The notes under the pieces were generated by a model, which made no database searches, was not told where the DNA came from, and saw only the letters and a list, made by a program, of their open reading frames with translations. Made by a program: the position numbers and the translations under genes. Below, in pieces: positions 1-64,000 of a stretch of DNA of 64,000 bases (the stretch's first letter is position 1; the number at the start of each line of letters is the position of its first letter). Origin of the DNA: Mya arenaria (lineage: Eukaryota > Mollusca > Bivalvia > Myida > Myidae); NCBI RefSeq assembly GCF_026914265.1, contig NC_069127.1, positions 19,523,045 to 19,587,044 on the forward strand, in the 5' to 3' direction.

Positions 1-308
1 AATCATCGGAGTTTCCCTGTACTGTTCGGAAATAGCCCTTTTAGTTTCCCAGTTTACATCATATCTATTTATGAGTACAGATAAATACATCGACACTATT
101 TTTAAACTTACTGGGATTTACGTGGTAGAAAACCCCAGTTAATTTCGTATGGGAAAAGTGCGCAAAAACTGCGAAAGATACATGTGTCGTAAGCGATGTG
201 ATACATCACTAAGTAAGATTCAATGCGCTGTACACAACGATGTCAATTTTACGTCAGATTTTGACAAAAAAAAATTGCAATTGTATCATCTGGTGTCTAG
301 TCCCTTTA
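1..308. repeat. Truncated copy of an interspersed repeat with a CATCTGGTGTCTAGTCCCTTT end
   Basis: This stretch aligns along most of its length with 14280-14603, with shared words around the GTACAGATA, ACATGTGTCGTAAGC and ATCTGGTGTCTAGTCCCTTT blocks. The copy at 14149 has both inverted termini; this one has only the right-hand terminus because it runs off the window start. The open frame at 149-478 lies across this repeat and the next one, so I do not treat it as a gene. Confidence 0.7.
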
Positions 309-379
309 ATGCCAAAAATAGAAGCAACTCGATCACTACTGTCAAGAGTACGTGCTATGTGCCATATGATTGTAAATCA

Positions 380-710
380 TTCGGAACTCTTCGGCCATTT
401 TTTCAAAAACAACCTCGGATGTATGCCGGTACATCTGTTGAAGTAGTCCGTATTTTTTTTAATAAAAGCATTGATTAAATGTAGTGTTTAATAGTTGTAT
501 TCATTGCTCTCAGTTTAAATTGATTGCCAGTGAAGTGTATTATTGCAAACATAATTACGATTCCCAAGAGTTAAGTCATAAATTTTAACTACTAAATAAG
601 ATTACTACGCGATCTATTTGCAGCGGACTTAAACGTACCACTTTTTAAGTATGTAAACCGTCCATATACATCCGAGGTTGTTTTTGAAAAAATGGCCGAG
701 GAGTTCCGAA
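380..710. mobile_element. MITE-like element with about 45-bp terminal inverted repeats (family 1)
   Basis: The left end (TTCGGAACTCTTCGGCCATT...) and the reverse complement of the right end (TTCGGAACTCCTCGGCCATT...) match over about 45 bp, including the AACAACCTCGGATGTAT block. The element is 331 bp with no coding capacity. A second copy lies at 29200-29522 with the same interior. The size, the termini and the lack of a transposase fit a non-autonomous DNA transposon. The superfamily was not determined. Confidence 0.75.
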
Positions 711-1744
711 TGGATTGTAGATATGCTATTGAATTGATATAACACTTTCAATATTTATTACAATGAAGCGTTCGGGTCAATGATGCCATAAAGATGACGA
801 ACATTTCTTATTTCCTATTTGCCATATATAATTTGGTAAATATCTTATTTTTTATCTTCAATATTGGCACTACTAAGAGAACGATTTTCTTAATGACACT
901 GATGACATGGCACTATGTAGATAATTAAATTGATAAAACACTTAAATATTTAATACGATGAAACGTTCAGGACAATGGTGCGTTTTGTGCAAAAAAAACA
1001 CAACAAATATTCATTATTTCCTATCTGAGTTTTTTTTATCTGCAATATTGCTAATATTCAATAAACGATTTTCTTAATAACATGACAGTATCGACTTCAG
1101 ATAATACTCAGCCGATTGTCAACGAAGTTACATACTTTTTGGCTGCCAATTTGAGGGCCATTATCTTCCGTAATTTGTTTGTATTGAAGATATGGATTGT
1201 CTTCCTATGCCACCTTTACTCCTATACGATCGTCTATCTATCTCTTGAATCAACACTGCCAAATTGGCCTCCAGACTTCTCTAACTTCTTAAGCAGGTAT
1301 TTAAATATTGTACATTTGAAGAGAACTACTGTATATCTAAATGAAAATACCGCTTAAAAGAACTCTTATATGGAATAAATTAACGTTATGTGTGCCTACT
1401 ATGTCCACAGTAAAACGGTATAGTGGTCAAAGAGTGCTTGGATATTCAATTACGATGGCTGAACAGTATTGAATTTTACATGAAATAATTTTAAACATTT
1501 ACATGTTAATAAGACATGCACTGGTTTGCTTTTAAAGAGTTATAAGTGATTAGATACCCTTCCGTAGTCTGCGAAAGACTCATTATGGCTGTATACAATA
1601 TAAACTAATACAAGAATACTTATAAGTGTGAGAAGCATACAGGACCAAATATTTGATTAAGGCCGCGTCAATAAAGTAATAAGGGTAAAATGGAATTTGA
1701 ATTTGGATTACTACAAAATACATGTATGTGAAATAACAGCAATC
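711..1744. other. AT-rich non-coding stretch with a degenerate direct repeat
   Basis: No credible gene is seen. About 728-898 and 924-1082 are diverged direct copies of each other: both run through an AATTGATA-AACACTT block, an ATTTCCTAT block and an AACGATTTTCTTAAT block. The small open frame at 1082-1357 shows no recognisable domain. The end of the stretch should hold the 5' region of the exon that follows. Confidence 0.45.
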
Positions 1745-2600
1745 ATGACTACAGCTGAAAACAAGGACGGTCAGAATAAACTAAGTAAAACAATTCGGGA
1801 TCAAAAGCTGAAATTCAGTGTAGAGATCCATAATGACGGAGCAGAAGGTGATGAATACGAGCAGGATTTCGAAGACACGGAGCAAGTCCGACCACTCGAC
1901 TCCGATGTTGACACCGTTGTGGGAAACACGGAGCAGACAACAACTTCCAGGGAAGTGAGACAGACTACTCGGACGGTGAAGAAGACAGTGACCAAGACTA
2001 GAGGTGATGGGGGAGGGACAAGTGTTGAGGAGACAACGGAAACCAAGACGGTTAATAACTCAGAAACTGGTAGACTGGCCCCTCCAGGAAAGTCTGACCG
2101 TAAAGTGGCACATAGTGAGTCTAAATCGCCACAACCCGAGTCCAGATCACCATATCGCGATTCACCAGGATTAAAGGCTCCATCCTCAAACAGGGCCTCG
2201 AAATCACCTGATCGTAAAGTGAGTCCTGCATTCAAGACCCAACCACCGGGAACAGAATCTCCGATACAACATAGGAAACAGCAGGCGCCACAGCGACAGC
2301 AAGCAGAGAAACCTGAACAGAATAAGCGCAAAACTACAGACGACAATGCTGCTAAAGGTGATTCTCAAACGGCGAAACAAGCTAAAGTGACACATGACCC
2401 ACTAAAGGCGCAGACTCATGGAAGAGAAAACAAGAAACGGTCAGAAAAGCCGGGGGCACTGCCAGCAGTTCAGGCAAAGCCGGGGGCGAACCAGGTGGAA
2501 GGTGGGACAACACACCAATCCACCAAGGACGAGCTGAAACTACCACACATAGACCGAGCTTCGCCTGGCGGTGAAGCGTTATCCTCTCGCAGGTCACCAG
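1745..2600 (+). CDS. Large charged, disordered coding exon of an unidentified gene
   Basis: An open frame runs from an upstream in-frame ATG at 1697 through a second ATG at 1745 to a GT donor at 2601 (CACCAG|GTAGGC). The exon ends in codon phase 1, with about 285-300 residues coded. The product is highly charged and of low complexity: an acidic stretch around residues 35-60 (YEQDFEDTEQ), a Thr/Lys-rich part with TTRTVKKTVTKTR, then Ser/Pro/Arg repeats (SESKSPQPESRSPYRDSP) and a Lys/Gln-rich tail. I see no folded domain or membrane segment. Codon use is more GC-rich than the surroundings, which supports real coding. The next exon was not identified. Its phase would allow joining to the ODF3-like exon at 21758, but that gene has its own short first exon at 12563. 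I do not recognise the family. Confidence 0.55.
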
Positions 2601-2983
2601 GTAGGCACAGATTTGTTTTTACATCGTTTGACATGGTTAGCTTTGTCTACATGTATATCGTTTAAGTGGTACATGCCAACCATTGCTTGCTTACTTACAA
2701 GTACCCGGTACTGAAAATGTACAACAAAATACACTGAACATCAGCCTTGTCCGTCAATTTCCTGTAGTTGTGAACCAATGTAGCAATATGACGCGGATTT
2801 CTTCCTAGTGATACCTAGCTATTCTGATGTAATTATTTAACAGTTGCATTTACAATGTAATGCAAGTTGATCTCTGTGATATTTTCTTTGCAGAATATTT
2901 TCAATGACATGCATGATCAATAGCAACATGATAGTACTGATACACATGTCAATCATTATTGTGAATATAAGGTCTAAATCAAA
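2601..2983. other. Presumed intron, nothing recognised
   Basis: This AT-rich sequence follows the splice donor at 2601. The open frame continues to 2665 only by read-through into the intron. I see no repeat or RNA gene. Confidence 0.4.
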
Positions 2984-3292
2984 GGCGGCAGTTATGTTAA
3001 CAGGATCCCCTTATCCGTGCGTGTACGTGGCGGCAGTTATGTTAACAGGATCCCCTTATCCGTGCGTGTACGTGGCGGCAGTTATGTTAACAGGATCCCC
3101 TTATCCGTGCGTGTACGTGGCGGCAGTTATGTTAACAGGATCCCCTTATCCGTGCGTGTACGTGGCGGCAGTTATGTTAACAGGATCCCCTTATCCGTGC
3201 GTGTACGTGGCGGCAGTTATGTTAACAGGATCCCCTTATCCGTGCGTGTACGTGGCGGCAGTTATGTTAACAGGATCCCCCTTATCCGTGCG
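2984..3292. repeat. 45-bp minisatellite, seven near-perfect units
   Basis: The 45-bp unit GGCGGCAGTTATGTTAACAG... (continuing through GGATCCCC, TTATCCGTGCGTGTACGT) is repeated six times in full. A seventh unit has one extra C and then diverges. Because 45 is a multiple of three, the array is open in more than one frame, which creates false open frames of 126-143 residues. The units are nearly identical, so the expansion is recent. Confidence 0.95.
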
Positions 3293-3903
3293 TGTGAGTG
3301 TGCCTCTTGTCTTAACTACCCCCAAAATCACATAATAGGCTTTCGGTACCTCGATTTATCTATAAAGGTAATAAACTTGAGGCGATGTACGTGGTAGTTT
3401 AACAATTTGAAGTACTTTGTAGTACTGAAGTATTAAAGCCTTGAACGATATTTTGAAAAAAAAGCCTTATGATCTTCTCGGCTTTGAGGTGAACAATCTT
3501 TGCTGTGGTTACATTGTTTGATACCATATAGCTATGCAAATAGTTTGGTATATTGTGTGAATAACCGATTTTTAAATAATTTATTTAAAAGGAACTTTAA
3601 AACTCAATTATTCTAAAATTGGCAATTTAAAGCAAAACTGATTATGCGTTTAAATAGCGAGTATTGATAAAATTAAATAGCATGATCTGATAAGACCGCA
3701 GTTCTACACGTGTTGACAATAAATCAACGAGTAAATACCATATAAAGATCTATCATATTCATTTTCTCGAACCAGAAAGTTATGCATCGAACACACATCC
3801 AGAGACTCGCGAAAGTTAAGTCGGGAAAAGTGCGAGTCATGCTATGATTTTGAAAAATCTGCGAGTCCAAATTATGGTCATATGCGGGTAAATATGTACA
3901 TTT
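3293..3903. other. AT-rich stretch without recognised features
   Basis: I looked for the kinase's missing catalytic-loop exon (an Asp-Phe-Gly codon context on the minus strand) and found no convincing match. The minus-strand frame at 3912-3724 has no kinase motif. An inverted pair of ACTCGC words around 3808 and 3860 is too short to name. Confidence 0.4.
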
Positions 3904-4015
3904 ACAAATCAATCAATCAATCGCAGAATCAATTAATCAATTAATCGATCAATCAATCAGTCAATCAATCAGTCAGACAAATCAATCAATGAATCGATCG
4001 ATCAATCAAACAACA
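3904..4015. repeat. Degenerate (CAAT/CAATC) microsatellite
   Basis: Imperfect repeats of the tetranucleotide CAAT, with GATC variants, run through this stretch. It is the reverse-orientation counterpart of the TGAT array at 8400-8680. Confidence 0.85.
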
Positions 4016-4027
4016 TTTGATCAATAC

Positions 4028-7000
4028 CTGTGTACAATGCCGTCGTCGTGTAAGTAGGCAAGAGCATCAGCGAGTTGACGAACAAGTGGAACCGTTTCCG
4101 CTTCCGGTATAGACGTCCTGAAAATAATTCACGATCAATCATGAGTGTCATTCAGGTTTCGTCTCATAAGGTTGTCTCATTTCCTTGTAACATTTACGCT
4201 TTAGTTTGGGATAACAAATTGATCATGTTAGCCAAACTTTCAAACTTCAAATCTCCTTAACGTTTTTATTAGTTTTACTCGTAGTGACAAGAAAGCTTCG
4301 ATATTATTTTTTTTATTATTTTAAAGACACCAAAGCTTAACATGTAAGATAAATATCTAGGTGTGAAATGAATTTTTCATCTGCTTCTTCATTAAAGGTC
4401 ACTAAGAACCTCTTTCGCTTCCACCTCCCGATATATATGTAGGGGTGGCGCATGGCTTTAAACCTGCAACCTCTGAGCGGTGTCGACGTACCTGCATGCC
4501 AGGTGCTCCTTTAGAGAGGTTCCCCGTGCAAGGTCCATTACTAGGTAGAAATTACTTGAAGTTTCCATCACTTCGCGCAGGCGGACTATGTTCCCGTGCT
4601 CCAGTCGTCGGAGAGTCGTCATCTCCCGCAGGAAGCGGCGGCGGGCATGCTCCTCCTGTAACACGGTCTTCTTAGGGAGAATCTTGATTGCAACCTGAAA
4701 TATGAAAGTTCTGTATCAAAGGATGATAAAAAAGATATACAGACTCAAACCTCAAAACATCTAAGATTATTTTTTTTATTTCAATATAGGGGAGAAAAAT
4801 TAACAAAAACAGCCCAAAATGGACCATTTCAGAAAAGACTGGCAATGTTTAAAACAAACTGCCAACTCATGGACAAAAAGAATTTCGGTGCTGAGGAAGG
4901 GGGGGGGGCAAGTCAAAAGATACGCCCCCTAAGTTACGCCCCCTCTAACGTCAATCCCTGGATTCATCCCGGCTTTGGGGTCTTCTTTAGAACACCCCAT
5001 AATGCACCAGTCAATTGTAACCACGGCCCCAAGGTCCGGGGGTATACCCGGGATAGCCGGGGAAATGGGCCGTGTTTTTACCATCCCAGTGGCCCTGCAG
5101 TGCCGGGTGAAATCGACTGGTGCATAAGAGGTGAATTTGTTTTCTTACAAGTGCGAGTACAATAACTCGAACGTAGATATTCGAATTATTAATTTATATC
5201 ATTTTCCTGTGAAACACGCATCCATGCGTGTTTTTCTTGGGTATGTATGCAATAAATTAAAGAGTTCACTACCAATGTACGGTTGTCGCATAAACATGCT
5301 TTTAAATTCTCGACCAATTTATCATTCCAAACAATGTGTCAACAGCCTTGTATATAACGAGTGTTCATTTCAGAACATCACAGGAGTGATATAAATCCTA
5401 GTTTATTTATTGCTGTTTACGTTGTCTTGATTTATATTAGCATACGTTTAAAGATACTTTCAGTAAAACCCGAATTAAAACGACTTTTGACAACCTGTTG
5501 TCGAATACTTCATTGCAATACTAGTATTACAGTACTCCCAGAATGTCATTAAATATCATTTGTAAATACCATAAATTTGTAATATAACACATGAACACCT
5601 GGGGCGGTTATAGTATTTGATAATAGAGGGTGCGTAATTTAGGGGCATAACATTTTGACTTGCGCCCCTCTCTCAGAATCAATATTAATTTGGTTAAAAG
5701 AGTTTATGGTTTTTGTTTTAAAACATTAACGATTTTTAGTCCGAAATGGTGCGTTTTGGGCGTTTTTCTTTATTCTTTTTCTTAAATATCGAAAAAAATG
5801 GGCGATTTGAAGGGGGGGGGGAGCATACGGCGCCCCTTCCCCTGGATCCGCTTGTGAACACACACTTTTTTAATATTTTAGATGTTAAAAAGACGAACCT
5901 GCAAGTGTTGTATTTAACTGTATCTCGTTTTACTGAATATCTAAACACAGGTGACAATATCGGTCAGGGATGGTAACGTTCTGAGATATTATTATATACT
6001 CTCTCCCTCCCTGACCGAAACTGTCACCTATGGATCCACGCTATCTAAAAATGCACTAGTTAAACGATGTTGTTTTTTCATGTAGTACGAGTAAAACAAA
6101 TATTAGCCACATATTTTCTTTAATTAATAGCAACGTGGACATAAAACCTGTTAAAAAACGCCAAAATATCGCTACTTTGTTTCAATTGAGCACAAATCAT
6201 ATGTTTTTTTTAAACATTACAGTCAAATGAATTTAACTTAATACGGCATTACAATAAAAACATTTTTCGGCATCAACCTGTATTGTGCTTTTTTAATACT
6301 AACTGAAAATGCCACCGTCGAAGGATAGATTTTTCCTGAACGCCAACATTTAATGCTTACGAAAGATACCTTGGGAAAGTTATATAGTTTGACCTGAACG
6401 CCAACTTGTAATGCTAACTGAAAATGCCATAGTCAAACGGTACATGTTTTTCCTGAACGCTAATTTTAACGCTTTTAACGCTGATTGAACTTTTAAATTG
6501 ATATCCCTTATTAATTTGCTTTAACATATTGTAACTAACTAGGTTGTTTTAGTGTTCAAAGGAATAAAATGCGACTTGTATGATCTTCTTTAGAACACCC
6601 CATACGTGTTAAATTTGTGTCCTATCAGAACCTAGTACAATAATTCAAATTAAGATATTCAAATTATTTATTGATATCATTTTCTTATGATACATCGATG
6701 GATGCGTGGTTTTCTTCAGTTTTTAGGAGATAAAATTCAAGAGTTCACTAGCACTGTGCGGTTGTCGCATAAACATGCCTTTAAATTTTCCACCAGTTTA
6801 TCATTGAAAACAATGTGTCAACAGCCTTGTATATAACGCGTGTTCATTTCTGACCATCACAGGAGTGATATAAATCCTATTTTGTTTATTGCTGTTTACG
6901 TTGTCTTGATTTACATTAGTATACGTTTAAAGATACTCATTAAAACCTGATTTAAAACGACTTTTGACAACTTGGTGTCAAATACCTCGTTGCATTATAA

Positions 7001-7741
7001 CATTATTCACAGAAAGTCATTAAATATCAGTAAACAGTTTAAGTTTGTAACATAAAACGTGATTCACAATTACTAATTCATGATATTGACGTTATTTAAA
7101 AGATGAACATACTGCGAGTAGTGTATATTAGTGTAATTCTTATTTATTTTACTAATTTGATGTTTTTATAGATCCACTCATATGTGACATACAGCTCAGG
7201 GGTAGGGACCTTTTCAAATGAAATTTTATTATGTCTCCCGCCCTGTCCGACACTGCCGCCTATGTTTCGACATTTTTTTTGACAGACATTCGAGTTTGAG
7301 ATTACACTTCTTAATCTAGAAGAAACTGTTAAAGGCCGTAAATGAATTGAACAATTTCTAAATACTGTCATTGATATGTCTGTATTATAATCATGTTAAC
7401 ATATTTGGTTCACCATTAATATTAAACGAGTACACTTGACGCAACGCGTATACGAACCGTGTCGGTATTGTTGAGACGCTTGGCGGCGCGCACCTTGGAG
7501 AAGGCGCCCTCGCCCAGGAGCCGCCCCAACACATATTCCCCCACCTTCTTCCTGCCGTCCAGCGGTTCAAATTGCCCCCGGAAACAATCATCGAACGTCA
7601 CCTCCCGGAAGCGTGCACGGAGCGAAGCGTTCGGCACCAGTCGCGCGTCCCTCGGTGCCATAAGCTCGCTCTTTTGTCGCACGATGTTTACATTTTCCAG
7701 TTCCGCTTTGAGATCTTCTTCCTTCATCGTGATGTCACGCA
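4028..7741 (-). CDS. N-terminal half of a CAMK/SNF1-type Ser/Thr protein kinase (HUNK-like)
   Basis: Three minus-strand exons join in phase. Exon a is 7741-7458 (ATG MKEEDL at 7727, donor GT at 7457, phase 0); exon b is 4694-4492 (phase 2); exon c is 4117-4028 (phase 2). The joined product has a leader of about 60 residues, KKVGEYVLGRLLGEGAFSKV (glycine-rich loop, GEGAFSKV), VAIKILPKK with the ATP-binding Lys, the hydrophobic FYLVMDL hinge, and LADALAYLHDDGIVHR, which stops at the His-Arg before the catalytic Asp. The VGxYxLGxxxGEGxFxKVR and NxYLVMxL patterns resemble the HUNK/SNF1-related branch of CAMK kinases. No exon for the catalytic Asp, DFG or C-lobe was found down to position 1, so the gene either continues outside the window or is broken. 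An acceptor-like CAG precedes 7741, so there may be an upstream exon. Confidence 0.75.
5003..5125. mobile_element. Short MITE with TGCACCAGTC termini and a TAA target duplication
   Basis: The termini TGCACCAGTCAATT and the reverse complement of AATCGACTGGTGCA match, with TAA on both flanks. The interior is GC-rich with CCCCAAGG and CCGGGG blocks. The duplicated sequence at 6583-6620 lacks the element at the matching place, so it acts as an empty-site control. A three-base TAA duplication is typical of PIF/Harbinger-type elements; that assignment is inferred. Confidence 0.7.
5949..6029. repeat. Short hairpin (AGGTGACA...TGTCACCT)
   Basis: Arms of about 22 bp (AGGTGACAATATCGGTCAGG and the complement of CCTGACCGAAACTGTCACCT) flank an AT-rich loop. 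A decayed version lies near 7190-7260 in the second half of the duplication, so the hairpin predates that duplication. Confidence 0.65.
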
Positions 7742-8383
7742 CTGTGTCAAAATGAGGATCTTACCCTCTTAACTTCTCATTATTTTAATGTTCGGCACAT
7801 AATCTGCTATTACGTCTTGGTGCGCACCCTCACATATGTCCGCACCGCAATCTATGTCTTGCTGTTAGCAATAACATGCATCCAAGTACACATCACTGAA
7901 AGCATATGAAGTGCTGTAGAAAAAGTTAAATGTTTTAATTAAGTCTATGTTAATCGCACTTAATTCCGCCCTTCCTAACCGCGCTTTGCGCCTCCTGCAG
8001 GCAGTGTTTTCACATTTGCTACGGGATTAAACTCCGGACAACCTTTCTTTTCTGTGGTTATGTTTGAAAATGTCAAAACTCAGTTTATTTAACTAAATCG
8101 AAACATTTAGCTACTTACGGTGTTTATTTGCTCACGATTGTTAGACTGAGAATATTATCTTGTAGGTACACATGCCGCTCACAGTATAGTATTACGAGCA
8201 TTCAAATGAGAAATATTCAATTCATCTACTCAACAAAACTTCTTAATATATGTTCACCTGGGAATATTTGGAATTGACGCAATTATTTAATGATTGATAT
8301 GCTTGAGGATTGGTTATTGAAAGATGAGAAATTGAATGTATGAATAAATGAATGATTTAACGAACGAACAAACAAATGAACGA
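7742..8383. other. Upstream of the kinase exon, nothing recognised
   Basis: AT-rich non-coding sequence. It should hold either the kinase promoter or an intron leading to an earlier exon. I cannot define either. Confidence 0.35.
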
Positions 8384-8402
8384 ACGAATGAATGAAATGT
8401 TC

Positions 8403-8448
<46 letters not shown>

Positions 8449-8615
8449 AAATTAATAGGTTACAAGTGTTAAAAGATAAATTGATGATAAGTTGATTTTT
8501 GATCGATTGCTTAATTAAATGATCCATTGTTTGATTGATAGATTGATTGACTGACTGATCAATCGATTGAATGATCAATCGATTGAATGATTGATTGATT
8601 GATTGATCGATCGAT

Positions 8616-8679
<64 letters not shown>

Positions 8680-8681
8680 AT
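8384..8681. repeat. (TGAT)n microsatellite in two blocks
   Basis: Pure TGAT runs occupy about 8404-8450 and 8588-8680, joined by degenerate TGAT-rich sequence. The minus-strand Ser-Ile-Asn-Gln repeat frame across it is a product of the microsatellite. Confidence 0.95.
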
Positions 8682-10021
8682 CGGTGTCCGCCTGTCATCT
8701 CAGAGGTCGTGGGTTCATCCGGATGATTTGATTTTTAAAATAGTTACCAAACACGGTTCGAACTACTTACTTTCCCACCCGTTCAAGTAGCTTCCATTAA
8801 AGGCGACCAAACAGAAGTTTGTTCCCGTGATCAGTTTACAATTTCAATCTGATAAACAAATATTTCAAGCGTGCAGTTAAAACGATTCAAACATTAATGA
8901 TTGGCAATAAATATTGATCAGTAGGTAGTTAATATGAGGACATTGACTTCCGAATAGGTGCGAGCGTATGAAATTGACCGAATGGTTTTCGGTTTATGAG
9001 TTAAACGCCTTATTAAGTAATCGGTTCATGAACACTTAAAGAAATAACGCATTTGTGAAATTGATAAAAATAGTGAGATAATTTATAATGCCAATTCATT
9101 CTATTTAAACGCTGTGGTAAACTAATCGTTAATGACGATTTTTGTCCATTTAGGTATCACCTTCTGTCTTGTATAACTCTAAACATGCCGGTCAATATAT
9201 ATATTTTAAAGCCCGAGATTCAGCTGAAAGGCCCATTTGCATTTGCCAAGTTCACGTCATCAACTCTGCAAATTGTTAAGTATATATATATATCATAAAG
9301 ACATTTTTAACAATAGCTATACAAATAATGATCTAGTACGAGAGAATGATACATAAGAACATCTGAAAAGAAAAAAAAACGGCACAAAAGAGTGTTAACT
9401 TCAGAATTCGAGCTGGTGACCACTAGATTGTGTATCCCAAATCTGGGTAATGTTTATGTTTTCATTCTTGTAACCTGAAATGGCGGTTATGATATAAATT
9501 CCTTTTGAATTCCAATTTCCATTCAAAACATGAATGTGCTAGTCAGCGTAGTTGCCTAATGCATTTAGAAATGATGATCGGCATGTTTTACATGCCGTCC
9601 TTTTTTATAAAGTTCTGCCCACAGCCTTTATAGCCGCATTATGTTTGAACCCGCCGTGTGCTATCACGAACTAAAGTGTAATTACGTGCAGTAAATGACT
9701 GTCAGACGTGAAATATAAATGACTGCATCTTCCAGTCACATCTTATCAGCAGAGTTGAAGAAACAGGGTGGGTAACAAGAAGATGAAGTCGCGATGCCAT
9801 AGCTGTTTTCGAATAGACCCCTTGGTAGTGTAATACTCGGGTACACGGGGTACACGGGAGACAACTTTCCCGGGCTCAAAGCAGAAGTGGTACCCATCGT
9901 CGGCAACAACGGCAATTTCTTCATAAGTACAGCGAAGCATAGAGCAGAAAAGTATCGAGGTATCCGGCGATGTGTGGTGCCATAGTTTACCGTCTTTCAG
10001 TATGCAAGCTGCCATACAGTA
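8682..10021. other. Intergenic sequence with one unexplained GC-richer open stretch (9746-10021, minus)
   Basis: Most of the stretch is AT-rich and featureless, with a short TATATATA run near 9195. On the minus strand 10021-9746 is open in two frames and richer in GC than its neighbours. One frame reads KDGKLWHHTSPDTSILF and VVADDGYHFCFEPGKVV. I do not recognise a family and see no clear splice signals. It could be a decayed exon. Confidence 0.3.
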
Positions 10022-10310
10022 CAGTGGCAGATCCAGGAATTCATAACTGAAGGGGGTAGGGGAAGGGGGATGGGAACAACCGTCAATCCTCCTCAAGGTT
10101 TTGAAATGTCACGTATAAAATAGTTCATGGATTTCATTCTTCATTTAGGAATACTTTTATACCTATCTTATAAAGTGGAATGACAAAGAAAATGTATATA
10201 TATCAGCCTTTTTAGGTATCAATTTAAGGTTGAATGAGGTGTTTTTAGTGTTCATTTGCCGACCAACTTGGGGAGAAGGGGTCCAACGCCCCCCGCTAGA
10301 TCCGCCACTG
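10022..10310. mobile_element. MITE-like element with CAGTGGC-GATC termini
   Basis: The left end CAGTGGCAGATCCAG matches the reverse complement of the right end (CAGTGGCGGATCTAG). It is 289 bp and non-coding, with G-runs near both ends. CAGTGG-type termini resemble hAT-like non-autonomous elements, but no clean 8-bp target duplication is visible, so the superfamily is open. Confidence 0.65.
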
Positions 10311-11320
10311 ATAAGTACTATTTCAATTGACAGCGAGACATGGATGTAAGGGAGACAACCCGTATGGTGAAAATGATCTCTTACAAAGAGTCAACATCTA
10401 AAGAGACATGTTTACAATATTCCCACAGATACACACACAAATTTAAACATTGGTTGGCAACAAAGTACACTTACTTGGCCGTCACGAACCTTTTCACAGA
10501 TTAAGAGCCATTTTGAGTTGTATTTGATCTATGCTTTCCTGTCAATTTGCGGTCGGAAATGGGCTCCTGTTAAATCTATTGACGCAGATATTTCCTGCGT
10601 CAGTCTGTCAGCTTTAAGCGTCTATAATTTAGAAACATAAACTTACAATAAAGAATCTAATAATTTGCGCGAAAATATCAAAAATCATTATCCTGACAAA
10701 TAAACTGTATTCATATACAGTATGATGTTATTTTGTTTAGTTAAAATTAAATAAATGCTTATAAACTTTAATAGTACTATGTATAAATGAATTCTTTTTG
10801 ACGATTACATTTCACCCTGTAGATGATCGCGGGGGTCGACACATTGGGGGCAAGTTATACTTCTACTAATATATTAATATTGATATAAGCTATTGTTGAT
10901 GTATCACTGCTGCCCTGATGGCCGTTCCAATGTTATATAGATTTAAAGGAAAATTAATTTGCAAATTGATCATATCCTGGGCTTTGCTAGTTATACGCGA
11001 GACAATCGATCAAGCTTTTCATTGTATTATAAATTAATCACAAGTATTTGGCATGATTTTGGTTTTTAGCAATTTCTTATATGATAATTGTTCTAACAGT
11101 TTTTACACTTTTATTTTACTCTCATCACATAATAAAAATATGTGTTTTGAGGTCATCAACATGAAAAATACAAAATGTTGTATATAAACATGTAAAAGAA
11201 CAATAAAATATATTAACCAGGCTGTATGGTTATAAAAGTAGTACTAAGAAGGTACACATAGAAAAAGTATGAGTGCATAAACAGATAGAACTATTCATAA
11301 GGACAGTGGATTTTATAATT
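10311..11320. other. AT-rich intergenic sequence, nothing recognised
   Basis: No gene, RNA gene or repeat of note. A short palindrome GATATTTCCTGCGTCAGTC / ATTGACGCAG sits near 10580. Confidence 0.4.
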
Positions 11321-11670
11321 AGCTGCACTCTCACAGATTGAACGTTTTGACAACTTGTTTTTATTTTTTGTCTTGGAACGAGCCATTTTTGCGAAAATCC
11401 ACGAAAACCAGTTATATAAGACTGCTGACAAAAATATAGATCGCAGATTTTTATATTTAAGTTCAAAAATTGATTTTTATGCATTTTTCTTAACCGTTAG
11501 TAACGGTTTAAGCCATAAAACATTAATTTTCGAACGGAAATATGAAAATCTACGATCTGATTTTTTTTCAGCAGCCTTATAATTATCACTGATATTTACG
11601 CAAACTTTGCTCTTTCCAAGACAAAAGTAAAAACAATTTGTAAAAATGGTATATCTGTGAGAGTGCAGCT
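11321..11670. mobile_element. 350-bp palindromic MITE with AGCTGCACTCTCACAGAT termini
   Basis: The left end AGCTGCACTCTCACAGAT is matched by the inverted right end ATATCTGTGAGAGTGCAGCT. Matching continues imperfectly towards the middle: TTGTCTTGGAACGAGC against GCTCTTTCCAAGACAA, and AGATCGCAGATTTTTATA against ATGAAAATCTACGATCT. The whole element can fold back on itself. The three small open frames here are by-products. Confidence 0.85.
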
Positions 11671-12562
11671 TTAAAAGCTTGGCATCGAATTTTGACAATT
11701 TTTCTCAGGGATCTTATAACTATGTCGAAAAAATGTCATATTCAGTGACCTAAAATAAACCTATAGACCACGCAATCACAGTTTTGTTCCGATCCCAAAT
11801 ATGCCAATGACCACTAGTCTACAGATCTTGGCAGCGATCCTTGCTGCCCTTTGTGTGACCTCCACTTTGGGAATCGCGCGCGAACAACCTCCGTTACGGC
11901 GTTGGCACATCCGAGAGAACGCGTGATATACACTCGGGAACATGAACTAACGACGTATACAAGACAATTCATCATTTATGTATTAGCCAGTATTAAGCAA
12001 AAGTTTACCACGCAACGCCGTGGAATCTCCCTTGGTAACAAGGGTGGGATATCCAGCCAGGACAATCGGATGGTATCCTGTTTCCATATATATCGGATTT
12101 AGTGCACATTACGACGCACGCTGGTCAGGAAAATAACACTATAGTCTAGAAATCGGTGTATAACCGTATAGGAGAATTATTGCAGTTTTTTATGTGATAA
12201 GTAAATAGGAACACGAAATAAATCATTGTATTGAATGGCAGAATTTGTGGTATTATCACAAATCAGACGAGAGTAAAAGAATCGAACGTCTGACATCTAC
12301 AATCAGCTCGATGGATGAATAAACTCTATTTCGTATTACATTCATGAGAACGATATTAAAATTTCGCCATACATATAATGAAAGTTTACTTAAAAGATGC
12401 ATTGAGTTTATTAAATAGTTGATTTGTGATGACGAAATAATCGCCTTTTGTGAGAATATAGGGTACAGTTTTATATACGCATCTGGCGGAGTATCACTAG
12501 GGAATCGCGGATTATTGTGTGAAGAGTGGAGTTAAGTTATAGTGTATAACATCCGGTTGGCT
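11671..12562. promoter_or_regulatory. Upstream region of the ODF3-like gene
   Basis: This stretch leads to the first coding exon at 12563. It contains CCTTGGTAACAAGG near 12030, which includes a GGTAAC half-site like that of the RFX X-box used by ciliary genes. No full X-box or clear TATA box was found. The promoter role rests on position only. Confidence 0.25.
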
Positions 12563-15500
12563 ATGACAGGTACCGTGCGGCAGCGCTCGGATGAGTCAGG
12601 GGAGCTCCCTATCCAGGCGCGCATCCGGGGTGAGTAACCGGAAAACGCTCTATTCGGGGCTTAGACCGGATGTCGGGTCTTAGACCCATTGTAGACACAG
12701 TCTTTGCTTAGTATGTCTTATTTTTTATTTATATTTTTTTACAGATATAGAAGCTGCTAAACTTAGCCTAGCTAATAGGAAACGCTTCTAATTAACTAGA
12801 ATGTAGAAATATTTTGTCAGGATTTCTGCTTTTATTCAATGCTTTTTTTCTGGAACCGTAACTGAATATTTTGGAGCAATTATAATTAGCGTTACTTTCG
12901 TCGGGTTGACAAAAACAAATTCAGATAAAAATAACACCCTTTAGAATGCTATTAAACTTCAATGTTTTAAAAGCGGCAATTAAAGTAATGGAATTACTAA
13001 AACCCATAAAAATGTTGATGTTGGTCGTACTTGAAAATAATCTTAGTATGATAGTTGCATTCATTGACTGTAAGAAATGAACACAAAGTTGAGGTGATAC
13101 CATTACCAAAAATTCCAATTGTTGGCATTTGTGAAGTTTACCAGATTTTAGAAAAAACACGACTAATTTCTTTCTTGAAACTGACCACTGTTTAGTACCT
13201 TATTAAGAAGGCGTATTTGCCTTTTGTTACTTGGTATATAGCTTTTAAGGACTTCTGTAATCTCTCAAAATCTTTCGTTTTTTTCTTGATATTTCAATCG
13301 TCTTTCATATACTCAAACATTGTTTTAATGTTGAACAATTCAATCTTAGTGTTCAACATTATAGTTTGTCTAACGAAGTGTAGTATTCTAAAGTTTTTCA
13401 ATACCTTTATTTCAGTTAATCAGCAGTCGGCCGTTATTGATTGTATTTAGGTGAAGCGATAAACATAAAGGGGCTGGCCCATCTGTTCAGTAGTTTACAA
13501 TATAATGTAGACCACTTAAAATCTAACATATTTGCCATTTTGTATGTATATATGAAATTCTGGTAAAACAATGTTCTGTTCTGTTCTGTCTAAGGGGTTT
13601 CATCTGGCTTAAAAATGCTTCTACAACCTTTCTTTTTTATATTTTGTATCACTCGAAAGATGTTCTCGATTTTGAAGGTTTTCATCTTAACCAAAATGAA
13701 AATCTTCACACGAGAACCGCTTCTGTTCTTGATCTTTCGTGACACAAGCTTAAATGTTTTCTCTCAAATAATCGACTAGAACGGAACTATTCAATAGTGT
13801 CCTTTTTGTAACTAAATCCAGTCATTAAACAGACTGTTAAGATTATTTTAACAGTAAAATTGCTTTTCTTTTTAAACCATGGGCTCAGTAAACAAATGTC
13901 ACGAACAAGCTATTAAATGCGTTGGTTGAATTACATCGATTATGCATTTCTACTTCCCGTCTTCGTATGATTTCATTCAGTTGTCTTTGATTGGTAAATT
14001 CTGAACAGAGATTTATATCATTACATTGCAGTATTTATTCTATAGCAAACATATTTCAATTGTGTTTTGTTTTTATATGATAATAGTGCATTATTTTTAA
14101 TAAACAGTTCAAGTACTTAGAACCAACGCCGAATAAATATGTGGTCTTAAAGGGACTAGACACCAGATGGTCTCAAAATTGGCAAATACAGTATTTCTTC
14201 AAAACAAGCCTAGAATTTTCAATGCGAGCTAGAAGGCAGATAATACACATCATTTTACATGATTGAAAGAATAAACGCAACAATCATGTTGCTTTCTCAT
14301 CTGAGTTTCCCCGTTTAAAACTTGAGCATTTTGGTTTCCCTGTTCATATCATATCTGATTATGGGTACAGATATACATGCCGACACTGTTTCTAAACGCA
14401 CTGGGACTAACGTGATGCACAACCACTGTAAATATCGAATTGGAAATACATGTATACGCAAGATACATGTGTCGTAAGCAATGTGATACATCAGTAAGTA
14501 AGATTAAATGCGTTGTACAACGATATCAATGTCATATAAGTTTCTGACAATTTTCTTCTTTTTTTTCGTGCAATTGTATCATCTGGTGTCTAGTCCCTTT
14601 AATGGGTGGCCAAAGAACTATGGGCTATATGTTTGGTAAAACGTGGTTCCAGAAGTACAGCATTTTTCTGCATTATGATAGTTAATGTTGGTATAGGGCA
14701 AGACAAGCATTTTTAGCATGTATTGAAGCATCAGTCAGATATCATTATTTTTTATATACTTATATACATATTAAGATATAAATAAGAAACATTTAAAGAA
14801 TCGTTGCAAAATAAACATGATTTTCTTTTCAGTAATAAAACAAAACAAATGGCAACATAAAATGCTTGCCTTTGCCTAGAAGACCATAGATTCAAACACA
14901 TTTCCGAGAAATCATTTAAATTGTGTCAATTTTTTTTTTTTGCATTTCACCGGCATGGTATAATCGACTTTCACTCCGTATTCTTACAAAGACCCTTATA
15001 TGTACATGTAAAACAATAAAAAATAAAGCTTACCTTCATCATGCATGATCAACAAGAATACAAGTTTTCTTTATATCTATGAAGACTAAATGTTAGTGTT
15101 ACATTTACTAAATGTTAGAATCTTGTTAAAAACACAAAACGTTCATATACTTAGGTAGGCCTATGCAGTGACTGTTTTTGCACATTCAATAACTATTGCA
15201 CGATAGAAAGAAAAAAGTGCATGTATTTAACTGTTGTTTTGTCAGAATCAATGAATTGCGGGGTTAATGACATCAACCTCGCAATTCATTACTTATATTT
15301 ACACCAATAGTTCCTTATTTCATTCAATAATTGTTAAAAAATACTTAATTTCATTTAAGAAAATCTTTCAGTAATCCTCTCTTACCTATTCTGTAAATAG
15401 AACGACCCGACTGCAGCCGGAAACATTTTTTTCAAATGACGTCACAATAACGCGGGAAAAGATCAACCATTTGAAATCACTTTTAAACACTTATGGTAAC

Positions 15501-18500
15501 AATACATTTAAAATTTAATAGATTAACACTTTCTAAAATGTTGATTTTTATTTTACGGGACCTGCTGACACAATACAAACAATAACAAGATCTATAGTCT
15601 TCATGTATATTGTTATGCGGTGACTTGCGATCCAAACATACCCGAAGATGTTGCGTTCATCGATTGATATACGCAACTGCCGAAAGGCAGTTCATTTAAG
15701 GAATGGAAGTTGAGATGTAAATATTGAAACCCGTCCAACCTTTTTAAACATAATGTCCGCAAAAGTATTTGAACATATTATTAGTATATAGTATTATGAA
15801 AAGTGTAGGTTTGTTCTCACAACATTCGTTTTATTTCATTTTTAAAAATCAGGTATATTAGACAAAGTTTGAAAGCGGTCTTTCATACCTTCTAGTTAAT
15901 GTATACAATATTAGTACATTTTTTATCAATTTGACTGATACTGTCATTTGTGGTTGTGGTTGGGGAACACAATAGACGTCGTAGCCATTGCTAGGGTCAG
16001 GAATTATGTGTTGGTGACCAATGACGGGCAAGACAAATGTGTTACAGTCGCAGAGTTATATCGTTATACGGATGTTTGGTTTAACCTTTATTCAGTTTGT
16101 TAATTTAATAAGTTCAAACACATATAATAGGAAGTAGTCAGATAATCACAAAGCAATCATGATAGTCAATATTTGTGAGTATGAGATCGCAAGAATAAGT
16201 CCTACTTGCAATTAAGGAACAGAATTGAGAGTAATCATAAATGCTTTTTTTTTAAGTGACACTATTATTCAAAATCGATACATATACATGTATAAAAATA
16301 TAAACTTTGCGTGATAAACCTTAAACTACTTATTATATAATGCATCTATGGAAAATATGAATAACTGATAACACGATTGTAATCGTGTATTTAATAGCTG
16401 AACACACAAAATTATTAAATGAATGGTGAATGCTAAAATATTTTCTGTAATCTACTATCATCTCATAAGGTAGTAATACAGAGTTTTCTGCACCTTTCTT
16501 TCAAATATTTACACCTCAACTTCCGTTCCTTAAATGAACTGCCTTTCGGCAATTGCGTCCATCAATTGATGAACGCAACATCTTCGGATATGTTCGGATC
16601 GTAATTCATTGCATAGATAGATAGATAGATTTATTCGTGCATATATATGTCATTGTAACAAACCAAATATCTCATAAAGTTATAACACAGACTGATTAAC
16701 AAAGTATTAGTGATGATATCTATACTAAAGCACAACATCATTAGAATGCTTTGGATACATACGTGCGTTGACAAAGATTTAATTCAATGTGACAAATATA
16801 TAACACAGGATAACCCATTAAAGTTATTCAACTTATTTCCAATGGGGTCCTTATGACAAATATAATTATTTGCCAAGATCTCAGTTTTAAGCTGTTTAAA
16901 TTAGGTTTACTTATACAAAAATAACATGCATGTACTCTTGACCAGTTAAAGAATGATTAAATGTTTGATATCGAACTTTTACAGTTATAATGCAACCGAC
17001 TGTTAAAACCATATGACACTTAGCATAATATGACAAAAATCTTTGGACTGATATGCAAGATTAAATGAATAACAATTAATAAAATAGGAAATCTTCCATT
17101 TCTGCACATTTCATACCAACAATGAGATGTGATTTCACTTCTTTTTTAAAAGTATTCTTATTTTTCAATTCTTTTAACTTTATTGGAAGACTGTTCCAGT
17201 CCTGGATTGCTCGATAAAAGAAAGTATTTAATATAAAACTGTCAGCCTGTGGCACTTTAAAATTTCCAGCACTATGTCTACTGTTGTAAGAATGTGTGGA
17301 TGAGACTAAAGTAAAATGTTCATGTAAGTATAATGGGCATTTGCTATTAAAGATTTTATGTACATGGTTTAGTCGTAGTTGCTTTATCCTATTTTCTATA
17401 TTAAGCCATCCAATATCACTGAAAGCCGAGACTTTCAGGGAAGTTCTACAATCATAGCCATAAATAAATCTGACAACTTTGTTCTGAGTGACCTGTAATC
17501 TGTTCTTGAATTGTTTACATATACCACTGTACCAAGATGTCGATGCATAGTCAAAATGGCATTGTATTAAGGAGTTACATAACAATCTTCTTAGATTCAT
17601 ATCTAAAAAACGATTTTGTCTATATAAAATTTTTAGCCTAGAATTAACTTTACTGACAATATTGTTAACAATAGATGCAGCACTGAGATCATTGTCCAGT
17701 ATATTTCCAAGATATTTAACAGATTGTTTAGGTTTTATGATATGGCCATTGCAGTTTACATTAAAGCTATCAACTTTTGTTAGTTTTCTTTTAGACCCAA
17801 ATAAAATACATTCTGTTTTTCCAAGATGCAAAGACAGTTTGTTGTCAACTAACCACTTACTACAGTTTTCAAGTTCCTTGCCGAGTACATTACTAATAAC
17901 AGACGGATCTTTGTGTGAGAAAAGGATAGCACTATCATCTGCATATAATATTAATTTACATTTTTCACTTATGCTTATACTCATATCATTGACATAGCAT
18001 AAAAACAGCAACGGTCCAAGTATGCTTCCTTGAGGAACGCCACAAGAGATGTTCATGAATTCAGACGTTGTATTATTTACATTGACAACTTGTTTACGTC
18101 CAGATAAATATGATTGAAACCAATCAATTGAATCCACACCATTTTTTTTAACTTCTGACATAGAATTTTGTGATCTACGGTATCAAACGCCTTTTGAAGA
18201 TCCAGCATAATCATTCCTGTATATAGACCTTTGGAATTTTGTTCTTTTATATGGTCGGTCAAATGAATTAGGCAGGAGTCAGTTGAATAGTTACATCTAA
18301 AACCACTCTGAAGTTCGTATAATAATCCATGTTTAACAAGAAAAGATTCTAGTTGGTTGTATACAACTCTTTCTAAGATTTTTGAAACTATACATAGTAT
18401 GCTTACAGGTCGATAGTTTGAAACATCAGATCTGTTGTTTTTCTTAAACAATGGTTTAACTTTAGCATTTTTGAGTTCAGATGGTACAATGTTACTTGTG

Positions 18501-21500
18501 ATAGAACTGTTTATCAGAAATGTTACTGGTATCTTTAAAAATGTGCAGCATCTTTTAAAAATCTTGCAGGAATGTTATCCCTGTGCTTTTTGAACAATTT
18601 AGTTTACATAGTTCCTTGTAAATGTATTCTTCACTAACAGTGTGAAGTTTAAATTTAACAGAGTCAGGATTTCTATCTTTATAAAATCGTTTAAAACAGT
18701 CAGACTCATAGTTAAACAAATTGAAGGGCAAAGGTAGTTTTTTTTTACTAAAGTTGAGGCTACAGTAGTAAAAAAAGTATTAAAGTGATTTGCAATCTTA
18801 CATGGTTCAAAACAATTTTATCATCAATGTTCAAAACAATATTTGGAGAAGATTTACTTTTACTACTATATCCAAGATTTTTTAAATCTGACCACAGCTT
18901 TTTTGGATCATTTTTATTTTCTTCCAGCTTGTTCGACATATATTCCGATTTGGCCTTAATTACTTCTGTCTGAACAAGGTTTCTGTAAAAACGATATTCA
19001 TCTAACATCTCCTTCTGTTTGTATTTTTTGAATTTGAAATAAAAAGCATCTCTTTGACTGATGAGTTCCAGAATGTTAGAATCTAACCATGGTTCACTTC
19101 TTTGTTTTAGTCTGACTTCCTTAACAGGAGCAACAGTGTTCAAAACTGACAGAAATGTTTCTTTAAAAGACAGCCATGAATCTTCTACAGTTTTTGCAAT
19201 AAACATGTTTGACCAATCGCAAAGTTTAAGTTTGTGAATAAAATGATCTACATTGTAATGTTTCAAAGACCTTACAACAACATTCTTATGCATATTATAC
19301 GTCCCTTTCTGTGTTTTACGCGTACAAAATACAGGCAAATGATCACTGAGACCTATCGGAAGAGTACCAGACTGAACAATCTTGTTTTGATGGCTACATA
19401 AAATGTGATCTAACACAGAAGAGGAGGACTCTGAGATTCTGGTAGGGTCGTTTATGATCTGTTTTAGATTAAAGATATTAAGAACTTGTTCAAACCTTTT
19501 AAAAAGAGCTGATTTCTTTGCAAAAAAACAAATGTTAAAATCACCAAGGATGTACCATTCTGTGTCAGATCTAACCATAGATAAAACATTTTCAAAAATA
19601 TCAACAAAATCTGTTTGTTTAGGTGGTCTATAACACGACCCTATTAAAATAGGTTTGGTTTTTGGTAATAAAATATCAGCCCACACTGCTTCAAGATTGT
19701 CATTTTCTAGGTCCCGTCTTTCGGTGAACGCCAGATCTTCATTAACGTATAAGCATACTCCACCACCTTGTCTGTTCCGGTCCTTTCTGATCACATTGTA
19801 TCCTTGAATTTGTATTTCCGAGTCCATAACTGAATTGTCCAGCCAGGTCTCTGAAAACGCTATGGCTGCAAATCTATATTTTGACATTAAATAATTAAAT
19901 ATTTTGGCATAACAATATACATGAAAGCTATTGATATTGTTATTGGTTGTATTGTGTCTGCAGGTCCCGTAAAATATAGATCAAAATTTTTAAAATTGTA
20001 AGTTTATTATATTTTAAATATATTGGTACCAGAAGTGTTTTAATTTTACGTTTTGAAGTGATTTCAAGTGGTTGATCTTTTCCCGCGTTATTGTGACGTC
20101 ATTTGAAAAAAAATGTTTCCGGCTGCAATCGGGTCGTTCTATTTACAGAATTGGTAAGAACGGATTACTGAAAGATTTTCTTAAATGAAATTAAGTATTT
20201 TTTTAACAATTATTGAATGAAATAATGAACTATTGGTGTAAATATAAGGAATGAATTGCGGGGTTGATGTCATTATCAGTGATATGAACGCAATTGGGTT
20301 GGTCAAAGTACGCGTGGAGTCCTTCGGACTCCACACGCATTGACCAACCCAATTGTGTTCATACCCCGATAATGACATCAACCCCGCAATTCATTTCTTA
20401 AATAAACCTCGGAACTATTGTTTTCGACATTTATTAGTCCTTTTTGGTATATTCAAAGTATTTTTCAAACAATTAAAGCTTGTGGGTAAGCTTATTTGGG
20501 AGTAAGAGTGCACCCTTAAGTCACTGATCTGATGGTTTAAAGGTCGAGATTCTGTAAGATTATATCGAGCTCTTGCCAATTCCAGACTGTCCATTTTGCA
20601 TTTGTAGAAATGTTTATGATGGAGGTATACAATTCAGACTACGATACATTTATAAATGATTAACTAGTTCGTTGAATACCGCTGAACATGGATACCCGAT
20701 TGTCTTCCATAACAGAACTACTTAAAGTGTGATCAATGTCTATTTAGACACTTTCAAGTGAAGCGGTAGAATAATTGCTTTTAACTAGACGAGATAACAA
20801 TAGAATGAAATACTAGAATCTTTAGAGAACCTAGGTTGTCTGTAGTGTTTGTTTGTTTTAATGAAGTGTCTAGACGTTAATGCTCGTCTTGTGGTAAAAA
20901 AACATATATGTGTATTTGTTTAAATCATCTATGTTTGTTTAATTGTCTTGTACCTACTGGGAAACAGAAACAATGGGCCTATAACTCAAGTCACCCCTGA
21001 ATGAGCCTTTTTCAAACGTGACATTACATAACACAGAGTTTATCGTAATGACAGGCGCGTAGCTGACTGTACGCAAATATGCAGTTGCGTAATAAAATTT
21101 TGACTGGTCAAAGTTTTGGTCATTAAAAAAGACGAATTTGAAATAAAAACCGAAGAAGGGCAGGGTGTGAAGGGGTTAGGCATCGATCTGCGTTATCCAA
21201 AATTGGCCCTAGCTACGCACCTGCAATGTAAAGCCCCCGCCCCTTAATGCAGTTATTCGTTCGTGTAAATTTTAACAACATGAGAATTAATACAATGATG
21301 AAATAGACATACTGTTTAATGATTATATAATAATAATATATTCCAGCAAACTGATTCCACAAATGTGTAAGGTATATAGTTAAAAACGCTTGCCCATTGA
21401 TATAATAATGTGAAAATAATACGATACAGAAATAAGTTTCTTGATGGGTTGATATTAATGCATTTCGAGATTTTCTAATATTGTTCAGCAATAGAAGTTC

Positions 21501-24500
21501 ATAGTTATTTCATTCTAAATCATTGGTAGGTCCCTCTGATAAATCTGATATTTTGTTAATGATATTTTAGGTCAACGGTCACTTAAAAATACAGGACATA
21601 TAACACCAAAGCATGAGTTCATCCTCATCAAACTACTGTGTACTGACCCGGGAATTGTAAAGCCAAATACACAGGTTACATGCTACACTTCTGCTGCTAT
21701 CAAAAGTATGGGATACTTTATTCAAAGTGACCATAACACTTCCTTCTCTGTTTTTAGGGCCGGGCCCAGCTCAATACCAGCTACCCACCACGATAGGGCG
21801 GAACCAGGCGGACCTCACCCGGAAGTTCGCGCCCTCCTTCTCATTTGGAACAAGATCATGGTGTAAGTGAACTAATATAAAAAAAAATGTTTGATTTACG
21901 AAACACGTATGTAACCATGATCGCCGAATATTACTAACAGAGAGGTTGAGAAACTCATCAGTACATGTGTACTTGTACATGTTCCTACACGTACATGTAA
22001 GAGTCGCGGTCGTTTGTGTATCATCTGTGTGTACGTGTACTTTCACAGTATACCCGTGTATGTACAAGAAGTGTTAGGCAACGTCTCTATTATTTGTTTC
22101 TCAACTTGACTGAAGAACACAGTAGAACTTGTTAACTTAATATGGTAACAGTGAAATATTTTAATAAAGTCATTGCCAGAAAAAACACAACCATTTGCAC
22201 GCAAGCACACCCAAACACAAGCACATAAGCACAGACAGACACACACAGGCACGCACGCACGCACACACGCACACACACACACACCACCACCACCACCATC
22301 ACCACCTGTAAGCGTTTCTTTAATATAATATGGAAATACAATCGGGGTAACAGAATACACACATAACTGCAGGCTAAAGAAATGAATTGTCTTTAACTTA
22401 TTCAGGACTCTTAGCAAGGATATTTGTCATTTGGTTAATTATTGAAAGGGTTTTACTTTAAAATAAACAATGCATAATGTTGGTTGTAAATGGAAATGCT
22501 AGACATAAATTTTATGTTAATTTGGAAAAATGGTTAAATGGGTCTACCCTACAGTTCATGGAGTTAACATCAATCACATTATTTTATTAATTCTTTGAAC
22601 AAAATAACCCATACTTAATCGATTCCTTCGTAGTTTTATAACCTTTTAATGTAAATTTTGTAAAATCGCCATGCATTGTGATTTTAATTTCAATGCTGAC
22701 AGTCACTTAACTCATTTCTTTTTAATTGGCTAACGTTGATTTTAGGTAATATAGACATTGTATTGTGAAAGAAAAAATGAATACGTCTATTAAAATTCAT
22801 GACTTTATGATTTTACCTTCATAAATTTACAATAGATTTGTAAATAGTGCATTATTGCCAGTATGACTTTGAGTAAGATTATTAAGCAGTTTCCGATGCA
22901 ATCAGCGTAAATCATTGTTCAACATTGTAGATATGAATATTTAATAAAATATGGTACGTGGAACTGAAAATTATGATTGACAAAATGTTATGCACTGTAT
23001 AATTTCCTTAACGACGGACGATGTTACTACGGATATGTAAGCGTGAACAATGTTTCCAATAGAAACTGCTCTTTGCCCTTTCATAAACAAAATCGAGTAA
23101 ACGTAATAACATCCACGTTGAAAATAAAATAATTTTTGCCTTTTTGTTTCCGCTAGGAACATTATTCTTGGTAACATATCGATGTCGATTATGTCCGACT
23201 CTGCAATTGTATATTTTCACGTTTCACTTTTTCAGCGTTCAAGTCAGACAGCCCTGGCCCGGCCTACAACCCCATGTTTTCTGGGTCACACCGAGGAGCA
23301 CCCTCCTTTTCGTTTGGGGGCAGACCTAAAACACCAGGTACTTACTATACTAGCTATCTGTGTATGGAATATAGTTGGCGTACCTCTCACCTAAGACGTT
23401 TTACGTACGAGATATTTTTCTACACAATGTTTTCTACTCATGAATGTCATCTCATTTTGAATTAAGTCATTACAGTATATGCCGTATCTAGCTATGTCCA
23501 AGTTAGTGCACATGCGGACCTGGGTGTGGGGGGAGGGGAGGGGGAGGGGCTGGTACACCAAGTCCAGGTTTACTTTTAATGTCAATGTCGGAGAAAAAAT
23601 AATCAAAATCAAATACGCTCAATTTCGGACTATCCATTGTTAAATTGTCTTGAGGAATTACCCCTTAAAACCCCTGCCAACATTTTAAACTATTTTTAAT
23701 TCAGTTCTAAGAAGGTGGTGACTGTCAAAAGGTTGTGCCCCTAACTAACCCCCCCCCCCCGCAACGTCAATTACTGGAACTGCCCCTGGCCCCAATTTCT
23801 CGAAAATTCGCTAGCTAAACAGGCTTAAATATAGATAATTTCAATTACCGAAATACATAGTAATTCAATTGAATTTGACAAATGAAAAAATGGTGTAATG
23901 GGATTATCACATATTAAATATTACGCAAATTAGTAAAAACGTGAGTTTAGCTTAATCCTGTTGTATTGATTGCTGAAATGAACATTCACTGAAATGTTTT
24001 ATAAACCCACAACAAAAGAAGAAGGTATGGGAGCTCAAATGTTTCATATTAAGCATGAATATTTATGAGGTGGGTGCGATATTCTAGGTTGCCATCTCCG
24101 ATAACCCACCAGTTTTTTTTATCTATTTATCGTAAAAAAATGTCACATCATATTCATTTACAATTGAAACAAAGCATTTGTTTGTTTTCGTTCGTCTATC
24201 GTATTATCTCTTGTTGAATACTTTATAAGATGGCCATAAAAACGAGTAGCAAACCAAATATTTCACAGAGGTAATAATGCCAGTACAAATATCTCTTAGT
24301 TACCATGCATAGTTGATGAGTTGTAACAATTAGGTAATATAATGTTTCAATGTACTTACAGCAATCGTCTTTTGTTTCAGTAAATAGAGTCTCATATCAT
24401 GGGCATGCATTTTGCAATTGCCTGATTTATTTCCTTGTTGATCGTTGATGTGATTGATATTCGAGTACGCAAAACACTTTCATCATTGTGTATGGGAACT

Positions 24501-25263
24501 TTTTGTTTGAAACCGTCAAAGCATATGCTATATTTGCACATGATACATACTTATATAAAACATCCGTCCCTAAAAATTCGGTCGTTAGGTTATATAGTTG
24601 TATTCTTATTCAATTTGGTTCTATTCGTTGAAGAACACCTTTAAACTGTAATAAATCACGCTGGCATCTTTTTTCTTATGGGACTAGATAACGACCTCGT
24701 AACGATCTTTAACATGTATTGACAAACTTTTGCTTAATTAAATAGCGATGCGTAAATTTGTAAATTGATATTTCAGTCCTTAAAAATGTGACGCCAGGTC
24801 CTGGCGCTTACAACACGGATATGGCGCCTCCTTGGGAGCGGAAGGCCCCGAGTTACTCCCTGTCTACCCGGAACCGGATGCGCTCGGTGGATGCTGTGCC
24901 GTCGCCAAGCACCTATCAGCTTCCGTCCACGTTGGGGTACAAGGTGCCGCACCAGAAAGGCGGCGTGGCCGTATCCCTGTACGCGCGTCGGGACCTATTG
25001 TGCTTCGCGGAAGATCTGGCCAACACGCCGCGGTGCCCGCGAACGACGGAGTGAATAATCCGAGTGTTACAAAAAATAAAAGCCCCCAGTACTCGCTACT
25101 TGGGCGCAACTATGTGCCCACGAAGAAAGACAACACCCCGGGACCCGGGGCCTACAACCCACAGAACGTGAACAGCCACTTAGAAAGTACGCCCCGTCAC
25201 GTGATCGGAGTACGTCATTCGGAGTTTGTCATGCCCACACTAACTCCTGCCGACTGTGATTAA
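12563..25263 (+). CDS. ODF3/CIMAP1-like sperm flagellum protein with SHIPPO repeats; reading frame broken in the last exon
   Basis: Four exons join in phase 1 throughout: 12563-12629 (ATG, donor GGG|GTGAGT), 21758-21862, 23236-23337 and 24777-25263. The product would be about 253 residues, the usual ODF3 length. It starts MTGTVRQRS, continues LPIQARIRGPGPAQYQLP, and carries the Pro-Gly-Pro repeats of the family (SPGPAYNP, TPGPGAYNTD, a second TPGPGAYNP), each followed by a PxYSxxxR block (APSFSFGTR, APSYSLSTR, SPQYSLLGR), and ends IGVRHSEFVMPTLTPADCD. The family coats axonemal microtubules and outer dense fibres in sperm tails. Between about 25020 and 25045 the frame slips: FAEDLANTP is in one frame and PANDGVNNPSV in another, as expected for one lost base. 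Everything else is conserved, so a sequencing error, a segregating allele or a very young pseudogene are all possible. Confidence 0.85.
12630..14148. other. First intron of the ODF3-like gene, proximal part
   Basis: AT-rich intron without recognised genes. A short hairpin (TTCTCGATTTTGAAG / CTTGATCTTT area, 13660-13740) is present. The minus-strand frame at 13160-12921 and the plus frame at 13217-13450 have no recognisable domain. Confidence 0.4.
14149..14603. mobile_element. MITE-like repeat with AAAGGGACTAGACACCAGATG termini (family 2)
   Basis: The left terminus AAAGGGACTAGACACCAGATG is the inverse of the right terminus CATCTGGTGTCTAGTCCCTTT. The length is about 455 bp and it is non-coding. 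A right-hand fragment of the same family starts the window (1-308), and a related element with the terminus AAAGGGACAATACACCAGAT starts at 41083. Confidence 0.8.
14604..15250. other. Intronic AT-rich sequence, nothing recognised
   Basis: Intron 1 of the ODF3-like gene between two mobile elements. It contains poly-T and AT-rich tracts only. Confidence 0.4.
16615..19906 (-). mobile_element. 5'-truncated non-LTR retrotransposon (LINE) with endonuclease and reverse transcriptase
   Basis: The element is read on the minus strand. 19906-18760 encodes an apurinic-type endonuclease domain: FSETWLDNSV, the GGGVCLYVNEDL block, ILGDFNI and GLSDHLPVF. The frame is already open at the 5' edge (AKIFNYLMSKYRF), so the start of the protein is missing. 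18451-17076 encodes reverse transcriptase: NYRPVSIL, LDLQKAFDTVDH, GVPQGSILGPLLF and YADD. The frame is broken near 18760-18452 and again near 18150 beside a T-run, so this copy is dead. The 3' end is a short ATCT tandem tail (16615-16632). It is flanked by GCAT on both sides (16611-16614 and 19907-19910), and the other arm of the host repeat gives the uninterrupted sequence. The clade (Jockey/CR1-like) is only a guess. Confidence 0.9.
20251..20394. repeat. 144-bp near-perfect hairpin at the right end of the foldback element
   Basis: ATGAATTGCGGGGTTGATGT pairs with ACATCAACCCCGCAATTCAT, and pairing continues inward through CAATTGGGTTGGTCAA to a loop at GAGTCCTTCGGACTC. The left arm of the foldback element has a 39-bp version of the same palindrome (15251-15289) in which the middle is missing. 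That suggests repeated growth or loss of palindrome centres. Confidence 0.85.
20395..21051. other. Intronic sequence, nothing recognised
   Basis: AT-rich sequence of the first ODF3-like intron. No repeat or coding stretch stands out. Confidence 0.4.
21052..21223. mobile_element. Short MITE with CAGGYGCGTAGCT termini
   Basis: The left end CAGGCGCGTAGCT and the inverted right end CAGGTGCGTAGCT enclose 172 bp of non-coding sequence with further GTACGC/TGCGTA motifs inside. It lies in intron 1 of the ODF3-like gene. Confidence 0.65.
22190..22308. repeat. (CA)n / (CCA)n low-complexity tract
   Basis: CA-rich and CACG-rich simple sequence ends in CCACCACCACCAT. It lies in intron 2 (21863-23235) of the ODF3-like gene. 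The valine/cysteine-rich minus-strand frames across it are by-products. The rest of this intron is featureless. Confidence 0.9.
23338..24776. other. Third intron of the ODF3-like gene
   Basis: The proximal part (about 23500-23795) has a G-run (GGGGGGAGGGGAGGGGGAGG) and a C-run followed by GCAACGTCAATTACTGGAA. This resembles the GC-rich, CCCCCT-bearing repeat remnants at 4890-4975 and 5620-5850, so it is probably a decayed mobile element. The remainder is AT-rich and featureless. Confidence 0.4.
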
Positions 25264-26084
25264 CACATGATCTACCTAGGAATTAACACACAGGTTGCGA
25301 AACGCTGTTGAACGTGTACGTGTAGTTAACCATATCCTGTAAAGTGGACTTAAAAGTCGTCTGCCATGACAACTCTCTTTGTGCATCTGTCTGAAAACTC
25401 TATAGCACACAAACAGCATGATTTCATTTTATGTCCATGTCACGGTAAATATGATATATTTATGTAAACTCATTTTGCATAAGCATTTTCAAACCTATCT
25501 TAGGTAGATCACACATTTTATCTGCTCCCTCGATATCCGCTAATTGTTAAAGTGTATGTAATACACATATGGGTGACGAAGCATTCAACAGTTGTCCACA
25601 CGTACACGTACAAGTAACGTTTCTCAACCTTTCTATTTTTAGCGACGCATTTTTTATACATTGTCGAATGTCAACACTGTATCATTTTTATAGACGCCGT
25701 GAACAATTTAACGGAATGACGGGTTGGAGATATCTGGCGTTTGTTGGAAACTTCTTGTCGTGCGTTTGTTTGGCACACTAATAATTATCAGAATATTAGA
25801 CATCCCATAGTTTTATAATAACAGTCTAGAATTCTCTTCTGTTTTGTTTATACAGTTTCGGGACTGTCCCCTTAAAGGAGATTGTGATTTTTCACTTTAT
25901 TATATTTTTATATTTACATGTGTATACATTTTATTAACGTACTATGTGTACATTTCCGCTGTTGACTGTCAGTATTATCAAATTGATGTGATCATGTTTA
26001 ATCTATATAATATTTTTCCATATGATTATTTTATTGTATTTCTTCGTGTTCTTTCTGACGCTAACCCTGTTCCGTGATTCACTG
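25264..26084. other. 3' flank of the ODF3-like gene
   Basis: No gene is seen. The sequence from about 26058 (GACGCTAACCCTGTTCCGTG...) onward is repeated at about 42676, so the amplified block described below begins near here. Confidence 0.4.
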
Positions 26085-26592
26085 CCAAGCACTGTGATAC
26101 ATCTACACATAACTGTAGCAACGGCAATATACTTACACATTATTTTAGCAACGCTGACATGTCTAAACATTACCTAAGCAACGCTGACATTTTAACACAT
26201 TACCATAGCAACGGCGATATAATTACACATTGCCATATCAACGCTGACATTTATACACCTTACTTAAGCAACGGTGACATTTTTACACTTTACCATAGCA
26301 ACGGTGATAAACCAACACATTACCATAGCAAAAGTGACAACAGCATTGACATGTTTACGCATTTACATTCCAACGGCGATGTATCTACACATTGCCATAG
26401 CAACGGTGACATTTCTACACAATGCTTAAGCAACGGTGACATGTTTACACATAACCATAGCAACGGCGCAATATATATATATCACCATAACAATGGTGAC
26501 TGTCATAGAACGGTGATATTTCTATACATTACCATAGCAACTGTGACATATCTGGATATAACCATAACAACGGAAACACAATTATTTCCATA
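26085..26592. repeat. Array of about 15 imperfect 30-bp units containing X-box-like words
   Basis: Each unit is a variant of ACATTACCATAGCAACGGTG, followed by ACATTTCTAC or similar. The reverse complement of the core is CCGTTGCTATGGTAAT, and one unit gives GTTGCTATGGCAAT. This is close to the RFX X-box consensus (GTTNCCATGGNAAC). A shorter, more decayed array is at 42720-42910. The open frame at 26159-26692 comes from the repeat and is not a gene. Confidence 0.8.
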
Positions 26593-27649
26593 CCATTGTT
26601 TTAAATTGATGTTTTGTTTCTTTATAGAAATTTACTTAGGTAATAACCTACATTTCCAGCCAATGAAAGGCCTTACCACTCATATTCATTAAGAGTTGTA
26701 CTTTTACATCTAAATAGACATGACTTCATTAATAGGTTCTCTCCTGCTAAAAAGGTCATACCCTAAGACACTTACAACATATTATGTAAAATCTAAAAAA
26801 AGGAGCTCGGTTCGTTCACTCCGCCCTTTTTATTGCTAAGATTTTATTTTATTCATGTAAAAAAGTGTTGGCAATAGCAGTCGTTCAATTTTCGAATTGT
26901 CAAGAAAATCGAATTTAACAAATTAATTTGAAAACTTTAAACCTTTGAAGATTGGAACATCACTAAACCCATTTTACACATACATCTTAAACAGAAATTT
27001 AGAGTTCTCGCTTAAAATAAGCCAATCGCGCCAAGCATTTCAGCACACTAGTTTGGTTATGGGAGTATCTAAATGAATCGATTAACTATTGATGCCGTGA
27101 CGTCACACCTTACGATCTTTTTACCCTAGTTTAAGCCGATAAGAGAAGGCCTTAAATGTATTTCTTTTATTTCAACGCGTTGTGTTATTACAGTGAGTAT
27201 TATAGAAATGTTAATAAATTCTTAACTGTTACGTTGTGTTATAATTCCATATAGTTATTGGCCACAGCGGGCCAAATTTAAGTTATGGAATACTTGCTGA
27301 ACATTAAGCTTCTCTGTAAGTGTATTTTAATAAAGATATTATTTGAAATCAAGTTGCCATAAGCTCAAAGTAACATGCAAAATGCTTTGTTAGAAATGCA
27401 ATAATGTTAGGCAAGAGCATATTGTTTTAATTTCTAAATATCCATTGCTCCCGCCCATCGCCTAGAACAATGCCGGTAATGGCCGAATAGTTAAGATGCT
27501 GTTTGTCTGTAACATTGTTACTTTTCACGAGCAAATAATCGAATCTTTTCAACTGCTAATCGTTAGGGTAGTTCACTATAAAAGAGGCTATCCGGAGATT
27601 GCCGGAGATAGCCGAGTAGTTACGAATGGTTGACCTTTGAGCTGTTCTC
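26593..27649. repeat. Left part of the amplified block (no gene)
   Basis: About 26650-27300 matches 42990-43760, and in part 57040-57260, with shared words such as CATTAAGAGTTGTA, GAACATATTAGGTAGAATCT-like and AGGTCAAGAAAATCGAA. About 27445-27650 matches 35060-35260 (GAACAATGCCGG, GGCCGAATAGTTAA, TGGTTGACCTTTGA). This is the sequence 3' of a transporter copy read on the minus strand. Confidence 0.6.
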
Positions 27650-28318
27650 ATTAACAATCGCTGTAAAACCAACATTGATACTCCGACTAGTTTAACGTTG
27701 CCAGAAGGTTCGGCAATATTTCCACATCTTTTGTATGTTTCTTGTTTCTTTCACAGTCACAGAATGCGGAAAGTCCCATCACAAATGAACTTGCAATCAT
27801 GGAAATGCCCGCGAAAGCTTTTCACGTTATCCAATCGACATTTTGTAACAGTCTATTACAAAAGGCATTGTCATTAAATTCATTAGTCAATATGATACCG
27901 CACAAGTACGTATTATTGTATGGTCACCATTGTGCACTTATGCCTCGTGGGTCTACGACCTTCTGGTTTATTATAAATAAAACGTGAAACTTGAAACTTA
28001 TCATCCTGAAAATACAATGTAAAACAAGGTGTAACATGACTCAGGTGTACAATGTATAAACATATATCGGGAAGTATATTGTAATTTAGGACCTTTTTTA
28101 GAATTTGTCAATGAAAATATCCCGGCTATCCCTGTAATTGAGAGAAGAAAGGCGGCCCTTTGTGGAGTCACGTGATGCTCTATGGCTAGCGGCGGGAGCA
28201 GAACGGTGGCGGGGGAATGGCCGCATGTCGCCAACACGATTGTGGCGAGGGAGTGCCACTTGCAGAACCACTGCTTAAGGATGACGATTGACGGCGTGAA
28301 CGCCAACGACCTACCGAT
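27650..28318 (-). pseudogene. Decayed SLC16-type transporter copy 1
   Basis: Read on the minus strand, 28318-28244 matches the start of transporter exon 4 (donor-side intron, then VGVHAVNRHP-type sequence). 28240-28110 matches GHSPATV-LPPLAIEHHVTP and RAAFLLSITGIA further along the same exon, with the middle deleted. 27825-27650 matches the last exon (FAGISM-ASSFVMGLSA). About 27830-28005 is foreign sequence ending ATAAAACGTGAAACTTGAAA, like the 3' end of a non-LTR element, and it splits the last exon. Exons 1-3 are absent. The intact relative is at 50739-55686. Confidence 0.75.
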
Positions 28319-30547
28319 ACCTGTCAGTGTAAAGAAACAACATTGGCATTAATAGTAGAAAGTTTTGAAATTGATTTGTATCAGAAAGTGTCATTGCTTT
28401 GGCTCATGTTTTGTCGGAATTTTTGTAGAATGGTCAGAGGTGTGGAATAACTGTTGCGATGAGCCATAGAGCATCACGTGACTCCACAAAGGAGTCTCAT
28501 AGGTTTTGAAACTTTTCTAAAACTCTCTCTATCATTTAAAAATTTGAAACGATATCATTCAGTTACAGATATATTTTTGCATGAGTCAGGTAGACATACT
28601 TTGCATATTCTGCTAATAAATACGCCTTAAGGCTTTGATATCAGGGACCGGTTTTCTTTTGTGTTCTCCCATGCATTTAGAAATGCTATAGCGGAAGGGT
28701 AGTCTCCACATGGCGGGCAATCATTGGAGCCATAACATTTTGTTGTGTTGAAAATGGTCCAACGCGTTTTCCGTTATAGTGCCAATGAGTGCAATATGGA
28801 TGTAAACTATGAGTATGGTTTCTTTATTTTCATTTCTAGAGGTTTATACTAGTAAATTAAAAACAAAATGGAGAGTGTAGTTCCACATAGGATTGGCTAA
28901 GAGTTGTGCTAAATTTAAATGTTCTGAATAAAATTTAAAATCTGATCGTCTAGAACTTGCATAACTTGCTAGAGGTTAGTATTGACAACGTTAAAATATG
29001 ATGCATTCACCAGTATCCTTATATGCATGTAGTTCACGCATGTTACGGCTTGAAGGATTAAAGGTTATTTTCGAGAAACATGCACAAGTATTTCTGTCAA
29101 CAGATACTCTGGAGTGGTTGCTGACACAACTTCTACGGGTATGTGTACTTGTAACCTTCCTCGTGTATAACGTTACCCAGGTTTGTACACATGTCGACAT
29201 TCGGAGCTCCTCGTCCATTTTATATCGAAACAACCTCGGATGTATGCTGGTAGATCAGTAGAAGTAGTTCGTATTTTTTGAATTATATCATTAAATAAAT
29301 GTAGTGTTTTAGCTTGTATTGATATAAGTTAAAATTAATTTTGAAGTGTATTATCGCAAACATTATTAAGATTCCAAAGAGTTAGGTCATTTATTGTAAG
29401 TGCTAAATTAAATTACTACGCGATTTACTTGCAGCGGACTTTAAAAGACCCGATTTCTGATATTAAAAACAGTCCATACACATCCGAGGTTGTTTTCGAT
29501 AAAAAATGGCCGGTGAGTTCCAATGACTTGTCGAATTTCTTGTACGTAGCATGAGGGGATTGATCCACGTGCCTTTAACTTCGAAATGAATCGACAAGCT
29601 AGTGTTAAACATTATTTGGAGGTACATGCGCACGTACACGTGGTGTTTCGCAACCTCCCTGTGTGTCGAATATTTGCGTACATTCACAGTGGACATTTAA
29701 GCAGAACTTTCGATTTTCTCTCTTCTTACGGATTGAAAGGCACATTTTCTGATAGTTTGCTTACGTATTTTTGTATGCGTATATATATGTTTACTTCAAG
29801 AAACGACAATAACGTTCCAAAATTGTTGGACTAGAGCGTCTTTCTTCTAAAACGCAACGCCGTGGATTTATTCGCGGCGATAGGTGATGTGCACTGAATG
29901 ACAATCGGTCATTGAATTTGTATACATATTTCATCAGCGCGTATTTCATCTTGACAAAATTAATATTTTGTAAACCAAAATTAAATGAGTCGTTTAACAT
30001 AAACACATACAAACTATGGATGGTTTATTAGTTTGATAAAAAGTAAAATCTTTGAATAATAAAATATAAGAAATATCAATTGAAAAAGTTTTGTATCAGG
30101 TAATTGTCGAGCGATCTACTCCCGAAGTCGATTTCTCGTCCAGGTTTGCCTTTAATGACGCTATAATTCTTAAGATTACATATTTGAGGTCATATTTTGG
30201 AACATGTAATAAAGATATTTCAAAATAGCAAATACAAAACAAACGCAGTTAATTAACATAAATAACATAAAACGGATTTCCCTGAAAGCCTGTCTATATA
30301 ATTGACACCTTAATTTATCACAAACTATCTTGTCAAAATAGTGTACGAGTTCAAGGACAGATTTTCGAATACAAACGATAAATTATATGTCATAAATTTT
30401 GTTCTCTTTAGACCATACGTTTTCTGTCTAGTAAAGGCGAAACCAAATCCCTGTTAACGTTAAGTGAGCATTCTGGTCAGGGAAAACTATGCTATTACTT
30501 ATCGCTTAATATTTCAATGTATTCAAGCCACGAATTTAAGCGGTTAT
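28319..30547. repeat. Amplified-block flank between transporter copy 1 and lyase copy D
   Basis: 28410-28450 holds a single copy, inverted, of the 41-bp unit that is tandemly amplified at 52459-54011. 28460-28492 is a short inverted fragment of transporter exon 4. About 28990-30010 matches the arm sequences at 59860-60800 (the TTCATGTAGTTCACGCATG block, CAAGCTAGTGTTA, AAAGGCACATTTTCTGATAG). A family 1 MITE is inserted at 29200-29522. 30060-30547 matches the 3' flank of the lyase genes. Confidence 0.65.
29200..29522. mobile_element. MITE-like element, family 1, second copy
   Basis: It has the same termini and interior as 380-710, including CAACCTCGGATGTATG and the inverted CATACACATCCGAGGTTG. 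It interrupts the amplified-block flank relative to the copies at 50100 and 60180, so it inserted after that block was duplicated. Confidence 0.75.
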
Positions 30548-31283
30548 GCTGTTCTGTCTGGATGGTGGCGAGACTGAAGTGAAGATGTCAAGGAGGACGT
30601 CCTCCACTGACTGGCTCTGGACGGCTCTTAACATTCGTCCCAGCCACGTGTCGATAGCCGGTTGCCCGCAGAAGAACGGAATGTCCAGCTATTTCCGAAA
30701 AGACTTGTACATTCGGCTTATACCTGAAGAAATAAAAATAAATATAATTACAATAAGTAAGATATGCTTATATATCCACGAGTGGTCGTTCTTCACCAAA
30801 AGAAATGTAATGTAAATATGTTATTATTGCTTAATACATGTATAACAAAATAATTTTATCGTTTAACGGTTATTGGTTTAAACCAACCGTTTTAAAATGA
30901 AAGAATGTGCAATTTTAAACTGTTACGCATCACAAATTTTAAAAATGCAGTATCAGTACCTTTCCCATGTATTTCGATGTATCCATTTCCCTGCATCCGT
31001 TTGTACACAACCATTTCCGCAACAGCCTTCGTCACCTTCCCGAGGCTTTCTTCAGGACCGCTATCCGTTCGTCGCACAGAAACATTACATCGTACCACTC
31101 TGTCTTCTCTAACAAATTGATGGCCTCCGGATACTGTTCCTGGAGCTTATCGGCCTCCTCCATGGCAAAACTCCGTAGGAGGCGGAGGTCCACGGCCTGG
31201 GCGGTCAGACAGACAGGTTATTCACCATCATCTGTACGGTCCCAACCGCCTCCGCCGTCAGCAGCGCTCTTACCAGTGTCATC
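30548..31283 (-). pseudogene. Decayed PAL-type lyase copy D
   Basis: The relic is read on the minus strand. 31283-30957 matches the last 110 codons of lyase exon 1 with frameshifts. 30727-30548 matches exon 2, where RMYNFIRKELD has become RMYKSFRK followed by a TAG stop (GGAAATAGCTGGAC for GGAAGGAGCTGGAC). Upstream it jumps straight to the lyase 5' flank at 31283, so most of exon 1 is missing. It shares the TAG with copy F. Confidence 0.85.
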
Positions 31284-32772
31284 GAGTTAAGCTAGTGTCG
31301 GATGCAATCGGCTCACTAATTGAGCGTTCAATGTAATTAACCTTAGCTTAGGAATGTTGTATTGCAAATGCCTTACTTCTTTTGATAGATCACTGTGGGC
31401 GTTCCGCCGATAGATTTACAGGGAGCCATTGAAATTGTTGAAACTAAGGAATAATATGAACAGAAAAGAACAGAACATATTAAATGTCTGTCAATGATGT
31501 GAAGTACGAAACAAACCTGCAGCATATTACACTAAGAAAGAGTAAATGCACATTAATTTATTTAATAATACATTTTAGAAGGTTTTATATCTCAGTCAAT
31601 CTTAAAACCTGCCCTCCACAGATGCAGCTTGAACATATGAGACAGCCCACAATGGTACAGTCAATAACCCCAGAAGGATGTGAACTCGATTGAAACAGAT
31701 TCGTTTATAATATTCTTACAGATCAACATACAAAACAAATACCAGTAAAACTAGGAAATAGATCGGCGAACCTTTGAACCAAAAAGCGATTGAAACGCGA
31801 AAACTGAAACGTTAAACCAGCACTGATTATTAGCTTATTATGTATAATAACAATGTACTCTTTTACGATTTATTTTCATGAGCTGTAAAGTGTAGATGTA
31901 AACTACAGACAGGCGAACAACTATTAACATGTATAGTGTGTTTTGCGATATAAATCAAAGCACTGGTAGTGATAATAGACTCGGGCAATGATCAGTAGTT
32001 TTATTAAAGCATGTGCAATCTGAATCATACAGCATGCTTAAGAAGGGATCTCCTTTAGCACTGTAAAAGTGTTACCATATTTCTCTTATGACTTCATGCT
32101 TCAACAGCTGGCGTTCTGCTCCGTAGTAATATTTATTGTCTGGTTGCAATAAGATCAGTTCACAGTTTCATTATTTTACTTTACTTCCATTGTTTGCCAA
32201 TGTTTATCATAATTTAGTGAGTTGTTTTGCATAAGAAATACACACATACATATGTTTTATTAGTTGGATAAACAATGAATGCTCAAACTTTTATGTATAT
32301 GCAGGAATCTGGTGAACAAAATTTAAAAATATCATTCTATAAATGTGAAAGTAGCTCAATCGAAAGCCAGAAGTTTTGTATCAGGTATTCGTCGATCGAC
32401 CTATCCTTGTCCAGGTTTGCCTTTAATGACGCTATAATTCTTAAAATAACCATACTTAAGGCACTATAACAGATCGAAAGCGTAAAATAAAGATATATCA
32501 AATAGCAAATACAAAAGAAAACACAGTTGATAAAAAATAACACCAAACGGATTTCCCTGAAATTTCTTATCTTGTTGACACCTTAATAATTTATCGCCAA
32601 TGAACTTGTGAATGTTGTCAAAATATTGTACGAGTTTAAAGACAGATTATCGAATAAACAGCGAAATCACATAATTGTTAATGTTTTGTGAGCTTTCAAG
32701 TCAGGGAAACATATGTTATTATATATCGCTTTATATTTTAAAGGTATTCAGTTCATTAATTTAAGCGGTTTG
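31284..32772. repeat. Lyase 5' flank of copy D and 3' flank of copy E
   Basis: 31284-32230 matches 39590-42060 (AAGCTAGTGTCGGA, ATCGGCGRACCTTTGAACC, AGACAGGCGAACAACTATTAAC, TTTTATTAAAGCATGT). 32330-32772 matches the sequence that follows the intact lyase genes (GCCTTTAATGACGCTATAATTCTTAA, CTTGTTGACACCTTAAT). No gene of its own. Confidence 0.7.
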
Positions 32773-33904
32773 GGCTGTTTTGTCTGGATGGTGGCTAGGC
32801 GGAAGTGAAGATGTCAAAGAGGACGTTCTCCACTGAGCGGCTCTGGACGGCTGTCAAAAGCCGTCTCAGCCAGGTGACGATGGCTGGTTGCCCGCAGTAG
32901 AACGGAATGTTCAGCTCCTTCCGAATAAAGTTGTACATTAGGCTTGTACCTGAAAAAATAAAGAAATAAATAATAAACATATGTAAGCTATGCTTAGATC
33001 GTTACGAGTGGTCGTTTTTAGCACCATACAAAATAATGCAATAATCTTGTTTTTGCTTTATAAAACTATATAATTTTATCGTTTACCTGAAATTGGTTTA
33101 TACCAACCGTTTTTAAATGATATAATGCGCAATATTATACTGTTACGTATCACACATTTAAATGGGCAGTATCAGTACCTTTTCCATGTATTTCGATGCA
33201 TCCATTTCTTCGTTGCATGCCCGTTTGTAGATGTTTCGCATCCGTTCGTACACCACCATCTCAGCAGCAGCTTTCGTCATCTGCAAGAGACTTCCTTGAG
33301 AGCCGCTATCCGTTCGTCGCACAGGAACATAAGATCGTACCACTCTGTCTTCTCTAACAAATTGGTGGCCTCCGGGTACTGTTCCCAGAGCTTACCGGCT
33401 TCCTCCATGGCGAGAATCCGCAGGAGTCGAAGGTCCACGGCCTAGGCGGTCAGACACAACAGGTTAGTCACCATCATCTGTAAGATCTCAACCGCCTCCG
33501 TCTTCAGCCGCGCGCTTACCAGTGCCATCGAGTTAACGGACTGGTTGTGTGTCTCAGCGCTTATCACGTGGTTGCTCATGGGGTTCACGAAGTGGTCAAG
33601 CTCTGACATGTACGAAGCCATCGCTGTATCGCAGCCTTTGAATCCAAAATCCTAGATTCACATCACATCCGCTGAGATTCGGGGGTAGACCAAAGTTTAG
33701 TTTTACGTTTACCACTTCTTGAAACTGAGCAAGGAAAAGTTTTCCACTCACACCCATCACTTGTCTGGTCTGATCTATGGCGATTGTGGTGTTTGTGCGA
33801 TGGTCAATGATGGGGTTAACATTGACACTATTCAGCTCAATGGTGATACGCCTATAGACGTTCTTTAGAGTCTCGGCGACGGGCCCAAGCCACTGTGGCG
33901 AGCT
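32773..33904 (-). pseudogene. Decayed PAL-type lyase copy E
   Basis: The relic is read on the minus strand. 33904-33170 matches lyase exon 1 from LRSSPQW to SKYMGK, and 32950-32773 matches exon 2, which here keeps the GAG where D and F have TAG. It has a stop in place of Gln in the LTAQAVDL block, frameshifts, and loss of about 45 bp over the NFQGETMS block between two GCGATTG/GCAATTG words. Its 5' end is cut at 33904 next to a tRNA-like sequence. Confidence 0.85.
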
Positions 33905-33939
33905 AGATGCTTGGTCGGCAACCGGCTATGTCAGAACAA

Positions 33940-34011
33940 GCCCCGTGTGAGACTCGAACCTTCGACCTCCCGCTCCGTAGGCGGACGCCTTAACTACTAG
34001 GCCACGGAGAC
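33940..34011 (-). tRNA. tRNA-Arg(ACG)-like sequence, probably a pseudo-tRNA or SINE head
   Basis: Read on the minus strand, it starts GTCTCCGTGGCCTAGTAGTT (D-arm with GGCCTAGTAG-TTAAGGC). It has an anticodon arm TCCGC-CTACGGA-GCGGG with anticodon ACG, a T-loop GGTTCGAGTC and an end ACGGGGC. The first five acceptor pairs form, but the last two do not, and the T-stem pairs poorly (GAAGG against CTCAC). The A and B box words are kept. It sits exactly where lyase copy E is cut off, which fits an inserted tRNA-derived element. Confidence 0.5.
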
Positions 34012-35230
34012 GTAAACTGTAAATGTAAACTTTGTCATGCGGATTAAAAATTTAATTTAAAAACTATATTATTACATATATTTTAATAAAAACGGGTACG
34101 CTTACGCACCACGAGTGTGGAGTATTCGAAATCTGGTTATAAAAATTTGCAAAAATCCGACCTTTAAACGTAAAAAAATAGAAATAGGATCCTTAAATAT
34201 AAATATTTCAATCATAATACAGATAAATATGTAAAAGAAAAAGTTTGTTTTAATAAACCTTCCATATCTTTATCTGTTTAAGATGAATGCAAAATTTGAA
34301 TAAAACAAAAAGGAAATTTAAACTAATTGCTACTAAGACACTTTGAACAACTCAAAAGTGTGTTTTATTTCATCCAAAGCAAACTTGATGTTTATTTAAA
34401 CTACGTGCAAGGTGTATTACTTGAATTTATTGTAATCATTGCAAATACAATTAAGTGTAGTCGAGATCCCTAATCATAAAAGTACTTTGGGTTGACCTAT
34501 TACTTTATTATTATGAGTGTTATTGTTTTCTCAAGTTAATGCATACTTTGATAAGATTTACCATTTACGTTTTTACTTTATTCGGGATTGTTGGGATAAG
34601 AGTGAGGTTGTGCACACAAACTAGTTTAAACCCACAGTAAATCTTACATTTTCCTGATCGTTCCAAGGCGGTACATTGCAATTTTGATAAACAAAGTTTT
34701 TTATGTATTATATATGTAATGTGTTGTTTGTTAAGTTTTGTGCTGTTGTTTCTGGTTTGTGATTGACTATTTTTGTGTTCTATGTCTTTGGCGTTGAGCC
34801 TGTGCCATAAAACGGAGTTTAATGTTTAAAACGGTAGTTTCTGTAGTTTCTCATATAAAAATCGATAACTAAAGTAAATGCAAGGTGGTAAAATTTGGAC
34901 TGATCGTGTTGTTTTCCTTTACAAGACAAGTACTAATTATCCAATCTTTATTAGAAACGTAACATTGGCATTATAAGGCAAAAGCAAATCTTATAACTTC
35001 CTATCTCCATCGACCCTGTCCGAACCCCTCACTCTCAAACGTTTCTTTTTCAATAAAAAATCGCCCATCGGCGAGAACAATGCCGGAGACGGCCGAATAG
35101 TTAAAAAGCTGTTTGTCTGAAACATTGATATAGTTCATGAATAAATAATCGCACCTCTTCATCTACTAATCGTTACTCCAGTTCACTATATAAGATGCTT
35201 ACCGAAATTTGCCTATGATGGTCGAGTAGT
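34012..35230. other. Spacer with partial lyase 5' flank
   Basis: About 34080-34260 resembles the lyase 5' leader intron near 46500-46620 (ACGAGTGTGGAGTATTCGAAATCTGGTT). 35040-35230 is the transporter 3' flank shared with 27445-27650. The rest is AT-rich without recognised features. Confidence 0.5.
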
Positions 35231-37250
35231 TTACGAGTGGTTGACCTTTGAACTGTTCTCATCAACAACCGCTGTAAAACCAAATTTGATTACTCCGACA
35301 AGTTTAACGCTGCCAGAAGGTTCGGCAAAGGTTTCCACATCTTTTGTAAGTTTCTCGTTTCGTTTACAGTCACAGAATGCGGATAGTCCCATCACAAATG
35401 AACTTGCAATCATGGAAATTCCAGCGAAATAAAATGCTGATTGATAGTTTTCCTAACGCTTCCCTAATCCACCTTGAAAATAAAATATAAAACAAGGTGT
35501 TACAATGCTTAGTTTTATAAAAGATATTGAGGAAAAAAAAAATGTAATTTAGGACTTCTTTTCTAGAATTTGTCAGTGAAAATAATATTTGCATACATTA
35601 ATTAAATACCAAAAATACATGTATGCATAACCTACATAAATAACTTTAATATTTCTGCACACAAACCTGCCATTGGTGGTCCCAGCAGAAACCCCAGCCC
35701 CTAGAAAAGGAGGGCCAGGCCGAATGAACTAGCTAGTTTGCCACTCCCCAGCAGATCTACCAGAATTACGGGGATGAGGGCATTGTAGGAACCCGCGAAG
35801 AGCCCAAATATCAGAGTAGGTTGCGAATTGCCAGCACTGGGTGGAAAACCCGCAAGTTAAATTTGCAATACCACAAATAAATATTGATACTATGTAAAGA
35901 TATATCCTATTATTTCGCAGTATATCGATATCACAGAGAAAACCGAAACCGAGCCGCCCTACAATGTCGGCTATCCCGGTAAATGAGAGAAGAAAGGCGG
36001 CCCTTTGTGGAGTCACGTGATACTCTATTGCTAGTGGCGGGAGCATTATGGTGGTGGGGGAATGGCCGCATGTCGCCAACATGACGGATATGCCGAAGCA
36101 AAGAAACAATGGTCTCTTCAACAGGGTGTAGTCCGGTCATTCGCGGAGCCTCTTCTGTACGAATGTCTAGTTTCCAGAGAATTGTTGGTAGCGGGCGTCA
36201 TTTGCCTTCTATCCCGGGTTGTCTCCTTTCTCACAATAATCACTCTCATTTCTAGTGTTTTTTTTTCAATTGCATTCTTTCTCTGGTTGGCTTCTTCATC
36301 ACAATAATCACTCTAATTTCTACTTTGTTAATTTGCGTTCTTTCTCTGCTTGGCTTCTTCATCACAATAATATCTCTCATTTCTGTTATGTTCATTTGCG
36401 TTCTTTCCCTGGAAGGCCTTTTCATCACAATAATCACTCTCATTTCTATTTTGTTCATTTGTGTTCTTTCTCTGCTTGGCTTTTTCGTCACAGTAAACAG
36501 TCCCAGTTTCAATAATGTTCATTTGCGCTCTTTCCCTAGGTTGTCTCCTTCATCACAACAATCACTCTCATTTCTAATTTGTTCATTTGCGTTCTTTCAC
36601 TGCATGTCTTGTTTATCACAATAAGCACTCTATTTTCTACTTTGTGCATTGGCGTTCTTTAATTGGTTGGCTACTTCATCACAATAATTACTCTCATTTC
36701 TTCTTTGTTCAATTGTTACAGGTTCATTAGCAATATATACCCTTTGCCCTTTCCTTATCCTTATCAATTGTGAATGCACTTTTGCCATTAGGCACATCTC
36801 TTATTAATAACCCACAAATACTGATTTTCACCATTTTACCCGCCATTATTAACATTGTGTATTTAAACTCAACATTTTGGAATAGCATTTCAAGGAGCGG
36901 TGCAAACGCGAAGCTGCCAATACCACGGCGGAGAACCCACGTGACTTATTGGTCAAGTGCACGGCAACAAATGTCAACAAGTCTCGATTCAGGTAAGGTT
37001 TTTAAAGATAACTTTCTTAATACTTGGAGAATTTTTGTGAAATAAAGACCATAAACCCCACACTTAAGAGCTATATCAACGGTTATAAAGAACTTTTCTT
37101 ATATCCTTAAGTTTTCCTGAAAATCTTGACCAACTGATTTCTCGGAGTTAAAATTTCAGGCAAAGTACAACGGCTTTTGACAAATCTATCGCTTTATTTC
37201 ATGTAGATGGACGGCGTATACGCCAGCGACTTACCGATACCCGTGAGTGT
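35231..37250 (-). pseudogene. Decayed SLC16-type transporter copy 2
   Basis: The relic is read on the minus strand. 37250-37205 matches the start of exon 4, followed by a rearranged stretch. 36930-36720 matches the FEFKYTM-IMAG and DKERA blocks. 36720-36145 holds at least seven units of the 63-bp intracellular-loop repeat. 36140-35700 matches RPLFLCFG to the end of exon 4 with a frameshift near 35815. 35445-35231 matches the last exon (ASSFVMGLSAFCDCKR to VDENSSKVN). Exons 1-3 are absent. This copy has more loop repeats than the intact gene, although it cannot encode a full protein. Confidence 0.8.
36145..36720 (-). repeat. Expanded 63-bp loop repeat in transporter copy 2
   Basis: At least seven imperfect 63-bp units (TTTGCGTTCTTTCTCTGCTT, GGCTTCTTCATCACAATAAT, ...) are the reverse complement of the units coding NEQxRxESDYCDEQDxQRK at 54391-54705. 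The unit number differs from the intact gene (five), showing that this array changes length. Confidence 0.8.
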
Positions 37251-38199
37251 ACAGAAACAACATTTACATCAACATGAGTGTGTCGAATATTTGCGTACAT
37301 TCACACTGGACATTAAATTTAACTTTCGTTTTTTTCTCTTCTTACTGGTTATAAGACACATTTTCTGATATTTTCTCTGGACGTATTCTTTGTACGACTA
37401 TGTTTACTTCAAGAAACGATGATTACATTCCACAGTTGTTACAAAAGAGCACAGTTCTATAGCGTAACGTCGTTCATTTATTCGCGGAGATAGGCGATGT
37501 GCACTGACTGACAATCGATCATTTTGTATACATATTTCATCTTGACAAATGAAAAAAAATAATTTAGTAAACCAAAACTTAATGAGTTGTTTTACATCAA
37601 CAAAAACACACGTACACACTTTAGATGTTTTATTAGTTGGATAAACATTAAAAGCTATAAATAATAAATTATAAATGTACAAATATCTGGTAAATAAAAT
37701 TGAAAATTATCATTCAATAAATGCCAAATTAGTTCAATTGAAAATGCCTGAAGTTTCGTTTTAGGTAATTGTCGAGGGATCTACTCTCCAAGTTGATATC
37801 TTGTCCAGGTTTGCCTTTAATGACACTATAATGCTTAAAATAACCATACTTGCGGTCACAGTATTTGATGACACACTATAACAGATCGAAATTATGTAAT
37901 AGCAAATACAAAACAAACGTAGTCAATTAACATAAATAACACCAAACGGATTTCCATGAAAGCCAGTCTATCTTGTTGACACCTTAATTTATCGCCAACT
38001 AACTTGTCAAAATATTGTACGAGTTTAACGACAGATTTTCGAATAAAAACGATTAAACATATGTTACATAGTTTGTCCTCTTTAGGTCATAAGTTCTCTG
38101 TCTAGTAAAAGCGAAACCATATAATTGTTAAGGTTTATTGAGCATTCTGGTCAGGGAAACATATGCTATAACATATCGCTCAATATTTTACAGCGGTTT
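37251..38199. repeat. Amplified-block flank between transporter copy 2 and lyase copy F
   Basis: It matches 57260-58080 almost along its length (TTTACTTCAAGAAACGA, GCGGAGATAGGCGATGT, TCTCCAAGTTGATATCTTGTCCA), and 29770-30540 and 60700-61470 more distantly. No gene is seen. Confidence 0.75.
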
Positions 38200-39250
38200 G
38201 GCTGTTCTGTCTGGATGGTGGCGATACGGAAGTAAAGATGTCAAGGAGGACGTCCTCCACTGAGCGGCTCTGGACGGCTTTTAAAATTCGTCCCAGTCAC
38301 GTGTCGATAGCCGGTTGCCCGCAGTAAAACGGAATGTCCAGCTATTTTCGAATAAAGTTGTACATTCGGCTTTTACCTGAAGAAATAAAAACAAATATAA
38401 TTACCATAAGTATGATATGCTAATACATTCACAAGTGCTCGTTTATTACCAAACAAAATGTAATGTAATTATGTTGTTATTGCATTATATAACTGTATAA
38501 TTTTATCGTTTAACGGTAATTGGTTTATACCAACCGTTATAAAATGATAGAATGTGCAATATCAAACTGTTTCAAAATTTTTAAATGGGCAGTATCAGTA
38601 CCTTTTCCCATGTATTTCGATGCATCCATTTCTCCGTAACATGCCCGTTTGTAGAGGTTTCGCATCCGTTCGTATACAACCATCTCCCCAACAGCCTTCG
38701 TCCCCTGCATTCCCGAAGCTTCCTTGAGAGCCGCTATCCGTTCGTCGCACATGAACATAAGATCGTACCACTCCGTCTTTTCTAATAAATTGGTGGCCTC
38801 CGGGTACTGTTCCCGCAGTTCATCGGCCTCCTCCATGGCAAGATTCCGTAGGAGGTGGAGGTCCACGGCCGGGGCGGCCAGACACATCAGGTTTATAACC
38901 ATCATTTGTACGATCTCAACCGCCTTCGCTGTCAGCCGCTGTCTTACCAGTGCCATCGAATTAACGGACTGATTGTGCCTCTCAGCGCTGATTACGTGGT
39001 TGCTCATGGGGTTCACGTAAATGGTCAAGCATCCGACATGTACGAAGCCATCGCTGTATCGCAGCCTTTGAATCCAAAGTCGAGATTAATATCACATCCG
39101 CTGAGATTCGCAGGTAGTCCAAAGTTCAGTTTTCCGTTCACAACTTCTTTAAACTGAGCTAGGAGCAGTTTCCCCCACACACCCATCACTTGTCTGGTCT
39201 GATCCATCGCGATGGACATGGTCTCTCCTTGGAAATTTGCTCCATGGGCA
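38200..39250 (-). pseudogene. Decayed PAL-type lyase copy F
   Basis: The relic is read on the minus strand. 39246-38592 matches exon 1 from the NFQGETMS block to SKYMGKG. A frameshift separates MASYMSDA from [12 protein letters not shown]. 38378-38204 matches exon 2 but reads FIRK and then TAG, the same stop as in copy D. Upstream of 39246 the sequence passes directly into the lyase 5' flank, so about the first 350 codons have been deleted. Confidence 0.88.
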
Positions 39251-40390
39251 ATAAAGATATATATGTAAGAGAAACCAGGTTTGTTTTAATAAATCTTCCA
39301 TACCAGTTTAATGGCAATACAAAACAGTATTGTATATATCTCTTTTATTTTTCTCTCTTAACTCTTCGAACAATTAAAACAATGAATTACTTTAAACTAT
39401 TCCGAGCAGTCAGCTTATCATATATATAGAGACCACCGACCATCCTACCAGGATATTATTTACACTGTGTCAGCTACCGCGCTACACCGACCCGATTGAT
39501 ATGTCCTGCAGTCGTATAAGATTCAGCTTTTTCCACGAACTGGAGATGGTTCAAAGTTAAACATAAAACACGGATATGATGACGAGTTTAAGCTAGTGTC
39601 GGACGCAGTCGGCTCACTAATTGACAGTTTAACGTCATACACATGAGCTTTGGAATGTTGTATTGCAAATATAAGTTCTTCTTTTGACAGATCACGCTGG
39701 GTGTTCCGACGATGGATTCACAGGGAGCCATTGTTGAAACTAAAGACTAATATGACCAGAAAACGACAGAACATATTATATGACTGTCAATGATGTGAAA
39801 TTCGAAACAGACAAGCAGCATATTACACTAAAAAGGAGTTGATACACATTATTTTGTTAAATAACAGAAGGTTTTGTACGTCGATCAATCATAACAACTT
39901 TCCTCCACCGATGCAGCTTGTACATTTCAGACAGCCAACAATGCTACAGTCAATAAACACAAAAGGATGTGGACTTGATTGAAAGAGGTTCATTTTTAAT
40001 GTATTTACAAAACAACATTATAACAAATACCAATAAAACTACTAGATAGATCGGCGGACCTTTGAACCCTCCCATTTTATTCGAAAACAACAACAACAAA
40101 ACGTGATTGAAACGCGAAAACTGAAAGTTAAACCATTAAAATGCCCTATGTCAGACGAAGGTCATGCAAAATGACCAAAGTGATGACAATATGGAGAAAT
40201 CGTTTGTTGATTGTTGTTTTCTGAACCCGGATTTAATTCGAATTTAACTTAAAATATTGAAGCGTTCATAATCAGGTAGAAAAATAGTGACACAGAGCTA
40301 CGGTTTTTACTGTTGCTGCTATTGCTACTGCCACTGATTCAGCCGGGGTTTTAATCTGAAACTGTGCACTACTACTACTACTACTGCTAC
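39251..40390. repeat. Lyase 5' flank of copy F
   Basis: On the minus strand this matches the region upstream of the intact lyase gene at 45460-46720: a TCGAACAA-TAAAACAATGAATTAC block, CCATCCTACCAGGATATTA with a TATATATA just inside it, and GGTCCGCCGA. The correspondence marks the promoter-side limit of the amplified unit. Confidence 0.7.
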
Positions 40391-40429
40391 TGCTACATAC
40401 ATACATATATATACATATATATATATATA

Positions 40430-40505
<76 letters not shown>

Positions 40506-40541
40506 CGTGCGCGTGCGCGTGCGCGTGCGCGTGTGTGCGTG
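40391..40541. repeat. About 150-bp alternating purine-pyrimidine tract (TA)n-(GT)n-(GC/GT)n
   Basis: (TA)n with ATACATAC variants is followed by (GT)n and GCGTGCGCGTGCGCGTGCGC. The block is almost purely alternating purine and pyrimidine. The isoleucine/tyrosine and histidine/threonine frames on both strands are artefacts of it. Confidence 0.95.
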
Positions 40542-41082
40542 TGTGTTCACCTTTTATTGTACTTTTAACCGGTAATGTCCACAAATGTACATTACAATTT
40601 CGTTCACAGCGTGATAGTTTTAATTCTACTAGATCTCGTTAGCGGTCATGACGTTAACAAAGAAAACTAACAGGTTTGTGAGCGAGGATTACAATTGACA
40701 GATTTATAAATTATCCAGAGAGTATATTGTTCAGGCCACTGACCTTACCAATAGGTCTGTGTCCAGGCCTATTTTACCAGGTCTGGAAAACTTGAAAATG
40801 TCGCATCATTCATTAAAATGTTCGTTATTTAATATGAGTATCACAAATGAAAAAATGACAGATCTGATTCTTAGGATTGGTAAAACTTTCGGGTGGGCGA
40901 GTTTGATAATATTTTTAAAAGTCAACATTTTGTTCGAAAACCAACCTTTAAACTAAAGTAGATGCGAAAGTTTCATACAATGGTGATGCAATGGGAATAC
41001 ATGTGTAAAGTTCAATATATAAATTAACGGATAATATGTAAATGTACACATGCTATATTTCAGCAATGACTATTAGCTTATT
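40542..41082. other. Spacer, nothing recognised
   Basis: AT-rich non-coding sequence. The open frame at 40759-40956 has no recognisable domain. Confidence 0.35.
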
Positions 41083-41550
41083 AAAGGGACAATACACCAG
41101 ATTGGCGCCAAAAAAGTTTTTTTTTGTAACGAATCTCAGGACAATCATTTAATGAAATGTTTTATTCTTTGATATCATAATTGTAAAAAATATACCAAAA
41201 TGTAAAATCGGATCGCCAAAATTGCAGTCCAGTGATGTATCCACTATGCTACGAAGGCTAACCCTAAACCGTTGGAGTATTTAAGCTATATACCTAATAA
41301 TATCGCGTGATAACATCGACTAGCCAATCAGGAATAAGGAATGAATTCTACTAGGTAGACATACCTAGTAATCTTTTCAATGGAAAAATATGAAAAGAAC
41401 TACGAAAAATAAATCAATTGTAAACTATGTGGTACTTCAGTTAGTAAGTTTCAATGCATTGTACACATCTATACCAAATTTATGTCAGTTTACGACAATT
41501 TTCTTCTTTTTTCGCTATTTCATTATACAGAGTGCAGCCCCATTAATGTA
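41083..41550. mobile_element. Repeat related to family 2, with AAAGGGACAATACACCAGAT terminus
   Basis: The left end resembles the family 2 terminus. The interior shares the TTACGACAATTTTCTTCTTT and TAGTAAGTTTCAATGCATTGTACA blocks with 14149-14603. The right end (GTGCAGCCCCATTAATG) is decayed. Confidence 0.6.
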
Positions 41551-42675
41551 TAATTAGTTTTTAATTACAATATACTCTTTTCATGAGCTATAAAGGGTAG
41601 ATGTGAACTACAGACAGGCGAACAACTATTAACATTTACACTGTGTTTTATAAATCAAAGCACTGGTAGAGATGATAGACTCCGGCAATGATCAGTAGTT
41701 TTATTAAAGCATGTATAATCTGGATCATACAGCATGCTTTAGAATGGATCTCCTTTAGCACTGTTGAAGTGTTACCATATTTCTCTTGTGCCTTTATGCT
41801 TCGTGCTACATAGTTATATTTTTATATGGTTGAAATCAGATAAGTTTACAGTTTCATAATTATACTTTACTTCCAAAGTTTTCCAATGTTTATCCAGTCT
41901 TACAAAGTGTAAAAAAATCTGTATAAAGCAGCTAAAATATAGAATAAGCTGCAAAGTTTCCTTCTCAATCACCAAATGATCATTTCGTTTTGTGCATACT
42001 TCACTTGTCAACTTTTCATGTATTATTGCCACAGTTATTTTTTCATTATGCGAATACTTTGTATATCTGGTAACTGAAAATGTTATAAATTTTTTAAGTC
42101 ACGCTGTCATTCTGAATATATGAGTATGTCGTCTTTTGCTCTCTATTTCAAAGTATGGCACGGAATCATGGCATACGATCATGATACATTGTCTGCTGTT
42201 TTAAATGAAATTGCAACCTCTGATTTTTTTTGGCCCCATTTTCTCGAAATATTTTAATCGTAACAAGCTTAAGTGGTTTATTTCATTAACCCAATTTCGC
42301 TACCTTACTCATGATTTTACTGATAAAAAATATTTCATCATGATTATCAAAAATGTTTAGTTTTACCCTTTTATAAAGGACTTATGAGGTGGTTTGGCTT
42401 TCATTTTCAGTTTTTAATATTAACAATTAATTAAGAAACAAACTTGTTTGCAAACTAAAGCTGACTGTTTTTTTAGTATAAGGACGGTATTCATCAAAAA
42501 TAAAATATGTTTTTGTATAAGGACGGTATTCATTAAAGATAAAATATAAGTGATGTATTTACTAACAAAGATGTTTAGTTAAATGAACCACTTGAAATGG
42601 TCGCTTCTTCGTTCCAGAGGTATTTCCATAACTCCGCCAAATTTTCAAAATTCTTTTACTAATGAATTCGGTCTG
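41551..42675. repeat. Distal lyase 5' flank (shared with 31850-32230) and unexplained AT-rich sequence
   Basis: 41570-41880 is a close copy of 31850-32200. From about 42060 to 42675 I see only AT-rich sequence, with a short tandem of GTATAAGGACGGTATTCAT at 42477-42545. Confidence 0.55.
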
Positions 42676-43916
42676 TTAACGCTATCCCTATCCCGTGATT
42701 CACTGCCAATCACTGTACTGTATCTACACATTACCATAGCAACTGCGATATAGCTACACATTACCCGGCAACCGTGACATTTCATCACATTACTTTAGCA
42801 ACGGTGACAAATTGCAAAAACATTGACGACATATCTACAAATTACCATAGGATTGGTGATATTTCTACACGCAACGGTGAGATCTGCACATTACTATGAC
42901 AACGGAAACATTATCATTTCTTAAACATTTTTTTTAATTTACGTGTTGTTTTTTTTTTTAAAAGGAAAAAAAGAAATCTATTCAGATTTTAACCCATATT
43001 TTCAGTCAAGAAAAGACATTCAAGTTCCACTCTTAATCATTAAGAGTTGTAGTTTTACAACCTAACATACGTAATATGGTTCCTGCCGACTGAAAACAGG
43101 TGATACTCTAAAGACATTTAGAACATATTAGGTAGAATCTTTATAACTAAAAAGAGTTCGGATTGTTTGCTCTGCCGTTCTTTATCGTAAAGAGTTTACC
43201 TTATATGTTCTTACTAAAACTTGACTATAACGGCCGTGCAATTTTTGAAAGGTCAAGAAAATCGAAATTTAATCAATTTATTTCACTACTGTCGTATACT
43301 GAGATAGTGTTACGTTTTAAACCTACACCATTTGACCAGCATGGGCCCTATTGTACAAATAGATCTTTACCAACTATTTAGAGTTCATCGCACTAAATAA
43401 GCAAATCAGAGCCAAGTATTTCTTATCTAGTTTGTTTGGTGGACTAGGTGATTGAATCGATTCACTGTTTATGCCGTGACGTCAATTATCTTTTTTTAAA
43501 TTTAACGAAATGTTTCCTTGCAATTAATTCGTTAAATTTGCACAACTATTACCTATTCTGAAAGTTAATTCAAATTTCGAAGAAAAGTGTTCAAAGGATT
43601 TAAATGTCTATTATATTTCCATGCATTGTGTTATTAGAGTGCGTATTATAGAAATGTTAATAAATTCTTATATGTGAAATTGTGTTATAATTCCATTTAC
43701 TTCTTGCCCACAGATGGCCAAACTTGAGTTGTGCTGTATATGCTGAGTATAAAGCTTCTCTGAAAATATATTTTAAAGGTATTATTTGTAATCATGTAAA
43801 AAATCGCCCAGCACTTCCATTTAATGTTTTACAGACACTGAGAACGATAGACTTTAGTTTATATAATCGTAGCCTTGTTGAAGACCTTGTTTATATAAAG
43901 GTTTTAGTACATTGTA
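42676..43916. repeat. Second copy of the block containing the X-box-like array
   Basis: It matches 26058-27300: the start GTGATTCACTGCCAATCACTGT, a decayed ACCATAGCAAC array (42720-42910), TCATTAAGAGTTGTA, and the GAGTTCGGATTGTTTGC block that recurs at 57090. No gene is seen. Confidence 0.7.
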
Positions 43917-44192
43917 CTTGTTACTTAGTGTCGATTCCATTCATTCACTTTACATGACTGAATTTGTAATCACTTATGAGGTTTACTTGTTACTTAGTGT
44001 CGATTCCATTCATTCACTTTACATGACTGAATTTGTAATCACTTTTAGGTTTACTTGTTACTTAGTGTCGATTCCATTCATTCACTTTACATGACTGAAT
44101 TTGTTATCACTTATGAGGTTTACTTGTTACTTAGTGTCGATTCCATTCATTCACTTTACATGACTGAATTTGTAATCACTTATGAGTTTTTA
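43917..44192. repeat. 69-bp tandem repeat, four units
   Basis: Each unit runs CTTGTTACTTAGTGTCGATT, then CCATTCATTCACTTTACATG, then ACTGAATTTGTAATCACTTATGAGG-TTTA. The four units are almost identical. The small open frames here follow the repeat. Confidence 0.92.
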
Positions 44193-46055
44193 GACCACAT
44201 TATCGCATTTATCTTGCCATTACTCTCATGTCTCAATGCACGTATAGTCAGGTCAAATTTAGATGGTCATTAATATAGCTTTTTAGCAATGTACTATAAC
44301 GTTTCTATAAAATAGGTGCATATACAAACCAAAAACCTAGACCTAGGATGCAGGCTCCGTCAACTTTGATTCAACATATTTTCCCTGAATTGTTTAAAAG
44401 GCAAACTATAGTATACAAATATTCGTAGATTGCATTTACATATATGTTTCCCTGACTTGAAAGCTCACAAAACGTTAACAATGACAGAGAAGTTATGATC
44501 TAAAGAGAACTAACTATCTAGCACACCTGTTATGATGTTTATTCGATGATCTGTCTTGAAACTCGTACAATGTTTTGACAATATTCACAAGTCCGTTAGT
44601 GATAAATTATTAAGGTGTCAACAAGATAAGAAATTTCAGGGAAATCCGTTTGGTGTTGTTTTTAATCAACTGTGTTTTCTTTTGTATTTGCTATTTTGAA
44701 ATATCTTTATTAGAGTTTAAACAAAGATAACTTCACTATTTCTTCATCATTTTAAAATGAAATATAGCGCAGTCTACGCATACGCCGCTTACGGAGCCCC
44801 GCCTTCGGTATTTTACCAGAGTTTGATTGAGAGTTTAGTTTCTTAAAACACTTCGAAAAACCTTTTCGCATTACGGCCGTCTGACGGAGCACTGTCAAAA
44901 CATTATTTTGAAATCATGTTTGTCGAAGTGTTTGATGAAACTATTCACCTTATCAAACTCTGGTAATAAAACAAAGACGGGGTTCTTTGATCGTCATAGA
45001 CTGCCCTTTGTTTATATTGGTGTAGAAAAACAAAAGTTATCTTTGTTTTAAGTGTTCATTTTCAGCAAAATGTTGCCTTCCGACGGAGCATATATGGCGT
45101 AGTTTATCACATGGTGTACACATACTGGTTTTACGAAACTAATAATATTAATGAAGCCACTCAATAAGGGTATGTAAAGCTTAATAATCATATTTCGCTA
45201 ATGGAATCAAACAACTAATAAACCGTCCAAAGCTGGTTTCAGCGCATGATCAATCTTCAGTTGTTCATAAAAAAATATGTACCTTTGCAACGGATTTCGT
45301 CGCTTACAAAATTTGGGTTTGGTGTAAAATTAACTGATATTGATAGTTTTTGATAATTTAACAGATATGTTAACCAGTTCGTACTAATACACACAGATAA
45401 ATATATTTGGAAATGCAATGAAATCGCCGAAGGTTGTTTTTTTTCGAAGAAAATGGTAGCGTTTAAAGGTCCGCCGACTTTTCTATGTATTTTTAAGCAT
45501 TACCAAAAACAAATGGCTTTGTTTTTTGGTTGTATAACAAATTAAATAAACACCTGATTAGATCATGCCGTCCACATCCTTATGTTTTGATTAATTGTAC
45601 AAAAAGGCCTGTCTAAATTGATCGACCAAAAAATATTCTATAATTCAACAACATACTGTAATATTTGTTTACTTTATCATAATTAACATGCTGCTGATTA
45701 CGTTCTTATTTCACATAAATAACAGTCATATATATTTTTAGTTTCAACATTAGTGCATGCTTCCCTGTGATTGGCGGGCAAACCAAAGTATATCTGTCAT
45801 CATACAATCAATAATTCAGGTTAACTATATTGAACTCTCACTTAGCATAATATATGAAATGCGGCCGAAACTAGTTGTCATGATATCCGTGTTTTATGTT
45901 TACGTTTTGAGCAGCCCTCTCTGTGTCATCTCGACCATCTCCAGTTCGTAGAAAAAGCCGAGTCTGATACGATTTCCGGATATATCCATCGCTTTCGTGT
46001 AATGTGGTAGCTAGCACAGTTAAACTAATATCCTGGTAGGATGGCCAGTGGCTCC
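44193..46055. repeat. Orphan lyase 3' flank (+) followed by the 5' flank of lyase gene A
   Basis: 44390-44715 is the sequence normally found 3' of a lyase gene (plus orientation, as at 48870-49150), but no lyase exons precede it, so a seventh copy seems to have lost its coding part. A MITE follows at 44717-45051. 45460-46055 matches 39560-40130 inverted and is the upstream side of gene A. Confidence 0.65.
44717..45051. mobile_element. MITE-like element with TTAAACAAAGATAACTT termini
   Basis: The left end TTAAACAAAGATAACTT and the inverted right end TTAAAACAAAGATAACTT match. Further in, ACCAGAGTTTGATTGAGAG mirrors AATAAGGTGAATAG / TTATCAAACTCTGGT, and ACACTTCGA mirrors TCGAAGTGT. It is 335 bp and interrupts the lyase 3' flank sequence. 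Confidence 0.7.
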
Positions 46056-46210
46056 TATATATAACATGGCACACTGGGAACTGGCATCACACATTCATGA
46101 TAAGTTAACTGCTCGGAAGTAATTCATTGTTTTACTTGTTCGAAGGGTTCAGAGAGAAAGATAAAAGGGACAGTCAAATACCATTTTATATTCGCCTTAA
46201 ACAAATAAAG
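46056..46210 (+). promoter_or_regulatory. Candidate TATA box and 5' leader exon of lyase gene A
   Basis: TATATATAA lies at 46056-46064 in a segment conserved upstream of copy F (TATATATA near 39420 on the other strand). A plausible leader exon follows and ends at 46210 before the donor GTATGT. An acceptor TTTCTTTAG lies at 46700-46708, just before the coding ATG at 46721. The leader exon and its intron are inferred from splice-like words and from conservation between copies. Confidence 0.4.
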
Positions 46211-46720
46211 GTATGTAAGGTTTACTGGAAAAAAATATTTTACACATTTATCTTTATTATAATTTTAAATATTTAAGGATTCTATTTCCTAAATAACTTT
46301 CAAGGATTTTTTTTTTCTTTTCATGATGTCGTTTGTATTTGACGTAATTGCATTACTGCAAAAAGTGTGGAATTTAATAAATACATTTAATTTAATTTCG
46401 TGGAAAAATTACAGAGGCAAAACAGTAACCTTAAATGAATAGAAATTTAATAGATATGAGTTAAACTGACGCAAACAACCTTCGAACATTTTTGATTTCC
46501 TGTCGGATTCTTTTCAACTTTTTAACCAGATTTCGAATATTCCACACTCGCGGTACGTATACACACCGTTTTTATTAACACAAAGATATAATAAATAGTT
46601 TTTCTCTTCAATTTTATATATATATACATGAAAGTTCATTTTAAATGTTTTTATATTACTAGATCATAGTATCGTATAATTACATGCACATTTATGTATT
46701 TCTTTAGACTACCAAGAAAA

Positions 46721-48829
46721 ATGTCGGAAAGTCACGTAAAGACCACGCTGGCCATGATACAGGAGCGTAGAAAGATCAAGGACACGGTGATCTTAAACGG
46801 GAGACAACTCTCTATTCCCGAGGTTCTCGGCCTTAGTGCCGACAGCGGGGTCAAGGTCGTTTTGGCCGAGGACGCTTTAAAGGAAATTGTTTCAAACCAA
46901 AAATACCTTAAAGAGAAATTGGACGAAGGGCTTATAGTGTACGGTATAAATACAGGTTTTGGCGGGAGCGCAGAAGTAAGGTCATGTAAATTAGATGATG
47001 TACAAACAGCCTTAATTCGGCACGTGAATGCTGGAATGGGTCGAGTATTTCCCGTGCATTTGACTCGTGCTGCCATGGTGACGCGTGCGAACTGTCTGGC
47101 GAAAGGATACTCCGGCGTGCGACCTGACGTGCCCCAGGTGCTGGTGGAGTTGATAAATCACGACATAACGCCCCGAGTTCCACTAAGAGGCTCGGTGAGC
47201 GCCAGCGGGGACCTGATGCCTCTTGGTTACATCGCAGCGGCTATGATTGGCCGCGCGGATTTGCAGGTCGTCCACGCTGGAGTTCAAACAACGTGTCCTA
47301 AAGCGCTCGAAGCGGTCCGAATTACGCCAATTACCCTGGGGCCTAAAGAAGGACTGGCCATTATCAATGCGGATTCATTCGCTGCGGGTGTTTCCGCGCC
47401 AACTCTGTATGACGCCAATCTTATGCTACTCCTAACTCAAGTGTGCACAGGAATGTCAGTGGAAGCTCTTCACGGGAGAACGGAAAGTTTTCACCCTCTG
47501 ATTCATGAGTGCCTACCGCATGTCGGTCAAAAGGAAATCGCTCGCAATATGTTACGCGTACTTGATGACAGCCAGTTGGCGATTACCACACTCGACATGC
47601 ATCTTCCAGACAAGTATGGCGTCCTGAAGCAGGACAGATACAGTCTGAGGAGCTCGCCACAGTGGCTTGGGTCCGTCGCCGAGACTCTTGTTGATGCTTG
47701 TAGGCGTATCACCATTGAGCTGAATAGTGCCAATGATAACCCCATCATTGACCATCGCACAAACACAATTGCCCACGGAGCAAATTTCCAAGGAGAGACC
47801 ATGTCAATCGCCATGGATCAGACCAGACAAGTGATGGGTGTGTGTGGGAAACTGCTCCTTGCTCAGTTTCAAGAGGTTGTGAACGGAAAACTGAACTTTG
47901 GACTACCTCCGAATCTCAGCGGATGTGATATAAATCTCGACTTTGGATTCAAAGGCTGCGATACAGCGATGGCTTCGTACATGTCGGAGCTTGACCACTT
48001 TGTGAACCCCATGAGCAACCACGTGATTAGCGCTGAGACGCACAACCAGTCTGTTAACTCGATGGCACTGGTAAGCGCACGGCTGACGGCGGAGGCGGTT
48101 GAGATCGTACAGATGATGGTGACTAACCTGTTATGTCTGACCGCCCAGGCCGTGGACCTACGGCTCCTGAGGAATCTCGCCATGGAGGAGTCCGATAAGC
48201 TTCGGGAACAGTACCCGGAGGCCACCAATCTGTTAGAGAAGACGGAGTGGTACGACCTTATGTTCATGTGCGACGAACGGATAGAGGCTCTCAAGGAAGC
48301 CTCGGGAATGCAGGGGACGAAGGCTGCTGCGGAAATTGTTGTGTATGTACGGATGCGAAACCTCTACAAACGGGCATGTAACGGAGAAATGGATGCATCG
48401 AAATACATGGGAAAAGGTACTAATACTGTCCAGTTTAATTTGTGATATCTAATGGTTTAATATTGCGCATTGTATCATTTTCAAACGGATCGTATCAACC
48501 TATTGCCGTTAAACGATAAAATTATATAGTAATTAAAGTAAAACAGCATAAATTACATTTTTTTGTTTGATGGTGAACGACCACTCGTGAAGAAATTAGC
48601 ATATCTTACTTATGGTAATTATATTTGTTTTATTTCTTCAGGTACAAGCCGAATGTACAACTTTATTCGGAAGGAGCTGGACATTCCGTTCTACTGCGGG
48701 CAACCGGCTATAGACACGTGGCTGGGACGAATTTTACAAGCCATACAGAGCCGCTCAGTGGAGAACGTCCTCCTTGACATTTTTACTTCTGTCTCGCCAC
48801 CATCCAGACAGAACAGCCAAACCGCTTAA
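46721..48829 (+). CDS. PAL-type aromatic amino acid ammonia-lyase, gene A (intact, two coding exons)
   Basis: Exons 46721-48416 (ends phase 1, AAAAG|GTACTA) and 48642-48829 join to a 627-residue protein. The start MSESHVK is chosen because an acceptor-like TTTCTTTAG precedes it, which makes the upstream in-frame ATG at 46694 intronic. Motifs are catalytic Tyr in VYGINTGFGG (Tyr74), GSVSASGDLMPLGY with the MIO-forming Ala161-Ser162-Gly163, QDRYSLRSSPQW (304-315), NSANDNP (335-341), NFQGETMS (355-362), FGLPPNLSG and [10 protein letters not shown] (438-447). These are PAL-like; animal histidase has a different substrate loop and C-terminal half. The selectivity pair is His101-Val102 (Phe-Leu in plant PAL, Ser-His in histidase, His-Leu in tyrosine lyases), pointing to tyrosine or mixed substrates. 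The expected reaction is the amino acid to cinnamate or p-coumarate plus ammonia, in the cytosol. An aminomutase remains possible. The transporter gene follows 1.9 kb downstream. Confidence 0.92.
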
Positions 48830-50738
48830 ATTTATCCCTTAAAATATTAATATTATGTAAATGAAAGGGTTTCCCTGAACTGAAAGCTCACTTAACGTTA
48901 ACAATAATTTGGTTTCGCTTTTACTAGACAGAGAACTTATGACCTTAAGAGACCAGAACATATATGTTTATTCGAAAATATGTCCTTAAACTCGTACAAT
49001 ATTTTGACAACAAGGTCGTTGGTTGATTAATTATAATTAAGGTGTCAACAAGATAGACTGTCTTTAAGGGAAATCCGGTTGGTTTTATTTATGTTTATGT
49101 TAATATTTATTACTGCGTTTTTTATTTTGAAATATCTTTATTACATGCCCTATCGATCTTTTATGGTGTGACATCAAATACTGTGTATGGTTATTTCAAG
49201 AATCATGGCGTCTTTTAAGGCAAACCTGGACAAGAGATCTCTCGACTACCTGATTTATTTTCGATCGAACTATTTTCGCATTTATTGAATGACATTTTTC
49301 AAGTTTGTTCATCAGATTTCTGTACAAACATTATTTATTATTTATAGTTTTACTGTTTATCTGACTAATAAAATATCTAAAACATATAAGTGTGTATTTG
49401 TTAATGTAAAACGACTCGTTAAATTTCGGTTTACAAAATATAAATTTTGCATTTGTCATGAGAAGATATGTTTATAAATTCATTGACCGATTGTAATTTA
49501 GTGCACATCGACTATCTCCGCGACTAAATCAACGATGTTGCTTCAGTCTAACAATTTCGGAACGTAAGCGATATTACCTTCCAACGTATCAATTTATCAC
49601 GTGGTATACACACACTGATTTGTTGTCCATAAAACACATACAATTATAAACACTAGAAGTTAAGTAAATATATATTATCATAGTCGTAGAATAATATGTA
49701 GCAGCTAGCTGCCAACAGCATATCAGCTTATTGCCAGCAGCTTGCTGCTATGCCGCTGTGCTGCTAACTTCACGCACACACGCAAGCGTTGTTTTTAAGT
49801 AAACATTTTCATACAAAAGTATGACAGCGAAACTATCAGAAAATGTGCCTTTCAATCCGTAATGAGAGAGAAAATCGAGAGTTCGCTTTCAATGTCCACT
49901 GTGAACGTACACAAGCGAGTTTGCGAAACACGACTTGTGCTTGCAGGTGTAGCTACACATACAGACAAAAGTTGCAGTTGAGTATAACACTAGCTTGTCT
50001 AACTTATCTTTAAACTTGAAGTTATAGGCTCGCTGGTCAATTCCCTCGTGCTACCGTGTAAAAAAATCGAAATGTGTACAATATACACATACCTGGGTGA
50101 GAAAGCACACATGTAAACATACCCGTACATGAAGTGTCCGCAATCCCTCTAGCGTGTTTGTAGATGGTTTTCCTTGTGTTTTTTCTCGAAGATATCATTT
50201 TTTCCTTCTAGCGGTGGCATGCGTGAACAACATGGATATAATAGTACTGTTGAATGTATCCGCTTCCTACCCAAAATTACGGATTCATGCCCTGAAATCA
50301 TTGTTTAAGAAAACTTCGAACTATGGTGGATTTTTTTACTTGCGTGATGTAATTGTCTTGGTTAAATCCATGTACATAGCTCCCAATATCTTTAGCATAT
50401 ATAATTTAAGGCGTTACACATGAACCAATTTTAAGGGATCTGTTTTAACATGAAATGTATAGCACACGAAAACGACTGCTGATAAAAACACAGACCAGTT
50501 CGTTTATGGTTGTGTGTTTTTTTTTAGTCCACCTAAACTACGAAAGAAAATGTAATTAATTGAAAGGTAACTATATATCAAGGTGACCCAAGAATAAACT
50601 AACCAAATATTCCAAGTCCACAGGCTATCTTCAAAAGCGGAGTTAATTTTGGGTCCATTCCATAACAAGAGATCCGTTACATCAAGCTGAACTAAAAATA
50701 TAAAAAAATCATTATTTTCCTTCTTTTAAGAACTGGTT
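48830..50738. repeat. Intergenic flank between lyase A and the transporter (left arm of the inverted repeat)
   Basis: Nearly identical, inverted, to 59558-61469. It includes the conserved GTTGACACCTTAAT and GGTTTTATTTATG blocks and a self-complementary GCAGCTAGCTGC area (49698-49770). An open frame of 89 codons (50154-50423) is conserved only between the two young arms. A minus-strand stretch at 50696-50605 looks like a short exon (AG|TTCAGCTTGATG ... TATTTG|GTTAGT). Neither is strong enough to call a gene. Confidence 0.6.
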
Positions 50739-53700
50739 ATGTGTGTGCAATCGGACGCGGCGAATAACACAGAGTGCCAGTGCACTGGATCTCCCGAACA
50801 GAACGATGCCACAGAGCGCAGCCGAATTAGTCCTTCCGCTCCGGAAGATGGCACCGAGGGCAGCCGAATTAGTTCTACCGCTCCAGACAATGCCACAGAG
50901 CGCAGCCGAATTAGTCCTACCGCTCCGGACGATGTCACCGAGCGCCATCAATTCGGTCCTCCCGCTCATGACAGTACAAAGCGCAAACGAATTGGTCCTC
51001 CCACTCCCGATGGAACCATGAAGCTTCGCTGTGTTGGTCCTTCCGCTCCGGACGGCGGCTGGGGCTGGGTGATTGTTATATGTAAGTTATGTGTATTAAT
51101 TGGTCACATGATTAATGACTGAAAAAAATAATCTTCATTTTAATCGGTATACGAAACATCGTCTTCGTTATTTTTTGGCCAGATCTTCAATATTTTTAGT
51201 AGCTTAACTTGCATGCTTGGATTTTTCAATACATTTTGGAAAATTTGCAATACAATTTGGTCTCAATTATCGCTTTGGTCATTGTATTGGGGACGCAAAT
51301 TTCCAGGAGTAATTCTTGCATTCTTTTGAATACTTTTTTCTATTCGAAATGAATCAGAACATCTTAACCGTGTTCGACTTAATTGTTAACTAAATGTTTT
51401 CAATTTCCAGCAATTCTAAGACAAATAAGACTTATTTTTTCACAGGCGCAACAGTGCTGAACTTTCTGATCGGCGGAGCAGTCAACAGCTTTGGTGTGAT
51501 ATACGTAGAGCTGCTCGACGTGTTTCAGGAGAGCTCCGGAAAAACAGCCTGGGTCGGCTCCATGGCAAACGCCATGGGACTGCTGTTAGGTACACTTGAA
51601 AAATAATTGGGGAATTTTCAATAGATTGCGAAGATTATTGTATAAATATATGCTAAAAATCATGCTGGTGTCCATTTTGGGTGTTGACCACTCAAATACT
51701 CCATCGATCGTGGACACGAGGATCTCTTAAAATAGAGACGGACACATGATCGTAGTATTTATTGACAAAAAACGCCATTGCGCTAATTTAATGATTTTCG
51801 TTTTGTTTCCATGATGCCTATTTCTACATTAACAACATAAATTATTTCTAACACAGGTCCGGTGTCGAGTGCCTTGAGTTCTCGGTTCTCCTGCCGGACG
51901 ATGGTGGTCGTCGGCGGCGTTTTGACGGCGGCCGGCTGGGCACTGACTGGTCTTATGCCGAGACTGGAATATATGTTTCTTACATACGGCTTACTAGCTG
52001 GTTAGTCGATGTTTTCATAATCTCCAAAATTTATTCATTGTCTCCATTCTGGTTTAATTTTATTAGTTTTATAAAGGTTTTCAATTTTTTATAACGGCTC
52101 CCACTATGTGGAGAGAATAGACATTATATGTCTTACTACAATGCAATCAGATTTCAAATGTGTTTTTACGCACATTCTAGTAACTACACCCACAAGCCGA
52201 GTTATTGATATTACACACGAGGGCTTAACGAGTGTATATTTTGAAACCGAGGGTATTGCATTAAATAATGCATAGCAGAACACAACGAAAACACTGTAGT
52301 GCAGTCCCTGTTATCACAGATTATAAGCGTATTTCAATATTGCCATAATTAGCAGAAATTCCAAGTATGCCTAGAAATCATTTCACCTAGCTCAAGCATA
52401 AATATAACTGTACTGGAATACTATCGTTTAAAAACTAGGGAAATTGTCAATCGAAACTGTTATGCCACATTTCTGACCATTCTACAAACATTCCGACCTG
52501 TTATGCCACACCTCTGACCAGTTTACATACATTTCGACCTGTTATGCCACACCTCTGACCAGTCTACATACATTCCGACCTGTTATGCCACACCTCTGAC
52601 CATTCTACATACATTCCGACCTGTTATACGACACCTCTGACCATTCTACATACATCCCGACCTGTTATGCCACATCTCTGACCATTCTAAATACATCCCG
52701 ACCTGTTATGCCACACCTCTGACCAGTCTACATACATTCCGACACGTTATGCCACACCTCTGACCATTCTACATACATCCCGACCTGTAATGCCGCACCT
52801 CTGACCAGTTTACATACATTTCGACCTGTTATGCCACACCTCTGACCAGTCTACATACATTCCGACCTGTTATGCCACACCTCTGATCAGTCTACATACA
52901 TCCCGACCTGTTATGCCACATCTCTGACCATTCTACATACATTTCGACCTGTTATGCCATACCTCTGACCATTCTACATACATTTCGACATGTAATGCCA
53001 CACCTCTGACCATTCTACATACATCCCGACCTGTTATGCCACACCTCTGACCATTCTACATACATTCCGACCTGTTATGCCACACCTCTGACCATTCTAC
53101 ATACATCCCGACCTGTTATGCCACACCTCTGACCATTCTACATACATTCCGACCTGTTATGCCACACCTCTGACCATTCTACATACATTCCGACCTGTTA
53201 TGCCACACCTCTGAACATTCTACATACATTCAGACCTGTCTGACCATTCTACATACATTCAGACCTGTAATGCCACACTTCTGACCATTTTATATACATT
53301 CCGACCTGAAATGACACACCTCTGACCATTCTACATACATTCCGACATGTAAAACCCTGTAATGCCACACTTTTGACCATTCTTTATACATTCCGACCTG
53401 TAATGCCACACCTCTGACCATTCTACATACATTCCGACCTGTTATGCCACACCTCTGACCATTCTACATACATTCAGGCCTGTTATTCCACATCTCGGAC
53501 CATTCTACATACATTCAGGCCTGTTATGCCACATCTCTGACCATTCTATATACATTCCGATCTGTTATGCCACACCTCTGACCATTCTACATACATTCCG
53601 ACCTGTTATGCCACACCTCTGACCATTCTACATACATTCCGACCTGTTATGCCACACCTCTGACCATTCTACATACATTCCGACCTGTTATGCCACACCT

Positions 53701-55686
53701 CTGACCATTCTACATACATTCCGACCTGTTATGCCACACCTCTGACCATTCTACATACATTCCGACCTGTTATGCCACACCTCTGACCATTCTACATACA
53801 TTCCGACCTGTTATGCCACACCTCTGACCATTCTACATACATTCCGACCTGTAATGCCACACCTCTGACCATTCTACATACATTCCGACCTGTTATGCCA
53901 CACCTCTGACCATTCTACATACATCCCGACCTTTAATGCCACACCTCTGACCATTCTACATACATTTCGACCTGTTATGCCACACCTCTGACCATTCATA
54001 CATTCCGACACACATGACAGTATATTGTACAAAACAAGTTACTCCTATTGATGAAAATGTTGTTTCTTTACACTGACAGGTATCGGTAAATCGTTGGCGT
54101 ACACGCCGTCCATTGTCATCCTTGGGCAGTGGTTCCGCAGGCGGCATTCCCTCGCCACGGGTATCGCGGTCGCCGGCGCCGGTATTGGCACCTTCGCGTT
54201 TGCACCGGTCCTTGAGATGCTCTTCAAACATGTTGAGTTTAAATACACAATGTTTATAATGGCGGGTGTAATGGTGAATATCAGTATTTGTGGGTTGTTC
54301 TTCAGAGATGTGCCTAATGACAAGAGTGCGTTCACAATTGATGAGGATAAGGAAAGGGCAAATGATATATATTTCATTGAAACTGTTACAAATGAACAGA
54401 GTAGAACTGAGAGTGATTATTGTGATGAACAAGACATGCAGACAAAGAACGCAAATGAACAAAGTCGAAATGAGAGTGATACTTGTTATGAACAAGACAA
54501 GCAGAGAAAGATCACAAATGAACAATGTCGAAACGAGAGTGATTATTGTGATGAACAAGACATGCAGGGGAAAACCAGAAATGAACAATGTCGAAATGAG
54601 AGTGACTATTGTGATGAACAAGACAAGCAGAGAAAGATCACAAATGAACAATGTCGAAATGAGAGTGATTATTGTGATGAACAAGACATGCAGAGAAAGA
54701 ACGCAAATGACACCCGCTACGAACAAACCTCTGGAAACTCGACATTCGTACAGAATGGGTTCCGCGAATATTTGGACTACACCCTGTTGAAGAGACCATT
54801 GTTTCTTTGCTTCGGTGTATCCGTCATGTTGGCGACTTGCGGCCATTCCCCCGCCACCGTAATGCTCCCGCCTCTAGCCATAGAGCATCATGTGACTCCA
54901 CAAAGGGCCGCCTTTCTTCTCTCAATTACCGGAATAGCCGACATTGTAGGGCGGCTCGCTTTTGGTTTCCTCTGTGATATCGATATACTGCGAAATAATA
55001 GGAAATATCTTTACATGGCATCTATATTCATCAGCGGTATTGCAAATATAACTTGCGGGTTTTCCACCCAGTACTGGCAATTCGCAACCTACTCTGTGAT
55101 ATTTGGGCTCTTCGCGGGTTCCTACAACGCCCTCACTCCCGTGATTCTGGTAGACCTGCTGGGGAGTGGCAAATTAGCCAGTTCATTCGGCCTAGCCCTC
55201 CTTTTCCAGGGGACGGGTTTTCTGCTCGGACCGCCAATGGCAGGTTTGTGTAACAGTTGAGCTATTTAAGTCGGTTTTGCATACATGTATGAAAATGAAT
55301 TGGGTATTTTTGGTATTTAATTTATAATTGCAAATATTCTTTTCATTGAAAATATCTATAAAAGAAGTCCTAAATTATAATATTTCTTCTTCAATATCTT
55401 TTATAAAACTTAGTGTTGTAACACCGTGTTTTACATTATATTTTCAGGGTGGATAAGAGACGCGTTAGGAAACTATCAATCAGCATTTCATTTTGCGGGC
55501 ATTTCCATGCTTGCAAGTTCATTTGTGATGGGACTTTCCGCATTATGTGACTGTAAAAGAAGGAAGAAACATACAAAAGATGTGGAAATATTTTCCGAGC
55601 CCTCTGGCAATGTTCAACTTGTCGGAGTATTCAATGTTGGTTTTACAGCAGTTGTTGATGAGAACAGTTCAAAGGTCAACCAGTAA
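50739..55686 (+). CDS. SLC16/monocarboxylate-transporter-type MFS protein (complete, five coding exons)
   Basis: Exons 50739-51081, 51446-51589, 51857-52000, 54080-55243 and 55448-55686 join, all introns in phase 1, to 677 residues. After a cytosolic N-terminus of six 14-residue repeats (about 25-107, type TERSRISPTAPDDA) comes the family signature DGGWGW (105-110) at the first membrane segment. TWELVE hydrophobic segments can be counted, with QWFRRRHSLATGIAVAGAG (about 227-245) matching the second family motif. The large loop between segments 6 and 7 carries five exact 21-residue repeats (315-419, type NEQSRNESDYCDEQDMQRK). The C-terminus is short. SLC16 members move lactate-like monocarboxylates with protons, and one branch moves aromatic amino acids; the subfamily cannot be set by eye. 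It lies 1.9 kb downstream of lyase A on the same strand and is co-duplicated with it. Intron 3 contains a large minisatellite. Confidence 0.9.
52459..54011. repeat. 41-bp minisatellite, about 38 units, in transporter intron 3
   Basis: The unit TGTTATGCCACACCTCTGAC plus CATTCTACATACATTCCGACC is repeated about 38 times with scattered substitutions (CATCCC, CAGTCT, TTCAGA variants) and a few truncated units. It ends 68 bp before the exon 4 acceptor. A single diverged unit stands at the matching place in the decayed copy near 28410-28450, so the array grew from one ancestral unit. Confidence 0.95.
54391..54705 (+). repeat. Five 63-bp coding repeats in the transporter loop
   Basis: Five in-frame 21-codon units, rich in Asn, Glu, Gln, Arg, Asp and Cys, lie in the predicted intracellular loop between membrane segments 6 and 7. 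SLC16 proteins have their longest loop here, but repeats are not a family feature. The decayed copy at 36145-36720 has more units. Confidence 0.92.
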
Positions 55687-55919
55687 TTCCAAAGTTCTCA
55701 TAAACTGTATAACTATAATTTTTTCACATGCATTTTAATCGCAGTTAAGGAGGATGTAAGTAAAATCGAAACCTGTATAGTAGAACAAGAAATGAAATTA
55801 AATATAGATCGTGATTTATACGATTGTATGCACTTTAGGTTACTAGTGTATTGTTGGAATATTTTAATGATCATCATTCAACACAAATTGAAATTGAACA
55901 TAAGATGAATTTCAAAAAT

Positions 55920-56770
55920 ACTTTTTTTCATCCAGTAGTCGATGAATGTAAGTTATAGAAGATTGTAACTCACCAATGATTGTATTTCCATACTATAAAC
56001 GTCAAACTATAATTACATTATTAGCTGGTTTGTCAGCAATAATTTCAACCCCTTCTCATTTATACCACCTTTTACAATATTTAGATAAAGTCTCTGTCAA
56101 TTCTTATTTACACGTATGGAAATTAATTTCAGATCCTATCCGATATTTCGGACCTTTATTTAGCAGTTTTCTTAGGAGATTATTTTTAATAAACGTAAAA
56201 TCCCCAGTAACAATATGTCCAAAAGCGTCGTAACGATACACATACTCAATACAATCTCACGAAGAAGGTGTATTTCCAGAAATGTCATCTTCTGCCATTA
56301 CTTTGTTATAGTTAAATATGCAATTTCGAATAGGCCTTTTAAATTTATAACATATTATTGGCACTTCTTTATTTTTTAAGTATTGCAGAATGCATTTTTT
56401 CTAGATTTTATTCTTGAATAAACCATTTAAATTGACAATGTCTATACCCTTGTTGATAAAAGAAAGTTTAATACGATCTTAACATTATCAATAGTAGGAT
56501 GGAGGTAATGTTTAGTATAACCATTAACAATACAAGCGCATTCATAATTTGGATCATCTGTTCTCAAAATGATTTTTTCCGCTTCCTTATCCAGTAAGCG
56601 TAAAGAATTAACGGAAGTAGAAAGAAGTCGATGTTTACCATTAAGTAACAGAATATTATTACACTGTTCGAAATCAATTGTTCGACGTTGTTTTCGATTT
56701 ATGTTTCCATTAATCCTCTTACCATGTGATCTTGTCTTACACTTTCTAACTTTAAATAATAAACAAATAT
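55920..56770 (-). pseudogene. Decayed mobile-element-type coding sequence
   Basis: The relic is read on the minus strand. About 56750-56455 is open and codes a charged stretch (RINGNINRKQRRTIDFEQ, then YECACIVNGYTKHYLHPTID). Further along, with stops, come GHIVTGDFTFIKNNLLRKLL, KGPKYRIGSEINF and ADKPANN, then YIHRLLDEK. The GD-x-KN-LR, KGPKYR and DKxANN blocks resemble those next to reverse transcriptase in large repetitive elements that I associate with aquatic invertebrate genomes. I cannot name the family. Several stops show it is dead. It fills part of the spacer between the transporter and the right arm. Confidence 0.5.
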
Positions 56771-58080
56771 AAATATTACTACTTTTTAATATATTACTTA
56801 CATTAAATATGCAATCATTAATTCAAGGCGGATATGGAGTTTTCAAGCGTTTAACCCAGTCAAGAGCTGCGGTGCATCTTGCCTTGAATTTATAGGAATT
56901 ACTTACTTTATCTGTAAATAATAAATATTCTACTGGATGAATGGCAAATTTATCCTAACTATGTCGCTCTTATAAATATGATGAAACTTTGAAGGAGTTA
57001 TTACTATTTTTGATTTTATAAACATGTTCTCAAAACATGACATGTGATGCTCTAAAGACGTATTAGGTAGAATCTTTATAACTAAATAAGAGTTCGGATT
57101 GTTTGCTGTGCCGTTCTTTATCGTAAAGAGTTTACCATATATGTTCTTACTAAGGACTATAGCGGCCGTTCAATTTTTGAAACGTCAAGAAAATCGAAAT
57201 GTAATAAATTTATTTCATTACTATCGTATACTGAGATAGTTTTAAACCTATAACATTGGACCACATTTTCTGATATTTTCTCTGACGTATTATTTGTATG
57301 CCTATGTTTACTTCAAGAAACGACGATTGCATTTCAAATTTTTTACAAAAGAGCACATTTCTATAGCGTAACGTTGTTCATTTATTCGCGGAGATAGGCG
57401 ATGTACACTGAATGACAATCGATCATTTTGTATACATATTTCATCTTGACAAATGCAATATTAATATGTTGTAAACCAAAACTTAATGAGTTGTTTTACA
57501 TAAAACAACACACATACACACTTTAGATGTTTTATTAGTTAGATAAACAGTTAAAGTTATAAATAATAAATTATAAATGTACAAATATCTGATAAAAAGA
57601 ATTGAAAATTATCATTCAATAAATACGAAATTAGTTCAATTGAATATGCCTGAAGTTTTGTTTTAGGTAATTGTCGAGCGATCTACTCTCCAAGTTGATA
57701 TCTTGTCCATGCTTGCCTTTAATGATGCTATAATGCTTAAAACAGCCACACTTTTGGTCACAGTATTTGATGACACACTATAACAGATCGAAATTATGTA
57801 ATAGCAAAAACAAAACAAACGCAGTTAATTAACATAAATAACACCAAACGGATTTCCATGAAAGTCAGTCTAACTTGTTGACACCTTAATTTATCACCAA
57901 CTAACATTGTACGAGTTTAATGACAGATTTTCGAATAAAAACGATTAAACATATGTGACATAGTTTGTTCTCTTCAGGTCGTAAGTTTTCTGTCTAGTAA
58001 AAGCGAAACCACATAATTGTAAAGGTTTAGTGAGCATTCAGGTCAGGGAAACCTATGCTATTACATATCGCTCAATATTT
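56771..58080. repeat. Amplified-block flank upstream of lyase copy C
   Basis: 57040-57245 matches 43105-43320, and 57250-58080 matches 37330-38190. No transporter exons lie between these, so the transporter part of this unit has been lost. Confidence 0.7.
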
Positions 58081-58942
58081 TAAGTTGTTCATTCGGCTTT
58101 TACCTGAACAAATTAAAAATTATATAATTAGCATAAGTAAGATATGCTTATATCTTCACGAGTGGTCGTTTATCATCAAACAAAATGTAATGTTATTATG
58201 GTGTAATTGCTTTATAAAACTGTATAATTTTAGAGTTTAACGGTAATTGGTTTATAGCAATTGTTTTGAAATGATAGAATGTGCAATATCAAACTGTTAC
58301 GTATCACAAATTTTAAATGGGCAGTATTAGTACGTTTTCCCATGTATTTCGATGCATACATTTCTCCGTAACATGCCAGTTTATAGAGGTTTCGCATCCG
58401 TTCGTACATAACCATTTCCGCAGCAGCCTTCGTCCCCTGCATTCCTGATGCTTCCTTGAAAGCCGCTATCCGTTCGTCGCACAGGAACATAAAATCGTAC
58501 CACTCCGTCTTCTCTAACAAATTGGTGGCCCCAGGGTACTGTTCCCAAAGATTATCGGCCTCCTCCATGGCGAGATACCTCAGAAGTCGGAGGTCCACGG
58601 CCTGGGCGGTCAGACACAACAGGTCAGACACCATCATCAGTACGATCTCTACCGCCTCCGCCGTCAGCCGCGCGCTTACCAATGCCATCGAATTAACTGA
58701 CTGGTTGTGTGTCTCAGCGCTTATCACGTGGTTGCTCATGGGGTTCACAAAGTGGTCAAGCTCCGACATGTACGAAGCCATCGCTATATCGCTGCCTTTG
58801 AGTCCAAAGTCGAGATTAATATCACATCCGCTGAGATTCGGGGATAGTCCAAAGTTAAAATTTACGTCTACAACTTCTTGAAACTGAGCAAGGAGCAGTT
58901 TCCCACATACACCCATCAATTGTCTGGTCTGATCAATGGCGA
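58081..58942 (-). pseudogene. Decayed PAL-type lyase copy C
   Basis: The relic is read on the minus strand. 58940-58340 is an open frame matching exon 1 from QTRQVMGVCGKL to ASKYMGK with many replacements (e.g. NGKLNFGL to DVNFNFGL), still with the HNQSVNS and NHVISAET blocks. Exon 2 is almost wholly deleted: only the acceptor side (58085-58110, matching AAGCCGAATG) remains. At 58942 the sequence turns into an inverted lyase fragment. Confidence 0.88.
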
Positions 58943-58943
58943 T

Positions 58944-59090
58944 TGGCCCGTCGCCGAGACTCTTGTAGACGCCTTAAGGCGTATCAACTTTGAGCTGAAT
59001 AGTACCAATGATAACCCCAACATAGACCATCGCAAAAACACAATTGCCCACGGAGCAAATTACCAAGGGGAGACCATGTCAATCGCCATA
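58944..59090 (+). pseudogene. Inverted lyase fragment fused head-to-head to copy C
   Basis: On the plus strand this matches lyase codons for SVAETLVDA-RRI to GETMSIA (compare 47672-47815), i.e. the part of exon 1 that should continue copy C but in the opposite orientation. It ends at 59090, exactly where the right arm of the large inverted repeat begins. Confidence 0.85.
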
Positions 59091-59200
59091 TTGAAGATCT
59101 GACCAAAAAATAACGAAGACGATGTTTTGTATACCGATTAAAATGAAGATTTGTTTTCAGTCATTTATCATGTGACCAATTAATACACATAACTTACATA

Positions 59201-59543
59201 TAACAATTACCCAGCCCCAGCCGCCGTCCGGAGCGGAAGGACCAACACAGCGAAGCTTCATGGTTCCATCGGGAGTGGGAGGACCAATTCGTTTGCGCTT
59301 TGTTGTACTGTCATGAGCGGGAGGACCGAATCGATGGCGCTCGGTGCCATCGTCCGGAGCGGTAGGACTAATTCGGCTGCGCTCTGTGGCATTGTCTGGA
59401 GCGGTAGGACTAATTCGGCTGCGCTCGGTGCCATCGTCCGAAGCGGTAGGACTAATTCGGCTGCGCTCTGTAGCATCGTTCTGTTCGGGAGATCCAGTGC
59501 ACTGGCACTCTGTGTTATTCGCCGCGTCGGATTGCACACACAT
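59201..59543 (-). pseudogene. Orphan transporter exon 1 (copy 3)
   Basis: On the minus strand an ATG frame codes the 14-residue repeats and the DGGWGWVIVI signature and ends at the same GTAAGT donor as in the intact gene. The exon is undamaged (one extra Thr codon), but the arm ends 110 bp beyond it and no exon 2 follows, so no transporter can be made from this locus. Confidence 0.88.
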
Positions 59544-59557
59544 AACCAGTTCTTAAA

Positions 59558-61469
59558 AGAAGGAAAATGATTTTTTTTCTATTTTTAGTTCAGCTTGATG
59601 TAACGGATCTCTTGTCATGGAATGGACCCAAAATTAACTTCGCTTTTAAAGATAGCCTGTGGAATTGGAATATTTGGTTAGTTTATTCTTGGGTCACCTT
59701 GATATATAGTTACCTTTCAATTAATTACATTTTCTTTCGTAGTTTAGGTGGACTAAAAATAAACACACAACCATAAACGAACTGGTCTGTGTTTTTATCA
59801 GCAGTCGTTTTCGTGTGCTATACATTTCATGTTTAAACAGATCCCTTAAAATTGGTTCATGTGTAACGCCTTAAATTATATACGCTAAAAATATTGGGAG
59901 CTATGTACATGGATTTAACCAAGACAATTACATCACGCAAGTAAAAAAATCCACCATAGTTCGGAGTTTTCTTAAACAATGATTTCAGGGCATGAATCCG
60001 TAATTTTGGGTAGGAAGCGGATACATTCAACAGTACTATTATATTCATGTAGTTCACGCATGCCACCGCTAGAAGGAAAGAAGGATGACCATCTACAAAC
60101 ACGCTAGAGAGATTGCGGACACTTCATGTACGGGTATGTTTACATGTGTGCTTTCTCACCCAGGTATGTGTATATTGTACACATCTCGATTTTTTTACAC
60201 GGTAGCACGAGGGAAATGTTCAGCGAGCCTATAACTTCAAGATTAAAGATAAGTTAGACAAGCTAGTGTTATACTCAACTGCAACTTTTGTCTGTATGTG
60301 TAGCTACACCTGCAAGCACACGTCGTGTTTCGCAAACTCGCTTGTGTACGTTCACAGTGGACATTGAAAGCGAACTCTCGATTTTCTCTGTCATTACGGG
60401 TTGAAAGGCACATTTTCTGATAGTTTCGCTGTCATACTTTTGTATGACAATGTTTACTTAAAAACAACGCTTGCGTATGTGCGTGAAGTTAGCAGCACAG
60501 CGGCATAGCAGCAAGCTGCTGGCAATAAGCTGATATGCTGTTGACAGCTAGCTGCTACATATTATTCTACGACTATGATAATATATTTACTTAACTTCTA
60601 GTGTTTATAATTGTATGTGTTTTATGGACAACAAATCAGTGTGTGTATACCACGTGATAAATTGCGTCATAATTGATTCGTCGGAAGGTAATATCGCTTA
60701 CGTTCCGAAATTGTTAGACTGAAGCAACATCGTTGATTAAGTCGCGGAGATAGTCCGGAGATGTGCACTAAATTACAATCGGTCAATGAATTTGTAAACA
60801 TATCTTCTCATGACAAATGCAAAATTTATATTTTGTAAACCGAAATTTAACGAGTCGTTTTACATTTACAAATACACACTTATATGTTTAGATATTTTAT
60901 TAGTTAGATAAACAGTAAAAAAATAAATAATAAATTATGTTTGTACAGAAATCTGATGAACAAACTTGAAAAATGTCATTCAATAAATGCGAAAATAGTT
61001 CGCTCGAAAAAAAAATCAGGTAGTCGAGAGATCTACTCCCTAAGTTGATCTCTTGTCCAGGTTTGCCTTAAAAGACGCTATGATTCTTGAAATAACCCTA
61101 CTTGAGGTCACAGTATTTGATGTCACACCATAAAAGATCGATAGGGCATGTAATCAAGATATTTCAAAATAAAAAAACGCAGTTATATATATTAACATAA
61201 ACATAAATAAAACCAACCGGATTTCCCTGAAAGACAGTCTATCTTGTTGACACCTTAATAATTAATCAACCAACGACCTTGTGAATGTTGACAAAATATT
61301 GTACGAGTTTAAGGACATATTTTCGAATAAACATATATGTTCTGGTCTCTTAAGGTCATTAGTTCTCTGTCTAGTAAAAGCGAAACAAAAATTACTGTTA
61401 ACGTTAAGTGAGCTTTCAGTTCAGGGAAACCCTTGCTTTTACATAATATTAATATTTTAAGGGATGAAT
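59558..61469. repeat. Intergenic flank of the right arm
   Basis: Inverted near-copy of 48830-50738. It has the same 5'-side GCAGCTAGCTGC-type self-complementary area (60480-60560) and a frame of 81 codons (60102-59857, minus) matching the 89-codon frame of the left arm. No recognised gene. Confidence 0.65.
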
Positions 61470-63581
61470 TTAAGCGGTTTGGCTGTTCTGTCTGGATGGT
61501 GGCGAGACAGAAGTAAAAATGTCAAGGAGGACGTTCTCCACTGAGCGGCTCTGTATGGCTTGTAAAATTCGTCCCAGCCACGTGTCGATAGCCGGTTGCC
61601 CGCAGTAGAACGGAATGTCCAGCTCCTTCCGAATAAAGTTGTACATTCGGCTAGTACCTGAAGAAATAAAACAAATATAATTACCATAAGTAAGGTATGC
61701 TAATTTCTTCACAAGTGTTCGATTATCATCAAACAAAATAATGTATTTTATGCTGTTGTTACTTTAATTACTATATAATTTTATCGTTTAACGGCAATAG
61801 GTTGATACGATCCGTTTGAAAATGATACAATGCGCAATATTAAACCATAACAGGTATCACAAATTAAACTGGACAGTATTAGTACCTTTTCCCATGTATT
61901 TCGATGCATCCATTTCTCCGTTACATGCCCGTTTGTAGAGGTTTCGCATCCGTTCATACACAACCATTTCCGCAGCAGCCTTCGTCCCCTGCATTCCCGA
62001 GGCTTCCTTGAGAGCCGCTATCCGTTCGTCGCACATGAACATAAGATCGTACCACTCCGTCTTCTCTAACAGATTGGTGGCCTCCGGGTACTGTTCCCGG
62101 AGCTTATCGGCCTCCTCCATGGCGAGATTCCTTAGGAGCCGTAGGTCCACGGCCTGGGCGGTCAGACATAACAGGTTAGTCACCATCATCTGTACGATCT
62201 CAACCGCCTCCGCCGTCAGCCGCGCGCTTACCAATGCCATCGAATTAACAGACTGGTTGTGTGTCTCAGCGCTTATCACGTGGTTGCTCATGGGGTTCAC
62301 AAAGTGGTCGAGCTCCGACATGTACGAAGCCATCGCTGTATCGCAGCCTTTGAATCCAAAGTCGAGATTTATATCACATCCGCTGAGATTTGGAGGTAGT
62401 CCAAAGTTCAGTTTTCCGTTCACAACTTCTTGAAATTGAGCTAGGAGCAGTTTCCCACACACACCCATCACTTGTCTGGTCTGATCCATGGCGATTGACA
62501 TGGTTTCTCCTTGGAAATTTGCTCCGTGGGCAATTGTGTTTGTTCGATGGTCAATGATGGGGTTATCATTGGCACTATTCAGCTCAATGGTGATACGCCT
62601 ACAAGCATCGACAAGAGTCTCGGCGACGGACCCAAGCCACTGTGGCGAGCTCCTCAGACTGTATCTGTCCTGCTTCAGGACGCCATACTTGTCTGGAAGA
62701 TGCATGTCTAGAGTGGTAATCGCCAACTGGCTGTCTTCAAGTACGCGTAGCATATTGCGAGCGATTTCCTTTTGGCCGAGATGTGGTAGGCACTCATGAA
62801 TCAGAGGGTGAAAACTTTCCGTTCTCCCGTGAAGAGCTTCCACTGACATTCCTGTGCACACTTGAGTTAGGAGTAGCATAAGATTGGCGTCATACAGAGT
62901 TGGCGCGGAAACACCCGCAGCGAATGAATCCGCATTGATAATAGCCAGTCCTTCTTTAGGCCCCAGGGTAATTGGCGTAATTCGGACCGCTTCGAGCGCT
63001 TTAGGACACGTTGTTTGAACTCCAGCGTGGACGACCTGTAAATCCGCACGGCCAATCATAGCCGCTGCGATGTAACCAAGAGGCATCAGGTCCCCGCTGG
63101 CGCTCACCGAGCCTCTTAGTGGGACTCGGGGCGTTATGTCGTGATTTATCAACTCCACCAGCACCTGGGGCACGTCAGGCCGCACGCCGGAGTATCCTTT
63201 CGCCAGACAGTTCGCACGCGTCACCATGGCAGCGCGTGTCAAATGCACGGGAAATACTCGACCCATTCCAGCATTCACGTGCCGAATTAAGGCTGTTTGT
63301 ACATCATCTAATTTACATGACCTTACTTCTGCGCTCCCGCCAAAACCTGTATTTATACCGTACACAATAAGCCCTTCGTCCAATTTCTCTTTAAGGTATT
63401 TTTGGTTTGAAACCATTTCATTTAAAGCGTCCTCGGCCAGAACGACCTTGACCCCGCTGTCGGCACTAAGGCCGAGAACCTCGGGTATAGAGAGTTGTCT
63501 CCCGTTTAAGATCACCGTGTCCTTGATCTTTCTACGCTCCTGTATCATGGCCAGCGTGGTCTTTACGTGACTTTCCGACAT
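61470..63581 (-). CDS. PAL-type aromatic amino acid ammonia-lyase, gene B (intact, two coding exons)
   Basis: Exons 63581-61886 and 61657-61470 (minus strand) join in phase 1 to 627 residues. It has the same MIO triad (Ala161-Ser162-Gly163), Tyr74, selectivity pair His101-Val102 and full-length C-terminus as gene A. Differences from A over exon 1 include Lys54Asn, Ile56Met, Val268Leu, Asp282Glu, Ser491Ala, Glu522Ala, Ile539Met and Val543Glu; none touches the motifs named for gene A. Residues at 522, 539 and 543 in B agree with the decayed copies C and F, so A carries the newer changes. There is no linked intact transporter on this side, only exon 1. Regulation is unknown; the leader intron acceptor CTTTAG precedes the ATG as in A. 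Confidence 0.92.
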
Positions 63582-64000
63582 TTTTCTTGGTAGTCTAAAG
63601 AAATATATAAATGTGCATGTAATTATATGGCACTACAATTTATTAATATGAAAACATTTAAAATGAACTTTCATTCTCAAGTCGCGATGATTCTCGAACT
63701 TGAAAACGTCTATATGTAATCTTTGTCATGGGGATCAAAAAGAATTGAAAATATGTACTATTATATTTTTAAATTAAAACGGTATGTATATACGTACCGC
63801 GAGTGTGGAATATTCAAAATCTGGTTTAAAATGTTGAAACAAATGAGAACGGTATTAAAAATGTTCGAAGATATTTTTAATTAGCTTAAGTTATATCTTT
63901 TAAATTTCTATTCCTTAACGGTTTTTGCTTTTGTAATTTTTTTACGATATGAAATTCTCGTATATAAATACAATTACACACCTTTTGCAGTAAGTCAATG
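63582..64000 (-). promoter_or_regulatory. Leader intron of lyase gene B
   Basis: It matches 46440-46720 inverted: the CTTTAGACTACCAAGAAAA acceptor region, AAAGTTCATTTTAAATG and ACTCGCGGTACGTAT. The leader exon and TATA region of gene B should lie just beyond the window. Confidence 0.5.

Follow-up and report, generated by a model that had tools for sequence, protein, structure and literature searches.

The DNA that we analysed (the window, 64,000 nt) holds part of what we read, with a probability of about 75%, as a segmental-duplication array, in which a PAL-type, MIO-dependent lyase predicted to favour tyrosine and an SLC16 carrier were copied as neighbours and mostly decayed. Direct and inverted block duplications of ~5 to ~33 kb would have copied both genes because they were neighbours; most copies would then have decayed, so that three lyases and a single transporter remained intact in the stretch seen.

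Phenylpropanoid metabolism begins with PAL/TAL chemistry, which is described mainly for plants, fungi and bacteria; mollusc databases contain PAL-like names. Here, an animal-type genome, judged so from its gene content (SLC16, SHIPPO repeats and a multi-exon HAL), carries three intact, constrained PAL-type genes and a linked carrier. A literature search for ammonia-lyase with mollusc, invertebrate or metazoan, which covered the matching literature in part, found no paper on an animal PAL/TAL gene. In the sections consulted, one review assigns PAL to plants, fungi and bacteria, and HAL to vertebrates (PMC9002059), and a sea-cucumber review mentions PAL/TAL enzymes for plants only (PMC9410154).

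Copies and extent of the array

We mapped copies by tblastn in one assembly, over the window and its flank, where the array runs on to window coordinate ~119,855. It spans ~92 kb, over half of which lies past the window end, and comprises 12 lyase and nine transporter copies. Six lyase copies, four of them with transporter sequence, lie within the window (Table 1); six further lyase and five further transporter copies lie beyond it. Three of the 12 lyases (A, D and U8) and one of the nine transporters are intact, and a single lyase adjoins an intact transporter. Lyases D and U8, intact and constrained, are each partnered by transporter exon 1 alone, which in U8 holds a stop.

Spliced models confirmed the intact pair that the earlier note had placed at 46.7–55.7 kb with a gap of ~1.9 kb: both genes are on the plus strand, and 1,909 bp separate the lyase stop from the transporter ATG. 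The lyase has two coding exons and the transporter five. The three further units that the note had named, at 27.6–31.3, 35.2–39.2 and 59.1–63.6 kb, are all real, with some corrections. The two genes share a strand inside each unit but not between units, pair A being on the plus strand and the other named units on the minus strand. The unit at 59.1–63.6 kb, described as partial, exists, but its lyase is intact and its transporter is cut to exon 1, with homology to transporter A ending within intron 1, at 59088 (self-BLAST). The tally of four units was right but missed two lyase fragments without transporter (33904–32774 and 58943–58326). Transporter sequence was looked for downstream of the former, C2, and was not found. 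RNA families gave no match at gathering score.

Table 1. Features of the array located in the window
Feature	Position	Strand	Evidence or remarks
Lyase C1, 3' part, decayed	31291-30539	-	
Transporter C1, exon 4 and 5 remnants	28327-27626	-	
Lyase C2, 3' part, decayed	33904-32774	-	
Lyase B, 3' part, disrupted by frameshifts and in-frame stops	39252-38192	-	
Transporter B, exons 4-5, decayed by frameshifts and stops	36924-35237	-	
Inverted duplication, left arm (lyase and transporter exon 1)	45934..51193	+	self-BLAST
Lyase A, intact, 627 aa	46721..48829; exons 46721-48416, 48642-48829	+	PF00221 match, frame open, splice sites GT/AG
Transporter A (SLC16/MCT-like), intact, 677 aa	50739..55686; exons 50739-51081, 51446-51589, 51857-52000, 54080-55243, 55448-55686	+	spliced model, AG/GT sites; PDB matches
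41-bp minisatellite, 38 copies, transporter A intron 3	52457..54009	+	Tandem Repeats Finder
Lyase fragment E, residues 363-568	58943-58326	-	tblastn; no transporter
Inverted lyase scrap beside fragment E, residues 319-365	58950-59090	+	tblastn
Transporter D, exon 1 only	59543-59198	-	self-BLAST, exon mapping
Lyase D, intact (627 aa), duplicate of A in inverted orientation	63581-61470	-	Ka 0.0056, Ks 0.079 vs A

Duplication, constraint and the question of joint selection

Self-BLAST matched the left arm of the inverted duplication to a right arm at 59088–64385, past the window end, and the arms are 91.4% identical over 5,375 columns. Moreover, two ~33-kb stretches directly adjoin each other, and a large portion of the array is a single block copied anew, so that the unit copies are not independent events. 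The identity of these stretches, 94–98% over 44.5 to 65.3 kb, could be taken to mean that the copies are unmerged haplotypes, i.e., an assembly artefact. We regard this as very improbable, since the stretches are only 81–92% identical elsewhere, the 12 lyase copies diverge by 2.8–19.1% in their 3' region with lesions that differ by copy, and some copies are inverted.

Both intact genes are under purifying selection. Ka/Ks was 0.07–0.14 across the six pairs of lyases A, D, U6 and U8 (0.098 for D versus U8) and 0.25–0.28 for transporter A versus U6, U10 and U5. Some copies did not look constrained, with a Ka/Ks of 0.49 for transporter exon 5 of A versus U9 (78 codons) and of 0.30 for lyase A versus fragment E (203 codons). 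Lyase and transporter distances over six units (A, U6, B, C1, U5 and U9, with U10 left out and the poorly aligning C1 transporter kept) correlated with a Mantel r of 0.50, with 10 of 720 permutations as high. Clean co-duplication of whole pairs was rejected because the distances match only in part, and this partial agreement indicates that the units are mosaics.

The pairing itself is not due to chance, as the relatives of both genes show. PF00221 gave 19 matches across the 1.216 Gb genome (28 of 28 candidates scored), all in the array or in one gene on contig C14. The transporter search gave 88 matches from the 66 of 934 candidates that were scored: those with at least 52% identity were all inside the array, and carriers outside it had 22–42% identity among the matches listed. 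The C14 gene is a histidine ammonia-lyase (HAL), with motifs that we take to be HAL-like; it shares the PF00221 superfamily with the array lyase but has several exons. It was found with a bacterial HAL query, whereas the array lyase query misses it at E 1e-3.

Repeated joint duplication had been read in the earlier note as a sign that the pair is selected together. That step proved unsupported: neighbours within a duplicated block are copied together regardless of role, and the blocks here also brought along spacer and a fragment of a neighbouring SHIPPO-repeat gene, which is found at two places. The duplication map is thus a caution that "copied together" should not be equated with "selected together". 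AATAAA occurs 538–572 bases past the lyase stop in the four most complete lyase copies (A, D, U6 and U8), and a common lyase–transporter transcript is therefore not indicated and was considered unlikely.

A true two-gene metabolic cluster would be a different matter: the lyase would make p-coumarate or cinnamate, the carrier would import the aromatic amino acid or export the acid, and the two would be amplified for dosage as partners. Non-homologous genes are indeed linked, as linkage alone. The lyase-then-transporter order and shared strand, found in all nine lyase copies with transporter sequence, fit partners, and the survival of this order in nine of 12 copies speaks against the duplication-array reading; both genes are constrained, their close relatives were found in the array alone (for the transporter, among the 66 scored of 934 candidates), and the N-terminal half of the carrier favours MCT10. 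We nevertheless consider a cluster doubtful, as three lyase copies have no transporter sequence at all, D and U8 lack a complete cis partner, one of nine transporters is intact compared with three of 12 lyases, and the C-terminal half of the carrier favours MCT2. The segmental-duplication array remains our preferred reading.

Family and predicted function of the two proteins

The earlier note had taken the lyase substrate to be an aromatic amino acid and its product to be cinnamate or p-coumarate; profile scores and motifs place the enzyme in the PAL/TAL class. Lyase A matched PF00221 with 458 bits (profile 2–449 of 466; E 3.5e-137 on the main exon). TIGR01226 (NCBIfam PAL) scored 512.4 bits, the best among eight families and just below its curated cut-off of 519.15, whereas the hutH model stayed at 297.5 bits (cut-off 539.15) and two bacterial TAL models at 257 and 270 bits. 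The MIO-forming triad A161-S162-G163 is present in all three intact lyases, as are Y74, N216, Q304, Y307, R310, N340, F356, E439 and Q443, and all of these residues are identical in the Taxus PAL/PAM chain. Their active-site roles, other than those of the carboxylate-binding Asn/Asn/Arg, are presumed ones. Catalysis and MIO formation are predicted on these grounds. In PAL-type lyases, the carboxylate is bound by Asn/Asn/Arg, according to the consulted part of PMC9002059.

In triad, active-site residues and fold, the array lyase resembles eukaryotic PAL/PTAL. It differs in its animal-type genome, in its length (627 aa against 696–742 aa for the PDB chains), in its His-Val selectivity pair and in that TIGR01226 and the plant chains align only up to residue ~487. 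The C-terminal tail had three PDB matches, two of them yeast PAL (E 0.33), with which it is weakly colinear, and one an uncharacterised chain (E 0.86); that the tail is a full PAL C-terminus is suggestive only. With bacterial TAL of the R. sphaeroides type, the lyase shares His at the tyrosine-selectivity position, although overall it is much nearer eukaryotic PAL.

The closest structures leave some room for an aminomutase, converting alpha- to beta-tyrosine or -phenylalanine, in place of a lyase: Taxus phenylalanine aminomutase/PAL chains head the PDB matches by sequence as well as by fold (Foldseek E 3.3e-32, followed by parsley, sorghum and yeast PAL). This is quite unlikely given the scores of the Taxus mutase model (394.5 bits, cut-off 1250) and the tyrosine mutase model (250.9, cut-off 501) against that of the PAL model. 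A recent bacterial origin, by contamination or transfer, is hardly credible. The gene is intron-poor, and old PAL transfers from bacteria to fungi and plants are inferred in PMC9002059 (part consulted), but the lyase has a spliced C-terminal exon, lies inside an 83.6-Mb contig of the 1.2 Gb genome and is 43% identical to the Taxus chain, compared with 32–36% to the 20 aligned bacterial proteins of at least 80 loci. Those loci came from an alignment-based contig search, with at most 36% identity among the matches listed; a single-sequence search of genome contigs found no relative, and viral contigs searched for lyase relatives yielded none.

The transporter was rightly recognised as SLC16-type, being related to MCTs over both halves. 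Twelve of 14 PDB matches of transporter A are MCT1, 2, 8 or 10, with two matched stretches each; MCT2, MCT10 and MCT1 are best, with about equal scores. The N-terminal half scored 113 bits with MCT10, over a longer stretch, versus 93 with MCT2, and the C-terminal half 81 bits with MCT2 versus 58 with MCT10, an aromatic amino-acid carrier (PMC11430032, part consulted). TIGR00892 was the best of 15 models (279 bits) but below its cut-off of 586.1. The array carrier shares the PDGGWGW start with MCT1/MCT2 and MCT10/MCT8, from which its repeat-rich N-terminus and central loop set it apart. Lys38, Asp309 and Arg313 (MCT1 numbers) are described as important in the consulted part of PMC13265630. Aligned to MCT2, transporter A keeps Asp498 and Arg502 at the Asp/Arg pair of MCT1/2 but has Asn128 in place of the substrate lysine, as does the MCT10 chain; with this lysine absent and the TIGR00892 cut-off missed, it does not qualify as an H+-coupled MCT1-4 carrier.

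Predicted substrate of the lyase

TALs carry His-Leu at the selectivity pair, whereas the intact array lyases have His-Val. His101, found in A, D, U6 and U8, aligns to the published Phe/Tyr selectivity position, and the intact lyases are therefore predicted to favour tyrosine, giving p-coumarate and ammonia. A role of this position in Phe/Tyr choice is stated in the consulted parts of PMC9002059 and PMC8773403. The preference is a prediction only, because the pair is not His-Leu and one bacterial TAL has Tyr at this position (PMC8773403, same part).

A further-reaching reading seems to us improbable: a tyrosine-to-p-coumarate step native to an animal would sit with a dedicated carrier in a duplicating two-gene cluster, whose lyase pocket switched between Phe-Met (Phe-type) and His-Val (Tyr-type) and whose Phe-type copy died. 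If true, this would parallel phenylpropanoid entry in plants and fungi. A substrate switch within the array is possible in itself, and paralogues differing at substrate-switch residues offer a ready test of enzyme retention and retuning. One decayed lyase copy has Phe at the selectivity position, with a Phe-Met pair, and four of the six bases at its two switch codons are changed.

Copies and growth of the array

The window corresponds to G000:C6:19523045-19587044 in a genome of 1.216 Gb (18 contigs), and positions above 64000 extend its numbering along C6 (loci L093-L102). A tblastn search of 204 kb detected 12 copies of the lyase (a PAL-type aromatic amino-acid ammonia-lyase) and nine of the transporter (an SLC16/MCT-like carrier) at 27.6-119.9 kb. 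The repeated lyase-transporter pair described in the earlier note is real, and the array continues past the window. Lyase copies C1, C2, B, A, E and D lie within the window; U5, U6, U7, U8, U9 and U10 lie beyond it. Same-strand transporter sequence was found 3' of nine (C1, B, A, D, U5, U6, U8, U9 and U10), and the same search detected none downstream of C2, E or U7. Lyases A, D and U8 combine an open frame with good splice sites; in U6 codon 139 is a stop, frameshifts disrupt U9, and the remaining seven are partial. The sole intact transporter is that of A. The exons of transporter U6 are open, with the exon-2 donor and exon-5 acceptor lost; D and U8 are reduced to exon 1, which in U8 contains a stop; the remaining five carry frameshifts or are incomplete.

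Self-comparison revealed an inverted duplication (45934-51193 versus 64385-59088, 91.4% identity) and a tandem block at an offset of ~33.5 kb, 94-98% alike over 44.5-65.3 kb and 81-92% thereafter. The second block repeats E and an inverted scrap as U7, and D and a cut transporter as U8; these breaks therefore predate its copying. The array arose from block duplications carrying whatever was inside. Lyase and transporter distances across six units agreed only partially (Mantel r 0.50, equalled or exceeded in 10 of 720 permutations), indicating that units were shuffled or converted.

Genome-wide, the 19 PF00221 matches were confined to the array and contig C14. A bacterial HAL found the C14 gene in several exons (two of seven HAL queries listed); the array lyase did not match it at E 1e-3. 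Transporter matches outside the array showed 22-42% identity, the top-scoring one 36% (among 88 listed; 66 of 934 candidates scored). The window also holds a LINE-type element at 17076-19980 (-), with endonuclease and reverse-transcriptase frames (PF03372, PF14529, PF00078), and a short minisatellite at 2880-3397 that yields repeated reading frames.

Coordinates of array features and of the related gene elsewhere in the genome
Feature	Position	Strand	Remarks
Lyase frame	46670-48445	+	PF00221, 458 bits
Lyase frame	61857-63632	-	PF00221, 458 bits
Lyase A exons	46721-48416, 48642-48829	+	GT..AG intron between; product 627 aa
41-bp minisatellite, 38 copies	52457-54009		Transporter intron 3
SHIPPO (sperm-tail PG-rich) repeat gene fragments	24784-25263; 67349-67759 (L093:3349-3759)		Alongside array blocks
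Lyase U9, decayed	L097:3911-5601 = window 109601-107911	-	Phe-Met at selectivity pair
Multi-exon histidine ammonia-lyase-like gene	G000:C14:5583359-5589187 (L103, L104)		Only PF00221 locus found outside array

Lyase family and predicted substrate

Among eight NCBIfam models, phenylalanine ammonia-lyase scored highest (512.4 bits; cut-off 519.15), followed by Taxus mutase (394.5), two models each for histidine lyase (305 and 297.5) and bacterial tyrosine lyase (270 and 257), and other mutases. PDB sequence matches (n = 39) ran from Taxus and plant PAL through yeast and cyanobacterial PAL to HAL, TAM and TAL. The structure predicted for the 568-aa main reading frame from 21 sequences (mean pLDDT 76, pTM 0.79; poor at residues 501-568) resembles Taxus, parsley, sorghum, yeast and Anabaena PAL, and the 50 matches listed of 90 (E <=0.001) were all PAL or PAM. 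The C-terminal 152 residues match the yeast PAL C-terminus, colinearly but weakly (E 0.33). Identity to the lyase was 43% for the Taxus chain and 32-36% for bacterial relatives (20 aligned of at least 80 loci).

All three intact lyases share Y74, A161-S162-G163, N216, Q304, Y307, R310, N340, F356, E439 and Q443, and the substrate-selectivity pair is His101-Val102. His89 of R. sphaeroides TAL is described as contacting the tyrosine hydroxyl, and His89Phe as shifting the enzyme to phenylalanine (PMC9002059, PMC8773403); given this role, His101 at the selectivity position makes tyrosine the predicted substrate. A different bacterial TAL is described with Tyr at that position (PMC8773403); the residue can therefore guide the prediction but does not prove it.

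The strongest leads are these three constrained PAL-type genes, with His at the tyrosine-selecting residue in an animal-type genome, and paralogue U9, with Phe there. The selectivity codons are TTT ATG in U9 versus CAC GTG (His-Val) in A, D, U6 and U8, four of six bases being changed. Overall, A and U9 differ at 130 of 1,686 bases, with Ka 0.040 and Ks 0.238, and U9 was thus mostly constrained. The selectivity pair is one of two among 560 adjacent-codon pairs with at least four base differences, which is consistent with a shift in substrate preference inside the array, in either direction; the second, codons 263-264, also has four changes and no known role, and counts against a switch. Some U9 changes may instead have arisen after the gene died, as U9 is broken and Cys replaces its otherwise invariant Gly81.

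Selection on the lyase and transporter genes

Lyases A, D, U6 and U8 gave Ka/Ks of 0.07-0.14 and Ks of 0.057-0.088 in six pairs (626-627 codons); A versus fragment E gave Ka/Ks 0.30 (203 codons). For transporter A, Ka/Ks was 0.25 against U6 (560 codons, repeats excluded), 0.27 against U5 (442 codons), 0.275 against U10 (364 codons) and 0.49 against U9 in exon 5 alone (78 codons). Constraint has acted on both genes. The earlier note had read the repetition as suggesting joint selection or shared regulation. The step to joint selection fails, since block duplications carried their contents, and lyases D and U8, neither with a full transporter in cis, are constrained (Ka/Ks 0.098 between the two); lyase retention therefore needs no cis partner. 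A functional link between the two genes is possible.

Transporter features

Transporter A has five exons with GT/AG sites, encoding 677 aa. MCT2, MCT10, MCT1 and MCT8 made up 12 of its 14 PDB matches (166-140 bits). The N-terminal half scored 113 bits with MCT10, over a longer stretch, versus 93 with MCT2; the C-terminal half scored 81 with MCT2 versus 58 with MCT10. Aligned to MCT2, the transporter has Asn128 in place of the substrate lysine and retains the Asp/Arg pair as Asp498/Arg502 (roles of these residues are described in PMC13265630). The cargo cannot be read from these scores and residues.

Exon 4 (1164 bp in A, 1227 bp in U6) contains a 63-bp in-frame repeat at 54388-54710, encoding a 21-residue repeat in the central loop, and exon 1 contains a 42-bp repeat. 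GC skew falls to -0.46 at the intron 3 minisatellite. Directly past transporter A, a 126-aa reading frame at 56442-56822 (-), with no Pfam match, is 90% alike near U6; its counterparts near U5 and U9 are broken.
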